DNA of 64,000 nucleotides from Irineochytrium annulatum (Eukaryota > Chytridiomycota > Chytridiomycetes > Chytridiales > Chytridiaceae). A program made the translations under genes and the position numbers. Every line of letters begins with the position of its first letter. Positions within the stretch are counted from its first letter, which is position 1. The DNA is taken from contig JADGJL010000012.1 of NCBI GenBank assembly GCA_027600665.1, positions 62,001 through 126,000 on the forward strand, in the 5' to 3' direction. This document shows, one piece after another, positions 1-64,000 of this stretch. A model generated the notes under the pieces. That model saw only the letters and a list, made by a program, of their open reading frames with translations, ran no database searches and was not told the DNA's origin.

Positions 1-155
1 ATCGGGCCACCATACCACAGGCTATCCTCATTAAGCTGAATTCTCTCGATCTGTGTTTTTCCAAAAATCATGCCTCCAAGAGTTCCATTTCCGATAGGCA
101 ATGCCTCTTCCCATGTTCTAGCAGGTTGATTAAACCAGATATTTTTGGTCTTCAC
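1..155 (-). CDS. GH95-type alpha-L-fucosidase, N-terminal part (cut by window edge)
   Basis: Only the first 51 codons are in the window, read from a GTG start at 155 preceded by GGAGGG six bases upstream. The translated start contains [18 protein letters not shown] and, after a short gap, [17 protein letters not shown]. This is the N-terminal signature of glycoside hydrolase family 95 (alpha-L-fucosidase or alpha-L-galactosidase, also called GH65-N-like domain). There is no signal peptide, which suggests a cytoplasmic enzyme acting on imported fucosylated or galactosylated oligosaccharides such as xyloglucan or pectin fragments. The catalytic domain lies outside the window, so the activity cannot be verified. 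Confidence 0.85.
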
Positions 156-459
156 TTTTAACCCTCCAACGAAGTATAATTCCTCACATTTCTTCTCATG
201 TTTAGTATGTTCCGTTCGTATGTTATTTTAAGTGTACTGTAATCTCAAGAGCATTTAAATGAACAAAACTAACTTGAATTATCACAATTTTATCGTAGCG
301 AAAAGTGTTTAATCGTAAATTCCGAAGTGAACAGCAAAAGTGCGACTATCGCACCAACCATTTCGTTCAATCTACGCACCACCAGAAACGTATTTTTTCT
401 TATGTTAATCGTATAGACAAATAAAGTTGCTATTATAGCAACTTTATTAAAAGGCATCT
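156..459. other. Intergenic region between GH95 gene and GGDEF gene
   Basis: This 304-base AT-rich stretch holds no convincing reading frame. It contains the upstream region of the GH95 gene and, next to position 460, the terminator of the GGDEF operon described separately. No clear cre site or consensus promoter could be fixed by eye. Confidence 0.5.
420..448 (-). terminator. Terminator of the CheY-CheC-GGDEF operon
   Basis: A perfect 12-bp inverted repeat (AATAAAGTTGCT / AGCAACTTTATT) with a 5-base loop lies 11 bases after the GGDEF stop codon. In the minus direction it is followed by a T-rich tract. The stem is AT-rich at its base, so termination may be partial. Confidence 0.7.
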
Positions 460-1431
460 TTAGAATTCTTCAACATGTTCAGGTTCATAGATTCCGTAAC
501 CATTTTTGCCATTCTTTTTAATCGTGTACATGGCTTGATCGGCATATCTTAGAAGTTCAGAAGGCTCTTGTCCATGGGTTGGAAACAGGCTAATGCCTAT
601 ACTTATGGATAGATTAATATGGTTTCCAGCAATTTTAAAATGCGTACTGAATGCAGCATCTAACTTTTTGGCAATTGTTATAGCCTCTTGATCATTCTGT
701 AGATGGCTTAAGATAGTGAATTCATCCCCGCCGAGCCGGGCCACCATGTCTGTGCTCGGGATCGTTTCTCTGAAACGTTTTGCCATCTCCATCAACACTT
801 GATCCCCAACATCGTGTCCATATGTATCATTCACTTGCTTGAATCCATCGGCATCCACAAACATGACAGCAAGTTTGCTATCGTGTCTTTGCGCATTGCT
901 AATTGACCAGGCAAGACGGTCATTATAAGCAAGACGATTAGGCAGACCAGTAAGCACATCATGCAAAGACAGATGTTTGCTCATTCTCGCGGACTTTTTA
1001 ATTGTGGTATATTCCGTCTCAAGTTCTTTAATCAGATTTTTAAGTTTATACACACGGGTATTTGTATTCGTCATGTCAGTAATCTGAATAAGGGCATAAC
1101 TGTGATCTTCCAGATAGAGTGGCTCCACGTGCATATTTTGTCTGAATATATATTCATCCTCGCCTTCCCTCGGGAGAATGAATGCCTTATGTAAAGCGCT
1201 TGAGCAAAATCTGCTCTGACCGTGATACAGCGCATTTTGCAAAATATTCTGATACATGTTCGACTTAAACCGTGGGCAGACTTCAAGCAGATTCAGTCCT
1301 ATAACCTCTTCCGCATTTTTGCCAGTAAAGCGTTCCAACCAGCCATTCCAAAGAACAACTTTCAATTGTCTATCGACAATGAGCATGCCTATATTGGCTT
1401 TTTTCAGTGCTTGTGATAGAAGATTATTCAT
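460..1431 (-). CDS. PAS-GGDEF diguanylate cyclase
   Basis: The 323-residue cytoplasmic protein has an N-terminal PAS domain (about residues 5-120), a short coiled linker (about 125-150) and a GGDEF domain (about 155-315). The active-site signature GGDEF is intact at 234-238, so the protein should make cyclic di-GMP from two GTP. The inhibitory I-site (RxxD five residues before GGDEF) is not intact: residues 225-228 read PSTD. Product inhibition through this site is therefore unlikely. The start at 1431 has AGGAGC upstream and overlaps the end of the CheC gene by 8 bases, so translation is probably coupled. As third gene after CheY-like and CheC-like genes, its PAS domain may take the signal that the other two set. 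Confidence 0.93.
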   Translation of the reverse strand: MNNLLSQALKKANIGMLIVDRQLKVVLWNGWLERFTGKNAEEVIGLNLLEVCPRFKSNMYQNILQNALYHGQSRFCSSALHKAFILPREGEDEYIFRQNMHVEPLYLEDHSYALIQITDMTNTNTRVYKLKNLIKELETEYTTIKKSARMSKHLSLHDVLTGLPNRLAYNDRLAWSISNAQRHDSKLAVMFVDADGFKQVNDTYGHDVGDQVLMEMAKRFRETIPSTDMVARLGGDEFTILSHLQNDQEAITIAKKLDAAFSTHFKIAGNHINLSISIGISLFPTHGQEPSELLRYADQAMYTIKKNGKNGYGIYEPEHVEEF

Positions 1432-2056
1432 GGCCAGCTCCTAGCAATGCATCAATTTTGTCTAGCAAAATGGAGATGGAGCTCATACTTAACGCAATAA
1501 TAATTATTCCTTTCACGTCCGTTTCGGCGAGCAAAAACGATGTATGGAGAACAAGTACATATACTTCGTTTTGAAGCAGTATTTCCGGATCAGAGTGAGT
1601 GCCATGAATTAATTCAATATCCGGCAGTACATATTCAAGTTTTAACTCAAGGAAATTGCCAAATTCTCCAATGATGGCATTGAGAAGGACATTGCTGACT
1701 TCTTTCAACACATCCAGATCGGTATCCATCAAGCGGAAGTTTTCAGGTATGGTCTCAGTGAGCTCCCCAAGACACATATTTGCCAGGATTTTAGCCTGCT
1801 CAGCGGGAAACATCAAAAAAGCTTTTCCTTGAAACTCATAGCCAAATTGAAGAGAAGACCTGAATAGATGCCCATCATTGAAAAAAATGTTATATCTCCG
1901 ATCTTTCCGATCAACATCGGAGAAAGAAATCAGTTCTACATCAGGAATGTTCAATACAATATGCCTGTCAACAATCTCTGATAACATATTGGCAGCTTGT
2001 CCCACGTATACGTTCACAAGTTCAGTAAGCAAATCCTTCTGCAATTCATTCAGCAT
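1424..2056 (-). CDS. cheC: CheC-family CheY-P phosphatase
   Basis: This 210-residue protein has two copies of the CheC active-site pattern D-x3-E-x2-N-x22-P. The first is near residues 8-38 (DLLTELVN then P) and the second in the middle of the protein (DVLKEVSN then P). CheC/CheX/FliY proteins use the E and N of this motif to dephosphorylate CheY-P. Both sites are complete, whereas some CheC proteins keep only one. It overlaps the upstream receiver gene by 11 bases and the downstream GGDEF gene by 8 bases. The obvious partner is the CheY-like protein encoded just before it rather than the flagellar CheY, since no other che genes are nearby. The coupling to c-di-GMP output is inferred from gene order. 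Confidence 0.88.
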   Translation of the reverse strand: MLNELQKDLLTELVNVYVGQAANMLSEIVDRHIVLNIPDVELISFSDVDRKDRRYNIFFNDGHLFRSSLQFGYEFQGKAFLMFPAEQAKILANMCLGELTETIPENFRLMDTDLDVLKEVSNVLLNAIIGEFGNFLELKLEYVLPDIELIHGTHSDPEILLQNEVYVLVLHTSFLLAETDVKGIIIIALSMSSISILLDKIDALLGAGHE

Positions 2057-2420
2057 GATTGGTCACCCGAATTAATTCAACCAACGTATTTGCTTTATCA
2101 ACAGTTAAGGGCTTATTTAAAAAGCCTGAGATTCCCAGACTCTCTACTTCTTCACGTGTCGCCTTCTGGATATCCGCGGATAAAATAATAATATGTACAT
2201 CCCGATCGACTTCCCGAATCATACGAAGCATTTCTTGTCCATTCAAACCAGGCATTAGCAGATCCGTTATGATAAGATCAGGCTTGAATGCCTGATATAA
2301 GTTATATCCTTGCTCTCCATTGCTTGCAATCTGAATCTCGCAATCCGTAATATGATCCATAATTAGCTTCCGGACCAATTTCTGTACAAAGATGGAGTCT
2401 TCCACAATTAGTACTTTCAT
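2046..2420 (-). CDS. Single-domain CheY-like response regulator
   Basis: This is a stand-alone receiver domain of about 124 residues. The start at ATG 2420 (MKVLIVEDS) is chosen over the ATG 24 bases upstream, because the family begins at this strand and a GAGGAG lies 10 bases before it. The acidic pair ED follows the first strand, the phosphoacceptor Asp lies in IITDLLMPG, a Ser takes the switch position (IILSAD), and the conserved Lys is in LNKPL. No output domain is present, so it acts by protein contact. It is the first gene of a three-gene overlapping operon with a CheC phosphatase and a diguanylate cyclase. The matching histidine kinase is not in this window. Confidence 0.9.
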   Translation of the reverse strand: MKVLIVEDSIFVQKLVRKLIMDHITDCEIQIASNGEQGYNLYQAFKPDLIITDLLMPGLNGQEMLRMIREVDRDVHIIILSADIQKATREEVESLGISGFLNKPLTVDKANTLVELIRVTNHAE

Positions 2421-2541
2421 TTTCTTTAGTCTCCTCGTCAACAATGTTAAAGCTTGGGAAATTCAGGTGTTGTAGACAGTTCTTTAATAAGGAGCACTTG
2501 CGCTATTGGCACTCCTGCAATTTATAGAAGTAAAACAATTT

Positions 2542-2583
2542 ATAATACAGTAGTGTCAAATAGATTGTCAACAATATTGTTGA
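2542..2583 (-). promoter_or_regulatory. Promoter of the CheY-CheC-GGDEF operon with overlapping palindrome
   Basis: On the minus strand a -35 TTGACA (2566-2571) and a -10 TATTAT (2542-2547) are separated by 18 bases, a good sigma-A-type promoter. A perfect 16-bp palindrome, TCAACAATATTGTTGA (2568-2583), covers the upstream part of the -35 element. This geometry suggests a repressor operator. The protein that binds it is unknown. Confidence 0.65.
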
Positions 2584-2644
2584 ACAAAACTTTTTCGTTC
2601 TTCTGGTGTAACTCCCCTTTGTGGATAAAGGCTCTAAACAAGTC

Positions 2645-2668
2645 AAAAACGGCCACGCATGTGGCCGT
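2645..2668 (-). terminator. Terminator of the upstream sugar-transport operon
   Basis: ACGGCCAC / GTGGCCGT form a perfect 8-bp stem with a 4-base loop followed by TTTTT on the minus strand. It lies 43 bases after the stop of the last permease gene (2712) and is a typical rho-independent terminator. Confidence 0.88.
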
Positions 2669-2711
2669 TCTGGATTATTAATCTTTAACTGAATCTGTTT
2701 ACCAATCAAGT

Positions 2712-3614
2712 TTACTCTTTTACCCCGCCAAGCTGCAAGCCATGAACGAAATACTTCTGCAAAAATGGATATACAACCAAGATCGGCAATGCGGCAACAA
2801 TTGTAATGGCTGCCCGAATAGATACAGGAGTGACCATGTTGCGCGCAGCGCCAAGATCTGCCCCATTGGCAACGGCTGCACTGCTGTTGGAATTCATGGA
2901 AGAAGATAATAGTTTCATCAACTCATATTGCAGCGTACTCAGGTTTTGTTTGGAAGAAGCATAGAGGAACGTATCGAACCAAGAGTTCCACTGGCCGACT
3001 GCAATGAACAGTGCAACCGTAGCCAACACTGGTTGGCACAGCGGTAGAATAATGGACATGAACGTTCTGAAATCTCCAGCACCATCAATTTTGGCAGATT
3101 CGATCAGTCCCTCAGGTAGTGTCTGGATATAGGTTCGAATAACGATCATATTAAAAGCACTGATCAACCCAGGAATAATGTACACCAGAAAGTTGTTTAA
3201 CAAATGCAAATCTTTCATTAGGAAGTACGTTGGAATAAGACCTGCACTAAAATACATCGTAAGAACAACAATAATGGTAATGGGCTTTCGTAATATATAG
3301 TCTTTTCGGCTTAATGTGTAAGCCAGCATGGAGGTTAAGAATAGACTTAATACTGTCCCCAAAACTGTTCTCGCCACAGATATACCAAAGGCGCTGAAGA
3401 TGGTTCCTCCTGCAAATACTGCTCTGTAGTTTTGATCTGTCCATACCCGAGGCCACAGATAAATCCCACCCCGGATGGTGTCATTACCGGCATTGAACGA
3501 TACGGCGAGTGTATTCACAAACGGATACAGGGTAACAATCGCGATTGCGATCATCAGTATACCATTTAACGTATGGAAGACAATCGGTTCAAGCCGAGAT
3601 TTATTGATTCCCAT
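2712..3614 (-). CDS. Carbohydrate ABC transporter permease, LplC type
   Basis: A 300-residue inner-membrane protein with six predicted membrane segments, of the MalG/LplC (CUT1) class. The cytoplasmic EAA loop that docks the ATPase is visible as ESAKIDGAGDFRTFMSIILP. The C terminus ends in a short hydrophilic tail (GLQLGGVKE) as in LplC/YtcP relatives. It is the last gene of the operon, 12 bases after its partner permease. A ribosome-binding site AAGGGGG precedes the start. No ATPase gene is present in the operon, so the transporter probably shares an MsmX-like ATPase. The substrate is inferred to be an oligosaccharide from the surrounding xylan genes and is not shown by the sequence. Confidence 0.93.
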   Translation of the reverse strand: MGINKSRLEPIVFHTLNGILMIAIAIVTLYPFVNTLAVSFNAGNDTIRGGIYLWPRVWTDQNYRAVFAGGTIFSAFGISVARTVLGTVLSLFLTSMLAYTLSRKDYILRKPITIIVVLTMYFSAGLIPTYFLMKDLHLLNNFLVYIIPGLISAFNMIVIRTYIQTLPEGLIESAKIDGAGDFRTFMSIILPLCQPVLATVALFIAVGQWNSWFDTFLYASSKQNLSTLQYELMKLLSSSMNSNSSAAVANGADLGAARNMVTPVSIRAAITIVAALPILVVYPFLQKYFVHGLQLGGVKE

Positions 3615-3626
3615 CTCTAGTCCCCC

Positions 3627-4592
3627 TTATATTAATCGGTCTTCCCCGAGCCGTTTGGAAATAGAATTCGCTGCAAAGATCAGCGTGATACTAACTACTG
3701 TCTTGAATATGCCTGCTGCGGTAGCCAAAGAGTAATTTCCGATCTGTAGTCCGTATTTCAGGACAAATATATCTATCGTCTGTGACCAGTCGACAACCAC
3801 ACCATTACCTAACAGATACTGAACTTCGAATCCAGCTTCCAGAATCCAGCCCATATTCATGATCAGCAAAATGATAACAATGGATTTGATTCCGGGTAAG
3901 GTCACATACAGCATTTTCTTATATCGGTTCGCACCATCGATCTCTGCTGCTTCATAGAGCGAGGGATCGATCGACGTAATGGCCGCCAGATAAATAATGG
4001 CATTCCAGCCTACTTCTTTCCACACATGAGATGCGCCTACAATGCCCCAGAAATATTCCGGAACGCTGAGCCACATGATAGGTTCTTGAATAATGTTTAA
4101 CTTCATGAGCACCACATTGACAATCCCGCCGTCTACAGACAGTGAACTTGCCACGATGCCTGTCACGATAATCCATGAGAGAAAGTGAGGCAAATACGAT
4201 ATCGTTTGAATCGTTCGTTTATAGAACTTATGCTTGATCTCATTAAGTAAAATGGCAAATATAATGGCTGTCGCAAATCCGAGTACCATATTGATTACAC
4301 TCATCGCAATGGTATTACGAAGCACGTTAAGAAAAGCATCATCAGTTAGCAAAAACTTGAAATGTTTGAGCCCGACCCATTCCTGCTGGGAGAAATTCTT
4401 GGCAGGACTGTAGTTCTGAAAGGCCATAACCCAGCCCCAAATGGGATAATACGAGAATACGAGAATGTACGCAACGATGGGCAATGACATGAACATTAGT
4501 TGTCTTTGTCCGCGCAACCGTTTTAACATTGGTGTTTTGGCAACGACTGTACGGGTGGTTTGCTCTGGTATGGCTCCAGGCGTGTTCGCCAT
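3627..4592 (-). CDS. Carbohydrate ABC transporter permease, LplB type
   Basis: A 321-residue membrane protein with about six transmembrane segments, of the MalF/LplB class. The EAA loop reads EAAEIDGANRYKKMLYVTLP. The N-terminal 35 residues are hydrophilic and Arg-rich (RLRGQRQ), then the first membrane segment begins. The start has a strong AGGAGG seven bases upstream. It pairs with the following permease (12-base gap) and with the binding lipoprotein encoded upstream, from which it is separated by 111 bases carrying a stem-loop. That hairpin probably sets the usual higher level of the binding protein. Confidence 0.93.
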   Translation of the reverse strand: MANTPGAIPEQTTRTVVAKTPMLKRLRGQRQLMFMSLPIVAYILVFSYYPIWGWVMAFQNYSPAKNFSQQEWVGLKHFKFLLTDDAFLNVLRNTIAMSVINMVLGFATAIIFAILLNEIKHKFYKRTIQTISYLPHFLSWIIVTGIVASSLSVDGGIVNVVLMKLNIIQEPIMWLSVPEYFWGIVGASHVWKEVGWNAIIYLAAITSIDPSLYEAAEIDGANRYKKMLYVTLPGIKSIVIILLIMNMGWILEAGFEVQYLLGNGVVVDWSQTIDIFVLKYGLQIGNYSLATAAGIFKTVVSITLIFAANSISKRLGEDRLI

Positions 4593-4637
4593 CTTTCACT
4601 CCTCCTATTGGCTTACAGCGACTTTATGCATGATACC

Positions 4638-4681
4638 CGGAAGGTACTCGCCTGAGTAATTCCTTTGGTTAATACCTTCCG
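4638..4681 (-). promoter_or_regulatory. Intercistronic stem-loop after the binding-protein gene
   Basis: CGGAAGGTA (4638-4646) pairs perfectly with TACCTTCCG (4673-4681). There is no T-tract after it, so it is more likely an mRNA-stabilising or processing hairpin at the 3' end of the lipoprotein message than a full terminator. Confidence 0.6.
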
Positions 4682-4703
4682 AGTGAATCATTGCCGCATT
4701 TTT

Positions 4704-6359
4704 TTATTTAACAGACCAGTTCTCGATTCTCCATTTCAGTTGTTCATTAATTCGGTCTTCATAAGCTTTAATATCGATTTTCTTGTAAGCGTCTACATAT
4801 TCAGTCCAAATGTTATCGAATTCATTCGGTTTTGACATGATCGCTTTAGGCAAGAATTTCAATGAAGTGTCTGTCATTTGTTTGTTCGCTACCGCAGCAT
4901 CAGAGCCTTCTTTCAGATCGACCTGCCATGCTGGATAGTACACTGGATTTTCTGGTGCAGGAGAGAAGAAGTCACTCCATGTTTTGAAGCCATATGCATC
5001 CAGAAGCTCTTTATCTTCCGGTTTGAGGTTGTCATAGAATTCCTCAGGTTGGTTGATCGCTCCAATGGCATTGCCATCTTCAAATGTTCCTTCGAGCTTT
5101 GGTGCCGCAGCATAGAAACCTTCCGCTTTGTTAACCAATCTCCATGCCGGATCATCCTGCTCTTTACGTTGCTCTGGTGTACGATAGAATCTTCCCTCTT
5201 CATTCACCTGATAGTCTACACCCTCTTCACCCCATGACAAGAGTTTCTGGTACTTCTCATCCATAAGCTTATCGAGGAATTTAATGAGTGCGACAGGGTC
5301 TTCGGCATCTTTACTGATACCAAAACCATTGTTCAAGTTAATGACCGGACGATCCAGATAATGATCTGTGATACTTGTATCATAGACTAGCGGGAAACCT
5401 ACGTATGTCTGGCCGATTTTCCCCTGTGCTACGAGTGGGTCTTCGCCGGCTTGGAAATTCCAGTGCTGGTCGAACATACTAAGTACACGTCCCGAAGAAA
5501 TTTTGGCCAGATATTGATCATAGTTCTGAACGAAGGCTTCTTTATCCAGCAATCCTTCATTGTACAGATTGTTTAGTTCCTTATAATAACGTTTGGAGAT
5601 ATCCTTGTCGGCAAAAACACTCGCCACTCCATTCTCATCCACGACTACGCCCCCATCATTAGGGTGACCCGTAAGATGTTCTGGTGGATTAAGCAAAGGG
5701 AACGTCCGCCAGTCAGATGCCAGTGTAGTAAAGCCAATCGTCGGTTGTCCATCAATCGTCGGATTCTTGGCTGCATAATCACGAACCAACTTTGTGAAAT
5801 CATCCAACGTTTTAGGAGTCGGATACCCGGCATCCTTCAGGATGGACTTTTGAATCCAGAATGCTGGCCCAGAATAATAGTTACTAATGAACTCCCCTGT
5901 ATACACTCCATAGTTAGGCAACCAGTAAATGTGTCCGTCACTGGAATCTTTCATCCGGTTCCAGTCTTTACCGAAATGCTTCTTCAGATTAGGTGCATGC
6001 TCTTCAATGAGATCCTCGAGCGGAATAACCGCACCGGCTGATACCAATTTGGTATCTGCTGTGATCAAGTCAGGGAAATCGCCACCGGCAATCATAACGC
6101 CGAGCTTCTGTTGAAGATCACCCACAAGAAACTCCATCTCGAGATTGACTCCGAGCTCATCCTGGATCTTCTTGTAGATTCGGTTGTCTTTAGCTGGCGC
6201 CTGATTTGGCGTTCCGATAAAGGCCGTAATGTTCAGTACCTCTTTCCCATCCGGTGTAGTCGCTTTCTCATTGTCACCGCTGCATCCTGCAAGTGCCAAA
6301 CTCAAAGCCAGAACGAGTGATACGGAACCCCAAAGCTTCTTTTTCTTAAGTCCCCCCAT
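4704..6359 (-). CDS. Sugar-binding lipoprotein, LplA family
   Basis: The 551-residue extracellular solute-binding protein begins with a lipoprotein signal peptide. Basic KKKK is followed by a hydrophobic stretch and the lipobox LALAGC, giving lipidation at Cys26. The rest is the large LplA-type bilobal binding domain. It contains the acidic calcium/sugar-binding type region, Pro/Trp-rich contacts and the C-terminal YKKIDIKAYEDRINEQLKW-like helix typical of this Paenibacillus family. It delivers an oligosaccharide to the two permeases encoded downstream. AAGGAGGG precedes the start. The kinase and two regulators encoded upstream on the same strand probably sense the same sugar. The exact ligand is not deducible. 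Confidence 0.93.
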   Translation of the reverse strand: MGGLKKKKLWGSVSLVLALSLALAGCSGDNEKATTPDGKEVLNITAFIGTPNQAPAKDNRIYKKIQDELGVNLEMEFLVGDLQQKLGVMIAGGDFPDLITADTKLVSAGAVIPLEDLIEEHAPNLKKHFGKDWNRMKDSSDGHIYWLPNYGVYTGEFISNYYSGPAFWIQKSILKDAGYPTPKTLDDFTKLVRDYAAKNPTIDGQPTIGFTTLASDWRTFPLLNPPEHLTGHPNDGGVVVDENGVASVFADKDISKRYYKELNNLYNEGLLDKEAFVQNYDQYLAKISSGRVLSMFDQHWNFQAGEDPLVAQGKIGQTYVGFPLVYDTSITDHYLDRPVINLNNGFGISKDAEDPVALIKFLDKLMDEKYQKLLSWGEEGVDYQVNEEGRFYRTPEQRKEQDDPAWRLVNKAEGFYAAAPKLEGTFEDGNAIGAINQPEEFYDNLKPEDKELLDAYGFKTWSDFFSPAPENPVYYPAWQVDLKEGSDAAVANKQMTDTSLKFLPKAIMSKPNEFDNIWTEYVDAYKKIDIKAYEDRINEQLKWRIENWSVK

Positions 6360-6451
6360 GTACTTGCCCTCCTTGGAAGTGGTATGTCTTACTGTTTTTA
6401 GTATGAAGAAATGTATGCGGTTTCAAAATATATATATTTAAGGTCCACCCC

Positions 6452-6465
6452 CCTGTAATTGCAGG
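6452..6465. promoter_or_regulatory. Inverted repeat upstream of the binding-protein gene
   Basis: CCTGTAATTGCAGG lies 93 bases before the lplA-like start, ahead of an AT-rich TATATATATT stretch that could be a -10 region. It suggests a second, regulated promoter inside the operon between the last regulator gene and the transporter genes. A comparable CCTGTAAACAG element lies upstream of the other permease operon, near 22508. Confidence 0.35.
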
Positions 6466-6498
6466 TCTTATTCGGGAGAGGTTCTTCTTTTTCAAGTC

Positions 6499-8040
6499 TC
6501 AATTCACATACTTTTGTCTGTATTCTAAAGGTTTCATAGCTGTACGTTTTTCGAAGTGTCTTAGAAAATGCTGGTAACTGCGGTACCCTACCTGCTCTGC
6601 GATCGCACTTGATGTCTGATTCGTATGCTGGAGGAGACGTTTCGCTTCTTCCATTCGCAGATCATGTACTACCTCGATTACACCTTTGCCGTACTTTCGC
6701 AAAAAAGACTGCCCTAAATGGACTGGGTTCACGTAGAATCGTTCTGCGAGTTCCTGGATGGTAAACGTCTCTCTGTAATGCATCTGCACATATTCAGCAA
6801 CCGTTGCCTGAATGCCACCAAGCTGTCTTTCCCGGAAAATAGCCAGTTCTGACTTGCATTGCAAACAGAAATGTTCCAGATTGCTAGCAACCTTTTCGAT
6901 ATTTCGTTGGCCCTTCTCCAGGATTCCGCTTGCCAATTCATTCATTAGAGCATTAGATTCTCCTCCTAATTCTCTACACAAGGACAGTCCGCGGAATATA
7001 ATATGGGTAGAGAAAATATGTACAATCTCTGGCGCAGCCTTCATCTCTATAAACAGTTCAAAGGCACTACGAATGCAGCTTGAGAGTTCCTCTACAGAAC
7101 CGTTCTCAAGCAACTCGCTAATATGGTCCACCTCTGACAGTGTTTCCGGATCAAACTGCCAATTCTCCAGCTGAATTTCTTCGGCAAACAACAGGCGCTT
7201 TTGATTAAAAAACAAATAACGCCCAACTTCCTGAGCGGAGCAGAAGGATTCAGATAAAAGCTCCAGTTTGTTCACCGTCGAACCAACCGCGATATGAATA
7301 TCTTCGCAGCCGTTATTTTGCATATTGCTCATCAAACGCTGCGCAAAAGCTTTAACTGCTTCAGAAGTCCCCCCGCTATCATTCACTTCTTCACCCCATA
7401 CCAGTCCCAATGAGTCTCTTGTTCTGTCTAACACATAACAACTAGTTGTTGCGTCAGCCATTTGTTCAGCTACTAAACAGGCTTCCTGAATATCTCCTTG
7501 AAGAGCTATCCGCAGGTATGCCCAATGGGACTTGTTCAAACGAGGAAGGGTCTCTGACATCTCCTGCTCCGATATAGTCTGCTTATCCTTAATCATTGCG
7601 GACAAAAACGCTTTGATCCTTTGCTCGTTGGCATGTTCCCGAATACGCTCCTGATTTTCACGTTCCTGCAATTGCATACGGAGACGAACCAGCATATCCT
7701 CTGCTTCCATACTGTCAACGGGTTTGGTTAAATAGTTGGAGACACCTAATCGAATGGCTTGTCTGGCATAATTAAAGTCACTGTATCCACTCGTGATGAC
7801 AAACAGCACAGACTCATGTTCCAATCGTCGTGCTTCTTCTACAAGCTCAAGCCCATTCATGACAGGCATACGAATGTCTGTCACCACGAGATCAGGTTGA
7901 TCTTCTTGTATCATACGAATGGCTTCCTCACCATTGGCGCACACACCTCTGATTTCAAATCCATGCTTTTCCCAATTGATCAGAAGTTGTAATCCTTCAA
8001 TGGCATACGGTTCATCATCCACTAGCAATACTTTATACAT
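6499..8040 (-). CDS. YesN-type response regulator with AraC DNA-binding domain (first of two)
   Basis: The 513-residue protein has an N-terminal receiver (residues 1-120) with acidic pair D8/D9, phosphoacceptor D55 in LVVTDIRMP and Lys in LTKPV. A long middle region (about 130-400) follows, then an AraC-type double helix-turn-helix at the C terminus (about 415-510, GVIEVVHDLRMEEAKRLL and AIAEQVGYRSYQHF). It should bind DNA when phosphorylated by the YesM-type kinase whose gene ends 13 bases upstream. AGGAGG lies nine bases before the ATG. It sits between the kinase and the transporter genes, so control of the transporter operon and of the shared promoter boxes (see findings) is plausible. Confidence 0.93.
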   Translation of the reverse strand: MYKVLLVDDEPYAIEGLQLLINWEKHGFEIRGVCANGEEAIRMIQEDQPDLVVTDIRMPVMNGLELVEEARRLEHESVLFVITSGYSDFNYARQAIRLGVSNYLTKPVDSMEAEDMLVRLRMQLQERENQERIREHANEQRIKAFLSAMIKDKQTISEQEMSETLPRLNKSHWAYLRIALQGDIQEACLVAEQMADATTSCYVLDRTRDSLGLVWGEEVNDSGGTSEAVKAFAQRLMSNMQNNGCEDIHIAVGSTVNKLELLSESFCSAQEVGRYLFFNQKRLLFAEEIQLENWQFDPETLSEVDHISELLENGSVEELSSCIRSAFELFIEMKAAPEIVHIFSTHIIFRGLSLCRELGGESNALMNELASGILEKGQRNIEKVASNLEHFCLQCKSELAIFRERQLGGIQATVAEYVQMHYRETFTIQELAERFYVNPVHLGQSFLRKYGKGVIEVVHDLRMEEAKRLLQHTNQTSSAIAEQVGYRSYQHFLRHFEKRTAMKPLEYRQKYVN

Positions 8041-8053
8041 GAGAGTTTACCTC

Positions 8054-9835
8054 CTATTTCCTCTGTTCCAACCTGGAGATTGGTATACGGTATCCTGCAA
8101 TGGTTTGCTCTCCCGGTACACTGCTTAGATCGAATATCGCATTTCCTTCATAAAAGAGTTCCAACCTGCGGTAGACATTGCGCAGTCCTACATGTTCACC
8201 GTTTCTGGGTCTTTCAGAACGAATATCTCTCAGAAGCTCGGTTAGTCTCCCTGCATCCATGCCAATTCCATTATCGATCACCTGAATTAGCAATTCAGAA
8301 GCATTTCGTCTCGCCATTATCTTGATCTGTCTGCCATTTTTTCGCGCCTGCAAGCCATGTTTGCAGGCATTTTCGACGAGCGGTTGAATACTCATTCGCG
8401 GAATTAGCAACGAAGCTGCATCAGGGTCAACCTCGAAGGTGTAATCAAACAGCTCTCCAAAGCGAAACTTCTCAATCTGGAGATACAGATTCGTAAATTG
8501 CAGTTCTTCTTGCAAAGGAATCAGATTGTCAGAATGACTGAGCAACTGTCTCATCAGCATGGACAGACTTTTAATAATCTCAATGACTTCTGTATATCCA
8601 TTTTTCGTACTAACGACCAGCAAGGCATTCAAAGTGTTAAATAAAAAATGGGGATTCATCTGACTCTGGAGCATGGACAATTCGGTCCTTACTTGATCCA
8701 ACTCCAGATCTTTTTGACGGATTTCCAGTTTATATACGTCATTAATCAACGTATGAATTTTACCAATCATGATGTTAAATGTACGAATCAGCCCGCCAAT
8801 CTCGTCGCGCCCTTCCTGAATTTCAATTAGATCGAATCGTTCGTTGCGAACCTTCTCCATATGTCTGGACAACTTGCGAATCCGATAGTGATAGGAGCGC
8901 AAAATAATATAGATCAACACAGAGGGGACCACTATACTTATTGCCAGTAATCCCAGAATGGATTTGAAGGCTTCTTGCAACAGGTGGTCAAGGTGACGCG
9001 TATCGGCAACGCCAATCAATTTCCAACCCTTAAGGTACGCTAAATTGCCCAATGACTTTTCGAGTGTATAACCAGAATCGCCAGCTTCCTTGGATATTGA
9101 TTCGTTATCCTGGTTGGATATGGCGGTTTCGCTGAATTCTCCGCTTGAAACGACAGTACGGTTGTTGCTATCGACCAGACGCAGCTGAAGACTGTCTGAC
9201 TCGCGATTCAAAATGCTATACACCCGGTTAAGTTCCAGATCGATCTTGGAATACTTGTTGTAATTGGCATAGGAAGTGTAGGTATCCATTTTGCCAATCA
9301 CACTGATCCTTCTTCCCGCGTTAAATCCGGACGGCTCAACATAATCAACAACAAGAATGCCCCCACTGGTGGATTTCAGCTGTTTCAATCCAGGAAGTAC
9401 ATTCTTGTCTTTCATCACAATATAATGACTGCCCGTCTGAATGGTATCATTATCCGTATAGATACGTACCTCCAGAATATTCGCTGACATATACCGTGTT
9501 AATTTATCTCGCAGAAATGCATGATACACATTGTAATAATCGACGGGGGAAGAATAGGTCCGATCCAATGCCTCGTATAGCGAATCGTCTGCTGCAATAA
9601 TTCGGCTAAGAGCAACGCTCTCATCAATCATGCCAAGCAGTTCCCCCGCAGCCCTGTCGATGGATTTGCGCAGATTTTCCTGTTCTCTAATTTTGATATC
9701 CGCAGAGGTTCGTTGATAGAAGAAGATATTAATCGTTATTACAGGAAGGAGAATACTTAGTACATAAATAAGCAGAAATTTTGATCGGAGAGGAATATCA
9801 TTAACCTTACGGAACATCCAGAATTTATGACGCAT
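8054..9835 (-). CDS. YesM-type sensor histidine kinase
   Basis: The ATG at 9835 is chosen because it is the first start after the stop of the upstream regulator (9840), with AAGGGTG upstream; an in-frame ATG at 9943 would overlap that gene. The 593-residue protein has a first membrane segment (about 18-40), an extracellular sensor region (about 40-265), a second membrane segment and HAMP domain. The His-kinase core has its phosphorylated His at residue 396 (QMNPHFLFNTLNAL). The HATPase domain has N box VENACKHG and G boxes DNGIGM and GLRNVYRRL. It senses an extracellular sugar or ligand-loaded binding protein and phosphorylates YesN-like regulators. It is flanked by two such regulators, encoded immediately before and after it. 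Confidence 0.94.
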   Translation of the reverse strand: MRHKFWMFRKVNDIPLRSKFLLIYVLSILLPVITINIFFYQRTSADIKIREQENLRKSIDRAAGELLGMIDESVALSRIIAADDSLYEALDRTYSSPVDYYNVYHAFLRDKLTRYMSANILEVRIYTDNDTIQTGSHYIVMKDKNVLPGLKQLKSTSGGILVVDYVEPSGFNAGRRISVIGKMDTYTSYANYNKYSKIDLELNRVYSILNRESDSLQLRLVDSNNRTVVSSGEFSETAISNQDNESISKEAGDSGYTLEKSLGNLAYLKGWKLIGVADTRHLDHLLQEAFKSILGLLAISIVVPSVLIYIILRSYHYRIRKLSRHMEKVRNERFDLIEIQEGRDEIGGLIRTFNIMIGKIHTLINDVYKLEIRQKDLELDQVRTELSMLQSQMNPHFLFNTLNALLVVSTKNGYTEVIEIIKSLSMLMRQLLSHSDNLIPLQEELQFTNLYLQIEKFRFGELFDYTFEVDPDAASLLIPRMSIQPLVENACKHGLQARKNGRQIKIMARRNASELLIQVIDNGIGMDAGRLTELLRDIRSERPRNGEHVGLRNVYRRLELFYEGNAIFDLSSVPGEQTIAGYRIPISRLEQRK

Positions 9836-9839
9836 ATGA

Positions 9840-10955
9840 TCACCCTTGATTTTTGTTTTTGTAGACGGATGGAAGCTCCCCTGTATGTGCTCTGAATTTT
9901 TGGGTGAAATATTCAGCATCATGATATCCCAGACTGAATGCAATGTCAGTAATCTTCATATTGGTACGTCGCAGGAGTTTACGGGCCTCCTCAACACGAA
10001 GCTGGTGCACATAGTCACTGAAACTGACTCCCATCTCCCGCTTGAACTGTTGACCCAGATAGGCAGAATTCACGTGAATACGATTAGCTACATCTTGTAA
10101 TTTAATTTTACTTCGATAGTGTTGTTTCAATTCATTCAGCGCTTCTGCAACAAGCCCTCCTGTACCCGATTTTTGCTTCGATTCAGACTGGGAAAGTTGC
10201 GCGGACAGTCGAACACACAGGTCTTGTAATGTTCCAGAAGTCCAACTCGCAGCCTCGTGCCATTCTTTTTCACATAGTATTTCTCTGCAAACCTCTCTCT
10301 TTCCATATTTCCGTAGCAAATCCCCATGGATATATCGGATGACATGATGTATCCACTCCAATGAAACTTCTGCTTTCTCACTTTTCTTTAGCAATGCCCT
10401 CACTGCATCATCGATGGAATATGTGTTTCCTGCTTCAATCAACGCCAAGATCTCTTTGGAGATGTTCATCATTTGCTCTAAATTATATTCTTCGCTTATT
10501 TGATATTCATGAAGATGATTTTCATAGGCTTCATCTGTAACCATAATTCCATTCTGCTGTTGTCGTTCATTTCTACGTTTGTCCAGAGGTTCTATCATTT
10601 CCATAAGGATTTGATGAATTTCCTCGGGAACAAGAGGTTTAAGCACATACTGATCGACTTGATACCGTATGGCTTGCTTGGCATAATTAAAATCGGAGTA
10701 TCCTGTAACGATAACGATTTTGGAGGTATAAGCGAGATCTTCTCGCAAGGTGTGGATCAGACCGAGACCATCCATAACAGGCATTTGAATATCAGTAACG
10801 ACAAGATCCGGTTCAACCGAGTTGAACAAAGCAAGTGCTTCCTCCCCATCGGTTGCCGTCCCACAGAGTTCATATCCACAAGCTCGCCAGTCGATCATCG
10901 TTCTCCATCCTTCTAGCATAAACGGCTCATCATCAGCGACAATGACCTTGTACAT
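9840..10955 (-). CDS. YesN-type response regulator with AraC DNA-binding domain (second of two)
   Basis: The 371-residue protein is the first gene of the operon. The receiver (1-120) has D8/D9, phosphoacceptor D55 (LVVTDIQMP) and Lys in VLKPL. The middle region is shorter than in its paralogue downstream. The C-terminal AraC domain (about 270-365) contains VSFSDYVHQLRVEEARKLL and DIAFSLGYHDAEYF. It ends 4 bases before the kinase start, so the two are co-translated. AGAGGTGAG precedes the ATG. Having two full YesN regulators around a single kinase is uncommon. They may bind different promoters, or one may answer another kinase. Confidence 0.93.
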   Translation of the reverse strand: MYKVIVADDEPFMLEGWRTMIDWRACGYELCGTATDGEEALALFNSVEPDLVVTDIQMPVMDGLGLIHTLREDLAYTSKIVIVTGYSDFNYAKQAIRYQVDQYVLKPLVPEEIHQILMEMIEPLDKRRNERQQQNGIMVTDEAYENHLHEYQISEEYNLEQMMNISKEILALIEAGNTYSIDDAVRALLKKSEKAEVSLEWIHHVIRYIHGDLLRKYGKREVCREILCEKEWHEAASWTSGTLQDLCVRLSAQLSQSESKQKSGTGGLVAEALNELKQHYRSKIKLQDVANRIHVNSAYLGQQFKREMGVSFSDYVHQLRVEEARKLLRRTNMKITDIAFSLGYHDAEYFTQKFRAHTGELPSVYKNKNQG

Positions 10956-11338
10956 TAGCTCACCTCTCTTTTGTCCGTGATCAGCTGCATGTATTTTATC
11001 TATATCTATGGGTAGATTCCATTTGTTCCGAAAACGCTAAACAGCAGAACAACAGCAGGATTGTTGTCTGCTCGCACAACTTGGAGAATTTCAGGATCTG
11101 AAGATGTATGCAATTGTATAATAAATTACATTTTTACCAGTCTAACCATCATTAATCGATAACTTAGAATTGTATCTATCAGTCGTATTATAAGAACGCT
11201 CCGATTATAACGAAGCGCCGGGAATGACAATACAAGTGTAACGCTTACATTTTTGTGCAACAACCTGATAAACTATAGGTTTTCACCCGATAAATTATAG
11301 GTCGAGCTCAGAAGTAATCCACTAACAGGCAAGAGAAT
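10956..11338. other. Intergenic region with long 5' leader of the regulator-transporter operon
   Basis: No gene is seen in these 383 bases. The regulated promoter lies at 11235-11301, which leaves a leader of about 275 bases before the first regulator gene. On the minus strand the leader contains an imperfect hairpin (11042-11072, AGCAGA.CAACA / TGTTG..TCTGCT) followed by a short T-rich segment. It could act as an attenuator or simply stabilise the message. Confidence 0.5.
11235..11301 (-). promoter_or_regulatory. Box promoter 1 (regulator-kinase-transporter operon)
   Basis: On the minus strand: distal box CCTATAATTTATCGGG (11286-11301), proximal box CCTATAGTTTATCAGG (11264-11279), -35 TTGTTG (11258-11263) touching the proximal box, a 17-base spacer containing the cre-like half TGTAAGCG, and -10 TACACT (11235-11240). 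The two boxes are direct repeats 22 bases apart, about two helix turns. This fits an AraC-type activator dimer contacting RNA polymerase. The same arrangement is present at 15225 and 39968. Confidence 0.75.
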
Positions 11339-12178
11339 TTATTCTCCGCGCACAATACGGAATCCTTGATCAGGCCCAAAACCATTTGCATCAAATTTGC
11401 CTCGGAATGCTATTTCATTGTTATTGACACCGCCCATCCAGCCTCCGCCTTTCACAACTCGCCAAGTTTGATTGGGTCCCTCCGGATCGCTGTACCACTC
11501 CCAGCACCATTCTCTCACATTCCCAGACATATCATAGATTCCTAACTCATTCGCCTTCTGAGTTCCGACTTTTTTGGTTTGGTTACGATTACTCTCAATA
11601 GCGGGCCAGCTCCAATCACCTGTCAGAATATTTTCGCCGGCATTTATCCAGTACCAAGCAACTTCATCCGGATTATTACTTCCGCTGTATGTGTAATCTA
11701 AGCTCTTTTGGCCTCCGCTTGCAGCGTACTCCCATTCTGCTTCTGTAGGTAAACGGTAACCGTTGGCACCTTCGTTGATCGTTACATTCCATTTGATATT
11801 GTCGTTTTCATTGTGATTATTCGTATCCAGATTGTCCTTGTCTATATTGTAATAAGGTTTCAGGTTTTCTTTTATACTTTTTTGATTACAGTATTCGACT
11901 GCGTCATACCAGCTGACCATTTCAACTGGCAGATCATCTCCCTTGAAGCCAGACGGGTTTTCCCCCATAATTTCCATCCATTCTTTTTGAGTCACTTCAT
12001 ATTTGCCAATATAAAAGGAGTCCAGCGTTTCATTTTTATTAGTAAAACTCGACTTACTGCTCTTGAAAGCCCCTCCTTCGACGAAAACCATGTCATCGTT
12101 TAATTGAGAATTACCGGCTGAACAAGCACTCAGACTAACAACCATGGCAATTAAAGTTAACCATACTAGCTTCCTCAT
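11339..12178 (-). CDS. SUMF1/formylglycine-generating-enzyme-like lipoprotein without catalytic cysteines
   Basis: The 279-residue protein has a lipoprotein signal (lipobox LSAC, Cys19) and one full FGE-sulfatase (SUMF1) fold domain. Its motifs include YEVTQKEWMEIMGENPSGF, RLPTEAEWEYAASGG, MSGNVREWCWEW and GFRIVR. In true formylglycine-generating enzymes two cysteines in the C-terminal part of the fold carry out catalysis. Here the corresponding stretch reads GGGWMGGVNNNEIAFRG and has none, so sulfatase activation is not expected. It may bind a carbohydrate or a protein at the cell surface. It is the last gene of the xylanase operon, 134 bases after GH11. AAAGGAG precedes the start. Confidence 0.85.
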   Translation of the reverse strand: MRKLVWLTLIAMVVSLSACSAGNSQLNDDMVFVEGGAFKSSKSSFTNKNETLDSFYIGKYEVTQKEWMEIMGENPSGFKGDDLPVEMVSWYDAVEYCNQKSIKENLKPYYNIDKDNLDTNNHNENDNIKWNVTINEGANGYRLPTEAEWEYAASGGQKSLDYTYSGSNNPDEVAWYWINAGENILTGDWSWPAIESNRNQTKKVGTQKANELGIYDMSGNVREWCWEWYSDPEGPNQTWRVVKGGGWMGGVNNNEIAFRGKFDANGFGPDQGFRIVRGE

Positions 12179-12312
12179 TCAATTATTCTCCTTTGCTAAG
12201 CTTGAATCCGGCAACGTCGAGGTCCGTTAATCTGCTGAATAACGGTTCCTCAACGCTTCCGGAAAATTGAAATCAAATGCAAGTGCAGACGTTGAATTAC
12301 ATTACATCATTT

Positions 12313-12948
12313 TTACCAAACCGTTACGTTTGCACTTCCGCTGCTTTGATAACCCTCTGTAGCCATTACCTGATAGGACCAACTATTTCCAAGGTACATC
12401 CCTTTGCTCGCCCACGCATTCACATGATTGCTGAAAGTAATGGTAGAATTGACACCAGTCGGTCTCTTGGACTGTCTAACACTCCAATACTGAGGGAAAG
12501 TCTGCGTACCATCAATGGAAGGTGCATTGTATCTCATCGTTGTATAGATGTCATATGTGCCACCATCACTGTTCACCGTGCCCTTATACGTTCCGGTCGG
12601 ACGATACGTTCCCCAGCTATCCACCACGTAATATTCAATTAAAGCGTTTCTAGTCCATCCATAGAAGGTGAGATAGCCATTACCTGAAGGAGCGAACACA
12701 CCGGCATTGTAATTGACTACCCGATTAGGTGTGCCATATGTCCACCCTTTCCCGACAACAAAGTTCCCGGTATTTTGCCAATTCACGCTGTAATTCCCGC
12801 CAGATCCATTCACGGCGTTGACCGTTCCTCCACCATCTGTCCAATTTTGCCAATAATCTGTTGCAGCACTAGATGTTGCTGCGAATACACCAAAACTCAT
12901 GGAAGCTGCAAGAACAACAGTCATTAATTTTTTACCGAATTTGAACAT
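12313..12948 (-). CDS. xynA: Endo-1,4-beta-xylanase, GH11, secreted
   Basis: The 211-residue protein has a cleavable signal peptide (about 1-28, ending near ATSSAA) and the complete GH11 jelly-roll. The catalytic pair is visible: nucleophile E105 in [12 protein letters not shown] and acid/base E198 in [10 protein letters not shown]. The thumb loop contains [17 protein letters not shown]. It cuts the xylan backbone outside the cell. Length and motifs closely follow the small Bacillus xylanase A type, with no extra binding module. The start has AGGAGGT upstream. It lies between the CE1-type esterase gene (73-base gap) and the SUMF1-like lipoprotein gene, in an operon with a regulated promoter at 15225. 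Confidence 0.97.
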
Positions 12949-13021
12949 AAAATGATACCTCCTGATATTTTAATAGATTTGGTTGACACTACAATCCGAT
13001 ATGAATGATCTTCAGCAGATT

Positions 13022-13822
<801 letters not shown>

Positions 13823-13835
13823 CTATCCGTCTTAA

Positions 13836-15119
13836 TTAATCCACATAGCCAAAACCCAGAATGGTGAAGCATTTATGTTCATGACCTTCTGCCATGTCGA
13901 TCTCGATGGAGTGCTCCCTAACTTGTTCTTCGTCAAGCAGAAGTAATGCATGGCAATGGGTCCAGTTGATCTTACGCGGATCGACTTTTTGGACCAATAC
14001 CCCATCTACCCTGATATCTGCAGTTCCGAATTCGTCACTACCCGAATCCTTAAAGATCAGAATGAGGCGTTTGCACTGCAAGCTTATCTTGAAGCTGCTC
14101 TGAGACCCTTTTCCCTCTCCCGAACGCATCCAGTTGTTGGGGAACTGGGGTGTACCATAGTCATGAGCATCCATCTCAGCCATCTGCAGATCCGTGTCCG
14201 TTTTGCAAAAAGAGCCTTCATCGATAAGGGCGATGTTATTGCCGTTTTTCCGATCCAACAGCTTCACATGAACAAAATCATCTCCAATTAGCGGAGCTTT
14301 TTTATTATCATGATCTTGCTCATCCCATTCAGAATGATTCGTCACATCGAACAAATATTCCAAACAATCGGCCATAATCCGATGCCCTGTATTAGTCGGA
14401 TGATATATATCATGGAAAAATTGCTTTTTGGAAATAATGTTACCCTCATCTATTGTCATGTTGAACTGATCTACGACAGCATCTTTCACACTTACCATTG
14501 GCAGATCATAATGCCAGCCAACCGGGGCGAGACGATCCTGCAGATTCCAGTCATTTTCAAATACACTGAATAACAAGATGACTGCTGGCTTGTTATCGGC
14601 AGCAAGTACTTTGAGCACCAGACTCTCGTAACAATTCCCTTGAGTTTCATCATCTGCGTCATTAACTGCGAATTCGATTATGACAATATCCGGCTGAACC
14701 GTACCTCCACGTAACACATCACGATCATAACGTACAATCCCCAATTCCGAAGGAGTTCCACCTACGCCTGCTTTAATCAGATGAATCGGACTATCTTTTG
14801 AAAGCGCAAACATAAACTTGAACGATTCATACGACCGATAAGCGTAACTTTGAAGATGAATAGGTATTGCACCAGCACCTTGGGTAATGGAGCCTCCAAT
14901 ATAAGCAATAACAACAGGTTCGCCGTTTTTTGCCTTCTCAATGGCTCGTTTTAATCTGACATTAATCCCTTTGTTCAGAAGAGACCGGCCAATCATGTCG
15001 CGATATCCTTGTGATTCAAAGTCAATTGTGGGCTTGACTGACGAAGCTGTCACTCCCACTGGATCACGCGGTGCAGTGAATTCCGTGTTTTCACCTGCAT
15101 CTTCTGAATCCCGGAGCAT
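13836..15119 (-). CDS. SGNH-family carbohydrate esterase with C-terminal beta-sandwich region
   Basis: The 427-residue protein has an SGNH hydrolase domain (about 60-260). Block I is GGSITQGAGA with Ser77, block II is the GVGG Gly, block III Asn153 (FAVND), and block V is D237/H240 in DIYHPTNTGHR. The C-terminal 160 residues look like a beta-sandwich extension ending ILGFGYVD, probably a sugar-binding or stabilising module. There is no signal peptide. It is the first gene of the xylan operon, so deacetylation of imported acetyl-xylo-oligosaccharides is the best guess. The ATG at 15119 has only a weak GGTG-type upstream signal. The first 30 residues are not conserved-looking, and a later start is possible. 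Confidence 0.85.
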   Translation of the reverse strand: MLRDSEDAGENTEFTAPRDPVGVTASSVKPTIDFESQGYRDMIGRSLLNKGINVRLKRAIEKAKNGEPVVIAYIGGSITQGAGAIPIHLQSYAYRSYESFKFMFALSKDSPIHLIKAGVGGTPSELGIVRYDRDVLRGGTVQPDIVIIEFAVNDADDETQGNCYESLVLKVLAADNKPAVILLFSVFENDWNLQDRLAPVGWHYDLPMVSVKDAVVDQFNMTIDEGNIISKKQFFHDIYHPTNTGHRIMADCLEYLFDVTNHSEWDEQDHDNKKAPLIGDDFVHVKLLDRKNGNNIALIDEGSFCKTDTDLQMAEMDAHDYGTPQFPNNWMRSGEGKGSQSSFKISLQCKRLILIFKDSGSDEFGTADIRVDGVLVQKVDPRKINWTHCHALLLLDEEQVREHSIEIDMAEGHEHKCFTILGFGYVD

Positions 15120-15224
15120 AAATCACCATCACATCCTTTCGGCTAGATTCTGATCATCCCTCAAACCAAATTTAAAGGATCACAGCTTGTATTATGATTA
15201 GATCAGGTGTGATCCTTCTCCCAA

Positions 15225-15269
15225 AGTGTATCGCTTACATAATTTTACAACAACCTGACAAAGTATAGG
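15225..15269 (-). promoter_or_regulatory. Box promoter 2 (xylan esterase-xylanase operon)
   Basis: On the minus strand: box CCTATACTTTGTCAGG (15254-15269) touches -35 TTGTTG (15248-15253), then a 17-base spacer with TGTAAGCG, then -10 TACACT (15225-15230). The geometry matches the promoters at 11235 and 39968 to the base, except for an 18-base spacer in the latter. A second box 22 bases upstream is only weakly recognisable here. The leader before the SGNH gene is about 100 bases. Confidence 0.75.
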
Positions 15270-15323
15270 ATTTCAACCACTATATCATTTTAAGTTAAGT
15301 ACAATAACATGCGGATCAGAACA

Positions 15324-15377
15324 CCTATAATTTTTCATGTAAACGCTTTAATTTGTATACTATTTCCATGTTATAAT
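15324..15377 (+). promoter_or_regulatory. GH8 promoter region with degenerate box and cre site
   Basis: On the plus strand, CCTATAATTTTTCATG (15324-15339) matches the regulon box at 13 of 16 positions. It is overlapped by a cre-type sequence, TGTAAACGCTTTAA (15338-15351, 13 of 14 to the CcpA consensus). Possible -10 elements are TATACT (15356-15361) and TATAAT (15372-15377). The start site cannot be fixed. It faces the divergent box promoter 2. Confidence 0.55.
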
Positions 15378-15410
15378 TTTGAAAAACCGCATTGATGAAG
15401 GAGGAAACGC

Positions 15411-16553
15411 ATGAATATCACAGGTCAAGGCGCGTTGGATACGGGTACGTATACGAATCTGTTTTTGAAGCTAGGCTACGATCAGAATGAGATTACGACC
15501 AGATTGGATGAAACATGGAACGCGCTGTTTTATGGCGATGAAAATACTCGAATATACTACCCCATGGGTGAGGACAAGGGATATTTGCTAGATACCGGTA
15601 ATCTCGATGTTCGATCTGAGGGCATGTCCTATGGCATGATGATGGCTGTTCAGATGGACAAGAAGGACGAATTTGATCGACTCTGGAATTTCTCCCACAC
15701 GTTCATGCAGCATACCGAGGGTAGATACAAAGATTACTTCGCTTGGCATTGCAAGCCTGACGGTACCCGACTCTCGCAAGGGCCTGCTCCTGATGGCGAG
15801 GAGTTTTTTGCCATGGCGCTGTTTTTCGCCTCCAACCGCTGGGGGGATGGTACTGAACCTTATGATTACAAGGCACAAGCCCGCAAGATCCTTCGTGCCT
15901 GTATACATCAAGGTGAAAACGGCGAAGGTGACCCCATGTGGGACCCGGAAACAAAACTGATCAAATTCATTCCGGAAACACCGTTTAGCGATCCGTCCTA
16001 CCATCTGCCTCATTTTTATGAACTATTCGCGAAATATGCGGATGAAGAAGATCAGGCTTTTTGGAAAGAAGCGGCGACCTCTAGTCGGTCTTACCTGCAT
16101 ACAGCCTGCCATCCCGTCACCGGACTTTCACCAGAATATGCGAACTTTGACGGCTCTCCTGCCCCAATACAGCCACATGGGGATTTCAGGCATTTTTACA
16201 GTGATGCCTATCGTACTGCTGCCAATATTGCGCTGGACTGGGAATGGTTCCGCAAGGATCCATGGCAGATCGAACAATCCAATCGGATTCAGTCCTTCTT
16301 TAGTGATATTGAAATGTCTGATTATCGTCGTTATACCATTGAGGGTGAGCCTTTTGACGAACCTTCACTGCATCCTGTTGGTTTGCTGGCTACCAATGCC
16401 ATGGCTTCACTGGCTGCAGATGGTCCGCATGCTGCCTCATTTGTTCGCAAATTTTGGAACACGCCTCTGCGTCAGGGAGAACGGCGTTATTACGACAATT
16501 GCCTGTATTTTTTCAGCATGCTGGCTCTAAGCGGAAGATATCGCATGTACTAA
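15411..16553 (+). CDS. Reducing-end-xylose releasing exo-oligoxylanase (Rex), GH8
   Basis: The 380-residue cytoplasmic protein is a GH8 (alpha/alpha)6-barrel enzyme of the Rex type, which releases xylose from the reducing end of xylo-oligosaccharides. The general acid is E70 in RSEGMSYGMM, and the likely catalytic base is D265 in HFYSDAYRTA. Length and the position of the acid agree with the well-studied Bacillus halodurans enzyme. There is no signal peptide. AAGGAGG lies 8 bases before the ATG. It is divergent from the xylan operon and shares its regulatory region, so it likely degrades the oligomers that GH11 makes and the transporters import. It ends before a strong bidirectional terminator. 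Confidence 0.95.
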   Translation: MNITGQGALDTGTYTNLFLKLGYDQNEITTRLDETWNALFYGDENTRIYYPMGEDKGYLLDTGNLDVRSEGMSYGMMMAVQMDKKDEFDRLWNFSHTFMQHTEGRYKDYFAWHCKPDGTRLSQGPAPDGEEFFAMALFFASNRWGDGTEPYDYKAQARKILRACIHQGENGEGDPMWDPETKLIKFIPETPFSDPSYHLPHFYELFAKYADEEDQAFWKEAATSSRSYLHTACHPVTGLSPEYANFDGSPAPIQPHGDFRHFYSDAYRTAANIALDWEWFRKDPWQIEQSNRIQSFFSDIEMSDYRRYTIEGEPFDEPSLHPVGLLATNAMASLAADGPHAASFVRKFWNTPLRQGERRYYDNCLYFFSMLALSGRYRMY

Positions 16554-16743
16554 GCGGATGTGTCCGTGCCATTGCACCTGTCCTGCGGACGTTGAACAAT
16601 GGTTGAGGCCAGGCTAAATTCAGCGACCATCGCCCTCGGAAAGCGGATCTTCTGGCGCTGCAAAGAATTCTAAGATAAATCTGAGCATTTGCATCGTCCC
16701 GAGCTGATGCAATGATATGTAGATCCTCTCATGAGACTTATCA

Positions 16744-16802
16744 CACAAAAAAACGTTCCCGGCTCGCATCTGCTAACTGCGAATTGGGAACGTTTTTTTG
16801 TG
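16744..16802. terminator. Bidirectional terminator between GH8 and GH127 genes
   Basis: A perfect 17-bp inverted repeat (16744-16760 and 16786-16802) combines a GC segment ACGTTCCC/GGGAACGT with runs of seven A and seven T. It can therefore terminate the converging GH8 (plus) and GH127 (minus) transcripts. Confidence 0.9.
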
Positions 16803-16852
16803 CCAATATAGGCAACAACATCATCATTTTTCTCTCTGTACGACATGCCTCT

Positions 16853-18745
16853 TTAGGAATTAAATGCGTCTTCATGGTTGCTGGTTGTCTCGTACTCATA
16901 AGCTGCGCTCCCCGTCTCGGCCACAGAGAATGGTCGAGCAGGAGAAGCGTCATTCCCTAGATCCAGGTAAACGCTGTACCTTGTTTCTTCCACCCGAAAC
17001 AGTGGAATGAAGTTCAGGAGTTCTCCTTGCTCACTTTCTGCAACGAATGCCAGTTCCTCCCCGGGAAGTCTGACGATCTTCTCATGCAGATTGCCTGCCG
17101 TCATTCCCTTCACTCTTCTGTAGTCCCCCAGCTGTGCCAGCAAAATGTTACCATACATCATCGCGGCTTTGCTATCCGAACCTTGCAGTGGAACCAGATG
17201 CAGCTTGGCATCAATCTCAATCTCGATGTTATCCCGATCATGAAATTCTCGCTCAATGACGATGTAACCGTTCTTATGTTGCACATCTGCGGCACTGGCG
17301 TTGATTTTCACCGCTGCGACAGACTTCTCTTTCAGGTACAATGCCAATATCACGGGTCTTACCGTCTTGATCACCAGGGTAGACACAAGCGTATCGGGAT
17401 ATTTGGTGCACTGCTCAATGCGGGTGTGCTCGCTCCACTCTACGGTTGACGAGATGAATGCATTTAACAGCAATCTGTTTCCGCTTCTGAACCAGATGTT
17501 TTTCTGCAGCTCGCTCATCGCCTCGATACCGGAACCCGTACAACACCAGAAGGAATCATAGGCACTGCTGAAATTTTTGGTTACACCGCTTCCCATTGGC
17601 TGGTGGTATTGAGACAGCCCTGTCTGACTGCTGGCACTATTCAATATGGCATTATATTTAAGTAATTCCATATGTTCCAGATATTCAACTCCATCGGACC
17701 ATGAATGCAATCGCTCCAGTATGCGTTCGGTGTTGTGTGCACAACAGCTCTCACTCTCTCCACCTGTCAGTGCATCTTCCAACCTTCCGAAATGGCCCCA
17801 ATGTTCCGATTTCTCGGAAACTCCGCCTTGGACAGGAGCGAAAGCCTTTGAACTGTTATTGCCATTGGCAAATGTTCTTCCTTTCAAAAATTTGTAGAAA
17901 TGTATTGCTGCCTCTCTGTATTGGCTCTCGCCAGTGATCTCATGACGGTGCATTGCTGCTATGATCATGGGAAGATGGGTATTGGCGTGCAGATCTGCAA
18001 GCATATCCTGACCATTAACAAGCGGATCTATAAAATAGTCTCTGTCGAACAGATGTGCAAGCTCCAGTATTTTCGCATCTCCGGTAAGTTCATGGAGTGA
18101 GTAAAGGGCATCTCCCATTCCTCCGAACTCATTCGCCGGATTCAGCCTTGTGCAGCGGAGAATGCCATCGATTTGCCAAAAAGAGAGCTTTGCAAACCGT
18201 CCGGATATATAATGGGCCATATTCACTCCAAGCTGCAAAGCCTTCATATTCCCCAGATATATATGACAGTCGATGAGTCCTTGCATTACTTTGTGAAGGG
18301 TATAGTACGGTGCCCAGACCTTTGGACTATGCTCGCTTTCCAACTGGTCAAGCTGATCCTCCTCGAAGGCGCTTAAGTATCCGTTCGGACGTGCACAGGA
18401 TTCCAGGATATCCACTATCTCGTTGGCCTTCGACGTCAGTTCCCGATGCTGATTGGCAAAAGCCAATTTGGCACATGCCGAGAGATAATGTCCTGTAAAA
18501 TGTCCTCTTAGGCCGCAATCTTCGGCTTCCCATCCATTCAGAGGCTCTGCACACGATGGTTTTCCTGCATTGATTCTGAACGTGTGCATAAGTCGTTCGA
18601 TACGAAATGACATCAAATAGGTTTGCACAAGCTGCTGCCGATGTGCAAAATCTCCTTTTGTCAACCTGACTTCATTCAGGCCAAAGTTGGTGAACAAAGG
18701 GACACCTCGTTTCAATGTATATCTGATTTGTTCCACCTGATGCAT
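16853..18745 (-). CDS. Beta-L-arabinofuranosidase, GH127 (DUF1680)
   Basis: This protein of about 630 residues is of the DUF1680/GH127 class, which removes beta-linked L-arabinofuranose through a zinc-bound cysteine nucleophile. Visible signatures are GHFTGHYLSACA, HKVMQGLIDC, a Glu/Cys cluster GGESESCC (about 330-335) and SFWCCTGSGIEAM (about 398-410). The last two match the Glu and Cys residues that hold the metal. There is no signal peptide, so it is cytoplasmic. The ATG at 18745 is preferred to the GTG at 18757 because GAGGTG lies nine bases upstream of it. It is the last gene after permease, permease and binding lipoprotein. An arabinose-capped oligosaccharide is therefore the likely cargo of that transporter. 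Confidence 0.92.
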   Translation of the reverse strand: MHQVEQIRYTLKRGVPLFTNFGLNEVRLTKGDFAHRQQLVQTYLMSFRIERLMHTFRINAGKPSCAEPLNGWEAEDCGLRGHFTGHYLSACAKLAFANQHRELTSKANEIVDILESCARPNGYLSAFEEDQLDQLESEHSPKVWAPYYTLHKVMQGLIDCHIYLGNMKALQLGVNMAHYISGRFAKLSFWQIDGILRCTRLNPANEFGGMGDALYSLHELTGDAKILELAHLFDRDYFIDPLVNGQDMLADLHANTHLPMIIAAMHRHEITGESQYREAAIHFYKFLKGRTFANGNNSSKAFAPVQGGVSEKSEHWGHFGRLEDALTGGESESCCAHNTERILERLHSWSDGVEYLEHMELLKYNAILNSASSQTGLSQYHQPMGSGVTKNFSSAYDSFWCCTGSGIEAMSELQKNIWFRSGNRLLLNAFISSTVEWSEHTRIEQCTKYPDTLVSTLVIKTVRPVILALYLKEKSVAAVKINASAADVQHKNGYIVIEREFHDRDNIEIEIDAKLHLVPLQGSDSKAAMMYGNILLAQLGDYRRVKGMTAGNLHEKIVRLPGEELAFVAESEQGELLNFIPLFRVEETRYSVYLDLGNDASPARPFSVAETGSAAYEYETTSNHEDAFNS

Positions 18746-18762
18746 GCAATGGGACACCTCAA

Positions 18763-20403
18763 CTATTTGGAAATAGAAGAAGCATCATAGGAAGACTGCA
18801 TGATTTCCAGATAACGATTGATGTTCAGTCCCTCCAGTCCTTTCACATAATCTTCCCAATCCTTATCGAGACTTTTCGCTCCCGTAATGAATTGCAGCGC
18901 ATTTTGATCGATATAGTCTTTAAGATTAGTCTGCATCATGCTTGTTTCATCCGCCAGAGACGGGTCAACCCAGAGTGCCCAGTGAGGGAAAACGTCCGTT
19001 GGCTCTTTTCCTTCCATCAATAATGTAGCCTCATACAGTCGCCGTTCATAACCGTCATTGGCGTAGATGTCCTTGCCCTGTACTTCGGCGTCACGATAGG
19101 CACGGTGATGATTGTACTGACTCAATGCTGCCCAGCTGTCATTGCGAGGTTCTTCTCCGGAAGGAAGCGGAATGGCTTTGTAGAGCGGCTCTATCTGATC
19201 ATTGAGCGCCACTTCGCCTTCCTGTGGTTTACGCCAGCTTGTGCCCTCTTCTCCCAGATAAGATGCCATGGTCCCTTCTTGGGTGTAGAAATAATCCAGC
19301 AGCTTAATGGCTGCAATCTGTGTTTCCTCGCTGGCCTTGTTCGTCAGTACAAAAGACGCTCCGGGATCGATTGGATAGTTATACGTAGCATAGGTTGCAT
19401 TCGGTCCCTTCAGTGGAGGGATGGGATTGTAATCATTTCCGTAAGGTGAACCTTCGGCAGTGGTTACAAATAACGATGGATGCATCGCTGCTCCTGCACC
19501 GAGAAGCTGTGCATCGGCATTATCACCGATCTTTTTGAAAGCACCCACGTTCTGCGTAAAGGCCCCCGGATCGATCAGCCCTTCATCATACAGGGATTTG
19601 ATATACGCAAGTCCTTCTTTCCACTCCGGCTTATTCGCAACGGTCTCCACTTTCCCTTGGTTAACGATGAGATAATTCCGATCATCGTCATAGATAAAAC
19701 CGTTCATTAAATAAGGGATAATGTGCACCCCAAAATTCTCGGTAGAACCACTTAGGGGCACTTCATCTGCCTTACCATTTCCGTTTGGATCTTTGGTTTT
19801 AAATGCCCGAAGCATTTCCTTAAACTCTTCTGTCGTTGCAGGCTCGGTCAAACCTAATTGTTCCATCCATTTGGTGTTGACCCACATCTTGTTCGGGTAT
19901 GAACAGTGAAAACATTCATTCAAACCTGTCAGACCATAGATATTTCCATCTGGAGCGGTATTCATGGCCCGATAATAGTCATTGCTTTCAAGCACTTTTT
20001 TAATATTCGGGGCATGTTTCTCAATCAGATCATTCAGCGGTAATATTACCCCCTGTTGGCCAAACTTCAACAAGTCTGTCTGGGAGAAGCGATCTACCCA
20101 CGGTATTAACAGATACAAGTCCGGATAATCGCCGGAAGCCAGTGAAATCTGTCTTTTCTCGGCTGCACCATCGAATGGAACCGTGGTCCAGTTGAATTGG
20201 ATATCAAATTTCTCTTCCATTTTCTTCGTGAATTTATTGGTGGACAGATTGGTGTCCGAGCCTTGGTGTGCAAACACATTAATGGCTGTCTTGCCTGACG
20301 AATCGCCGCCTTCTCCGTTCCCCTTTTCAGAACTGGAACATCCGGCAAGAACCAACGAGGTAAATAGCATACAGGCAAGAATGATGAAACCCGCTTTTTT
20401 CAA
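18763..20403 (-). CDS. Sugar-binding lipoprotein, LplA family (arabinoside module)
   Basis: The TTG start at 20403 is preferred because GGGAGAGG lies six bases upstream and the signal peptide then begins MKKAGFIILACML; the longer frame would overlap the upstream permease. The protein has about 546 residues. The lipobox LVLAGC gives lipidation at Cys22, followed by a Ser/Gly-rich linker and a large bilobal binding domain. Asp/Asn-rich segments (KDPNGNGKADEVPLSG) resemble a calcium loop seen in this family. It follows the two permease genes and precedes the GH127 gene by 17 bases. This order makes it the binding subunit for an arabinose-containing oligosaccharide, by inference. Confidence 0.93.
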   Translation of the reverse strand: MKKAGFIILACMLFTSLVLAGCSSSEKGNGEGGDSSGKTAINVFAHQGSDTNLSTNKFTKKMEEKFDIQFNWTTVPFDGAAEKRQISLASGDYPDLYLLIPWVDRFSQTDLLKFGQQGVILPLNDLIEKHAPNIKKVLESNDYYRAMNTAPDGNIYGLTGLNECFHCSYPNKMWVNTKWMEQLGLTEPATTEEFKEMLRAFKTKDPNGNGKADEVPLSGSTENFGVHIIPYLMNGFIYDDDRNYLIVNQGKVETVANKPEWKEGLAYIKSLYDEGLIDPGAFTQNVGAFKKIGDNADAQLLGAGAAMHPSLFVTTAEGSPYGNDYNPIPPLKGPNATYATYNYPIDPGASFVLTNKASEETQIAAIKLLDYFYTQEGTMASYLGEEGTSWRKPQEGEVALNDQIEPLYKAIPLPSGEEPRNDSWAALSQYNHHRAYRDAEVQGKDIYANDGYERRLYEATLLMEGKEPTDVFPHWALWVDPSLADETSMMQTNLKDYIDQNALQFITGAKSLDKDWEDYVKGLEGLNINRYLEIMQSSYDASSISK

Positions 20404-20437
20404 TACAATCCTCTCCCTTATGAATAATAAAATGAAC

Positions 20438-21367
20438 CTATCCTTTGACAGAACCAATCAACATGCCTTGCACGAAATATCGTTGTACAAAAGGATAGAT
20501 AATCAGAACCGGCAGGCTGGCCATGACAATTAATGAGTATTTCATGAGTTCAGCCATCTGTTGCTGTTTGATCATTTCTGAAGCGTCCATATTTCCCGTA
20601 CTGCTGTTCAGAATAAGAATGCTGCGCAATATCAGCTGTAGCGGGTAGAGCGATTGTGATTTCAAATAAATGAGAGCGTCAAAGTATGCATTCCATTGAC
20701 CAACTGCGTACATAAGCGACAACACGGCAATGATTGGTTTCGCGAGCGGCAGGATGACACTGAAGATAAAACGGATGTCACTGCACCCATCGATGTCTGC
20801 TGCTTCGGACAGCTCTTCCGGTATTGAATTCTGGAAAAATGTACGTGCAATGATGACTTGCCAGACCCAGATAGCATTAGGAATCAGCAGCGCCCAGCGG
20901 GTATCAATCAGCCCCATCGTTTTGACCACCAGGTAGGTAGGAATCAAGCCGCCCGAAAACAGCATGGTGAAGGTGATAAACATCATTAGTGAGCTGCGAC
21001 CAACAAATGTCTTTTTGGATAACGGATACGCAATCATGATGGTCAGAGCCACGCTGATCAACGTACCGCAGGCTGTGTAGAAAAGGGAATTGGCATACCC
21101 CGTAAGGACTTGATCATTGCGTAATACAGACTTGTAACCATCGAATGTCAGGTCAATGGGCCACAACCAGACTTTTCCTGAGGAGACGGCAGCAGGGCTG
21201 CTAAGCGAAGAACTCACAATGTATATCAAGGGATACAACACGGCGATCAGCACCACCGTCAGCATGAAATAAACAACCGTTATAAATACGCGATCTCCCC
21301 AAGATTCGCGGATTGTACTGCTGCTCCTGATTCGGGAACGACCGGTATCTGTTTGTGTGTTAGACAT
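20438..21367 (-). CDS. Carbohydrate ABC transporter permease, LplC type (arabinoside module)
   Basis: A 309-residue membrane protein with six predicted segments. The EAA loop EAADIDGCSDIRFIFSVILP and the C-terminal MLIGSVKG mark the MalG/LplC group. The N-terminal 30 residues are hydrophilic with Arg/Ser repeats. AAAGGAGGAG precedes the start. It forms a pair with the permease encoded 27 bases upstream and works with the lipoprotein encoded downstream. The ATPase is missing here, as in all sugar operons of the window. Confidence 0.93.
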   Translation of the reverse strand: MSNTQTDTGRSRIRSSSTIRESWGDRVFITVVYFMLTVVLIAVLYPLIYIVSSSLSSPAAVSSGKVWLWPIDLTFDGYKSVLRNDQVLTGYANSLFYTACGTLISVALTIMIAYPLSKKTFVGRSSLMMFITFTMLFSGGLIPTYLVVKTMGLIDTRWALLIPNAIWVWQVIIARTFFQNSIPEELSEAADIDGCSDIRFIFSVILPLAKPIIAVLSLMYAVGQWNAYFDALIYLKSQSLYPLQLILRSILILNSSTGNMDASEMIKQQQMAELMKYSLIVMASLPVLIIYPFVQRYFVQGMLIGSVKG

Positions 21368-21394
21368 GAATTAGTTCTCCTCCTTTCGCTCCCG

Positions 21395-22390
21395 TTACCA
21401 TAAGCTTGTGTTGGACAGTCGCTTGGCGACCGCGTTTACGATTAATAGCAAAACCAGGTTAATTACCGAGTTGAACAAGCCAACCGCAGTAGCGAAGCTG
21501 TAATTGGCATTCAGCAACCCTATTTTATAGACATACGTGGAGATGATTTCCGAGGCAGACAGGTTGAGCGGATTTTGCAGCAAATATATTTTTTCGAATC
21601 CGACAGCCATGATGTTGCCTACACTCAGAATCAGAATGATGACGGCTGCCGGAAGCAGTCCAGGCAGATCAACATTAATGATTTTCTGCATTCGGTTGGC
21701 TCCGTCCACTTTGGCGGCTTCGTACAGGGATGGATCAACACCCGCGAGAGCGGCCAGATATATGACAGCGGAGTATCCCATTCCCTGCCACACATCGGAG
21801 AATACGTAGATGGAACGAAACAGTCCGGGCTCTCCGAGAAAATTCACCGCTTCAAAACCAAGAGCACCTGCGATTGTATTGACAATACCCAACCGAGGAG
21901 ACAGAAAGAGCATAATGATGGAGACCATTACAACGGTAGAGATGAAATATGGAGCATACGTCACCATTTGCACGATTTTTTTGAATCGTATGTTTTTGAT
22001 TTCATTCAGCGCGAGTGCCAGTAATATAGGAATCGGGAAACCGACAATCAGGCTGTAAAACGAAATGTAAAGCGTGTTCTTGATGAGTGTGATGAATGCC
22101 GGATTTTGAAAAAGCAATTCAAAATACTTGGTTCCGGCCCATGGACTGCCCCAGATTCCCTTGATGACGTTGTAATCTTTAAACGCCAGCACCGCATTCA
22201 CCATCGGTACATACTTGAAAATAATAAAGTAAGCAATTGGTGGCAGGATTAACAGATACAGCTGCCAATGTCGCCTCCAGCTTCTGGATAATGCTCGCTG
22301 CAAGGCAGACAATTTACTTGTCTTTTCTACGGACTTCGATTCACTTGTCATTGTTGTTCTCAGAATCATCCCCCCATTCATGGCTCCCAT
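21395..22390 (-). CDS. Carbohydrate ABC transporter permease, LplB type (arabinoside module)
   Basis: A 331-residue membrane protein of the MalF/LplB class. The EAA loop is EAAKVDGANRMQKIINVDLP and the first membrane segment starts near residue 42. Four ATG codons occur in the first 14 codons (22390, 22381, 22369, 22351). No clearly best ribosome-binding site separates them, so the true N terminus may be up to 13 residues shorter. It is the first gene of the permease-permease-lipoprotein-GH127 operon. A cre-like site lies 23 bases upstream, and the membrane-bound AraC regulator gene ends 135 bases further up. Confidence 0.9.
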   Translation of the reverse strand: MGAMNGGMILRTTMTSESKSVEKTSKLSALQRALSRSWRRHWQLYLLILPPIAYFIIFKYVPMVNAVLAFKDYNVIKGIWGSPWAGTKYFELLFQNPAFITLIKNTLYISFYSLIVGFPIPILLALALNEIKNIRFKKIVQMVTYAPYFISTVVMVSIIMLFLSPRLGIVNTIAGALGFEAVNFLGEPGLFRSIYVFSDVWQGMGYSAVIYLAALAGVDPSLYEAAKVDGANRMQKIINVDLPGLLPAAVIILILSVGNIMAVGFEKIYLLQNPLNLSASEIISTYVYKIGLLNANYSFATAVGLFNSVINLVLLLIVNAVAKRLSNTSLW

Positions 22391-22412
22391 TCATAATGAG
22401 CTTCATCACAAT

Positions 22413-22426
22413 TGGTAGCGCTTACT
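22413..22426 (-). promoter_or_regulatory. cre-like site before the arabinoside transporter operon
   Basis: On the minus strand AGTAAGCGCTACCA matches the CcpA consensus TGWAANCGNTNWCA at 12 of 14 positions. Its location between the promoter region and the first gene fits carbon catabolite repression. Confidence 0.5.
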
Positions 22427-22524
22427 TTCGGGGTAATCATAAGATTTTCTCTGGGGAGGCGTAAAGGTACAGTTACACTGAAAACGTACATAATACGAAT
22501 ATATATCCCTGTAAACAGCCTACA

Positions 22525-24894
22525 TTAACCGCTATGACCATCCATTTTCCGAAACACGCTTGGCGAAATGCCGCGTACCCGCTTGAACGCTCGTCGGAAT
22601 GAATGCGCACTGTTATACCCGGTAGCCTCGGCTATCTCGTCAATGGTGCGACCAGTGGACTGCAACAGGTTGGAAGCCGCTTCAATGCGCACATGTTCTA
22701 CGTAATCAGATAGATTTTCTCCCGTATGTTCTTTGAACAGTTGGGATATATACTTCTCCGACTTGCTCATGTACTCGGCAATTCGATAGATCGTCAAGTT
22801 TGCATCCGCATAACTTTGTTGAATAAATTCAATCATTTCGATCACCGTATCCGCATGTGCCCCTGCTCTTCTAGTCTGGAAGTCACCGCAAATGTCTTCT
22901 GTCAGTTGCTTAAACTTTCCACGCAGCACAGCGATCGTTTCGGTCATCTGAATAGAGGTCACCCGATTTTTATATTCCTCCAGCAGGGAGGCATCCAGCT
23001 TGAATTTTGGCTCGTCCAGCTTCAGGAAGGTCCCTTTCAACTCCATGATGAACTGCTGCGTCATCTCGTAGGACAGTTCCCGCTCCTCCAGATTGCGAAG
23101 AAATAATTGCTCCAGAATACGTATCGCCTCTTCTGGCTCCCCGGCTTTGATTGTGTTCAGCAGGCGCTGTTCGGACTCAATCGGATAATAGAACATTTCA
23201 TTTTCCTTCATCGTATCTTCAAATCTCACCAAATGATCTGTTCCCATATGAATGCCATAATCCAGGGCTTGTTTCGCTTCGTCAAATGAGCGACCTGCAT
23301 CATTCCAGACCTCATACGCTGCACCTGTACCAATTGTTGTAGATATCCGATGTTCCCTGTAGATCACTTTCATTAAAGTATTCAGCTCTTGTTCACATCT
23401 TCGCATCGCTTCATTCAGTGGATTTGCATCCAATGGGCAAGCAAAAGCAATCTGGTCCGTTCCCCAATCCGTAATCAGTACCTGGGCATTCCACTCTACA
23501 AGTACCTGCTTGACGAGAAGCCTCGCGACGCCCAGTTCATGAATTGTCTCTTCACTGTCCGGATTAGCATAGCCGTTTACTCTCACCAAACCTGCTAAGC
23601 CCTTGCTGCTATGAAGTGAAATGTGTGCCTGTGATGAGATGACTTCAAGCTCCGTGGAGGTATAGAATTCCCCGGTTAACAACCGTTTGATAAAACCGTC
23701 TCTCAATAATGGAATCTGCTCATTCATGGCATTTGTAAGGGAGTCATTATTTGCAATCAGATTGTTAATATGGCTTGCCAAGAAATCATATTCATTCCCC
23801 CGTCTGCCGGGAGAATCGGTGATGTGTTCCCGGAAAGTGGCCAACAGTTTGTACACGGGGGCACTATTCCGATAAGCCAGAACCAACCCGAACAGCAATC
23901 CCAAGGCAATCGTTGCCAAAGTAAAGGCCAGAGTGACTTGTTTAATCTGGTCCGCTTTGGTCATGAGTGCTTTCTCGGGAATGCCTGCCATGTAATTCCA
24001 TCCATTTTGACTGGATTGAATCGATATCAACAGTCGATCATCACTTCCAGGCTGAACGCTCTGCACATTCTGTACATTCTTCGCATTCTGCTCCGTTTCG
24101 GCAGCTTTACCTTCGATCCGCTGACTTTGTGCCACTTGCTCAGCCTCGGCCTGGCCAATGCCTAGCGAGAAAATGATCTGTCCTTCTGCATCGGTGACGA
24201 GAGTCCAGCCGCCATATTGATCCACAATATTTTGAGTCAGGCTCGCCATCTTATCCTGATCAATCATGACACCAATCGTCGCTTGCGGTTTGTTGAAGCT
24301 GTTCAGAGGAAGAGATTGCAGAAATGTGATGGCCGGAACATCTGCAAGCACGGTACCGACAATTTCACGTTTATAGTTTCGAAGCGGTATGATCTCGTTA
24401 AAGTGCGGCTGTTTCAAAATTTGGTCATACCACTGTTCAAACGACATACCGTCCAGCTGATTGGCAGCATAATAATGTTCTGGACGATAATATACGGTTC
24501 TTGGTGTGATAATGGCATTGTAGTTTGGAATGTGGATGAAGAAATGGGACAAGTATTCATTGGTGCTGCTGTACATGGAGAGGCTGCGCTGCATGCGGTT
24601 CATACCATATACATTGTAGAGATCATGCGGCTTCGGACCAGCAATTAAATTTTGCAAATCCGGATTGACTGCAAGCTGTCTGGTAAAGGCTTCGACTTGA
24701 AGAAGATTTCGCTCAATAATCTCTTTGCCGAGACTCAGCGACTTGTAGCTGTTCTCAATAGAGCTGGAGCGGGCCGCTTCAATGGATGCTCGATAAGAGG
24801 CATATCCCGCAATTTGAGGAATCATCAGAATGACGAGATAGGAAATGAGGAAACGACGGAACACGGGTGAAAATTTGGACCATAGGAGCTGCAT
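22525..24894 (-). CDS. Membrane-bound AraC-family regulator
   Basis: The 789-residue protein has two membrane segments (about 15-36 and 305-330) that enclose an extracellular region of about 270 residues, probably a Cache-type sensor. A cytoplasmic part follows, with a C-terminal AraC double helix-turn-helix (about 690-785, LSDYVEHVRIEAASNLL and EIAEATGYNSAHSF). There is no kinase or receiver domain, so sensing and DNA binding are in one chain (YtdP-like one-component type). GGGAGGG precedes the ATG. It lies directly upstream of, and on the same strand as, the arabinoside transporter-GH127 operon, and is the likely regulator of it. Confidence 0.9.
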   Translation of the reverse strand: MQLLWSKFSPVFRRFLISYLVILMIPQIAGYASYRASIEAARSSSIENSYKSLSLGKEIIERNLLQVEAFTRQLAVNPDLQNLIAGPKPHDLYNVYGMNRMQRSLSMYSSTNEYLSHFFIHIPNYNAIITPRTVYYRPEHYYAANQLDGMSFEQWYDQILKQPHFNEIIPLRNYKREIVGTVLADVPAITFLQSLPLNSFNKPQATIGVMIDQDKMASLTQNIVDQYGGWTLVTDAEGQIIFSLGIGQAEAEQVAQSQRIEGKAAETEQNAKNVQNVQSVQPGSDDRLLISIQSSQNGWNYMAGIPEKALMTKADQIKQVTLAFTLATIALGLLFGLVLAYRNSAPVYKLLATFREHITDSPGRRGNEYDFLASHINNLIANNDSLTNAMNEQIPLLRDGFIKRLLTGEFYTSTELEVISSQAHISLHSSKGLAGLVRVNGYANPDSEETIHELGVARLLVKQVLVEWNAQVLITDWGTDQIAFACPLDANPLNEAMRRCEQELNTLMKVIYREHRISTTIGTGAAYEVWNDAGRSFDEAKQALDYGIHMGTDHLVRFEDTMKENEMFYYPIESEQRLLNTIKAGEPEEAIRILEQLFLRNLEERELSYEMTQQFIMELKGTFLKLDEPKFKLDASLLEEYKNRVTSIQMTETIAVLRGKFKQLTEDICGDFQTRRAGAHADTVIEMIEFIQQSYADANLTIYRIAEYMSKSEKYISQLFKEHTGENLSDYVEHVRIEAASNLLQSTGRTIDEIAEATGYNSAHSFRRAFKRVRGISPSVFRKMDGHSG

Positions 24895-25187
24895 ATGTAC
24901 CCTCCCTTTTTTATCAAGCGCTTACATTTCTCTTTGATTAGGTAGCTGTTCCATGATACACCGGGCATTTCTTCTTAGTGAAGGTACAACTTCTTTCTTA
25001 TGGTACATTTTCGTACTACAGCGTACAATGCTTGCATGAAAATAAATGTCTCTCTGCTATTTGGTGCACAACTATAGTTGCAACTTACCTTCGCACGGCC
25101 TGCATGCCAAAGTATTAAAATAAACGCAAAAGAACCTCCCCAAGACCAGGAATGGCTTGAGAAGGTTCTGTTTAACGTTTTGTTTTT
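24895..25187. other. Intergenic region between GH5 gene and AraC regulator
   Basis: These 293 bases contain the promoter region of the regulator gene. It includes TGTAAGCGCTTGAT just upstream, a partial cre match of 11 of 14. At the other end lies the terminator of the GH5 gene. No gene is seen. Confidence 0.5.
25128..25168 (-). terminator. Terminator of the GH5 gene and large operon
   Basis: GAACCTCCCCAAG (25132-25144) and CTTGAGAAGGTTC (25156-25168) form a 13-bp stem with two wobble pairs. In the minus direction TTTT follows. It lies 20 bases after the GH5 stop codon. Confidence 0.8.
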
Positions 25188-26891
25188 TTAATTGCTGACG
25201 GCAACAAATTTCCATTGTTGATTTGTTGCACCCGTGTAGGTGTTCTGCTGCAATTTGGCACCATCCGACGTGGAAGCGTTGGCGACTTCAATCGCTTTGT
25301 TGCTGTTCACGTTGATGATACTCCAGTATCCGTTGCCAAGGTCATTCACTTTGAAATGCTGAGCGGTTGTGTTCAGGTTGCTCATGAGCTGGACCACTTC
25401 CCCATTGGTGTTGGTACCGTTGCGAATGTCGATGACTTTGTCTGGTGAGTTCACACTTGTCAGTGTATAGTTGCCGCTGCCGATCGAGGTCAGAACCCAC
25501 TTCTGAGGGTTGCCACCCAGATCGCTCCACTGCTGGAGTTGAAGATTGTTTTCGTTTAGACCACCCGGAACATCAATAACCTTGTTAGAATGCCGGGCTA
25601 CAATTTTGTAGGTTGCACCGGATACCAGCCCTGTTGTTGGTCCACCTGATCCACTGCCCGGGTAAGTCTGGGCACGTTCATGGTACCAGTTAAACAGGAA
25701 TCGTCCCATGGCACTCCGTGAAGCATCCCCGTCCCACTTCAGGCCGGCCGTTGGATCAGCAAAAGAGCTTCGTGGTCCTTCACTTAGAATGAATCCGTTC
25801 ATATGTGCTGCAATGCTGACGTTACCTGCTGCGTTGAAGATCGTTTTGGTATTGGTACCGAAACCTTCATTGCTGCCATTAAACAGGTTCCAATAGGCCG
25901 AATCGCCAGGTTTGTTTTTGAACCAGGTCACCTCGGTAATGTTAATTGGATATTTGTCAGCGGCTGCCTTCACGTTGGTATTCCACTGGTCTTGCAGGAT
26001 TGAGAAATTGTCATATGCGCCATAACCAGGGTACCAGTGAACCGCATATCCATAGTTGTTGAGCGGGTCAGTCAATGGATGACTTGCCGTTAAGCTGTAA
26101 AATTGGTTGTATCCCAGACCTGCCGCCCAGATGACATTGTCCGCACCTTTGCTGCGAATTGTTGAAATCATGGAATTTTGGAAATTACGCAGGTCATTCC
26201 AGTGATCCACAAAGTCATTTTCCCCGTTGTATCCACCCCAATGTCCATTGGCATAGGATTTCACCGGTTCGTTGATCAGTTCGAAGTGAACGTTGTCTGC
26301 ACTTTTGATCTCCGGGCGTGAAGCGAGATAACCCCAGATTTCATTGAATTTTTGCAGGTTGGCAGGTGTTGTTGCCTGATCATCCTTTAATGTGAAGTCG
26401 AGTCCCAGGACCACATATACGCCTTTGCTCTTGGCATATTGGATATACGGAATAATGACATTTTGCGTAACGGTCTGCACACCGGCAAAGTTATATGTAC
26501 CAGCAGCCACATCTCCCATATCCTGACGGTCGATAAACAGACGTACCTGATTCATATTCCAGCCATGATTGCTTCCGTATTTCGGGCTGGTATCCGCAAA
26601 TGTATCGGTAATGTCCTTCAGATAAGCCAGAGTAGCTGCATGACGGTTATTACCGTGTAGATTGAGGTAATAATTGCTATCCTGATATGTCCAGTAGGCG
26701 CCTGAAGGTTGATGCCAACCGTTCAGAAGCACAGGCTGATTGTTGCTGTTCACCAGGTTTTTGCCGTTAACGTGAAGCTTACCCATCGGCATGCCCACCC
26801 ATGCCTCGGCTCGGTTACCTCCCCATGGAACAATGGTGATCAATAAAGCAAGAATGATTAAAAGTTTGAAAGATGTCAAAATCTTCTTCAC
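25188..26891 (-). CDS. Secreted GH5 glycosidase with C-terminal ricin-type (CBM13-like) module
   Basis: The GTG at 26891 is chosen because AGGAGGA lies 6-7 bases upstream and the signal peptide (KKILTSFKLLIILALL... to about AEA) starts there. The 567-residue protein has a GH5 (beta/alpha)8 domain (about 30-410). The acid/base is E208 in HFELINEPV and the nucleophile E320 in NITEVTW. A Gly/Ser linker and a ricin B-type beta-trefoil (about 425-565, with repeated QW-type motifs NPQKWVL, TAQHFKV, NQQWKFV) follow. It should cut a beta-linked polysaccharide such as xylan, glucan or mannan; the subfamily is not certain. It follows the large transporter operon after a 275-base gap holding a structured element. 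Confidence 0.88.
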   Translation of the reverse strand: MKKILTSFKLLIILALLITIVPWGGNRAEAWVGMPMGKLHVNGKNLVNSNNQPVLLNGWHQPSGAYWTYQDSNYYLNLHGNNRHAATLAYLKDITDTFADTSPKYGSNHGWNMNQVRLFIDRQDMGDVAAGTYNFAGVQTVTQNVIIPYIQYAKSKGVYVVLGLDFTLKDDQATTPANLQKFNEIWGYLASRPEIKSADNVHFELINEPVKSYANGHWGGYNGENDFVDHWNDLRNFQNSMISTIRSKGADNVIWAAGLGYNQFYSLTASHPLTDPLNNYGYAVHWYPGYGAYDNFSILQDQWNTNVKAAADKYPINITEVTWFKNKPGDSAYWNLFNGSNEGFGTNTKTIFNAAGNVSIAAHMNGFILSEGPRSSFADPTAGLKWDGDASRSAMGRFLFNWYHERAQTYPGSGSGGPTTGLVSGATYKIVARHSNKVIDVPGGLNENNLQLQQWSDLGGNPQKWVLTSIGSGNYTLTSVNSPDKVIDIRNGTNTNGEVVQLMSNLNTTAQHFKVNDLGNGYWSIINVNSNKAIEVANASTSDGAKLQQNTYTGATNQQWKFVAVSN

Positions 26892-26979
26892 TATAATTCC
26901 TCCTCTTCTGATGTAATGCCTTGCTATACTGCGAAGTAACGCTGTCATCGCATTCCTAAACCAGCATATCGCTCAGGTC

Positions 26980-27041
26980 GGAGCCCGCTCCCGCAACCCA
27001 TTCCATACCAGCAAGGGAATTCTTCGGAGCGAAGGGTTGCG
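26980..27041 (-). promoter_or_regulatory. Predicted structured RNA (three-way junction) between permease and GH5 genes
   Basis: An 8-bp outer helix (CGCAACCC 26992-26999 with GGGTTGCG 27034-27041) encloses two small hairpins: ATTCC/GGAAT (27000-27004, 27016-27020) and TTCG/CGAA (27023-27026, 27030-27033). The result is a compact three-way junction. A GGAG-CCCG-CTCC hairpin (26980-26991) follows directly. There is no T-tract. It may be an mRNA processing or stability element before the GH5 message. Confidence 0.45.
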
Positions 27042-27166
27042 ATTCTGAAGTGAACAGTTTTGCAAATGATCGCAGCAAGCCCCCTTTTTACAAGTGGAAT
27101 GTTCCATGGAATCCCTCCTTCCTTATCCAGGCTGATCGCCGCGCCAAAGGTACAGGTGAATTGAAC

Positions 27167-28114
27167 TTAACCGACGATTCCTGTACGCTCAACACTCTCT
27201 ACGAAATATCGTTGTACAAACAGATAGATGACGATCAAAGGCAGAATCGCAAGAAGAATTCCTGTATCCTGAATCATGCTCAGATAGAACGGATCAGCTT
27301 GGGAGGCTGCACCGTCAGTAACCTGCTGAGCCAGATTATAAGGAAGAGATGACAACTGGGTCGACATGACTTTACTCGAAGTCAGATAAGTTGTTGTATA
27401 GAAGCTGTCATTCCACTGCCATACGAACGAAAACAACATGACCGTAACCATGGACGGAATCGCATTGGGTAACATAATGGTTGAGAATGTTCGGCCGATG
27501 CCCGCACCGTCCACATAGGCCGCCTCCTCCACTTCCTTCGGAATACCTCTGAAGAATTGCCGGAAAATGAAGATGTATAAACCAGCCTTGAGTGAATTGG
27601 CTGTAATCGCGGTCAGAATAAACGGCCAATAGGTGTTCAGCAGATTAACCGGTTTGCCTGTGATAAGCGTCATAAGTCCCATCAGATCAAAGCTCTTCAG
27701 ATTCAGGTATACCGGAATCAGAATGGTCGTCGGTGGAACAAGAATGGTCAGGATTACCCCGGCAAACAGCCAGTTGCTTCCCTTGAACTTCAGTCTGGCG
27801 AATCCGTACCCTGCAAGCGCACAGGATGCAGTGGTCAGCAGTGTGGTTGTTGCAGATAATGCAAATGTATTAAACAGCGTTGCCCAGTAATCCATGACGC
27901 GGATAGCCTGCTTGAAATTGTCGATGGAGAAGTTCTGCGGGATCCACACGACCACTGCGGAATACAGATCGCCTTTATCCTTGATGGACGTTGACACCTT
28001 CTGGAATATGGGAAACAGGATAACGAAGGACAGCCCGGTAATCAGGACAAACCGGATCATGGCCCACAGCCAGCCTTTCCAATGCTCCAGCGATAATAAT
28101 CGTGAAGTTGTCAC
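27167..28114 (-). CDS. Carbohydrate ABC transporter permease, MalG type (second pair of large operon)
   Basis: The GTG at 28114 is chosen: it follows AAAGGGGGG and starts after the stop of the upstream permease (28132), while the longer frame would overlap that gene. The 315-residue membrane protein has six predicted segments and the EAA loop EAAYVDGAGIGRTFSTIMLP. It pairs with the permease encoded before it. Unlike the LplC-type proteins of the window, it ends in ESVERTGIVG. No dedicated binding protein follows, so it probably uses one of the two binding proteins at the head of the operon, or the DUF5696 lipoprotein serves that role. Confidence 0.92.
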   Translation of the reverse strand: MTTSRLLSLEHWKGWLWAMIRFVLITGLSFVILFPIFQKVSTSIKDKGDLYSAVVVWIPQNFSIDNFKQAIRVMDYWATLFNTFALSATTTLLTTASCALAGYGFARLKFKGSNWLFAGVILTILVPPTTILIPVYLNLKSFDLMGLMTLITGKPVNLLNTYWPFILTAITANSLKAGLYIFIFRQFFRGIPKEVEEAAYVDGAGIGRTFSTIMLPNAIPSMVTVMLFSFVWQWNDSFYTTTYLTSSKVMSTQLSSLPYNLAQQVTDGAASQADPFYLSMIQDTGILLAILPLIVIYLFVQRYFVESVERTGIVG

Positions 28115-28131
28115 GTAGAGCACCCCCCTTT

Positions 28132-28977
28132 CTAATCTTGATAGAAGACACGCTTCGAGAAGATGATGGATACGATAACGAGAATGATGGCAATGGCCAG
28201 GAAGTAGACCCATGCCATGGCGGAGCTTAAACCAAAGTCGAACTTGACGAAGCCGGTATCCCGGATCAGTTCTGTCATGGCGTTATTGGCAAACGAATCG
28301 ATTATTGTATAGATCGCATTGACAAAAATCAGCGGGCTGACCATCGGAAATGTAATTTTCCAGAATGCTTCATAACCCGTAGCTCCTTCCATCTTCGAAG
28401 CCTCATACAGCTGAGGGGAGATTGTCTGGATGCCTGCCAAAAAGATCAAAATCTGTACACCGGATTGACTGACGATCTGATAGATCCGATCTACGGCGCT
28501 GCTCAGGTACGTAACGATCCAGTCGCTTACTCCGGCATTAACCATCAGATTTTCGAGTTCAAATGTCCCGAGTGAACTGCCGCCTGTACTGCTCTGGTTC
28601 ACCGCTTCAATCAGACTGGTGCTCTCCAGCGTCATAATTACTCCCGATGCCAGAATAACGGGCAGGAAGAAGATCGACCGGGCAACAGCCCGGCCCCTGA
28701 ACTTCTGATTCAGGATGACAGCGAGGAACAGACTGAATATAACGATTAGAGGTACGTTGATGAGTACGTCTGTGATTGCCTCGATTAACGCACGGTTGAA
28801 GCTCGTATTGACGGTTAGCGCCTGAATGTAATTAGCGACACCGGTGAACTGAATCGCTATGCCTTCCGCGTTGGCCTGAATTGTACTCATGCTGTATCGC
28901 AGAGAGGCTAACAGCGGAATGAAGAAAAATAACACAAAACCTATGAGCCAGGGGAGCACGTAAATTACGCCCCACAT
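28132..28977 (-). CDS. Carbohydrate ABC transporter permease, MalF type (second pair of large operon)
   Basis: At least 281 residues with six membrane segments and the EAA loop EASKMEGATGYEAFWKITFP. The ATG at 28977 has no good ribosome-binding site, and the usual charged N terminus of MalF-type permeases is missing. The frame stays open upstream to a CTG at 29034 that overlaps the stop codon of the DUF5696 gene (C-TGA) and has GGTGGTGAG before it. This would add KTLLKWKWGSRTYAQQKA, a typical N terminus. The coordinates given are the conservative ones. The pair of this and the next gene has a large extracellular loop (about residues 110-150). Confidence 0.88.
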   Translation of the reverse strand: MWGVIYVLPWLIGFVLFFFIPLLASLRYSMSTIQANAEGIAIQFTGVANYIQALTVNTSFNRALIEAITDVLINVPLIVIFSLFLAVILNQKFRGRAVARSIFFLPVILASGVIMTLESTSLIEAVNQSSTGGSSLGTFELENLMVNAGVSDWIVTYLSSAVDRIYQIVSQSGVQILIFLAGIQTISPQLYEASKMEGATGYEAFWKITFPMVSPLIFVNAIYTIIDSFANNAMTELIRDTGFVKFDFGLSSAMAWVYFLAIAIILVIVSIIFSKRVFYQD

Positions 28978-29030
28978 GGCTTTCTGCTGAGCATACGTAC
29001 GACTTCCCCATTTCCATTTCAGGAGCGTCT

Positions 29031-31610
29031 TCAGAGCTGCTCACCACCAGTCACATAACTTTGGGCTTCCACTGTAACGTTGTCAACATCTACAGGGAAG
29101 TCGTTATAATTGACGATTACGAATCCGCCGCCTTCATACATGGTCCGGAACACGCCTTCTTCAATGGATTCATGAGACATCATGGAACGTCCCGTAAATG
29201 ACTGGTTTACGTCGTTGACCTCATTGTAGATGTCAGCAGCCAGATCCATCCATTGTTCGTAATTCGCCGCATAGAGTTGATCATAATCTGTTTCTTTCAC
29301 AACATGGTTTGGTGCATTGAACCAGGCAAAGTAAGGGCTCGCTCCATATTCAATCAACTTCAATACATACTGTCTTGCGTCCGTATAAGTAGAAAGATTG
29401 TATGGCATGCCTGTATAACTAATGCTGCCGTGTACAACGAGCTGATAGAATGGAATCTCTTCATCCTCCAGCTTGAAACGGCTGCTATTCATTGGAGCAT
29501 CTGTCAACCCGGTTACATATGGCAGTGCGTAAGCGTTTCCGCCTTCCGCAACGACAGGGCCTACCTGCTGTTTGATCTGTTCAAGTGCTTTCTTGACAGA
29601 GCCCAATGCTTCCGTTCGATCCACCAACTTTTTCGGATTCATGTCGCTGTTCAGCTGAGCGGCCAGGTCATTCAGACTCAACGAAAGTTCATCTTTTTGA
29701 AGAGACTTGAGTTCATCCAGCATCTCTGCCGTCACGTTCTCCAGCAAGTTGGGCGACAGCACATAGGAAGGTGAACGATCCCTGTCACGACGCTGTATGG
29801 CCTGGTTCATCGGATACATAACCGCCGGTTCCTGGGTTAAGGTTCGGGAAGCTTCTTTAGACGGTTTAAATCCTTTTTTGGATAACACATTTATCAGAGC
29901 AATATCCGGATAAAAGCCGATGCCTGCTTCTTTGGTGAATGCACTGAATTCCCGCAATCCCTTTTTGCCACCCACGGCACCGTCCACGTGAATGGAATCG
30001 GGCATCCTATGATAAAGCCCTCCGTTAAACCACCCGGCATAGCGAACCTGTATATTGGATACCTTCTTCTCCTTCAAGGTGGTGAGAATGTTTTTGGCTT
30101 CATCAAACGTCGTCAGAGCCTCCGTTGAATCGTACGGTATGCCCAACATATGTTGGCTTGTTGTCATGGCACCGAACAGTTGCAGATAAAACGGAACATC
30201 ATTCTGATCCTTACTGGCGCTCAGCTCGGGAAGTCCGCCATTTTGCATCAGATAATCCCGATAAAGAGAGGCAAGCCCGGAGTACGAGGCCTTATCCGCC
30301 CCTACAAAAGCGTATCGAACGGCGAAGTCGGACACGGTCGGATTCTTCTGAAATTTCGGAAGTGTACGAACCATATCGCTTGCCTGAAGTGTCACATCGC
30401 TCTTGTTCACAACATAGAAGCTTGGATATACGTTGTTATAACTGTTTAGCTTGCCGCTGATATCGGCATTCACAACGGCAACGGCATCCCCTTCCTCAAC
30501 AATACCCAGGAACGCCCCCTCTTTCCGAATAAGTCCAAACACCGGCAATCGGGCTTTGGCTTCATTCGAACTTGCTTCCCGCAGTTTCATCGTCATATCC
30601 GGTCCGTAAATATCTTGTTGATAGGCAGGATACTGCAACTTCCCATTATTAAAATGGATAAGAGCCCCCGATCCGTCCGGCACCAGCATGGAGCCTTCTT
30701 CATTTAATCCTCCGGCACCAAAATACTCCAGTATGGATATGTTATTGATCGGATATTCCTCCGGAAAATGAATGCCTGATGAAGGAACACGAACTAACAG
30801 ATCCTCTCCATCCAGCTCATATTCCATCGTGATCATGAACAGCCGCGGTCCGCTACGTTCCTGTTCAATGCCGAACTCGGCATGATCCTGAGCCAGGTCC
30901 TCTGGTGTGTAACCGGCTGTGTCAAAAGCTTTCAATGCTCGGGACAACTGAAGTCCCTGCATCGCCTTATCAATCCGGACGTAAGTACCTTCTTCTTTGT
31001 CCTCTGCATATCCGACCTTCAAGGCCCGCTGCCCGGTCTTATCCAACTGTGCAAGCAGCTTTTGCTCAAAACGCTCTTTGCTGATCTTCATCGGCAAATC
31101 TTCAATGGATCGCTCGGTGCTGCCAAACTGGTAATTCACCCGTACGCCGTTTGGCAGTGACTCGAAGCTGATCTGCTTGTGTGCGGCACTGTCCGTGAAA
31201 GAATTCACCGTGCTGCTCTGACCCAGACTATTGAAGAAGCTGAGCTTGGTTTGTGAAGACAACAGGTCTTTGTTTATCCCTGCGGCAATTCCATCCTGTT
31301 CACGATCTTCAGGATTGCTGCGCCAGATCTGCCCGCTCTGCATGTGAATCACTGCAATCTCGGCAGTCTCTTCGTGAATGAACAGCTGAAGCTGATCATT
31401 CTGTGCAATGCCAATCATGCCTGGAAGGCGGGTATTACTGAAAGATGATTTCAGTTTTTCTCCGGGAGGCAGGGAGGGAACGTCCGTTTGATCTGCGGCA
31501 GATACCGCCTGGTTGGTCAGTGGTGCTGACGAGAACTGACATCCGCTGAGCAGCAGACTGCCCGCGAGCAGCATTCCTGTTATTTTTTTGGCTACGGCAT
31601 ATTTCATCAC
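29031..31610 (-). CDS. DUF5696 lipoprotein, possible surface glycosidase-like protein
   Basis: The 859-residue protein has a lipoprotein signal peptide (LLLSGC, Cys24). I recognise it as the DUF5696 type found in Paenibacillus sugar loci; the function is not established. An N-terminal region (about 50-380) looks rich in beta-strands. The later part (about 480-760) resembles an (alpha/beta) barrel in pattern, with acidic residues at strand ends: D569 (GFYPDIALINV), D648 (LSLNDLAAQL) and E689 (VAEGGNAYAL). The C terminus is beta-rich (GGFVIVNYND). That layout is reminiscent of retaining glycosidases, but this is inference. The GTG/ATG start follows GGGAGGAGGAG. It lies between the Yip1 gene and a permease pair in the large operon. 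Confidence 0.82.
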   Translation of the reverse strand: MMKYAVAKKITGMLLAGSLLLSGCQFSSAPLTNQAVSAADQTDVPSLPPGEKLKSSFSNTRLPGMIGIAQNDQLQLFIHEETAEIAVIHMQSGQIWRSNPEDREQDGIAAGINKDLLSSQTKLSFFNSLGQSSTVNSFTDSAAHKQISFESLPNGVRVNYQFGSTERSIEDLPMKISKERFEQKLLAQLDKTGQRALKVGYAEDKEEGTYVRIDKAMQGLQLSRALKAFDTAGYTPEDLAQDHAEFGIEQERSGPRLFMITMEYELDGEDLLVRVPSSGIHFPEEYPINNISILEYFGAGGLNEEGSMLVPDGSGALIHFNNGKLQYPAYQQDIYGPDMTMKLREASSNEAKARLPVFGLIRKEGAFLGIVEEGDAVAVVNADISGKLNSYNNVYPSFYVVNKSDVTLQASDMVRTLPKFQKNPTVSDFAVRYAFVGADKASYSGLASLYRDYLMQNGGLPELSASKDQNDVPFYLQLFGAMTTSQHMLGIPYDSTEALTTFDEAKNILTTLKEKKVSNIQVRYAGWFNGGLYHRMPDSIHVDGAVGGKKGLREFSAFTKEAGIGFYPDIALINVLSKKGFKPSKEASRTLTQEPAVMYPMNQAIQRRDRDRSPSYVLSPNLLENVTAEMLDELKSLQKDELSLSLNDLAAQLNSDMNPKKLVDRTEALGSVKKALEQIKQQVGPVVAEGGNAYALPYVTGLTDAPMNSSRFKLEDEEIPFYQLVVHGSISYTGMPYNLSTYTDARQYVLKLIEYGASPYFAWFNAPNHVVKETDYDQLYAANYEQWMDLAADIYNEVNDVNQSFTGRSMMSHESIEEGVFRTMYEGGGFVIVNYNDFPVDVDNVTVEAQSYVTGGEQL

Positions 31611-31624
31611 ATTCTCCTCCTCCC

Positions 31625-32260
31625 TTAGCCCCGAAGCACTAATTCCTGATAGATGGTTACGACAAACGATACAATCTGCTGTACAAGGCTAAAGAACAAG
31701 AGGCACAGAAATGCCATAAAGGCCATAGCTACAAGTGTCAATAGCATCGTGAGTATCGTTTTGGCTGGTGTGTACTGATGAACCGTCATATTTCCCACAA
31801 ATAACAGGTACACCGTCCAGGCGACGGCGAGTGCATTGGAGAAATAATAAAAGGCAGTTTCTTGTGCAGAGATCACAAGACTCAGCCAGATCCAAGGAAA
31901 ATGGATTAGGAAAAGAGGCACCAGTGCAAAACAGGTTGACATAAAAATTTCAGAAAACTTGCCTTCCCCGTCCATCAAGGTGGTTAACGACCAGTTAGCC
32001 ACACACCAGAAGAGGACCGGCACGATCACATATACCATTTCGAGCAAACTGTTCAGGTATTTGGGATTACTGAGATTAATCAGAAAACCGCTGTATTGGG
32101 CATGTAAAATTTTGGTGATGACCAGCAGTACCAGAATCATGAAAGCAATCAACAGTGAGTTCCTCTGGTTGCGCTCATATTTTAATTCCCAGTATCCATC
32201 AAACGGATGGAAGATCAGATGCAGCGGGTACTGATATAACTGTTTACTTGATGCCTGCAT
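31625..32260 (-). CDS. Yip1-family integral membrane protein
   Basis: The ATG at 32260 is chosen because AAAGGAGG lies seven bases before it; the frame extends further but without a signal. The protein of about 211 residues has a short cytoplasmic start (YPLHLIFHPFDGYWELKYE) followed by five hydrophobic segments, the pattern of the Yip1 domain. The function of bacterial Yip1 proteins is unknown. It overlaps the end of the NHL gene by 17 bases and precedes the DUF5696 gene by 14 bases, so the three are tightly coupled. It may be a membrane anchor or chaperone for the extracytoplasmic proteins encoded around it. Confidence 0.87.
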   Translation of the reverse strand: MQASSKQLYQYPLHLIFHPFDGYWELKYERNQRNSLLIAFMILVLLVITKILHAQYSGFLINLSNPKYLNSLLEMVYVIVPVLFWCVANWSLTTLMDGEGKFSEIFMSTCFALVPLFLIHFPWIWLSLVISAQETAFYYFSNALAVAWTVYLLFVGNMTVHQYTPAKTILTMLLTLVAMAFMAFLCLLFFSLVQQIVSFVVTIYQELVLRG

Positions 32261-33707
32261 TCGTTGTCCTCCTTTTCTGCCTGCGAACGATGATGACGGT
32301 AACAAACGCAGCGACAGCCAAGAATAAACCGGACATCATCCATGAAAAATGCTCACGCATCAGCTCTTTGCGATACAAAAGAAAAGCTTTGGAATAACCT
32401 TTAGGTTCCATACTGCGCTTAAAGTATTTCGCAGATTCGCCGTATTCCTTCTGACGAAGCAGTGCTTTGCCGATTCCCGCATAAGCATATTCCAGATTGG
32501 CGTTCATCTCGGCAACTTTAGCAAACAGTACACTGGACTGCTCCTCGTCACCGTTATAATAACTGCGAACTGCTTCATGGAGCGTGCGTCCATATTCAGT
32601 TGTCTGAAAGACGGTGATTTCGCCAAGCGCTTTATCCAGAACCAACATCCGGTCTCCCGCACGTTCCAGCGCAACAGGTGTATTAAACTGGCCAAGGCGG
32701 TTTCCGATGCCGCCAAAAATATGGAGCAGATACCCGTCTCCATTGTAGGTGAAGATTCGGCCCTTGCTGGAATCCAGTACGGAATACATGTCACTGTCCC
32801 CCACGTCCACATCAATCAGACGGGATGGCCCCGCTTCCTGGGTATACACCATATCACCTTGCGGGGTCTGATAGCCTTCTCTGCGCAAAATGTCTGTGCC
32901 CTGTGCATTCAGCTTCTTGACCGGATCTTTGCCCCGATCCCCGCTAGTCGCGTAGATGAAGCCTTCTTCGTCCATATCCAGATTGGTAAATTCCGTCGGA
33001 GTGAACATAACCATCTGACTGCGCTGCTCACGTGTGGCGAAGCGTTTCCATAGATACTCCACCGGGTCTACCTGAACTCTGTTTGCTCCAATAAACGATG
33101 AGAACGTACCGTCGGCGCTGAACTCCATGAATCCATCAAATACGCCTTCGGCCATGACGTAGATACGTTCCCCCTTGTCCATAACAACACGCATAGGTTT
33201 GAATTGAAAATCCGCTTTTAACAGGTCCGATTTGGGCTCTGCGACAATCTTGACCAGCGTGCCTTTTTCATCCAAATGTACGACCCGATGATTATCCGAA
33301 TCGGCGACCAGCAGATGGCCTTGATCGCTAACGTACAACCCCTGTGGATTTTTAAAATGATCTTCCTTGCCTTCCTGCTTAAATGAATCAATCGTCCGTA
33401 CCAGCTTGAGGTTGCGATCCATCTCTATAATGCGGCCATTGCCCGAATCAAGCACAAAGACGTGCTGATTGGCGGTAACATGCATGTCGCTCGGCTCTTT
33501 CATAGGAATCGTGTTCAGCTTCTTGCCGGTGATAATGGTTGTTGCCTCATATGCCGCTGGTGCCGGAACTGCGTCACCCCAGAAGGAGTAATGATACGCA
33601 TCCGTTTTACCGTCTGCACTCACATATGATGCCTCTTGAACGAACAACAGGAGGCAGATCATGCCCATGATGATCGATTTGCGTTTTTTCCATGTGCTTC
33701 TCCGCAC
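32244..33707 (-). CDS. Extracytoplasmic NHL-repeat propeller protein with C-terminal membrane anchor
   Basis: The 487-residue protein begins at a GTG after AAAGGAGG and has a signal peptide (about 1-31, VSADG). NHL-type beta-propeller repeats follow (about 70-390), with repeated phrases of the type PSDMHVTANQHVFVLDSGNGR and PQGLYVSDQGHLLVADSDNHR. Next is a helical TPR-like stretch (about 390-445, LEYAYAGIGKALLRQKEYGESAKYF). One membrane helix (about 453-473) and a basic tail RRQKRR close it. It is probably a surface scaffold that binds a protein or glycan. It follows the first permease pair by 15 bases and overlaps the Yip1 gene. Confidence 0.87.
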   Translation of the reverse strand: MRRSTWKKRKSIIMGMICLLLFVQEASYVSADGKTDAYHYSFWGDAVPAPAAYEATTIITGKKLNTIPMKEPSDMHVTANQHVFVLDSGNGRIIEMDRNLKLVRTIDSFKQEGKEDHFKNPQGLYVSDQGHLLVADSDNHRVVHLDEKGTLVKIVAEPKSDLLKADFQFKPMRVVMDKGERIYVMAEGVFDGFMEFSADGTFSSFIGANRVQVDPVEYLWKRFATREQRSQMVMFTPTEFTNLDMDEEGFIYATSGDRGKDPVKKLNAQGTDILRREGYQTPQGDMVYTQEAGPSRLIDVDVGDSDMYSVLDSSKGRIFTYNGDGYLLHIFGGIGNRLGQFNTPVALERAGDRMLVLDKALGEITVFQTTEYGRTLHEAVRSYYNGDEEQSSVLFAKVAEMNANLEYAYAGIGKALLRQKEYGESAKYFKRSMEPKGYSKAFLLYRKELMREHFSWMMSGLFLAVAAFVTVIIVRRQKRRTTNAGIK

Positions 33708-33722
33708 CTCGCTGCCTCCTTT

Positions 33723-34604
33723 CTACTCTTTCATGCCTGAAGTGGCCATCGTTTGCATGACACTGCTCTGGGAGATGATAAACAGCGTGATCGGTACAAT
33801 CATCAGCAGCAAGGCCACAGCCGCACCAACACCTGCACGAGCAATCCCTCCCTGTACAATCTGACTGAGCGCATAATGCAGCGTTTTCAGATTTTCACTG
33901 TAAATGAAGCTCCCGCCGTCCGTCCCCCATAATGCAGGGAACTGCAGGATCATGAGCGTGAGCCATGCCGGCTTTACATTCGGCATCACAATGCTCCAAA
34001 ATATGCGGTATTCATTGGCACCGTCGATTTTGGCTGCTTCCAGCAACGCATCGGGAATCTGCTCCATGAACTGTTTCATCAGGAACAGTCCCAGGGAGAA
34101 AGCAAGCGATGGCACGATAATGGAAGCGTGTGTGTTAATCCATCCTAGCCAAGACATGACCATGTAGTTTGGAATCGCCGTGACATGCGGTGAGAACATC
34201 AGAGACAGAATGACAATCGTGAACAACACTTTCGAACCTGGAAAACGATATTTCGCCAGCGGATAAGCCGCGGCGGATGCAAGAAGGATGTGTCCTGCCG
34301 TCCCCAGGATTGTAATGAGCAGGGTATTAGCAATATAACGGGATAACGGCACCCATGAATTGCCCATAAGGTTGATCAGATCGGCAAAATTCTCTGTTGT
34401 CGGGTTATTCACCCAGAATCGCGGCGGAAAAATAAACAGCTCATCCAGCGGTTTGAATGCATTGTTGACAGCATAGATCAGCGGAAGCACCATAAATGAT
34501 CCGAACACGGCCAGCAGTGCGAATAACATCAGGCTGACGGTAAATGACCGATTCAGCCTTTTTGGCATGCCAAACACGGCACGTACTTTGCTGGTCATTG
34601 TCAT
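33723..34604 (-). CDS. Carbohydrate ABC transporter permease, MalG type (first pair of large operon)
   Basis: A 293-residue membrane protein with six segments and the EAA loop EAAKIDGANEYRIFWSIVMP. The ATG overlaps the stop codon of the upstream permease (ATGA), which shows translational coupling. It has a short Arg-rich cytoplasmic N terminus before the first segment. Together with its partner and the CBM-fused binding protein it forms the first transporter of the operon. Confidence 0.93.
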   Translation of the reverse strand: MTMTSKVRAVFGMPKRLNRSFTVSLMLFALLAVFGSFMVLPLIYAVNNAFKPLDELFIFPPRFWVNNPTTENFADLINLMGNSWVPLSRYIANTLLITILGTAGHILLASAAAYPLAKYRFPGSKVLFTIVILSLMFSPHVTAIPNYMVMSWLGWINTHASIIVPSLAFSLGLFLMKQFMEQIPDALLEAAKIDGANEYRIFWSIVMPNVKPAWLTLMILQFPALWGTDGGSFIYSENLKTLHYALSQIVQGGIARAGVGAAVALLLMIVPITLFIISQSSVMQTMATSGMKE

Positions 34605-35557
34605 TCACCTATCTTTCTAAGCATTTTTTGCGTCAAAACGTTCGTACCAAGCATCAACGCAAACAGCACGGTTGCAATGGCAGAAGCGTATCCCATCTCA
34701 AAACGGATTGTACCGAAGTCCATCAGATGTGTGACGACGGTGTGAGCTGCATAGTTGACACTTGGGAAACCGGCCAATGCAATCGATATCTCGGCCACTG
34801 CGAATGAAGCCGTAATCTGCATCACCGCACCAAACATCAGTTGCGGTCTCATCGAAGGCAGGGTGATGTACCAGAGTTCCTGCCAGCGATTCTTGATCCC
34901 GTCCACGGTGCCTGCTTCAACCAGAGAACGATCGATGGTCTGAAGTCCAGCAATAAAGGCCAGGAAGCTGGTTCCGAGGCTGAGCCACAGCTGTACAATA
35001 ATGACAATCGCGAGCACGTACTTCTCATCTGCAAGCCATTGGATCGGCTCCAGTGTGACACCAAGGCGCATCAGGAAGCCATTCATATACCCGTAGCTGT
35101 CACCTGAGAAGATGATCAGCCAGATGAAGAAGACATTTCCCGATATGGAGGGGGCATAGAACACCAGCGTCATGACCGCTCGAATTTTGGGAGATAGCTC
35201 GTTGATGATCCATGCAAACAAAAAGCAGGCGATATAACTGAGCGGACCCGTGATTACGGCAAAAAGCAGTGTGTTTTTGAGCGCAATCAGGAATACGTCG
35301 TCATTCAGGAAAAGCCGGGAATAATTTTGCCACCCGACAAATCGCGGCAGCTCCAGCATGTTGAAGTGAAAAAAGCTGAGCCCCAGTGAAATGCCGACCG
35401 GGATGACAGTAAACATGAAAAAAATCAGCATAAACGGTGCCATCAACACATAATAATGCCTGCTGAGATACAGATCCCTTCTCAAAAGGGACCACCAGCC
35501 GACCTGGCGGGTATGGACGGCAGGAGCGGCGGCTGTCTTGGTTGTTTTAGCTTGCAA
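34601..35557 (-). CDS. Carbohydrate ABC transporter permease, MalF type (first pair of large operon)
   Basis: The 318-residue protein starts at TTG 35557 with AAAGGGAGGG upstream. It has six predicted membrane segments. The EAA loop is slightly unusual, EAGTVDGIKNRWQELWYITLP, with one extra residue compared with the canonical spacing. It overlaps its partner by 4 bases and follows the CBM-fused binding-protein gene by 19 bases. No ATPase gene accompanies it. Confidence 0.92.
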   Translation of the reverse strand: MQAKTTKTAAAPAVHTRQVGWWSLLRRDLYLSRHYYVLMAPFMLIFFMFTVIPVGISLGLSFFHFNMLELPRFVGWQNYSRLFLNDDVFLIALKNTLLFAVITGPLSYIACFLFAWIINELSPKIRAVMTLVFYAPSISGNVFFIWLIIFSGDSYGYMNGFLMRLGVTLEPIQWLADEKYVLAIVIIVQLWLSLGTSFLAFIAGLQTIDRSLVEAGTVDGIKNRWQELWYITLPSMRPQLMFGAVMQITASFAVAEISIALAGFPSVNYAAHTVVTHLMDFGTIRFEMGYASAIATVLFALMLGTNVLTQKMLRKIGE

Positions 35558-35576
35558 CCGTTACCCTCCCTTTCCT

Positions 35577-38474
35577 CTATTTCAGATTAAATTCCTTACG
35601 CTTCAACTCAATTTCATCATCAATGTACAGAACATAGTCCGATAAGGCTTCACGCGGATTTTCATTCGCATTGACCACCTTACGGAAAGCGTTATCCAGA
35701 TGCCGTCCCGTGAAATAACCTCCAGGAAGCTGCGGGATCCCCTGTACCCATTTCCATTGCTTCTCCAGATTTTCATAATCCTTGACGGGCCAAGGAAGCT
35801 GTTTCAAAGCTTCAATGTTGGCTGTTGGGTAACGGGCTGCCGCCCCCATCAGACCTTCCATTTCTCGTCCGTATTCAATCTGGGTCTGCTCGTCAGTCCA
35901 CCATTTCATGAACTTCCATGAAGCTTCCTTGTTGCTGGCGTTCTCAAGCATCATTACCGCGCTTGTTGCGCTGGCCACCTCATGCCTGATGGAACCGTCC
36001 GGAAGCTGCGTACCAGGAACAATGGTAAAGTCCCAGAGATTGCGAATTTCCGGAGCCAAAACTGTCAACATGTTATAGGTTGTATAGTCCGCAATTCCAA
36101 TCGGCATCTCACCGGTACGGAAGCGGTTTGGAAAGTCCGCTTTAAGCGGGAATTTATAATTGGTATAGAATTGTGTCCAGCGTTTAAACGCATCCATCGA
36201 AATTTCCGAATCAAGGGCACTCTTCTTCTGATCTTCCGTATAGAAGGTGCCATCATTCTGGTACAGCAGCATCGCAAAAGTCGAGTTCGGCACAAGGTTT
36301 GCGTTGTTCAGTGTATCCTCGATGGGCAGATAAAACTCCATATTATGCTTTTGTAGCACAGCAATGGCGTTATACACGTCCTGCCACGTTTTCGGCGGTT
36401 CCAATCCCAATTCGTTCAGGATATCTTTGCGGTAAAAGAGCATCGGAAAATGTTGCTGTTCCGGGAGGGCATACACACCGTCGTTATACCGGTATGGTGT
36501 CAACCCGCTTTCACGGAACCGACCCGCAATTTCCTCGAAGTCGGGGAATTTGCTCAAATCCGCTGCCGCACTTCTCATCGCATAGTTTACAGGGATGTCC
36601 TCACCCATTTGCATGGCAATGTCGGGTCCTTCACCTGCAAGGGTTGCGGGAAGCAATATGTTGGGCGGCACAAGACGCAGCTGCACGGATACATCCGTAT
36701 CCGGAGTAAACGAATCATCGATCATGCCTTTCAATACCTGAGCCTGATCCCGTCCAGTCGTGATCCATACAGTAATGGAATCCTTTTTTTGTTCCACGTT
36801 ACCGATGCTGTCGTAATCTTCGGTATACGAAGCCACGTATGCACCCAGCTCATGTTTCACCTGCTGAATGGCCGTCGCTTCCGCATCTGGCAAGGCTTCA
36901 CCCGGCGGAGACACGACGAGGTAATCCAGAGTGATCGGCTGTTCACGTACTGACAATATCCAGGTACCCAAGCCACCTACGTTAATTTTGAACGTATCCA
37001 GTCGTTTAGGAACGGTCTCCGGCTTGGCCGCCATATCTTCAAGCTGCATGACCATGGCGTGAAGCACGGCAACTTTATCACTTTGCTCACCCGTTGCCTT
37101 TTCCAGATAATCCGCTACAGAACGGAGCGTGTCTGCCTGTCGTTCAAAGACTTCCGTCATCTCCGGGATGCGTTGTTCCAACTGATAATCCCGAAGCGGA
37201 TCGGGGCTGTTGGAGGTGATCATCAGGATTTTGCGATACATCTCATTCAATTCCAGCACGCTGGATTCCACGGTACGAAGCAGAGGAGCGATGTCGCCTA
37301 GCGTTACCGTCATTCGAATCCGGTGTTTCCCTTTATCCAGATGAAACTGGTAAGGCTGATTTTCTGCCGCCCCCAGCACCTGAGTTTGCCAGGAAGGGCT
37401 GTAGTTGAAACGAATGCGTTTCATTTCTTTAAACGGAACTTCCCCGTTGATCGTCAGACTGCGGGTTGCGTAAATACCGCGCAATTGATCCTGTTTTACC
37501 TTTAACGCGATTTGATACAATCCGTCTTCAGGCACGTCGATTTCCCATTCGATCCATTCACCCGGCAGCTTCCAGTTGATGCCCCCGATCGCATTCATGC
37601 GAATTTTGGACACATCATAAGGTTCTAGCGATGGGCTCGAACGATCCGAGATGGGTGCCAGTGTAGGTGAAGACTTGCTGACTGCTTGTTCCCCTTGTAC
37701 TTTCAGCATGACTGGAGCCGCTGGTTTCAGCCCCTGTGAGGCATAAGTTGCCTCAAGCTCTGCATAGGACGGGATCTCCCCTTCCTGATACAGCTCAATA
37801 TAATCAATCGCCATACTTTCTCTTAATGAAGTGAGCGATAACTGCGGGTTTCCTTTTTCAAAATAAAACTGAAAGGGCTCCTCGAAATAGCCTCCGCTAT
37901 CCTTGAAGGAAGTCAACTGCCACTCGGGCTGTTCCACTTGTCTTGGCCTGAGATCGTTATCCCGATCGTCACGACGAACGTTATCCTCGCGATTCCCCCA
38001 CACCCTGTCAAACAAGAGAACATCGGCCCCTCTAAAAGGAACCTCCCCATTCACCTCGAGTCTGCGTTCAATACCCGAGCTTTTACCCTCTACAGGGTAA
38101 TAGTGAATGCGAATATTGTACAAACCGCTCATTTGAACGGGAACATCCCAACGAATGGTTCCAGTTTCCGGCGTAATTACAGCGCTCCCATCCAGTCCGG
38201 CATAACCTTGCACGACCTCGAATTCTCCGTCAGTTGCCTGAACATAAGATTCGCCTTCAATGCGTATTGTTTTCTCGGGTTTAGCCGAATTGGCATGAGT
38301 AGTCAGATAATGGTCATAACTGAATGAATCCTCGGTTCCCGATACTGCGTCAAAGTCCTCAAGCGCATGTACCGTCCCCGGATAACGATCCCGCGATGGA
38401 TATAGCGTCCATATGGAGAGTACCAGGGCCAGGACAAGCACCAAGATTAGTCCCTTTTTCTTACGTGACCGCAT
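35577..38474 (-). CDS. Membrane-anchored solute-binding protein fused to two carbohydrate-binding-like modules
   Basis: The 965-residue protein has a basic start (RSRKKK) and one hydrophobic segment (8-24) without lipobox cysteine, so it is likely anchored by an uncleaved signal segment. Two galactose-binding-like beta-sandwich modules follow (about 65-240 and 285-410). Both contain the phrase RRLEVNGEVPFR or RSLTINGEVPFK, typical of CBM35/CBM-like domains. A helical linker spans about 410-490. The C-terminal half (about 550-960) is a family 1 extracellular solute-binding fold (PDIAMQMGEDIPVNYA, GVYALPEQQHFPMLFYRKDIL). This fusion could hold the transporter on a polysaccharide or catch long oligomers. 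It is the second gene of the large operon, 105 bases after the first binding-protein gene. Confidence 0.87.
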   Translation of the reverse strand: MRSRKKKGLILVLVLALVLSIWTLYPSRDRYPGTVHALEDFDAVSGTEDSFSYDHYLTTHANSAKPEKTIRIEGESYVQATDGEFEVVQGYAGLDGSAVITPETGTIRWDVPVQMSGLYNIRIHYYPVEGKSSGIERRLEVNGEVPFRGADVLLFDRVWGNREDNVRRDDRDNDLRPRQVEQPEWQLTSFKDSGGYFEEPFQFYFEKGNPQLSLTSLRESMAIDYIELYQEGEIPSYAELEATYASQGLKPAAPVMLKVQGEQAVSKSSPTLAPISDRSSPSLEPYDVSKIRMNAIGGINWKLPGEWIEWEIDVPEDGLYQIALKVKQDQLRGIYATRSLTINGEVPFKEMKRIRFNYSPSWQTQVLGAAENQPYQFHLDKGKHRIRMTVTLGDIAPLLRTVESSVLELNEMYRKILMITSNSPDPLRDYQLEQRIPEMTEVFERQADTLRSVADYLEKATGEQSDKVAVLHAMVMQLEDMAAKPETVPKRLDTFKINVGGLGTWILSVREQPITLDYLVVSPPGEALPDAEATAIQQVKHELGAYVASYTEDYDSIGNVEQKKDSITVWITTGRDQAQVLKGMIDDSFTPDTDVSVQLRLVPPNILLPATLAGEGPDIAMQMGEDIPVNYAMRSAAADLSKFPDFEEIAGRFRESGLTPYRYNDGVYALPEQQHFPMLFYRKDILNELGLEPPKTWQDVYNAIAVLQKHNMEFYLPIEDTLNNANLVPNSTFAMLLYQNDGTFYTEDQKKSALDSEISMDAFKRWTQFYTNYKFPLKADFPNRFRTGEMPIGIADYTTYNMLTVLAPEIRNLWDFTIVPGTQLPDGSIRHEVASATSAVMMLENASNKEASWKFMKWWTDEQTQIEYGREMEGLMGAAARYPTANIEALKQLPWPVKDYENLEKQWKWVQGIPQLPGGYFTGRHLDNAFRKVVNANENPREALSDYVLYIDDEIELKRKEFNLK

Positions 38475-38530
38475 GTTCGAATGTATCCCCTTTCCTCTAA
38501 GCGTTGCGAGAACTGGACGATTGACTAACC

Positions 38531-38566
38531 CGGACAGACCGCACCATCACTGGTGCGTTCTGCCCG
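38531..38566 (-). promoter_or_regulatory. Intercistronic stem-loop after the first binding-protein gene
   Basis: 38531-38545 and 38552-38566 pair at 13 of 15 positions around a 6-base loop (core CCGCACC / GGTGCG). It has no T-tract. It lies between the abundant binding lipoprotein message and the rest of the operon and probably protects the upstream message or causes partial termination. Confidence 0.6.
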
Positions 38567-38579
38567 TGTGTCATGATGC

Positions 38580-39935
38580 TTATTTGTATACCTCATCAAT
38601 CGCAGCCTGGAAAGGTGCCTTGTATTTCTCAATCAGCGTAGATACAGATACTCCTTCTTTGAGCTCTCCATCAAAGTCCCAGAAAGGCAAGGACGGGAAT
38701 GTGTTATGGTCGAGAACCAGCATGCCTTCTGCAACCTCTCTGGCGTTGTTGATATCTGCTTCATCGGTCAGATGTGTCTCCAGTGTGGATTGGCCCGGAT
38801 ACTCATAGATCGAATCGATCTCATTAATTTTCTCCCAGATGTACATCAGTTGTTCCGGATTCTCTACTGCTTTAGGAATCGTTATAGCCTGGTAACGGGA
38901 CTCTCCAGAGTGATACGCTGATGCACTTGGACCTTTAGGGAATGGTACAAAACCGATATCGTAATCCTTCATGTCTGTCATAATGCCTTCAACCTCGTAC
39001 ATGGCACCTGAATACATCAACGTATTGCCTTGACGGAAGAACGTGGACGGCTCAGTCCAGTCGCCGCCTTCAGAAGCTCTGCCGACCTTTTCCGTAGCCA
39101 GTTTGGACAGGAAATTCAGCGCTTCCTTCGTTTTGGGATCTTCCAGGTTCTGCTTATCCTCTAGGGTCAGGGAAGCTTCATTGGAATACAGAATCGGTTC
39201 AAGCAATCCCGTCTGAGCGAGTCCCCAAGTGTCCAGCTTGCCATCGTTGTTGCGATCCTTGTTCGCTTGTTTGGCAACGCTGAGGAATGTATCCCAGTTC
39301 CATTCATCAGCATCCACATATTCCTGTAATGGCTTCAAGCCCAGCTCCTGCATGAGGGTACGATTATAGAAAATTCCGTTGATAAAAGAAGACTGGTCCT
39401 CGGTAAAGCCGTAACCTTTGCCTTCATATTGCATATATTCCTTTGTTGTTTTCTGATTGAATACTTTGTCGTTTTTAATATAATCATCCACTGGCCACAA
39501 GAGATCCTGTTTGGTCAATGCGGGAATGGCATAGTTTTTGCCCAATCTCACCAAATCACCAAGTGGTTCCCCTGCCATCAGCGAAGCAACTACCTTCTCC
39601 TGATATTCGCCGAAATCAATGGAAACGTATTCAATATTAAAGTTGTGTTTTTTCTTCAGCGCTTCGAGATTCTCAAGGCGTTGAATGTTGTCCGGGTTGT
39701 TCCCCTGTATTTCCATGTCCCACCAAGCAACAACTTTGATCGTTCTGCCGCCCATGTCAAAGTCCATTTCTGGCGTAGAGTTTTCATTCTTTGGCTCGGT
39801 TTCTACGGGTGTTTGTTCCTCCTGTGGTGTTGTCTTTTCCGGCTCGGGTTGAGCGGTAGGTGCAGAACTGCATGCAGCAATCACCAACAAAACCGCGAAT
39901 ACCAGGCTCAGTAGCATGAACTTGTTTTTTCTCAT
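38580..39935 (-). CDS. Sugar-binding lipoprotein, family 1, first gene of the large operon
   Basis: The 451-residue extracellular solute-binding protein has a lipoprotein signal (VIAACS, Cys22) and a Pro/Glu/Thr-rich linker (about 25-55). The classical MalE-like bilobal fold follows, with a sugar-binding phrase NRDNNGKLDTWGLAQTG-like in the N lobe (written KDRNNDGKLDTWGL in the sequence). The start has GGGGGG upstream and lies 33 bases after the -10 element of box promoter 3. It probably serves the permease pair at 33723-35557 and perhaps also the second pair. Its position right behind the regulated promoter and before a hairpin predicts the highest expression in the operon. Confidence 0.92.
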   Translation of the reverse strand: MRKNKFMLLSLVFAVLLVIAACSSAPTAQPEPEKTTPQEEQTPVETEPKNENSTPEMDFDMGGRTIKVVAWWDMEIQGNNPDNIQRLENLEALKKKHNFNIEYVSIDFGEYQEKVVASLMAGEPLGDLVRLGKNYAIPALTKQDLLWPVDDYIKNDKVFNQKTTKEYMQYEGKGYGFTEDQSSFINGIFYNRTLMQELGLKPLQEYVDADEWNWDTFLSVAKQANKDRNNDGKLDTWGLAQTGLLEPILYSNEASLTLEDKQNLEDPKTKEALNFLSKLATEKVGRASEGGDWTEPSTFFRQGNTLMYSGAMYEVEGIMTDMKDYDIGFVPFPKGPSASAYHSGESRYQAITIPKAVENPEQLMYIWEKINEIDSIYEYPGQSTLETHLTDEADINNAREVAEGMLVLDHNTFPSLPFWDFDGELKEGVSVSTLIEKYKAPFQAAIDEVYK

Positions 39936-39967
39936 CGTCTTCCCCCCTGATTGTCTTTTGCTCTCAC

Positions 39968-40035
39968 AGTGTATCGCCCAAATGAAAGCGCAAACAACCT
40001 GCCAAAATACAGGTGTTTACCCCGGCTGAATATAG
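39968..40035 (-). promoter_or_regulatory. Box promoter 3 (large transporter operon)
   Basis: On the minus strand: a distal box-like CTATATTCAGCCGGG (near 40021-40035), proximal box CCTGTATTTTGGCAGG (39998-40013) touching -35 TTGTTT (39992-39997), an 18-base spacer, and -10 TACACT (39968-39973). The ATG of the first gene follows 33 bases later. The layout is the same as at 11235 and 15225. Confidence 0.75.
39983..39996. promoter_or_regulatory. cre site in the large-operon promoter
   Basis: TGAAAGCGCAAACA matches the CcpA consensus TGWAANCGNTNWCA at 13 of 14 positions. It overlaps the -35 and spacer of box promoter 3, so CcpA binding would block initiation when preferred sugars are present. 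Confidence 0.7.
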
Positions 40036-40116
40036 ATTTCTGTGATTTTGTGCGTACAAATTGCATTCTGGGTTCCAATTGGTAAAGAAATGCACTCTCT
40101 ACAAAAATATGCACAT

Positions 40117-40130
40117 TGTATGCGCTTTCT
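40117..40130 (+). promoter_or_regulatory. cre-like site before the orphan AraC gene
   Basis: TGTATGCGCTTTCT matches the CcpA consensus at 12 of 14 positions. It lies about 80 bases upstream of the divergent AraC-type gene, in the same 275-base intergenic region as box promoter 3. Confidence 0.45.
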
Positions 40131-40210
40131 TTTATTACCATAATGAAATTAAGTCATCATTGAGTTAAATCTGGCGGATTACAATTCAGCAGAAGGTGAG
40201 GTATTGCTTC

Positions 40211-40978
40211 ATGTATGATATTTTACTTGTGGATTTCAGCCGTCGTTTGTGCGGAGAGTTGCAACAGATGTTGCTACGGAGCAAAGCTCAATATACTATC
40301 GCAAATTGTGTGTTCTCATCGTCCGAAGCTTTGACCGCATTGTCAGAACGAGACTTTTCCCTTGTTATGGTACATACAGAGAGGTTCGATACCGCGGGGC
40401 TCTGGTTATGCAACGAGATTCGAAAAAAAAGTCAGATCCCCATCCTCCTGATGGGTGGAAGAGATCACTTCAGGTTCGTACGCAAAGCCCTTACGTATCA
40501 GGTGAATGATTATCTACCGTATCCTGTTAGTCCCTCTTCTTTACTTAACAGTCTGCACGGACTTCGATCCCACCTTGAAACCGATCCGGCACACAAAACG
40601 TCGTCGTTCTTCAAAACGCCTGTTCAAATGAATGGTAAACCCATGCACTCCAGTCATGTGATTCGTATCGTCAAAGCCTATGTACGGGATCATCTGAGTG
40701 ATGAAATCACGCTGAAGAAGATCTCTGATATGCTTCATTTTAACTGTGCCTACCTTGGGCAGAAGTTCAAACTGGAAGAGAAGATGTCTTTCAATGATTA
40801 TATGCTCCAGCAACGTATGGAAAAGGCCCAGCAACTGCTGTCTTCCACGAATCTGCGAATATATGAGATAGCGATTGAGGTAGGTTATAAGGATATTGAT
40901 TGGTTCTATAAAAAGTTCAAAGCGTACGCCGGATCGAGTCCTAATGCTTATAGACGACAAAAAATCCACACGGCCTAG
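40211..40978 (+). CDS. Orphan AraC-type regulator with degenerate (unphosphorylatable) receiver
   Basis: The ATG at 40211 is chosen: it has AAGGTGAGG about nine bases upstream, whereas the GTG at 40196 lies inside that ribosome-binding site. The 255-residue protein has a receiver-like N domain (1-120) and an AraC DNA-binding C domain (about 150-250, IYEIAIEVGYKDIDWF). In the receiver the phosphoacceptor is His55 (LVMVHTERFD) instead of Asp. Only one of the two acidic residues remains (D8, F9), and the conserved Lys is replaced (LPYPV). It should therefore work without phosphorylation, perhaps by ligand or protein contact. It is divergent from the large operon and shares its control region. 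Confidence 0.88.
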   Translation: MYDILLVDFSRRLCGELQQMLLRSKAQYTIANCVFSSSEALTALSERDFSLVMVHTERFDTAGLWLCNEIRKKSQIPILLMGGRDHFRFVRKALTYQVNDYLPYPVSPSSLLNSLHGLRSHLETDPAHKTSSFFKTPVQMNGKPMHSSHVIRIVKAYVRDHLSDEITLKKISDMLHFNCAYLGQKFKLEEKMSFNDYMLQQRMEKAQQLLSSTNLRIYEIAIEVGYKDIDWFYKKFKAYAGSSPNAYRRQKIHTA

Positions 40979-41017
40979 GGTGGATTGCCGATGTGCTATT
41001 TTTGTTAAATAACTACA

Positions 41018-41053
41018 GAAAAACGCAGGAGATGTTCTCCCTGCGTTTTTTGT
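41018..41053. terminator. Bidirectional terminator between orphan AraC gene and response regulator gene
   Basis: The stem AAAACGCAGG-AGA / TCT-CCTGCGTTTT with flanking A and T runs can end both the plus-strand AraC transcript and the minus-strand regulator transcript, whose stop is at 41090. Confidence 0.82.
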
Positions 41054-41089
41054 GGTTATTTGAGCTAGCCAATTCCTGAGAATTCACAA

Positions 41090-42715
41090 TTAACGTACCA
41101 AAAGGGATTCCCGGTATTCTTGGGGGGTCATTCCCGTTATTTTCTTAAAAAGTCGGGTAAACGAATGTGCTGCCTCGTATCCCACTTGGAGTGCGACCTC
41201 ACGTACCATAAAATTCGGGTTCTGAAGCAATTCTTTGGCTCTTCTTATTCGGCAGTCGTCAATGAACTCGGACAGGTTAATTCCCATTTCCTGCTTAAAG
41301 AATCGGGATAGATAGGATGGATTGAAATGATGAAGTTCAGCCAATCTTACTAAAGAAAGATCTTTCTCAAGGTTATCCTTGATGTAACTGCATAAAGAAT
41401 GAATGACAACGTTAGCGCGTTCCTGTTCATTGGACCTCTTGTACCGGACTAATTCATCGGCAGCACGATACAAAAATTGAACTGCATCCTTCATGCATGT
41501 ATACTCCCCTAAATGCAGCAAACTTCGTTGATCAGGAATCTTCTGTTGAAGACCCCACCGATTGATTGTCGAATGTAATAATAAAGCCAGATTATAGTAG
41601 GTTTCCATTGCACGTTCCATCGTAATCTCCTGCTGCAACAATTCGCCTGCAAGTTCCTCAAATATATCGTAAAAAGGCTGAATTCGCCCCGTTTCCAAAT
41701 ATCCTGACATAATCTCAATCCGGTTTGAGATACGCATGGATTCTTTGGGTACGTCAGATGAGAGGTCATTGCGATGATCCGTGAGCACCATGGATACGCC
41801 ATCCCCTATTTTCATCCACTGGAGTAATCTCAGACGTTCATATTGTTTGGTTAACTCGGACCATTCGCAGCTTTGACTGCTTAATGAGAATGCAATGGAT
41901 ACGCCAAGAGATACCATGCAAGCTTCCTGTACCAGTTCCAGTGTGCCTTCTAGAAACCGTACAAGTTTATCATTGGACATCTCTTCTTCCTGCTTGGGCT
42001 GAATCAACCAGATTGTATCTCCATAATGGTCCGTTACGCTGACGTACGCTGTTCGATCATGCATTAGAGAAGAACCGATAATGCGAACAGATTCCTGGAC
42101 TTCTGTTATGTCCGAACCTTTTTCTGGCGGATTATTGAACCGACCCAGTATGAGATAAATCGGCGAGTTTATCTGTAATCTGATATCTCTTTTGAATAAT
42201 TCGTCCTGCATATCATTAGTAGAAGCCATAACTGCTGTACAATCTTGAAGCAGCTTCCGCAAGTACTCTTTTTGTTGAATCCGTGCAAGCTGAGAGTTGA
42301 CTTGATGAGAATGTTCCAACAATTCAAGCATGCTGTGACTTTGCCGGATCTCTTCCATCACATCTTCGACAACAGACATCACCTTGTCATAACCTTCCGT
42401 TTTGAGCAAGTAACGTACATTGGCCATCTGAAAAGCTTGATAGGCATAATCAAAATCGCTATGTCCTGTCAGAAAAATGACGCGACAATTCGGCCAACTG
42501 GCTTGAATTCGCTCTGTCAGTTCCAAGCCACTCATGCCCGGCATGCGAATGTCTGTTAGAACAATATCAATTCTAGAACGCTGCATCCAGGACAATGCTT
42601 CTGTAGCAGAGTATGCCTTACATACATCAAGCTGGTCGGGTATATGTCTGGCGAAAGTTTCATAGAGACTATCCGTAATAATCTCCTCGTCATCTACAAT
42701 CAAAAGTCGATACAT
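41090..42715 (-). CDS. YesN-type response regulator with AraC DNA-binding domain (sensor trio)
   Basis: The ATG at 42715 is chosen (MYRLLIVDDEE) because the family begins there and AAGGAGA precedes it. The 541-residue protein has a receiver with D8/D9, phosphoacceptor D55 (IVLTDIRMPG) and a Thr at the switch position. The conserved Lys position reads LLKTEG. A long middle region follows, then a C-terminal AraC domain (about 440-540, LSEFIDDCRIRRAKELL and EVALQVGYEAAHSF). It overlaps the kinase gene by 16 bases and is the last gene of the binding protein-kinase-regulator trio. Its targets are unknown; the neighbouring GH43 genes and the large operon are candidates. Confidence 0.93.
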   Translation of the reverse strand: MYRLLIVDDEEIITDSLYETFARHIPDQLDVCKAYSATEALSWMQRSRIDIVLTDIRMPGMSGLELTERIQASWPNCRVIFLTGHSDFDYAYQAFQMANVRYLLKTEGYDKVMSVVEDVMEEIRQSHSMLELLEHSHQVNSQLARIQQKEYLRKLLQDCTAVMASTNDMQDELFKRDIRLQINSPIYLILGRFNNPPEKGSDITEVQESVRIIGSSLMHDRTAYVSVTDHYGDTIWLIQPKQEEEMSNDKLVRFLEGTLELVQEACMVSLGVSIAFSLSSQSCEWSELTKQYERLRLLQWMKIGDGVSMVLTDHRNDLSSDVPKESMRISNRIEIMSGYLETGRIQPFYDIFEELAGELLQQEITMERAMETYYNLALLLHSTINRWGLQQKIPDQRSLLHLGEYTCMKDAVQFLYRAADELVRYKRSNEQERANVVIHSLCSYIKDNLEKDLSLVRLAELHHFNPSYLSRFFKQEMGINLSEFIDDCRIRRAKELLQNPNFMVREVALQVGYEAAHSFTRLFKKITGMTPQEYRESLLVR

Positions 42716-44457
42716 TCGTTCTCTCCTTCTTTCCACTGGATTCGAATTGTGACTTTTAATCCTTGCAATTTACTTCTGGATAGGAAAAGGCCACTTCCTT
42801 CTCCATACGTCAGGACCAGGCGTCGATGGATATTTATCAACGCGGTCATTTCATCCGTACCTCCGTCTTTATGCAAGCGTTGCTGAAGAGCTTCAATATG
42901 TTGCTCATCCAACTCGCTTCCATTATCCTCTACGGTAATCTCGGCATATGAACCTTCCATAGTAAACCCGATAATTAGAAGACCGGAGGCCGTATTCTTT
43001 TCAAGGCTGTGTTCATATGCATTCTCAATAATCGGTTGAATAATGAGTCTGGGAACGTGAATATGTTCCATCTCAGCAGGGAGTGACCCAAAATCAACTT
43101 TGATTCGTCTGGAGAATCGTAATTGTTGAATCTCTGTATAGATTCGTGAATGCTCCACTTCCACTTTCAACTTCACATGATCGGTTTCATTCCGGGTGAT
43201 GAACCTGAAATATTCGCCAAGCATGTTAGTAAACTGCTCAATACGCTCTGTTTCCCCTGTTCTTGCCAGTGAATTCAGAATAAAGAAGCTGTTGTACAGA
43301 AAATGAGGATTAATCTGGGATTGGAGCTGTTTCAACTCGGCCCGCTGCATCATCAATGTTTTCTTGAAATCCCGGTCGATCAGGGATTGAAGATTTTCAA
43401 TCATGAGGTTGAAACGGGTGTAGAGGAAGCCGAATTCGTCCTTTCGATTATGCGCGATGGGAACATCAAGCATGCCTCCCTCCATTTTTTTGAATCTTTT
43501 CACCAATAACAGTAACGGAATATGAATCAACTTGTAGCTAGAATACAGATACGCCGTGATGGCAACAAATGATGTAATTGCAAACAGCCAAGCCCAATGA
43601 TAGAACTTGCTAAGCGGTTTGGTGACAATGGCCTCGGGTAGATATGTAGCTACGGATAAGCCAAGGGTGTCCATATGCAACTGACTCACATGATACATGG
43701 TGTCCCCCACCTTCATCCGAAAGCCATCCAGTGTACCTTTTATACTGTGCTCACGGTAATTCGCGAGAATAACACTAGCTTGATGGTTATCTGTGATGGC
43801 ATGCCCCGTTTTGTCCTCAATCAGGAAAGTCGAACTCTCCGGGTACAGATTAAGTCGTGTGAGTTCATTTTGAAAATGATTTGTGTCCAGCTCCACTTGA
43901 ATGACAAAAAGCGGGGGCTCTCCCCTCGTGCCGGTCAGCCTGACGGCACTGAGGTTCAGGGTGTCCTCCTTCACCGTGAAACGTGTCCCTTTTCCTTGCA
44001 TGCTTGAACCGAAGTATAGGTAAGAACTTTTATTGAAATCGTCGATGCCTTGGATCGCGGATATACTTTTGCCGACAGAAGGGATATGTACATGAACGTT
44101 TTTGATATAAGCAGTGCTGTTCTTAAATGAAGCGAGTCGTTCGGTCAGGTAATTTAATGTATCACGCCGCTCAACCTGATCCATCATATCCCAGAGAATC
44201 GCCAGACGATTCAATTTTCGATCCTCAACGATATCAAACTGCTGTAATTCCATCCATTCCATCTCTCTGTTCAATTCCACGACATATTGGTTCAACCGTC
44301 TCTCCGTTGACAACGATATTTCCTGGCTTGCATTGTCGTAACTCCAATGATACAGATACACTCCAAGAAGAATAAGTGGAAGCACGAATACCAGATAGGT
44401 AATTATTAATCGCGCAAATATACTATTAAGCCATGATCTAGCAGGGATCTTGATCAA
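42700..44457 (-). CDS. YesM-type sensor histidine kinase (sensor trio)
   Basis: TTG 44457 is the preferred start because GGAGGTG lies six bases upstream; an ATG at 44478 has no such signal. The protein has about 585 residues: a membrane segment (about 15-38), an extracellular sensor region (about 38-275), a second membrane segment and HAMP. The kinase core has His385 (QSQINPHFLYNSFFIL). The HATPase N box is IENAYEHS and the first G box is VEDNGSELDEQ, which deviates from the usual DNGxGM. This could lower ATP turnover. The downstream regulator overlaps it. The upstream neighbour is a binding protein gene, 57 bases away. Confidence 0.92.
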   Translation of the reverse strand: MIKIPARSWLNSIFARLIITYLVFVLPLILLGVYLYHWSYDNASQEISLSTERRLNQYVVELNREMEWMELQQFDIVEDRKLNRLAILWDMMDQVERRDTLNYLTERLASFKNSTAYIKNVHVHIPSVGKSISAIQGIDDFNKSSYLYFGSSMQGKGTRFTVKEDTLNLSAVRLTGTRGEPPLFVIQVELDTNHFQNELTRLNLYPESSTFLIEDKTGHAITDNHQASVILANYREHSIKGTLDGFRMKVGDTMYHVSQLHMDTLGLSVATYLPEAIVTKPLSKFYHWAWLFAITSFVAITAYLYSSYKLIHIPLLLLVKRFKKMEGGMLDVPIAHNRKDEFGFLYTRFNLMIENLQSLIDRDFKKTLMMQRAELKQLQSQINPHFLYNSFFILNSLARTGETERIEQFTNMLGEYFRFITRNETDHVKLKVEVEHSRIYTEIQQLRFSRRIKVDFGSLPAEMEHIHVPRLIIQPIIENAYEHSLEKNTASGLLIIGFTMEGSYAEITVEDNGSELDEQHIEALQQRLHKDGGTDEMTALINIHRRLVLTYGEGSGLFLSRSKLQGLKVTIRIQWKEGENECIDF

Positions 44458-44514
44458 TACGTTCACCTCCAATGCCAAAGGCTGAGTTGGTTCCTTGTAT
44501 GAATAAAGTGAACA

Positions 44515-46194
44515 TTAGTATTCCTTTGGCTTGCTGGTGCGAAACCACGCGTTAACTTCCGATGTGATCTGATCTCCCCCCAGCTTGCGCCAGTTCTCTA
44601 CGAATTGATCGAACTCATCGATCGACCTGCCTAGAATAATGTTCATATAGGCTTCAAGCTGAAGATCTCGAAGAATGATTTGTCGATCAACCATGGTATC
44701 CGTAATGCCGCCAGTGAACTGGTCATAGAGAAGTTGACCGTTTTGTTCATAAGAATCTGCAATGCTAAAAGCACCCGTTGGCCCATAGGTTTGTTTCCAG
44801 CCCCAGCCGCTCTCTACATGGTTCACATCATAGGCTACAATTCGTTTGTGAATGGCGAGAGCTTCATTCTGCAGAGCAGAGTAGTCCCCTGTAATTCTGG
44901 CATCCCGAATTTGTTTGTAAGCATCTATATTTTTATTACCGGGAAAAGGAGTCACCGGTGAGAGCATCCACACCGCTTTGGAGTCATCATTGTAGTATGT
45001 TTCATACTGTGCCTGATCCCCCCAGTTGATGTCCAGATGCAGATTCATGAGCTTAACCACGACCTCTGGATTAGAGAAGCCTTTTTTTACAGCAAAGTAT
45101 TGACCAGTGTTGGAACGTAGCGGAACAAACAGACTCTGGTCAGACTTTGCAACAATGGGATATGCCTGCCATTCTACATCGTTATCCGTATCACGGGTGG
45201 TCTGAAGCATAAAGGATGTCCACTGTTCCCCGTAGAGCATCCCTATCTTTCCATCCTGAACCATTCGAGACGCTTTGCTCCCACTCTTATAGCCAAAATC
45301 CGGATCAAGCTGGCCTTCACGATACATCGTTTGCAATGCTTTCAGAGCTTCTCGAACTTCAGGCTGAATACCTCCATAAGTGAGTTTTCCTTCCGCATCT
45401 TTAACCCATATCGTAGGATAGGCACCATAGCCTGACATCAGTCCTGCAGCTCCCATAACTGGATCCCATAGATGGTTCGTTAGCGCAAGTCCGTACGTAT
45501 CCTGCTCTCCGTTTCCGTCTGGATCTCCTTCTGTAAACGCTTTCGAAATCTGAAGAAGGTCTTCCATCGTTTCAGGTGGCCGCAGCCCCAGATTCTCCAA
45601 CCAATCGGTTCTAATCCACAGATATTGTGCAGTCTCAATGGAGGAAGAAGATTCGGGAATAGCCATCAATTTGCCGTCAATGGTTGCCGCATCAAATGCT
45701 CCTGTTCCCTCTGCCTCTAATATACTCTTCGTAAGTGGTGAAGCATGCTCTTGGTACACACGGGTTAAATCTTCAATCAATCCAGCGTTGCTCAGTTGTC
45801 TAAGTTGATATGGATTTACTTTGACCACATCAGGGAAACGTCCTGCAGCAAGGGATACACCCAATTTCTGATTGTACACATCTCCATTAGCAATCCAGTC
45901 GTAGTGAATCTGAATTCCTAGCTCCTTCTCATACAAACGAGTCCAGCGATTATCCAGCATCGTCTCCCCAGGCAACTGGCTAATCATACGCTCAAGGTCA
46001 TCTCCGGTTTCCCTGACAAAAGAGACTACTATGGGAGGAGAATATTTCTCATACAACGCGGGAAGTTGGATCTGCTGCCCATCTGGCTGCGAATGATGTT
46101 GTTTGGAATTTCCATCGGTATGACCTGCTGGTATCGACACAGCAAGGAACAGAATAAAGGTCCATTTTGTTATGTCCAGACATCTCTTATACAT
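44515..46194 (-). CDS. LplA-like binding protein without lipobox cysteine, likely co-sensor
   Basis: The ATG at 46194 is chosen because a signal-like segment (KRCLDITKWTFILFLAVSIPAG) follows at once and GGGGG lies about 9 bases before it; a longer frame opens at 46269. The 559-residue protein is an LplA-like solute-binding protein. At the place where lipidated relatives have Cys the sequence reads IPAGHTDG (His25). It is therefore either secreted or held by an uncleaved segment. No permease genes follow; instead a YesM kinase and YesN regulator do. A role as ligand-presenting co-sensor for the kinase is more likely than transport, though this is inference. Confidence 0.85.
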   Translation of the reverse strand: MYKRCLDITKWTFILFLAVSIPAGHTDGNSKQHHSQPDGQQIQLPALYEKYSPPIVVSFVRETGDDLERMISQLPGETMLDNRWTRLYEKELGIQIHYDWIANGDVYNQKLGVSLAAGRFPDVVKVNPYQLRQLSNAGLIEDLTRVYQEHASPLTKSILEAEGTGAFDAATIDGKLMAIPESSSSIETAQYLWIRTDWLENLGLRPPETMEDLLQISKAFTEGDPDGNGEQDTYGLALTNHLWDPVMGAAGLMSGYGAYPTIWVKDAEGKLTYGGIQPEVREALKALQTMYREGQLDPDFGYKSGSKASRMVQDGKIGMLYGEQWTSFMLQTTRDTDNDVEWQAYPIVAKSDQSLFVPLRSNTGQYFAVKKGFSNPEVVVKLMNLHLDINWGDQAQYETYYNDDSKAVWMLSPVTPFPGNKNIDAYKQIRDARITGDYSALQNEALAIHKRIVAYDVNHVESGWGWKQTYGPTGAFSIADSYEQNGQLLYDQFTGGITDTMVDRQIILRDLQLEAYMNIILGRSIDEFDQFVENWRKLGGDQITSEVNAWFRTSKPKEY

Positions 46195-46288
46195 GACGAC
46201 ATGCCCCCAGTTCGGTTTGAACAACTCTTTTCTCTCTGTCAACTTTGAATCCATATCATTGTACAACAACTTGTAATTATTGAATACG

Positions 46289-46312
46289 AAAAGCCGCCGT
46301 TGGGCGGCTTTT
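46289..46312 (-). terminator. Terminator of the GH43 operon
   Basis: AAAAGCCGCC / GGCGGCTTTT form a perfect 10-bp stem with a 4-base loop, 8 bases after the stop of the GH43 gene at 46321. It also insulates the sensor trio downstream. Confidence 0.9.
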
Positions 46313-46320
46313 ACATATGT

Positions 46321-47871
46321 TCATTGTTTCTCTTCCGGATTAATCACACAATATTCGAAATTCGAAAAGTCAGCTGTTCCTCCAACCATTTGGGTTGAAT
46401 ATACAAACAACCCCGTTCGGCAACCCATAAAATGATCCAGTTTATATATCATCTTATGGACAATCCCGATATCTCTCCATTCCATCCCATCGAAGTAGGC
46501 AAAAGAACACTCATCCAGATTGTTCTCAAAATTTCCGAATGCTTTTAGTTTAACTACTGGACCTGACACAGGGATACGTTCATGCTCCGTAGCTGGCTCC
46601 TGGTCAATCAGATTACCAAATATGGTCGAGTCCTCACCATCTCTAGCATGCATGACCAAGTAAAACTGGTTATCCTGCTTCGTAAGAGCGATCATTCCGT
46701 ATGAACCAATCAGAAAGCACAGCCCGGCATAGTCGCCATTATTCAGACGGCTGCCATCAAGCGTAACGATTGCTTCGCAAGCGGGCCCCATTGAACGCTG
46801 GGTTAGTGTGTTGACGGCGAATGTCAGATTCGGGCTGATCTGTCCCGTCCGAACACGATAAACCCCGGGTTTCTCTGTGACAGACCAGAGTTCTTGATTA
46901 GGGGTATGATTCCATTGCCAAAAGTCATGGAGGCGTATTCTGCCATCTTCTTCGGCTTCATAATTGAAATTGTCGCTACCTATTAACGGATTATAACGGT
47001 GCTCTGGTCTGGTGCTCGGAATATCAATCTGCTTTGGAGCTTTGCTCGCAAATATCGGAATACCTTGATCGAAATGGAGTGGAACCAAAACAGGAATTCG
47101 CCCTACAGCCCCATGATCCTGAAACAGCATTGCGTACCAGTCCCCATTCGGCGTATCCACGATGCCACCCTGAGCAACACCAGAATTAAAATAATCCATA
47201 TCGTCATTAAATACTTCTCCACCAGTGAAGACATCTTCCAGAGATTCAGCCACGTAACAAGCCTGTGTTCTCCGGCCGGAAGCTTTCGTAATATGAATTA
47301 GGAACACAATATATTTGCCATTGATCTTGTAGAAATGTGCTCCTTCATAACCAAGGTGATAAGGCTGCTCTTCTTTTACAATCAAGCGATGCACTCCACC
47401 CGGTTTGGGACCGGTCAGATCAGAGCTTAATTCAGTCAGATAGATCTCGGTATTCCCGTACACAAGATACACTCGTTCATCATCGTCGAAAAATAAAGAG
47501 CAATCATGGTAAAATCCCTCCACTACTTGCTTCTTCCACTCACCTGCGATGGAGGTCGACGTGTACAAGTACGTTTTACGGGTATCATTTGCGACATAAA
47601 TGACATAGAACATGCCTTTATGATAACGAAGGGATGCGGCCCACATGCCTTTACTATATATTTGCTGACCATTTTCCAGCCGTTGCGCGGGTGTATCGTC
47701 CAGTGTGTCGTACACATAGGTAGCTACTTCCCAATGGATCAGATCATATGAACGCAGAATGACACATCCCGGCATCATATGCATGGTTGTACTAACCATG
47801 TAATATGTGTCCTCTACACGAATCACGTCAGGATCTGGGTAATCGGCCCAAATAATCGGATTTGGATACAT
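46321..47871 (-). CDS. GH43 beta-xylosidase/arabinofuranosidase with C-terminal beta-sandwich
   Basis: The 516-residue cytoplasmic protein has a five-bladed GH43 propeller (about 1-320). The three catalytic acids are visible: base D13 (ADYPDPDVIR), pKa-modulating D123 (YHDCSLFFDD) and acid E176 (GYEGAHFYK). The C-terminal part (about 330-510) is a concanavalin-like beta-sandwich as in GH43 beta-xylosidases, which shapes the active site. No signal peptide is present. It should remove xylose or arabinose from imported oligosaccharides. The gene starts 7 bases after the other GH43 gene, with GAGGTG inside the end of that gene. Confidence 0.92.
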   Translation of the reverse strand: MYPNPIIWADYPDPDVIRVEDTYYMVSTTMHMMPGCVILRSYDLIHWEVATYVYDTLDDTPAQRLENGQQIYSKGMWAASLRYHKGMFYVIYVANDTRKTYLYTSTSIAGEWKKQVVEGFYHDCSLFFDDDERVYLVYGNTEIYLTELSSDLTGPKPGGVHRLIVKEEQPYHLGYEGAHFYKINGKYIVFLIHITKASGRRTQACYVAESLEDVFTGGEVFNDDMDYFNSGVAQGGIVDTPNGDWYAMLFQDHGAVGRIPVLVPLHFDQGIPIFASKAPKQIDIPSTRPEHRYNPLIGSDNFNYEAEEDGRIRLHDFWQWNHTPNQELWSVTEKPGVYRVRTGQISPNLTFAVNTLTQRSMGPACEAIVTLDGSRLNNGDYAGLCFLIGSYGMIALTKQDNQFYLVMHARDGEDSTIFGNLIDQEPATEHERIPVSGPVVKLKAFGNFENNLDECSFAYFDGMEWRDIGIVHKMIYKLDHFMGCRTGLFVYSTQMVGGTADFSNFEYCVINPEEKQ

Positions 47872-47878
47872 GCTTTAA

Positions 47879-49384
47879 TTACACCTCATTTTTTCTATTA
47901 AACTGCCATTCTCTCAAAAGGATAGTTGAGCTGTCTGTTGTACTTCTAAAGATAATGTACAAGTCTTGCACACCTTGCGCACCCGTAACTTTGGTTGTTA
48001 CTTCCATCCATTGAAGCGATTCGGTGGCGGGCTGAACAATCAGTTCTCCAATTAAAGGTCCGTCCGTGCGATCCATACGGAGCTCCAACGTACCTTCGGT
48101 TCCTTGATTCGAAATCATGGCTGAGAAGGTAGAAGGTCCTCCACTTTCAAAATCAGCCTTGGATATAGCTATCCAGCTTTCATTTTGCAGCTTGGCGGCA
48201 ATGATATTCGAATCCGACAGAGACATCTCACCCGAGTCCGGATATTGCTCAGTGGATACTCTGCTGCTCCATCCAATCGTGGAACCCGTTACCCGCGCAT
48301 AGGGATTGAAGTACTTGATTTGATCCACGCCCTGATAATCTGCATGTACTTTCTTAATCTTACCCGTAGCCGCATCATGCTCGACTCGATTCAGATGTGT
48401 TGAACGGTAACCTTCGGGGATATTCATGGCTTGGCATAATGTCTGGGCATGATAGGCAATGTACCACTGATCTGCCAGTTGAAATATAGCCTGGTGGTTG
48501 TTGCCGCCAATATCAAAGAAGTGTCCGGGATTCTGAAGCAGCGTGCCCTGATATGTCCATGGACCCATTGGTTGAACGCTGGTCATATATGCAATCTCAC
48601 CAGGTGGCGGGCTGCCCTCTGGCCGATCTCCCTTGTCAAAATTGGAACAATACGTATAGTAGTAATTATTATTATATTTATGTATCCCTGAGCTTTCAAA
48701 CATATAAGGCGCCTGAATAACCTTAGCTGTACCAACAACACTGATCATATCGTCTCCCAACCGCATAACTCTTGCCGTATCAGGTCTTCCTGCTTTCCCT
48801 TCCGGAATACCCCCACCAAAGTAAAGGTAAGCCTGATGATCATCATCTACAATTACAGCTGGATCGAACAACCAGGTTACGTCTTCCACTCCCGGAGTCT
48901 CTCTTGTAACAAGTGCTTTTCCGATGGGGTCTACCCATGGACCTACAGGTGTTGGTGCAGACAATACCCCGATTCCACTGGCGTTGTTAGCGAAATATAG
49001 AAAGAAGCAATCCTCGCCATCCAAGATTTGATGAGCAGCTGCCGGGGCCCATGATTGCGAAGCCCATGTTGCTGCACCTTGAGGTCCGGCAACTCTGATC
49101 TCCCCATGATCAGTCCAGTTGATTAAGTCATCTGAGGAAATGACCGTAATCCGGTTGATTGAACTATAGCTGTTTTTCTGAGGAAGACCATCCTTATCAT
49201 ATTCAAGCTTATCACTTGTCATATATAAGTAGACTCTATTGTTAAATACCAGAGCATAGGGATCGGCTCCGAATTTGTGGGCCACCAAAGGGTTCCCGTT
49301 TGGACGAAGCTTTCCAATCTCCCCTAGATTGGCTGCTTGGTCTTGCTTTTGCTCACCTGAATGTGGTGTAGTATGTTGATTCAT
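47879..49384 (-). CDS. GH43 arabinofuranosidase (arabinoxylan type) with CBM6-like module
   Basis: The 501-residue protein has a GH43 propeller (about 30-340) with D41 (FGADPYALVF), D174 (WLFDPAVIVD) and E230 (PYMFESSGIHK) as the catalytic set. This is the pattern of XynD-like arabinoxylan arabinofuranohydrolases. A C-terminal CBM6-like beta-sandwich (about 365-500, SFxxE-type sugar-binding fold) follows. There is no signal peptide, although XynD-type enzymes are often secreted, so action on imported arabinoxylo-oligosaccharides is likely. AGGGGG precedes the ATG. It is the first gene of the GH43 pair, divergent from the AraC gene at 49548. Confidence 0.9.
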   Translation of the reverse strand: MNQHTTPHSGEQKQDQAANLGEIGKLRPNGNPLVAHKFGADPYALVFNNRVYLYMTSDKLEYDKDGLPQKNSYSSINRITVISSDDLINWTDHGEIRVAGPQGAATWASQSWAPAAAHQILDGEDCFFLYFANNASGIGVLSAPTPVGPWVDPIGKALVTRETPGVEDVTWLFDPAVIVDDDHQAYLYFGGGIPEGKAGRPDTARVMRLGDDMISVVGTAKVIQAPYMFESSGIHKYNNNYYYTYCSNFDKGDRPEGSPPPGEIAYMTSVQPMGPWTYQGTLLQNPGHFFDIGGNNHQAIFQLADQWYIAYHAQTLCQAMNIPEGYRSTHLNRVEHDAATGKIKKVHADYQGVDQIKYFNPYARVTGSTIGWSSRVSTEQYPDSGEMSLSDSNIIAAKLQNESWIAISKADFESGGPSTFSAMISNQGTEGTLELRMDRTDGPLIGELIVQPATESLQWMEVTTKVTGAQGVQDLYIIFRSTTDSSTILLREWQFNRKNEV

Positions 49385-49428
49385 CGAAATAATCCCCCTA
49401 ATAATCGTTATTTGTTACGTCTTTTATA

Positions 49429-49442
49429 AGAAAGCGTTTGCA
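49429..49442. promoter_or_regulatory. cre-like site before the GH43 operon
   Basis: AGAAAGCGTTTGCA matches the CcpA consensus at 12 of 14 positions in either orientation. It lies 45 bases upstream of the first GH43 gene, in the divergent region with the AraC regulator. Confidence 0.55.
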
Positions 49443-49547
49443 ATACAAAAGGTATCATGATAGGATGATTACATTTTAAGGTAAGCTGAGTACAATTTCA
49501 TTGCGTTAACCGCTCTATTTATTGCGTGAAATGACGGGAGGTACTTC

Positions 49548-50417
49548 ATGAGTGGATCCTCTGAGTGTTTTTACGATCCCATCCAGCCTGAACTCTTATA
49601 TCTGCACCGCGTAACAACGTATAAGCTGGAAACGATCTATCATCGCCATAATGCATATGAGATTTACCTGTTCCTACGTGGCAATGTCCACTTTTATGTA
49701 GAAAATCGATGCTATCATGTGCAACCGGGGGATTTGCTTGTGATGTCACCCGAGGAGATGCACCGAGCCTTTATTCTAGATGAATCCGAGTATGAGCGCA
49801 TTACAATCAATCTCAAAAAAACATACCTTTATCAGCTGTCTACACCATCAACTAATCTGTTGTCATGTTTTGATCATCGCCCCAAAGGAAAGGGCAATAT
49901 CGTACATTTGGACGATCAAAGCTTGAAAATGATGATGCAATGGACTAACGAACTGGAGGAACTGCTTGCTTCGGATGCTTATGGCACGGACATCAAGATT
50001 AATGCAGCGGTAGCCCAATTGTTGGTTTTGGTTAACGTCTGGTTTCACAACAACTCATTTGTTCCCAATGACATCATGCCCGAGCTGGTTCGTGAAACGA
50101 TGGATTATATTGAAATTCATCTAAATCAAGATATTACACTTCGCAAACTTGCCGATGCATTCTATATGAACAGCACATACATCAGCAGACAATTCAAAAA
50201 GCATACCGGACTAACAATCCGCTCCTATATTTTGGGTCGTCGTATAGAACGGGCCAAATTCCATCTGTCTGATGGAATGAGTATTACGGATGCATGCTTT
50301 CAATCAGGCTTTAGTGACTATGCCAATTTCATTCGCAGTTTTTCCAAAATGGTCGGCATCTCCCCCGGTAAATATATCAAACAAAGACGAGATGCAACGG
50401 AAGTCTTACTAAAATAA
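49548..50417 (+). CDS. AraC-family regulator with cupin sensor domain
   Basis: The 289-residue protein has an N-terminal cupin-type ligand domain (about 15-140, YHRHNAYEIYLFLRGNVHFYVENRCYHVQPGDLLVMSPEEMH) and a C-terminal AraC DNA-binding domain (about 185-285, LTIRSYILGRRIERAKFHL and ITDACFQSGFSDYANF). GGGAGG lies before the ATG. It is divergent from the two GH43 genes with a 163-base shared control region, so it is the likely activator of these genes in response to arabinose, xylose or a disaccharide. Confidence 0.93.
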   Translation: MSGSSECFYDPIQPELLYLHRVTTYKLETIYHRHNAYEIYLFLRGNVHFYVENRCYHVQPGDLLVMSPEEMHRAFILDESEYERITINLKKTYLYQLSTPSTNLLSCFDHRPKGKGNIVHLDDQSLKMMMQWTNELEELLASDAYGTDIKINAAVAQLLVLVNVWFHNNSFVPNDIMPELVRETMDYIEIHLNQDITLRKLADAFYMNSTYISRQFKKHTGLTIRSYILGRRIERAKFHLSDGMSITDACFQSGFSDYANFIRSFSKMVGISPGKYIKQRRDATEVLLK

Positions 50418-50442
50418 TGCCAATTTCATTCAATGTAAACTG

Positions 50443-50479
50443 AAAACATCGAGCCATGCAGAACGGCTCGATGTTTTCT
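50443..50479. terminator. Bidirectional terminator between AraC and orphan binding-protein genes
   Basis: GAAAACATCGAGCC / GGCTCGATGTTTTC form a perfect 14-bp stem with a 9-base loop, located between converging genes. Confidence 0.9.
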
Positions 50480-50541
50480 AGTTCTTGACGTATTTATCTT
50501 CGGATCTGTAAACCAACCATTATTGTGATCATATCCGATAG

Positions 50542-52236
50542 TTAATTGACCTCTTTTCCCGTCCACAATCTAACACGATCTTTAATCCACTCTGAGTACT
50601 GCTGTTCCATCCCAACTGCACCTGCTTTATCAAGTTCTGAAATCATATTGTCATATATGCCTTCAAAGGCACTCGGAGAGGATGTAATTGCTTCCGCAAT
50701 CCGTTTCTGGATAATATCTTGTGTCTTCTGATACACCACGTTATAATCTCCGCTATCCGTAGGGATCGGCATATTATAAGCAGCGCCCCATTCTCTCACC
50801 GGGAACTCATCTCCGTTAGGAAAGAGCTCCTTCCAGGTTGTAATGCCGTAACCTTTCAGCGTTTCTTTTTCAATATCAGAGTAACCTTCCTGGATCTGCT
50901 CAGGATAGTTGGTTGTATAATAGTTGTCCGTTGAATCTTTGACACCGTCTCCATAATGAGCACCAAAAATAGTGTATAAGTTTATACCAGTTTCTTTGCT
51001 GAATGTGCTATTGTCCTTGTTTTTACGCTCCTGAATATCTGCTGGTATTTTGCGAACTCCGTCTTCCACAACGTAATGTTCACCTTCAATCCCCCAGTTC
51101 CTCAACACTTGACCTTCCTCAGAAGAAAGCCAATCCAGGAATTTGATGGCCCGGACAGGGTCTTCAGCATTAACGGTTATGCCGATACCATATCCATCAA
51201 AGCCCATATTCTGAAAATCTTTGCGTTGAAAGCTGTCATTCAGCGTTACCGGATAGAATCCGTAAGTCATGTCGTCCTTGCCAGCACTTTTAAGGGCATT
51301 TTCCGCATCGCTGAATCCCCAAAGCGGATCAAGCACCGATAGAACACGTCCACTGGCGATTTTGGACTTATACTGATCATCCTTTTGTACAAAACTGTCT
51401 TTATCCACTAGACCTTCATTATACATTTTGTTCAACCAACGGAAATATTCCTTCTCCTCAGGACGCTTATAATGAAGAACAGCTTCATATGTGTCTGGGT
51501 TAATGAAATATTCACCATCCCCAGGTCCTCCAGTTGCCATCACAGCCGGATCGGTAACGGTGATCATTCGCCGCCATCCATCTGCACTGAGTGTCAGCGG
51601 GATTGTCGGTTGGCCATCATCGGTAGTTGGATTATTTTTATAATACTCACGCAGGACATTTTCATAATCCTCCAAGGTTTTGATCTCGGGGTATCCAAGC
51701 TCTTTGACTACTCGGTGCTGAATAGCAGCACCATTCGTGGCATCGAAGCTTTCTTGATCAATTGCACCATTCGTTGGAATCCAATATATGGATGGATCTT
51801 CATTGCTATATTTCAAGCGATTAAACTGCTCACCATAGATTTTTTTCAAATTGGGTGCATGTTCTTCGATCAGATCCGTCAGATCAATCATTGCACCAGC
51901 ATCAACGAGTCTGCTCAGGTTACCTTTAGGGAATATTAAATCCGGGTAATCACCGCTGGCGGCCATAAGGGATATCCGGTCGTTTCCTCCTCCGCTTGAG
52001 ATATCGAATTCTGCATTAAGGGTTACACCCGTTTCTTCCGTAATTTTCTTCCCTACAGCATCCTGCATATTGTTCCAGTTAGGACTTGCATCTGCGCCAA
52101 AGAAGGTAAACGTAATCGGACTGTTGGGGTCACTGGTATTCGATTCGGAATTCTCTGCAGTGTTTCCGCAACCTGCAGAAACTAGCACAACACTCGTTAC
52201 GAGACATACTCCTAGCATTTTTGAAACGGCTCTCAT
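50542..52236 (-). CDS. Orphan sugar-binding lipoprotein, LplA family
   Basis: The 564-residue protein has a lipoprotein signal (VLVSAGC, Cys23), a Ser/Asn linker and an LplA-type bilobal domain closely resembling in pattern the lipoprotein at 4704-6359 (for example NYDQY/KDDQYxxKIASGRVLSxxD and NWGxEGxHYxV segments). It is alone between two terminators, with its own upstream region carrying a cre-like site. It has no permease genes. It could feed a permease pair encoded elsewhere or share the pair at 2712-4592. AGGGGGC precedes the ATG. Confidence 0.92.
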   Translation of the reverse strand: MRAVSKMLGVCLVTSVVLVSAGCGNTAENSESNTSDPNSPITFTFFGADASPNWNNMQDAVGKKITEETGVTLNAEFDISSGGGNDRISLMAASGDYPDLIFPKGNLSRLVDAGAMIDLTDLIEEHAPNLKKIYGEQFNRLKYSNEDPSIYWIPTNGAIDQESFDATNGAAIQHRVVKELGYPEIKTLEDYENVLREYYKNNPTTDDGQPTIPLTLSADGWRRMITVTDPAVMATGGPGDGEYFINPDTYEAVLHYKRPEEKEYFRWLNKMYNEGLVDKDSFVQKDDQYKSKIASGRVLSVLDPLWGFSDAENALKSAGKDDMTYGFYPVTLNDSFQRKDFQNMGFDGYGIGITVNAEDPVRAIKFLDWLSSEEGQVLRNWGIEGEHYVVEDGVRKIPADIQERKNKDNSTFSKETGINLYTIFGAHYGDGVKDSTDNYYTTNYPEQIQEGYSDIEKETLKGYGITTWKELFPNGDEFPVREWGAAYNMPIPTDSGDYNVVYQKTQDIIQKRIAEAITSSPSAFEGIYDNMISELDKAGAVGMEQQYSEWIKDRVRLWTGKEVN

Positions 52237-52307
52237 TATTTTTCTGCCCCCTAAATGGTGTTAGTTGTAATAATTAATCCAGTCATTAAGATGGTTCGCT
52301 ATGGAGT

Positions 52308-52321
52308 GGTATACGCTTACA
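52308..52321 (-). promoter_or_regulatory. cre-like site before the orphan binding-protein gene
   Basis: On the minus strand TGTAAGCGTATACC matches the CcpA consensus at 12 of 14 positions, about 75 bases upstream of the start codon. Confidence 0.45.
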
Positions 52322-52474
52322 TATTCAACCGTTAGTGTACAATTACACTCCCGCCTAACCTATTCCATGCTTAAAGTATAAGGAAGTCTACTAACCCCAA
52401 CCTTGATTATTAAGCCATGAAAATAGCATGATCTAGACATGGGTCTGAGTAGAATCTGATGAGAATCTGAAGAC

Positions 52475-52499
52475 CAAAAAAGCGATGGTTGCCCATCGC
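52475..52499 (-). terminator. Terminator of the barnase-barstar operon
   Basis: GCGATGG / CCATCGC form a 7-bp stem with a 4-base loop followed by TTTTTT on the minus strand, 21 bases after the barstar stop codon. Confidence 0.85.
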
Positions 52500-52520
52500 C
52501 TCATCACACCAAACATATTT

Positions 52521-52796
52521 TCAATAATATAATTCCAACGTAAATCCTTGGATCTCCGCTTCAACTTCCCGCAACAATTCGATGACTTGATCTGCGTAAT
52601 CTCCAAGAATTTCTTTGCTCTTCTCGAAGCCAAGCCATTGAACGGTAAGCGGCATGCTTACAGCCCCGGTTAAGACATCCCACAGCGCGTCCAGATTGCC
52701 TCCGTAGTTCTCGTCTAACTCAAGCTGATTCCGAAGTACTTGATGCAATTCTTCCTTGCTGTGAATGTGGTATCCGTCAATCTGAATATTGCTCAT
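52521..52796 (-). CDS. Barstar-family ribonuclease inhibitor
   Basis: A 91-residue cytoplasmic protein of the barstar fold: an N-terminal strand (NIQIDGYHIHSKEELHQVL), the helix with acidic residues that in barstar plug the nuclease active site (LDENYGGNLDALWDVL), and a C-terminal strand. It should bind and block the barnase-like enzyme encoded 14 bases upstream and so protect the producing cell. The length agrees with the family. It is the second gene of a two-gene operon. Confidence 0.92.
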   Translation of the reverse strand: MSNIQIDGYHIHSKEELHQVLRNQLELDENYGGNLDALWDVLTGAVSMPLTVQWLGFEKSKEILGDYADQVIELLREVEAEIQGFTLELYY

Positions 52797-52810
52797 ATCA
52801 TGACCTCCGT

Positions 52811-53245
52811 TTATTTTAACTGTTCAAATGACTTGTAATGATCTGTCGTCTTATAGATCAAACCGTCATTCGAGTATAGAATTCGGTCGCTTCCGCGCCG
52901 TCCTCCTGTGTAATTGATATCGGCTTCATACCATATCCGGCCTTTTTTGTTAGGGAGTAGTCCTTCTCGGTTCCCGAACACGTCACCGCCGATGCTTTTA
53001 CCTGGAGCCACTTCATGTAAATTTCCTTCACTGGCTTCCCATCCCAGATCCCTGGCCTCTTTCTTGGTGATATAGTTGGGTGGGAGCTCTTTATGCTCCG
53101 AGATATAATTGGCAACCTCATCGAATCCCATATCCTCCGAAACTTGAGGTGATCCGACGTCCAGTAAAGACTCTGATGTACAACCGGAGAACAATAATGC
53201 GGCGAGGATGATTACTAATGTGTAAGCGAATTTTCTGAAAAACAT
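52811..53245 (-). CDS. Barnase-family ribonuclease with lipoprotein-type signal
   Basis: A 144-residue guanyl-specific microbial ribonuclease (N1/T1/barnase superfamily). All expected catalytic positions can be aligned: Glu107, Arg117, Arg121 and His136. The N terminus is a hydrophobic signal whose end reads LLFSGC, a good lipobox with Cys22. The enzyme may therefore be lipid-anchored outside the membrane rather than fully secreted like the classical enzyme. A linker of about 15 residues separates it from the catalytic domain. Its inhibitor gene follows. It hydrolyses RNA outside the cell, either for nutrition or competition. Confidence 0.92.
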   Translation of the reverse strand: MFFRKFAYTLVIILAALLFSGCTSESLLDVGSPQVSEDMGFDEVANYISEHKELPPNYITKKEARDLGWEASEGNLHEVAPGKSIGGDVFGNREGLLPNKKGRIWYEADINYTGGRRGSDRILYSNDGLIYKTTDHYKSFEQLK

Positions 53246-53370
53246 AATCTTTTCTCCTTTAGGTGTTCTTGCTATGCTGTCTACCGTTTATAAGCCTATC
53301 ATTGAAATGAAATTCAATCAATAAAAGCAGTTAGTCCTGCTCCATAGTGCACAGAGTTATTCTTCAACTA

Positions 53371-53398
53371 AAAAAAAGCCGCTAAAAATAGCGACTTT
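53371..53398 (-). terminator. Terminator of the alpha/beta hydrolase gene (repeat family copy 1)
   Basis: GTCGCTA / TAGCGGC stem (one wobble pair) followed by seven T on the minus strand, 42 bases after the stop codon. Nearly the same sequence recurs at 60330 and 62025. Confidence 0.85.
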
Positions 53399-53439
53399 AA
53401 TCGTATCACGAATCATGATCATTCGACACATGTATTATA

Positions 53440-54201
53440 TTATTTTAATTTATCCATCCAGTTCCGCAATGCTACGACAACCTCGTCCAACTGTTCTTCT
53501 TCCGTAATAGCAGGCTGATTGTCTCCTTTTTGCATACCGTATGAGCCGAATTGACCGTGATTCCCACCCTCAATAGTGACGTATGTTGTGTCTTCTGGAA
53601 GATTTGCTTTGGCGCTCTCCCAGTCTTCCCGGTTAAGCACTCCGTCATCCGAGCCTGTAATCTGTAAGATAGACAAGTCCGTATTCTTCAAGCTACCTCC
53701 TTCATCCGCATAAGAAGCCAAGAAAAAGACACCTTTCAACTTCTCCGAATGCTCGGCAGCATACCGTGATGCGAATGATCCTCCCAATGAATGGCCGCCA
53801 ATAACAAATGCTTCATCGGGGTGTTCCTCTACAAAGGAATCAGCCTTGTTCTGACCGAAAATAGCCAAGTTTATTGGCATATTCGCGATGTATACGCGGT
53901 GTCCCTCTTCTGCCATTGCTCTGGCAAGCGGAGAATAACTTTCAGGTTCGACCAGACCGCCCGGATAAAAAATAATATTCGGTTCAGTTACCTCTGTACC
54001 CACGGGTTCAAAGCGGTAACCGTCCTTAATCTTGGTGACATTAACCTGTGCATCACTTATCATTGCCGCTTCAGCTCGTTCAGAAGGACTATACGTAACC
54101 GAATTAAGATATACGAAAGCTCCGGCTACGATGATAACGATGGACAAGATCGTCCATATGATTATCTTCTTCCATTTGTTTATACGTTGTGCTGTTTTCA
54201 A
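53440..54201 (-). CDS. Membrane-anchored alpha/beta hydrolase
   Basis: The TTG at 54201 is preferred, with AAGGTGG eight bases upstream; a GTG at 54213 is the alternative. The protein of about 253 residues has an N-terminal membrane anchor (about 14-32) and an extracytoplasmic alpha/beta-hydrolase domain. The catalytic set appears as Ser142 (GGHSLGGS), Asp189 or Asp190 (ITGSDD) and His219 (EGGNHG), numbered from the GTG. The substrate is unknown; the family includes esterases and hydrolases of small molecules. It is divergent from a TetR gene with a perfect palindrome between them, so it is very likely repressed by that protein. Confidence 0.87.
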   Translation of the reverse strand: MKTAQRINKWKKIIIWTILSIVIIVAGAFVYLNSVTYSPSERAEAAMISDAQVNVTKIKDGYRFEPVGTEVTEPNIIFYPGGLVEPESYSPLARAMAEEGHRVYIANMPINLAIFGQNKADSFVEEHPDEAFVIGGHSLGGSFASRYAAEHSEKLKGVFFLASYADEGGSLKNTDLSILQITGSDDGVLNREDWESAKANLPEDTTYVTIEGGNHGQFGSYGMQKGDNQPAITEEEQLDEVVVALRNWMDKLK

Positions 54202-54254
54202 CCCTAAAACCACCTTGTCATGAGGATAATGTGTTCTTATTTTAACTCTTCACA

Positions 54255-54280
54255 AATTATACTTACCGGTAAGTATAATT
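54255..54280. promoter_or_regulatory. Perfect 26-bp palindromic TetR operator
   Basis: The half AATTATACTTACC is repeated as exact inverted complement around the centre 54267/54268. It lies between the divergent hydrolase and TetR genes, 53 bases from the hydrolase start and 59 bases from the TetR start. It fits one TetR dimer (or two overlapping ones) controlling both promoters. Confidence 0.85.
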
Positions 54281-54339
54281 ACAAGATGATTTTGCTAACC
54301 ATCGTTATTTGTCATAAAATATTCATGGAGGGAAGTCCA

Positions 54340-54951
54340 ATGACAGAAAAATCACACAAACGTTTGCCTGGAAGACCCAAACATGGCGATGACGATATCT
54401 CCATTCAGCAAACCATCATACAAACAGCTTCAAAGCTGTTCATGGAGTATGGCTACGAAGCAGTTACACTTCAGCAAATTGGCAAAGCATGTAACGTGTC
54501 AAAACCAACCATTTATTATCATTTCACCAGCAAGCCAGAGCTGTTTAAAGTTGCCTTCACAACGATGCTTCAGAATGTGAGCCGATTAACCTCGCATATG
54601 CTCGATCAATCCGAGAGTCTGGAGTCGGGGCTTGTGCGTTTGGCAGAGGCCAGACTGGCCAATCCACATGCAGAGATTGTCACGATGCTCCGAGAAGCTG
54701 AGCCTTTTCTTGACCAGGTCCAGATTCAGGACATACGGGATGCAGAGCATCATATTCACGAAGTGTTAGCCATTCATTTTCAACGGGCAATGGATGAAAA
54801 CAGACTACGGTCGGACGATCCGTTTTTTCTGGCAGAGACCTTCTCGACCATGATGCTAATGGGTAATCGGGAAGATAACCTGAATAAATATGGTTCCAAT
54901 TTATCATTAGGCCAGAGACTAGTGGATATTTTCATTCGCGGAGCGCAGTGA
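54340..54951 (+). CDS. TetR-family repressor
   Basis: The ATG at 54340 is chosen: GGAGGG lies nine bases upstream, and the typical basic start (KSHKRLPGRPK) follows; an upstream in-frame ATG at 54220 would cover the operator. The 203-residue protein has the TetR helix-turn-helix (about 25-70, LFMEYGYEAVTLQQIGKACNVSKPTIYYHF) and an all-helical ligand domain. It is divergent from the hydrolase gene, and the 26-bp palindrome between them is its likely operator. The ligand is unknown. Confidence 0.93.
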   Translation: MTEKSHKRLPGRPKHGDDDISIQQTIIQTASKLFMEYGYEAVTLQQIGKACNVSKPTIYYHFTSKPELFKVAFTTMLQNVSRLTSHMLDQSESLESGLVRLAEARLANPHAEIVTMLREAEPFLDQVQIQDIRDAEHHIHEVLAIHFQRAMDENRLRSDDPFFLAETFSTMMLMGNREDNLNKYGSNLSLGQRLVDIFIRGAQ

Positions 54952-55020
54952 AATTGATTCTGCTTGAGAAGAGAAATTCTACCCTATATAAGCATGATAA
55001 ACGCAAAGGAAGGTGTAGTT

Positions 55021-55821
55021 TTGGAAATTCTACCATGGCAAGAGGTTCATTTAATACTTCCTCTTCTCATAGAGATCAAGAATAAAGCTGTATTTGTGTA
55101 TTCCGTACTTGAGCAAAGACAACAAGGAACTGTATTCGTAAATAACAAGCACAACATAACTTCAGCCCAGATCACAAGCTGTGGTGGTTTTTACTGTTCA
55201 TTGGGGACGGCAAGCAATCGAAAATTTAATGATGACGTCATTCGATTTTTAATAAACAAAGAGAATCATAAAATAGATTTTTATGCACTGGCACTATTTT
55301 CGGAAGATTGGATCGATTTACTTGATAACTATGAATTACCGAACGCAAAGAAAATCAAACGCACATATTTTTCGTTCAATAAGATGAAGTTTACCGAGAG
55401 ATACCAAGGAGATACTCACACTTTAGGTAAACACTTTAACCTCGTAGAATTAAATCCATCCATCGCAACGAAGTACATTAATGATTTTTACTCCTACTAT
55501 TCAATTGTATGGGACTCTGTACTGCACTTTATTGCTAATGGTATTGCGCATTTTATTACTCGAGATAGTGAAATTGTTAGCGTCTGCTCTTCTCCGTATG
55601 TAGGTGGTGGTTATGCGGAGATCGATATCATCACACTTGAGGAACATAAGATGCAAGGATTGGCTACAGCTGTCGGTGTTCGGTTTATTCAAGAGTGTAT
55701 ACACAAAGGATTAGTACCGAACTGGTGCTGTCACGCCGATAACATTGAATCATTACATATGGCAAACAAGCTTTGTTTTGATAAGATCGAGGAGCAACCA
55801 ATGTATTGGTATAACGCATAA
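55021..55821 (+). CDS. GNAT-family acetyltransferase
   Basis: The TTG at 55021 is preferred because AAAGGAAGGTG lies about seven bases upstream; another TTG at 54964 has no such signal. The protein of about 266 residues has a C-terminal GNAT domain (about 150-262) with the acetyl-CoA loop pattern GLATAVGVRFIQECI, preceded by GGGYAEIDIITLEEHKMQ, and NIESLHMANKLCF near the end. This arrangement matches the larger GNAT proteins whose N-terminal half is poorly conserved. The substrate is unknown. It lies between a TetR gene and an AraC gene, both on the same strand, and has no clear partner. Confidence 0.87.
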   Translation: MEILPWQEVHLILPLLIEIKNKAVFVYSVLEQRQQGTVFVNNKHNITSAQITSCGGFYCSLGTASNRKFNDDVIRFLINKENHKIDFYALALFSEDWIDLLDNYELPNAKKIKRTYFSFNKMKFTERYQGDTHTLGKHFNLVELNPSIATKYINDFYSYYSIVWDSVLHFIANGIAHFITRDSEIVSVCSSPYVGGGYAEIDIITLEEHKMQGLATAVGVRFIQECIHKGLVPNWCCHADNIESLHMANKLCFDKIEEQPMYWYNA

Positions 55822-55855
55822 ATGCGCAAAATTTGGGGCAACAAGGAGAGCTGAT

Positions 55856-56737
55856 ATGAATATCCCCAGAGGAACTTATGGGTTTCGATTCGCCGAAGAC
55901 AAAGAGCTCCAACTGTGTGTACTCTATGCAGCCGGAAGTGATTCAATAACTGAACCTTCTTATCATTGGGATGGACTTGAACGTTCGGACGGGCCTCTTC
56001 TATTATTCCAATATACAACTTCGGGTGAAGGTGTATTTGAGTCAAACAATTGCATACATCATGTTTCCGCAGGACAAGCTTTTTTGGCAGAAATTCCAGG
56101 AGCACATCGCTATTACTATGATTCAGCGTCAAAAGAACCTTGGGAGTTTCTGTTCCTGTTGTTCAGGCCCACTCTTATTCTGTCCCATTGGCGAAAATTC
56201 CTTCGGGAAGCGGGAGAAGTTCCCTATCTCCCCGTTGATTGTACACCCATCCGATTGTTGCGTATGATCGTGACTGATGCGGCGGCAGGCAGAATCACTG
56301 ATCCCCTGATTGCATCATCCAGCGTATATCAGTTCATGACAGAATTGACCCGCTTACAGAGAACAACATTACGCAACAAGGAGAATTGGTCTGAAAACAT
56401 TCAAATAGCCGTTGAATATATAGAGAACAATTACTCCAAGATGATCAGTATTGATCACCTTGCCGAGTATGTTTCCCTTTCCAAATATCACTTTATACGT
56501 CGCTTTTCCTCCAGTACAGGCTTGACTCCAGGTGCTTATCTCACCCGTGTACGTACCGAGAAAGCTTTCGAACTGCTGCGCGGAACTACTCTTAGCATTG
56601 AAGTCATCGCCGAACAAGTTGGTTATTCCAGTGGAAGTTATTTTATCAAAGCTTTTCGCAGTATAACCGGGGTTACGCCAGGCGAATTTCGAAGCGGTGG
56701 TGAAAGCCTTGTGTACCGTAAATTATTCTTCGACTAA
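55856..56737 (+). CDS. AraC-family regulator with cupin domain, upstream of alpha-galactosidase gene
   Basis: The ATG at 55856 has AAGGAGAG upstream; a longer frame from 55745 would overlap the acetyltransferase gene. The 293-residue protein has a cupin-like N domain (about 10-140, GVFESNNCIHHVSAGQAFLAEIPGAHRYYY) and a C-terminal AraC DNA-binding domain (about 185-285, LTPGAYLTRVRTEKAFELL and VIAEQVGYSSGSYF). It is followed on the same strand, after 108 bases, by the GH27 alpha-galactosidase gene, which it probably activates in response to a galactoside. Confidence 0.92.
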   Translation: MNIPRGTYGFRFAEDKELQLCVLYAAGSDSITEPSYHWDGLERSDGPLLLFQYTTSGEGVFESNNCIHHVSAGQAFLAEIPGAHRYYYDSASKEPWEFLFLLFRPTLILSHWRKFLREAGEVPYLPVDCTPIRLLRMIVTDAAAGRITDPLIASSSVYQFMTELTRLQRTTLRNKENWSENIQIAVEYIENNYSKMISIDHLAEYVSLSKYHFIRRFSSSTGLTPGAYLTRVRTEKAFELLRGTTLSIEVIAEQVGYSSGSYFIKAFRSITGVTPGEFRSGGESLVYRKLFFD

Positions 56738-56845
56738 CCGCAATATTTTGCTATTACACACTCAACATTACTGTAGATATTAATAAAATCCTTTATTATG
56801 ATGAATTTAGCGAGAGCAATAATTAATCAGTAGAGGAGTATTCCC

Positions 56846-58126
56846 ATGAATCATACGCTTGCAGCATCAACTCCACCGCTTGGCTGGAACAGTTGGGATT
56901 GTTACGGTGCGGCTGTTACGGAAGACGAAATTCGTGGCAACGCGGAGTACATGGCAGAACATCTTAAAGACTTCGGCTGGAGCTATATTACGGTCGACAT
57001 TCAATGGTACGAGCCTTTGGCCAATTCTTCGCAATATCGTCCATTCGTTCCACTAATCATGGATGAATATTCACGGCTTATGCCTGCTGAGAATCGGTTT
57101 CCCTCTGCTGCCGGTGGACAGGGATTTAAGCCATTAGCCGACTACGTTCATAGTCTGGGGTTGCAATTTGGCATTCACATCATGCGGGGTATTCCACGTC
57201 AAGCTGCACATGCAGGGACTTCGATCCTGGGCACAACCGCCACTGCGCGCGATATTGCTCATCCGAACTCCATCTGTCCGTGGAATACGGATATGTATGG
57301 TGTCGATAGCTCAAAAGAAGGCGCACAGGCCTATTACGATTCGCTCTTTGAATTATATGCCCAATGGGGCGTTGACTTGGTGAAGGTAGACGATATCGCT
57401 GCTTCCAGGCTCTATGATACTCATCAGCCCGAGATTGAGATGATATCCAAAGCGATTGAGCGCTCCGGGCGCACCATGGTACTGAGTCTCTCTCCTGGGC
57501 CTGCTCCGGTGGAATACTCGGAATTCTTAGCCGCACATGCAAACATGTGGCGTGTTACGGATGATTTCTGGGATCTTTGGCCGCTGTTATTGGATATGTT
57601 TGATCGCTGCCGGACGTGGCAAGGGGTTCCCCAAGCAGGCTGCTGGCCAGACTGTGATATGTTGCCATTGGGTCATATCGGTATCCGTTCTGTAGACGGT
57701 GGTGGAGCGGATCGCTGGACTCGGTTCACACCTGACGAGCAATTAACGATGATGTCACTGTGGAGTATCTTCCGTTCCCCGCTCATTTTTGGTGGTGAAC
57801 TGCGAGATAACGACGAATGGACGCTGTCCCTGTTAACCAATCGTGAGGTTCTGCGAATGCATCGCGAGAGTTATGGAGCCAGAGAAGCCTTCCGCCAAGA
57901 AGATCTTATTGTGTGGACTGCCCAACATGCGGATGGTTACGCTTACGTCGCTGTATTTAACACAGGAGAGAACCCCCTTCCCGTGGATCTGTCTTTTGAT
58001 AAGATTGGACTGTCCGGTATTACCGAAGGTAGCGAATTGTGGAGCGGGGATGCGGCTGAAATCACACTGAATTCTTTAACTACAACTGTGCCAACACACG
58101 GTGTACGTCTCTATCGGTTTTCTTAA
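56846..58126 (+). CDS. Alpha-galactosidase (or beta-L-arabinopyranosidase), GH27
   Basis: The 426-residue cytoplasmic enzyme has the GH27 start PPLGWNSWDCYG and a (beta/alpha)8 domain (about 8-330). The nucleophile is D182 (LVKVDDI) and the acid/base D240 (WRVTDDFWD, R-x3-D). A C-terminal beta domain follows. The segment MRGIPRQAAHAGTSILGTTATA is an insertion between strands that occurs in the bacterial GH27 group. Some of these act on beta-L-arabinopyranosides, so both activities are possible. AGAGGAG precedes the ATG. Without a signal peptide it acts on imported oligosaccharides. Confidence 0.93.
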   Translation: MNHTLAASTPPLGWNSWDCYGAAVTEDEIRGNAEYMAEHLKDFGWSYITVDIQWYEPLANSSQYRPFVPLIMDEYSRLMPAENRFPSAAGGQGFKPLADYVHSLGLQFGIHIMRGIPRQAAHAGTSILGTTATARDIAHPNSICPWNTDMYGVDSSKEGAQAYYDSLFELYAQWGVDLVKVDDIAASRLYDTHQPEIEMISKAIERSGRTMVLSLSPGPAPVEYSEFLAAHANMWRVTDDFWDLWPLLLDMFDRCRTWQGVPQAGCWPDCDMLPLGHIGIRSVDGGGADRWTRFTPDEQLTMMSLWSIFRSPLIFGGELRDNDEWTLSLLTNREVLRMHRESYGAREAFRQEDLIVWTAQHADGYAYVAVFNTGENPLPVDLSFDKIGLSGITEGSELWSGDAAEITLNSLTTTVPTHGVRLYRFS

Positions 58127-58140
58127 GCTTCAATAAGAAA

Positions 58141-58177
58141 AAGAGAGGTCTGTCATTCATTAGGCAGACCTCTCTCA
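58141..58177. terminator. Bidirectional terminator between GH27 and efflux-pump genes
   Basis: GAGAGGTCTG / CAGACCTCTC form a stem of at least 10 bp with A-rich and T-rich flanks, between converging genes. Confidence 0.88.
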
Positions 58178-58190
58178 TTTATGTTCATCC

Positions 58191-59561
58191 TTAAGATGAA
58201 CTCGAATGATGAACAGTTTTGGACATACGTCCAAATTGAAGCATATATAGCATAGTCATCGCAATAACAAACAAGGCGAGCACAATAAATATATTACTGT
58301 ACACAAAAGCTGTCTTATTTTGAAGCAGAGGGTTAAGTTGAAGCGTTGCTGTTCCCCCGTCAAGAACCTTTCCTAAGGCAGCAGTAGACACAGACACTGC
58401 AATGAAGTTAAACATGGATAGTAGCCCCATCCCTATTCCAATTTGCTCTTTGGGAAGCGTCTGAGCAATGGTATTTGAGACCGCAATTTGCATATAAGAC
58501 TGACCCAGAACACCAAAAACAAGAAAAAAGGAAATCAAGACCGGTGTAGCACCTACAACTAACGATAAGCTTATAAAACCAACAACAAGTAGTGAAGATG
58601 CCGTATACAGTAAAAAAGGATTCCCTTTTTCATCCGCGAGCCTTCCACCTCTGCGTCCGAGAAGTGCAGCTACGAGCGCAGAAGGTAGCATAATGACACC
58701 TGTCCATGCTGGGGATAGACCATGTACTTCCGAGAGCAATTGTGGCGTAGTAAATGGAATAGCAGGACTGATAGCGACCAGAAGGAATGCAATTCCCATT
58801 CCAGCTGAATAGGCTTTGTTTTGAAATAAGGCCGGTTTTACAAACGGCACTTCCGCATAACGAATACGCACGATGAACAGTAGCAATAAGATAATCCCGG
58901 TTAGTAGGAACCATGCATTAGATTGGGTTAATGAAAGCAAAAGTGTAGCAACTGTTCCTGCTAATAACGCTCCACCCAAATAATCCATTTTTTCACTGCC
59001 GCCTTTTTCATCATCCAGGTATTTTCGATAAAAAGGAAGCGTAGCAAGAGAAAGTAATGGGATCACAAAAAGAAATTCCCAACTCAATGCGCTCGATACA
59101 AATCCGGCCACGATCGGAGCAAGGGCATTTCCAAGAGCTATACCAATGGCAGAGGTACCCAAGGCTTGCCCGCGTTTCTCCGGTGCGAAGTATCGAACGG
59201 GAATAATCATGGCCAATGCAGGTATAACCGCTGCACCAGATGCCTGCACGATCCGTGCGATAATAACCATCCAATATTCTGTTGCCACCATTCCCAGAAG
59301 AGAGCCTGCTGCCAATATCCAAAGACCAAACGAAATTAGAACCTTCATGCTGTATTTATCGGTAAGTTTCCCGTAAGTCACTGTACCAATCGCATATACA
59401 ACTAAATAACCTGTAACGATCCAGCTCGATTGAGAAGCAGTAAGTTGGAACTCTTCACCAATCACAGGTAATACAACATTAAACATCATTCCGTTCATGA
59501 CTGATATAATCAGTGTAAAAACAAGAACACGGAGTAATAACGCTTCTTTATTGGTGTTCAT
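58191..59561 (-). CDS. MFS drug:H+ antiporter, 14-segment Tet(K)/Tet(L)-like
   Basis: The second of two adjacent ATGs (59561) is preferred, six bases after GAGGAG. The frame stays open upstream through the operator at 59597, which rules out the long form. The 456-residue protein has about 14 membrane segments. The pattern is of the 14-segment drug:proton antiporters, with motif A-like YGKLTDKYSMKVL in loop 2-3, ARIVQASGAAVIPALAMI and GQALGTSAIGIALGNALAPIVAG (motif C type). The overall sequence looks like Tet(K)/Tet(L) relatives, but a substrate cannot be assigned. It follows a TetR gene by 71 bases and carries its own TetR-type operator. Confidence 0.9.
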   Translation of the reverse strand: MNTNKEALLLRVLVFTLIISVMNGMMFNVVLPVIGEEFQLTASQSSWIVTGYLVVYAIGTVTYGKLTDKYSMKVLISFGLWILAAGSLLGMVATEYWMVIIARIVQASGAAVIPALAMIIPVRYFAPEKRGQALGTSAIGIALGNALAPIVAGFVSSALSWEFLFVIPLLSLATLPFYRKYLDDEKGGSEKMDYLGGALLAGTVATLLLSLTQSNAWFLLTGIILLLLFIVRIRYAEVPFVKPALFQNKAYSAGMGIAFLLVAISPAIPFTTPQLLSEVHGLSPAWTGVIMLPSALVAALLGRRGGRLADEKGNPFLLYTASSLLVVGFISLSLVVGATPVLISFFLVFGVLGQSYMQIAVSNTIAQTLPKEQIGIGMGLLSMFNFIAVSVSTAALGKVLDGGTATLQLNPLLQNKTAFVYSNIFIVLALFVIAMTMLYMLQFGRMSKTVHHSSSS

Positions 59562-59596
59562 CATACTCTCCTCAATTCTTTTGAATATATTTAGTC

Positions 59597-59614
59597 TGTC
59601 AGTACTTACTGTCA
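59597..59614. promoter_or_regulatory. TetR-type operator copy 1 (before efflux-pump gene)
   Basis: TGTCAGTACTTACTGTCA, nearly palindromic (14 of 18), lies 36 bases before the pump start. It is the same as the sequence upstream of the TetR gene except for three central bases. Confidence 0.7.
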
Positions 59615-59632
59615 TTAAAAAGCTTAAAAAAA

Positions 59633-60223
59633 CTAGGGAGTTAATGCCCTAGTAAACGTCCATACACTCTCTGTAATGATGCCTTCCAATGAGAGCCCTG
59701 GAAAAAGCACTTCTTCTTCGAGATTATTTATGAATACACCATAATTCAATGACATGAATGAAAAAGCTTGCAGTTCAGGATTGATTTTAGCCAACTTTCC
59801 TTTATCATACATGATATTAAAGTAATTGGTTAGAATATCCAAAAGTTGTTGAGGATGCTTTACCGTTCTCTCTCTATAATCGGGTAAATTCTCTACTTCC
59901 TTAAGGCTAATCATAAACAATTTTCGATTACGGTTCATGATATTATGATATGTCTTGCTGATTAGCAACAAATCTGTATACAGATCCCATACCAGTTTTT
60001 CATTGAAGATCCTTGTCATCTCTTCTGCATAATGATATTGGTCAAAGGCAGTCTCTAACAAGTTTTGTTTAGTTTTAAAGAGACGAAACAAGGTTTTCTC
60101 ACTTAGTCCGGCTGTTGTGGCTATTTCCTGTGTCGTCACACTTTTATAGCCTTTTTTTGAAATTAAATCGATGGCCGTCAACATTAATTTTTCTTTACTG
60201 CTAAGATTACTGCTGATGGACAT
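59633..60223 (-). CDS. TetR-family repressor of the efflux pump
   Basis: The 196-residue protein has a TetR helix-turn-helix (about 10-55, LISKKGYKSVTTQEIATTAGLSEKTLFRLF) and a helical ligand domain. GGAGGG lies before the ATG. It is co-directional with the pump gene downstream, and both genes have the same 18-bp operator-like sequence in front (60246 and 59597). This predicts autorepression and repression of the pump, lifted by a pump substrate. Confidence 0.93.
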   Translation of the reverse strand: MSISSNLSSKEKLMLTAIDLISKKGYKSVTTQEIATTAGLSEKTLFRLFKTKQNLLETAFDQYHYAEEMTRIFNEKLVWDLYTDLLLISKTYHNIMNRNRKLFMISLKEVENLPDYRERTVKHPQQLLDILTNYFNIMYDKGKLAKINPELQAFSFMSLNYGVFINNLEEEVLFPGLSLEGIITESVWTFTRALTP

Positions 60224-60245
60224 GTTTATATCCCTCCTTCCTGTA

Positions 60246-60263
60246 TGTCAGTATCCACTGTCA
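60246..60263. promoter_or_regulatory. TetR-type operator copy 2 (before TetR gene)
   Basis: TGTCAGTATCCACTGTCA lies 23 bases upstream of the TetR start codon and agrees with the copy at 59597 at 15 of 18 positions, including all arm positions. Confidence 0.7.
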
Positions 60264-60329
60264 TTGATGCAATGTTAACTAAAGGACTTTTTATTGTCAA
60301 GGTGTATTTCCAATAGCACTTGAAAGCAC

Positions 60330-60353
60330 AAAAAAAGCCGCTAATTTAGCGAA
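60330..60353 (-). terminator. Terminator of the oxidoreductase gene (repeat family copy 2)
   Basis: TCGCTAAATTAGCGGCTTTTTTT on the minus strand: a TCGCTAA/TTAGCGG stem followed by T. It lies 70 bases after the stop codon at 60423. Confidence 0.8.
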
Positions 60354-60422
60354 CTGGACGGAACTATGATCTTATAATTTTGATTACGAATCGACAAACA
60401 ACCTTCATAGTGCCCTTCATAT

Positions 60423-61457
60423 TCATAAATCCATTTTCTTGATGGAGACGACGGCTTTTCCTTTCACACGGCCTTCTCCAATATCCCGAAAGGCTTGAGC
60501 CGCTTCGCTTAACGCATACTCCCGATAAACAATCGGCACGACTTCTCCTGATTCAACAAGTTCTCTCCACACCTCTTGATCCTCATGATTCGGTTTATGG
60601 ATAAGAAGCATTATTTTCTTATGTTCAAGTCTGGCAATGAACGGTGCACATATCAGATTGAGAAGAATACGGGGCATTGGGCCTCCGATCATTACGTACC
60701 TGCCTCCACTACCTAGTGCACGTTTCAAAGCAAAAACCGAGTGCTTTCCGATGACATCCAGAATCAGGTCGTATTGTACACCTACAGCAGTGAAATTCGC
60801 TTTCCTGTAATCCAACACATAGTCAGCTCCCACAGCAAGTATCATGTCGAGCTTTTCAGCACTGTCAACGCCAGTCACCTCAGCCCCAAGCAATTTGGCA
60901 TATTGGATGGCATATGTTCCGACTCCGCCACCGGCGCCATTAATCAGAACACGCTGCCCCTTTTGCAGCTTTCCCCGATCACGTAGACCTTGCAAAGCCA
61001 GAACGGCTGCTTGAGGAATAGCAGCTGCCTGCACATAGTCGATACCGGTTGGCTTGAGTGTCAAGGCCTCCTCAGCCGCACATACATATTCCGCGAATCC
61101 CCCCCACCCGCAACCGGAAAGATCTCCGAACACCTCGTCTCCTGGTTTGAAGCGTGTAGCAGATGCTCCAACGGCGATTACGCGCCCTGCGACGTCTGCG
61201 CCAAGAATTCGATAACGCGGCTGCCTTGCCGCGCCGATGCGGTTAACAAATGGCTTCCCACGAAGGAGATCCCAATCCCATGAATTTACCGAAGTCGCAT
61301 GGACCTCAATTAACACTTCATGATCCTTGGGCATAGGGACAGATACTTTTTCCAATCGCAGGACTTCTGGTGTTCCATAGGTATCATATACCAATGCATT
61401 CATGAAGTTATTTCCCGATTTTTGGGGTAATCCAGCATGATACGTTTTTCCGCCCAT
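60423..61457 (-). CDS. Medium-chain dehydrogenase/reductase, quinone-oxidoreductase-like
   Basis: An NAD(P)H-dependent MDR enzyme of about 344 residues. The N-terminal GroES-like domain is recognised by ALVYDTYGTPEVLRLEKV and EVLIEVHATSVNSWDWDLLRG. The Rossmann domain has GAGGGVGTYAIQYAKLLGAEVTGV. It lacks the zinc-binding cysteine set of alcohol dehydrogenases. It probably reduces an alkene, quinone or aldehyde. The start is uncertain: ATG 61457 has GGAG seven bases upstream, while family members usually begin at the later ATG 61403 (MNALVYDTYG). An ATG at 61493 is also open. It stands alone between other genes. Confidence 0.88.
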   Translation of the reverse strand: MGGKTYHAGLPQKSGNNFMNALVYDTYGTPEVLRLEKVSVPMPKDHEVLIEVHATSVNSWDWDLLRGKPFVNRIGAARQPRYRILGADVAGRVIAVGASATRFKPGDEVFGDLSGCGWGGFAEYVCAAEEALTLKPTGIDYVQAAAIPQAAVLALQGLRDRGKLQKGQRVLINGAGGGVGTYAIQYAKLLGAEVTGVDSAEKLDMILAVGADYVLDYRKANFTAVGVQYDLILDVIGKHSVFALKRALGSGGRYVMIGGPMPRILLNLICAPFIARLEHKKIMLLIHKPNHEDQEVWRELVESGEVVPIVYREYALSEAAQAFRDIGEGRVKGKAVVSIKKMDL

Positions 61458-61589
61458 GATCAGTCTCCATTCGATAGACATAGTTGTATCCATTGTCCAT
61501 TACGCATACCCAATCTTCCTGTCAAACAACGGATACGTTGATATATATTCAGCGGTTTCACTTGTAGAAGATTTGTAATGTTGAAATAC

Positions 61590-61952
61590 TTAAAATGCGA
61601 GATCATCCATGGCATGAACGGCAAGATGAAATGCTCTCATTCTTCTTTCCAGAAGAGTCTTTTGAGGGCTACCTTCTTTGGCCTTGGCATACATGCTCTC
61701 AAGGGATGGAAACAATCCAATCAAGACAAGACGGGCTTCTGTTATATTTTCCTTCGTGTATGAATGAGCTTTTTGATTCCACTGTTTATCCAACAAAGCT
61801 AGACCAATGTAAAAAGCTTGGAGACGTTTCTGTAGCAATGTTGTGTTATTACTATTCTGAGTCATATTCACTAAGGCATTTTCCGATTTGCGGATGGTTG
61901 ATTGAAAGGCTTTGATGGATTCCAGTTTGTCTTCCTGTGACACATTTTCCAT
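61590..61952 (-). CDS. Uncharacterised 120-residue helical protein with internal duplication
   Basis: I do not recognise the family. The protein is predicted to be all helical and soluble. It contains two copies of a segment about 61 residues apart: TLLQKRLQAFYIGLALLD (38-55) and TLLERRMRAFHLAVHAMD (99-116). The residues before each copy also resemble each other, so it is a tandem duplication of a helical hairpin. The start ATG 61952 has GAGGT upstream. Its codon use and start signal suggest a real gene. It lies between the oxidoreductase gene and the amino-acid transporter genes, all on the minus strand, and has no evident partner. Confidence 0.72.
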   Translation of the reverse strand: MENVSQEDKLESIKAFQSTIRKSENALVNMTQNSNNTTLLQKRLQAFYIGLALLDKQWNQKAHSYTKENITEARLVLIGLFPSLESMYAKAKEGSPQKTLLERRMRAFHLAVHAMDDLAF

Positions 61953-62024
61953 GGAGTACAGACCTCGCTTTCTTGCTTGATTTGGTATTCAAATATATTA
62001 AATTAAATCACCTCATAAATATAA

Positions 62025-62053
62025 CAAAAAAAGCCGCTAAAACTAGCGACTTT
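62025..62053 (-). terminator. Terminator of the amino-acid transporter operon (repeat family copy 3)
   Basis: On the minus strand GTCGCTAGTTTTAGCGGC is followed by seven T, 32 bases after the stop of the ATPase gene. Its stem arms are identical to those of the terminator at 53371. Confidence 0.88.
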
Positions 62054-62084
62054 CAATGTGATAACTGTATAGTCTTGATCAGTT

Positions 62085-62813
62085 CTAGAGTACCTTTTCC
62101 AAAAAGCTGATCGTCCGTTCATTCTTCGGATTTCCAAATATTTGTTCAGGGGTACCCTGCTCGACAATATATCCACCGTCCATGAAGATGACGCGATCAG
62201 CTACTTCACGCGCAAAACCCATCTCGTGTGTAACAATGATCATCGTCATGCCCTCACTCGCAAGATCTTTCATAACCCCTAGAACTTCGCCTACCATCTC
62301 TGGATCAAGCGCCGAAGTTGGTTCATCAAATAACATCACATCCGGGTTCATGGCAAGCGCACGAGCGATAGCAACCCGTTGTTTTTGCCCACCCGAGAGT
62401 TGACTGGGGAAACTATCCGCTTTATCAGACAACCCGACACGATCGAGTAAGCTAAGGCCCGTTTTTCGAGCCTCTTCTGCGTTTAAAACCCCTAATTCTC
62501 TTGGCGCAAACATTATATTTTTCAAGACGTTAAAATGAGGGAATAAGTTAAAATGTTGAAATACCATGCCGATATTTTCACGCGCTTTGTTAATGTTGGT
62601 TTTAGGATCATTGAGGTCCTGATCATCCACGATAACTCGACCTGCTGTGATATCCTCCAATTGGTTGATGCAGCGCAAGAAGGTACTTTTTCCTGAGCCG
62701 GAAGGTCCGATGACACAGACGACTTCTCCTTCGTTAACCGCTACATCAATTCCCTTGAGAACCTGATTCGAGCCGAAACTTTTCTTTAAACCTTCAACTT
62801 TTATTTTAGCCAC
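62085..62813 (-). CDS. glnQ: Amino-acid ABC transporter ATPase, GlnQ type
   Basis: The 242-residue protein is a polar amino-acid ABC ATPase: Walker [11 protein letters not shown]-loop FQHFNLFPH, signature LSGGQKQR, Walker [13 protein letters not shown] and switch His in THEMGFA. It starts at GTG 62813, overlapping the permease gene by 8 bases, with GGAGGTGAAGG upstream. It energises the fused binding protein-permease encoded before it, probably for glutamine or a related amino acid. The name glnQ is given by family resemblance; the substrate is not proven. Confidence 0.93.
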
Positions 62814-64000
62814 GACGAACCTTCACCTCCAGATAATCAGCAACTTTGGTCAATGTGATGATAACAATCAGATACATAACCGCAACCGTTAACCAAATGT
62901 CAAAAGAGGAGAACGTTCTTGCGATGACAATTTTACCCGATTGTGTCAACTCTACAAGACCAATAACGGATAGGATGGACGTATCCTTCAGCGTGATCAC
63001 CATCTGGTTAATAAAGGATGGAATCATAACCCGCACTGCCTGCGGAATGACAATCTTAATCATTGCTTTGCGATAAGGAAGTCCCAATGAACGGGCAGCT
63101 TCCATCTGACCACGATCAATCGATTGAATCCCGCCTCTGATAATCTCAGTTACATATGCTCCTGCGTTCAAACTAAGTGTCAGAATAGCCGCCAAGAACA
63201 ATGGCATCGTGAAGCCCATCGCCTGTGGAATCCCGAAATAGATAAAGAATGCCAGGACAATCAGCGGAATACCGCGGAAGATATCTACAAATACAGTGGC
63301 AACACCACGTAGGAATTTGTTCTGTCCCACCTTCATGAATCCGAATATCAAACCAATAATAAACGCGAAGAACAGTGACACAATCGTATATATAAGTGTG
63401 TTCCCCAGACCTTTAAACAAGGCAGGAAGAGATTTCTGAATGAGCTCCCAGCGACCTTGATTGGCGACTTGGGCATTCTCTCCAACATATTCCGCAATAA
63501 TGCGCTCATACTCACCATTAGCTTTGATATTCACGAGACCAGCATTGAACATCTCCAGAAGCTCCTGATTTTTATCCTTACTTACCGCAAATCCGTAGGA
63601 AGCCCCGTCTTCTTTGTCAGTAACCACTTTCAGACCATTATTCTGTTTTACCCCGAATCTTAGTACAGGCTCATCTTCAAAACAGGCGGCGGAATTACCG
63701 GTCTTAACATCATCATACATTTGGGAAGAATCGTCGAATGGAACAATGGTAAATCCATATTTCGAGGCGATTGACTCAGCAAAGCTGTACCCCTCTGTAC
63801 CCGTTTTCACGGCGACCTTTTTACCACGAAGATCCTCGTAGCTCTTTATGGTATCATTATTCGCGCTAATACCCATGACTACGCCTGAATCATAATATGG
63901 CTCTGAAAAATCAAATTTTGCTTTTCTTTCATCCGTAATACTCATGCCTGCAATGACACCATCAACCTGATTGGCCTCAAGTGCCTGTACAGCTGCGTTA
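62806..64000 (-). CDS. Fused amino-acid binding protein-permease, GlnH-GlnP type (cut by window edge)
   Basis: The reading frame is open to the right edge of the window, so the N terminus is missing; the internal ATG at 63945 is not the start. The visible part begins within a periplasmic binding protein-like domain ([65 protein letters not shown]). After a linker it continues into a HisM/GlnP-type permease with about four to five membrane segments. The EAA motif is [29 protein letters not shown]. Fusion of binding protein and permease is known in Gram-positive GlnP-type systems. It pairs with the overlapping ATPase gene. Confidence 0.92.

Follow-up and report, generated by a model that had tools for sequence, protein, structure and literature searches.

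A promoter-abutting box as the probable operator of a xylan regulon in Paenibacillus

Genes and promoters of the locus

The DNA analysed here (the window, a stretch of 64,000 nucleotides) is that of Paenibacillus, of the P. xylanexedens/amylolyticus group, and three gene groups on its minus strand are each preceded by one of the promoters that we call sites 1–3. The first gene behind site 1 encodes YesN-a (9840..10955, 371 aa), a regulator composed of REC and AraC domains; with it go the sensor kinase HK-a (8054..9943), YesN-b (6499..8040, 513 aa) and, downstream, a solute-binding protein and two permeases (2712..6359). This solute-binding protein (4704–6359) has no Pfam match and was named from its similarity to the other binding proteins of the window. 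Behind site 2 lie the genes of a GDSL hydrolase, an esterase, a GH11 xylanase and an FGE-like protein (11339..15119), and behind site 3 a transporter train (25188..39935) of two solute-binding proteins and four permeases together with NHL, Yip1 and DUF5696 proteins and a ricin-B lectin protein. Divergent from site 3, on the plus strand, is the gene of RR260 (40211..40978), an AraC-type orphan regulator whose receiver has no phospho-acceptor aspartate and a candidate reader of the box described below; its open reading frame starts with GTG at 40196, and a better ribosome site, judged by eye, stands at ATG 40211. Beside RR260 a complete two-component system occupies the minus strand (41090..46269), with YesN-c at 41090–42736, HK-c at 42700–44478 and a solute-binding protein at 44515–46269.

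Sites 1, 2 and 3 all face the minus strand and consist of a 16-bp box touching the −35 hexamer, a spacer of 17, 17 and 18 bases, respectively, and TACACT. The common promoter design put forward in the sequence-only reading is borne out: a scan with the 21-mer CCTRTANTTTRTCAGGTTGTT, allowing up to 3 mismatches, returned three matches in the window, exactly sites 1–3, against a mean of 0.01 in 100 shuffles. The 16-bp box taken alone is weakly above chance, with 10 matches in the window versus 4.4 expected and 10 or more in 3 of 100 shuffles.

At site 1 the proximal box CCTATAGTTTATCAGG (11264..11279, read directly and recovered by the 21-mer scan) abuts the core promoter TTGTTG-17-TACACT (11235..11263; TTGTTG 11258–11263, TACACT 11235–11240). 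It was found in 18 of the 19 genomes with a YesN-a at least 80% identical, and the identity of the −35 hexamer is 1.00 across nine sequences, the window included. The distal box CCTATAATTTATCGGG (11286..11301) was read directly and is kept in orthologs. Site 2 comprises the box CCTATACTTTGTCAGG (15254..15269, read directly and recovered by the same scan) and the core promoter TTGTTG-17-TACACT (15225..15253; TACACT 15225–15230), with no clear distal box on reading. Both of these sites carry TGTAAGCGNTACACTT behind the box. At site 3 the proximal box CCTGTATTTTGGCAGG (39998..40013; direct reading, 21-mer scan and alignment) precedes the core promoter TTGTTT-18-TACACT (39968..39997; TACACT 39968–39973), which is overlapped by a cre-like site, TGAAAGCGCAAACA. 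Its distal box CTATATTCAGCCGGGG (40020..40035) was read directly and is tandem in relatives, several of which have a form nearer CTATAATTTGACMGG.

A second box about 22 bases upstream had been claimed for the first and third sites. For site 1 the period is exactly 22 bp; at site 3 the repeat is present, but only if a one-base gap is allowed, the CTATA halves lying 23 bp and the GG halves 22 bp apart. The tandem boxes of site 3 occur in all 30 genomes of the ortholog alignment (30 of the 50 genomes carrying RR260), in every one of which the site adjoins RR260, as well as in G018, G020, G029 and, with the distal box as CTATAATCTGCCAGG, G039; at least 27 of the 30 aligned orthologs retain the TCTATA letters of the distal box, and the same holds for its GGGTAAA letters. 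Judged by eye, direct repeats about two turns apart are clear at sites 1 and 3 and not clear at site 2 or at the GH30, GH10 and GH11 promoters considered below.

On the plus strand, a direct repeat AAAGAAATGCAC / AAAAATATGCAC with a spacing of 19 bp, followed by TTGTAT-17-CATAAT (40084..40144), is conserved and is likely to be the promoter of RR260. This repeat is a box different from that of sites 1–3 and is possibly the target of YesN-c. Two further candidates were rejected. A cre site is not the common element of the promoters, as sites 1, 2 and GH30 have 3 mismatches, which is no better than shuffles; the cre-like site of site 3 has 1 mismatch to the cre consensus (equalled by 0.2% of 500 shuffles), and a perfect cre site is found at the tested free-standing GH11 promoter and at a GH43-linked site of the class termed D below. 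A structured leader before YesN-a found no Rfam match in the window, and the folding was no better than that of shuffles.

Distribution of the box among xylan genes of the genus

In 75 Paenibacillus genomes the box-plus-promoter pattern gave 220 matches versus 26 with a reversed control; the full geometry was used instead of the box plus TTGTT alone, which at 3 mismatches yields many coding matches. All of the 76 matches listed at no more than 1 mismatch lie before xylan genes, a count that spans 74 of the 75 genomes, G002 having been left out and its sites seen in a separate scan. The targets at this threshold are two operons, that of YesN-a (site 1) and that of GDSL-esterase-GH11 (site 2), and GH30, GH10 or free-standing GH11 xylanases. 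Coordinates place 64 of the 76 matches before YesN-a, GH30 or GH11 genes, and for the remaining 12 reading of the loci showed a GDSL or GH10 gene behind the match; GH11, GDSL and GH10 were assigned via Pfam and GH30 by match to the solved Xyn30D and XynC, Pfam alone being below the cut-off. At 2–3 mismatches other or unrelated and coding matches also turn up. The class D matches (CTATAATCTGTCAGGTT...) lie between a GH43-like gene, named by eye, and variable neighbours; they are conserved and point away from that gene, and all those listed have at least 2 mismatches. An unbiased scan brought up GH30 and GH10 promoters with the same geometry, the box and 17 bases between the hexamers.

The strong sites are confined to xylan genes, and we therefore read the box as a xylan regulon operator. 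Sites 1–3 are very probably operators of one Paenibacillus xylan regulon bound by an AraC-type activator, most likely one of class II. The earlier proposal is supported in its single sequence-defined regulon, its activator-type geometry and its xylan operons, and the frequency of the motif before unrelated genes does not refute it, all of the listed matches at up to 1 mismatch being at xylan genes. The genus is one that serves to break down plant biomass; a xylan regulon would be defined in it by sequence alone, and a testable, usable operator is named.

Candidate readers of the box

RR260 is present in 50 of the 75 genomes. The GH30 promoter has the box (up to 3 mismatches) in 41 of 48 genomes with RR260 versus 1 of 8 without it, although these are related genomes compared with no tree correction, so that p values overstate their independence. 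The set comprises 56 promoters, one per genome, from 57 genomes with a match, G016, where the match is partial, and any second matches elsewhere having been left out. The remaining 7 of the 48 promoters have at least 4 mismatches to the box. In the five genomes with YesN508-type regulators and no RR260 (G021, G064, G065, G066, G074) the GH30 box was never found, and such regulators are therefore not enough by themselves. The lone RR260-negative genome with a GH30 box, G007, lacks the whole block and keeps both its GH30 and GH10 boxes in the presence of YesN-a.

Free-standing GH11 genes behave differently. Among 62 GH11 genes, 27 do not stand behind a GDSL gene by coordinates or clade, only part of the neighbourhoods having been read; their promoters have the box at up to 3 mismatches in 14 of 15 RR260-negative versus 9 of 12 RR260-positive genomes; at up to 2 mismatches the figures are 5 of 15 and 9 of 12, respectively (p 0.054). 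In the genomes without RR260 something else may be using or preserving the weakened box at these genes. A first impression that free-standing GH11 boxes track RR260 came from box-selected matches and was weakened by this unbiased set.

In RR260 itself the receiver domain is recognised by Pfam (E 5e-8) and is predicted to have the (beta-alpha)5 fold (pLDDT 81), and it is devoid of Asp54 (H at that position) and of the second acidic residue; the Thr is missing as well, and so is the Lys. Among 120 homologs the recognition helices are nearly invariant and the phospho-acceptor Asp is found in only 6. In the loci of other genera examined for RR260-like genes, nearly all matches were to the DNA-binding part of other regulators. 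Because the receiver has lost its phospho-acceptor aspartate, RR260 is predicted to work independently of phosphorylation. Our tentative candidate for the main reader is RR260, with a likelihood somewhat short of even, and the whole explanation, of one xylan regulon with class II AraC-type activation and RR260 as its most likely reader, seems to us almost evenly balanced.

The activator had originally been sought in one of the two YesN proteins at 6499–10955. This choice is now less supported, and RR260, which that proposal had left aside, appears to fit better: orthologs of YesN-a or YesN-b are present in 32 of the 75 genomes, and box-bearing genomes such as G018, G020, G029, G030 and G039 have neither. 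Box presence does not follow the XynC-like regulators (YesN-a/b or YesN508) in general, the exception being G007, where GH30 and GH10 boxes coexist with YesN-a while RR260 and YesN-c are both absent. That genome, the position of site 1 before the YesN-a gene and a first helix-turn-helix resembling that of RR260 (NSAYLGQQFK in YesN-a, NCAYLGQKFK in RR260) are what would be expected if YesN-a were the activator and controlled its own operon through site 1. However, YesN-a is absent from 43 of the 75 genomes, many of them box-bearing; in a group of nine loci with a YesN-a about 60% identical the gene follows a GH10-type gene (GH10 by Pfam in three) and another promoter, with no strong box at the six loci scored; and no box precedes the YesN508 operons that stand in place of YesN-a in G020, G029 and G039. 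We consider YesN-a an improbable reader. YesN-c, which is encoded next to RR260 along with HK-c and the solute-binding protein, might read the box, RR260 then being a helper or one more target. Co-occurrence cannot separate the two, YesN-c being distributed as RR260 with the addition of G052; this genome keeps the site-2 box with one core mismatch (hand count), and the phosphorylation site of YesN-c is intact. Nevertheless, its recognition helices are unlike the type common to YesN-a, YesN508 and RR260, the other conserved direct repeat before RR260 could be its target, and the promoter regions of its own operon showed no box by eye and no high PWM score in the window, which makes this assignment an unlikely one.

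A regulator encoded outside the window and conserved also in RR260-negative genomes would account for the variant CTTTAATTTGCTAGG at the GH11 promoters of G016, G050 and G063, and also of G034 and G036, which have none of RR260, YesN-c, YesN-a and YesN508. This variant, however, is without the CAGG half, which is found in the nine RR260-positive free-standing GH11 promoters with the box at up to 2 mismatches, and 7 of the 8 RR260-negative genomes have no box at GH30, so that we hold such a regulator to be quite unlikely. Finally, the stretch common to sites 1 and 2 behind the box might betray three duplicated copies of one promoter, the box being a matter of common descent and not of regulation. 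The GH30, GH10 and GH11 promoters, however, have box and geometry in common but neither spacer nor −10 sequence, and the conservation of the GH30 box is linked to RR260; duplication is a very remote explanation.

Proposed mechanism and comparison with known systems

Class II activators of the AraC/XylS family occupy about 16–17 bp per monomer, with two half sites 10 bp apart, at a site that touches the −35 hexamer, and their direct repeats lie about two helical turns apart. The boxes described here match this geometry, as known from sequence alone, in being 16-bp sites that abut −35 with halves 10 bp apart. One AraC-type DNA-binding domain would fill each box, its two helix-turn-helix units reading the CTATA and TCAGG halves, whose starts are 10 bp apart; abutting −35, the bound protein would assist RNA polymerase where the promoter is weak, and at sites 1 and 3 a second monomer may sit on the distal box. 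RR260, if it is the reader, would be driven by its abundance or by another signal and not by phosphorylation. In that case the way in which aspartate-less receivers work would become directly testable, in a family with fixed DNA-binding helices, a phosphorylation-dead receiver, one nutrient and a readable target set. A two-step switch, in which HK-c/YesN-c activates RR260 via the repeat spaced by 19 bp and RR260 relays the signal to all boxed xylan promoters, is rather unlikely in our estimate. The recognition helices of RR260 hardly vary across Paenibacillus, Cohnella, Saccharibacillus and Halalkalibacter, whereas the receiver has drifted; if such a switch were real, this box would therefore serve as xylan operator far more widely, Paenibacillus sp. 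JDR-2 included.

RR260 resembles the aspartate-less and pseudo-receivers (PMC4395418, PMC12632262) in its predicted receiver fold and its missing phosphorylation residues. The accessible parts of PMC4395418 describe such receivers with OmpR/PhoB and LuxR outputs, and looking for AraC in both main texts brought up no case of this type, which is that of RR260. In JDR-2, which has an RR260 homolog (44%, P0099), unlinked xylan genes form a coordinately regulated aldouronate utilization regulon; the available part of that report gives predicted promoters and cre sites and no activator box (PMC4765114). A xynDCEFG operon has been assigned to Paenibacillus sp. LS1 (PMC10269863), and two motifs are mentioned for MsmR1 of P. 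polymyxa (PMC9722767). Among the papers listed in literature searches, no title or abstract opening describes this box.

The locus is like that of XynDC and xynEFG in having a YesN-type regulator beside a xylo-oligosaccharide ABC transporter operon, and the receiver of YesN-b is, among solved structures, nearest to that of XynC of Geobacillus stearothermophilus. In that organism the XynDC two-component system reportedly goes with the xynEFG promoter, and the XynC repeats are said to be GAAA-like. The box described here differs from such repeats, covers in addition the unlinked GH30, GH10 and GH11 genes, and tracks RR260 better than it tracks the XynC-like genes.

The box and the genes that it marks

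Direct reading of the window bore out the positions and the appearance of three minus-strand promoters proposed in the sequence-only reading: site 1 (11235-11301) before the operon of the regulator YesN-a, site 2 (15225-15269) before a GDSL-esterase-GH11 operon and site 3 (39968-40035) before a transporter train, each with a 16-bp box abutting the -35 hexamer and a spacer of 17, 17 and 18 bases, respectively, leading to TACACT. Searched as a single 21-mer with up to 3 mismatches, the box plus TTGTT is found in exactly 3 places in the window versus 0.01 expected by chance. Without the promoter, the box gives 10 matches versus 4.4 expected, a number reached by 3 of 100 shuffles, and by itself is not convincing as a signal. 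The upstream second box, described earlier as a direct repeat, stands out at site 1 (22 bp) and at site 3 emerges only after a one-base shift, this latter tandem being retained across an alignment of 30 site-3 orthologs; no defensible distal box was found at site 2.

Beyond sites 1-3, a simple-box scan of nine relatives revealed a GH30 glucuronoxylanase and a GH10 xylanase (the latter assigned by Pfam) that are likewise preceded by intergenic sites, each repeating the order of box, hexamer, 17 bases and -10. The GH30 was named via its match to the solved Xyn30D and XynC because its Pfam GH30 score is under the cut-off; a copy with the box is also present in the window's own assembly (contig C192). 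The full box-plus-promoter geometry was matched 220 times in 75 genomes of the genus versus 26 times for the reversed pattern, representative matches preceding the GDSL-esterase-GH11 operon, GH30, GH10, free GH11 and large CBM-GH10 genes; some of the 3-mismatch matches are coding or unrelated. At no more than 1 mismatch there were 76 matches, in a count that covered 74 of the 75 genomes. Gene coordinates placed 25 of these before GH11 via the GDSL-esterase operon, 15 each before GH30 and YesN-a, and 9 immediately in front of GH11, and reading of the DNA placed the remaining 12 before a GH10 gene (7) or a GDSL gene (5). The proposal that the motif defines a regulon is thus upheld, with all 76 strong matches before xylan-linked genes and not one before an unrelated gene; judged by these positions, it is a xylan regulon that the box marks, and one that extends beyond the window.

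The transporter train (25188-39935) comprises two solute-binding proteins, four permeases, and NHL, Yip1 and DUF5696 proteins; its genes are 81-100% identical in G020, G029 and G039. A formylglycine-generating-enzyme-like protein (11339-12178) also follows GH11, free-standing GH11 included, in the loci read from G018, G020, G023, G039, G052 and G061. In several genomes (loci L109, L110, L111, L112, L113 and L247) a conserved box-like promoter lies beside a GH43-like gene, aims away from it toward changing neighbours and is followed by a conserved stretch of about 150 bases. Scored against the cre consensus, cre is perfect at the free GH11 promoter and at the GH43-linked one (tested in G056) and has one mismatch at site 3. 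Being a good match at some promoters only, cre was rejected as a common element of the box promoters; catabolite repression via CcpA is likely at some of them.

Distribution of the box across genomes

The window is part of contig C126, from an assembly whose 26.9 Mb are spread over 1082 contigs; this is more than a single Paenibacillus would have, and the assembly is hence mixed or contaminated. YesN-a is 100% identical to its counterpart in G056 and 80-94% identical to those at nine loci carrying the names of P. xylanexedens, P. amylolyticus and relatives, and by these identities the genes of the window are those of Paenibacillus.

Promoters were also picked irrespective of the box, namely 56 GH30 promoters (one per genome) and 27 free GH11 promoters, and compared between genomes with and without RR260, a small orphan AraC-type regulator gene (40211-40978, plus strand). 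With p values that treat genomes as independent although they are related, and that carry no tree correction, the GH30 box (up to 3 mismatches; shuffles average 5.2) was present in 41 of 48 genomes with RR260 versus 1 of 8 without it (Fisher 1e-4), and the free GH11 box (up to 2 mismatches) in 9 of 12 versus 5 of 15 (p 0.054). When the limit is raised to 3 mismatches, the free GH11 figures become 9 of 12 and 14 of 15, which counts against a simple one-to-one link between RR260 and the box. The RR260-bearing genomes whose GH30 promoters have 4 or more mismatches are G057, G008, G069, G024 and all three members of the 42% RR260 group; in G044 and G032 the GH30 closes a gene row opened by GH10 and a box-like site.

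The sole genome with the GH30 box and without RR260 is that of Paenibacillus sp. SZ31 (G007), where sites 1-3, RR260 and the regulator YesN-c are all absent as one block, probably through recent loss. The xylan operon and the transporter train are gone as well and the YesN-a operon is left without site 1 (loci L017 and L290), for which a single deletion seems to account; this genome is a natural knock-out for the regulon. Site 1 is otherwise present in 18 of the 19 genomes with close YesN-a (15 at no more than 1 mismatch, G005 and G010 with 2, and G002). In the nine loci examined from the group with about 60% YesN-a identity, the gene follows a GH10-type gene (GH10 by Pfam in three) and a different promoter, and in the six that were scored no strong box was found within 10 kb (best score 12.7, at the end of L023). 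Site 1 therefore looks to be of recent origin.

Candidate readers of the box

In RR260 a receiver is combined with a DNA-binding domain of the AraC type. Compared with YesN-a, its phospho-acceptor Asp is replaced by His, the second acidic residue by Phe, Thr by Gly and Lys by Tyr. Of 215 homologs found, 120 were listed; in these, Asp is retained in 6 and the recognition helices FNCAYLGQKFK and DWFYKKF are nearly invariant. In G044 and G032 the 42% homologs retain Asp by alignment. In the AlphaFold model (pLDDT 81, pTM 0.51) a flexible linker joins a receiver of the (beta-alpha)5 fold to an AraC domain of seven helices; the best Foldseek matches of the model are to DNA-binding domains and receivers of the YesN type, those of AraT and XynC among them. 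In G004 (L067 and neighbours) RR260, YesN-b and YesN-c were each matched as two pieces, owing to either sequencing errors or decay.

RR260 and the train behind site 3 are divergently transcribed, and the part of their shared intergenic region nearer to RR260 carries a second, strongly conserved block (40084-40144) of two AAANAAATGCAC-like 12-mer direct repeats, 19 bp apart, abutting TTGTAT-17-CATAAT; it contains the only TGCAC pair at 19-bp spacing in the window. The repeat resembles the operator of another AraC-type regulator, and the block suggests, and no more, that such a regulator, perhaps YesN-c, controls RR260.

The boxes had been ascribed to one activator, probably a YesN protein encoded at 6499-10955. 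The shared regulon stands, while that choice of protein fits the distribution poorly: YesN-a (9840-10955) has orthologs in only 32 of the 75 genomes (19 at 80% identity or more, 13 at 59-65%), YesN-b (6499-8040) exceeds 50% identity in the same 32, and some box-positive genomes lack YesN-a, which we rank fourth as the reader. A different 508-aa regulator, YesN508, occurs in 28 other genomes and never with YesN-a; in the four operons read (G020, G029, G039 and G052) it precedes the same transporter genes, with genes like YesN-b and the sensor kinase HK-a in between in 3 of them. RR260 is present in 50 genomes (47 at 61% identity or more, 3 at 42%), and the gene maps of G018, G020, G029 and G039, box-positive without YesN-a, conserve RR260 and YesN-c together with the first gene, or more, of the transporter train. 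Distribution and recognition helices together make RR260 our leading, if tentative, candidate. YesN-c (41090-42736), found in the 50 RR260 genomes and in G052, ranks second, and a regulator unlinked to the window third.

The box, its geometry and conservation, the xylan target set and the missing phosphorylation residues being established at the level of sequence, knowledge of the AraC family would add that one AraC-type monomer occupies each box, that the bound monomer may touch polymerase at -35 and that binding would lead to activation.

Comparison with studied systems

The accessible text assigns a xynDCEFG operon in Paenibacillus sp. LS1 (PMC10269863) and presents the xylan regulon of Paenibacillus sp. 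JDR-2 without an activator site (PMC4765114). Under the search term used, the portions available of two reviews yielded no AraC-type example among aspartate-less receivers (PMC4395418, PMC12632262), and those of a hemicellulase-regulation review do not mention Paenibacillus (PMC10766802). Titles and abstract starts of the papers listed, in a coverage that mostly excludes subscription journals, contained no description of the box. The nearest studied system is XynDC of Geobacillus, reportedly like the YesN-b operon found here; the likeness does not extend to the box.
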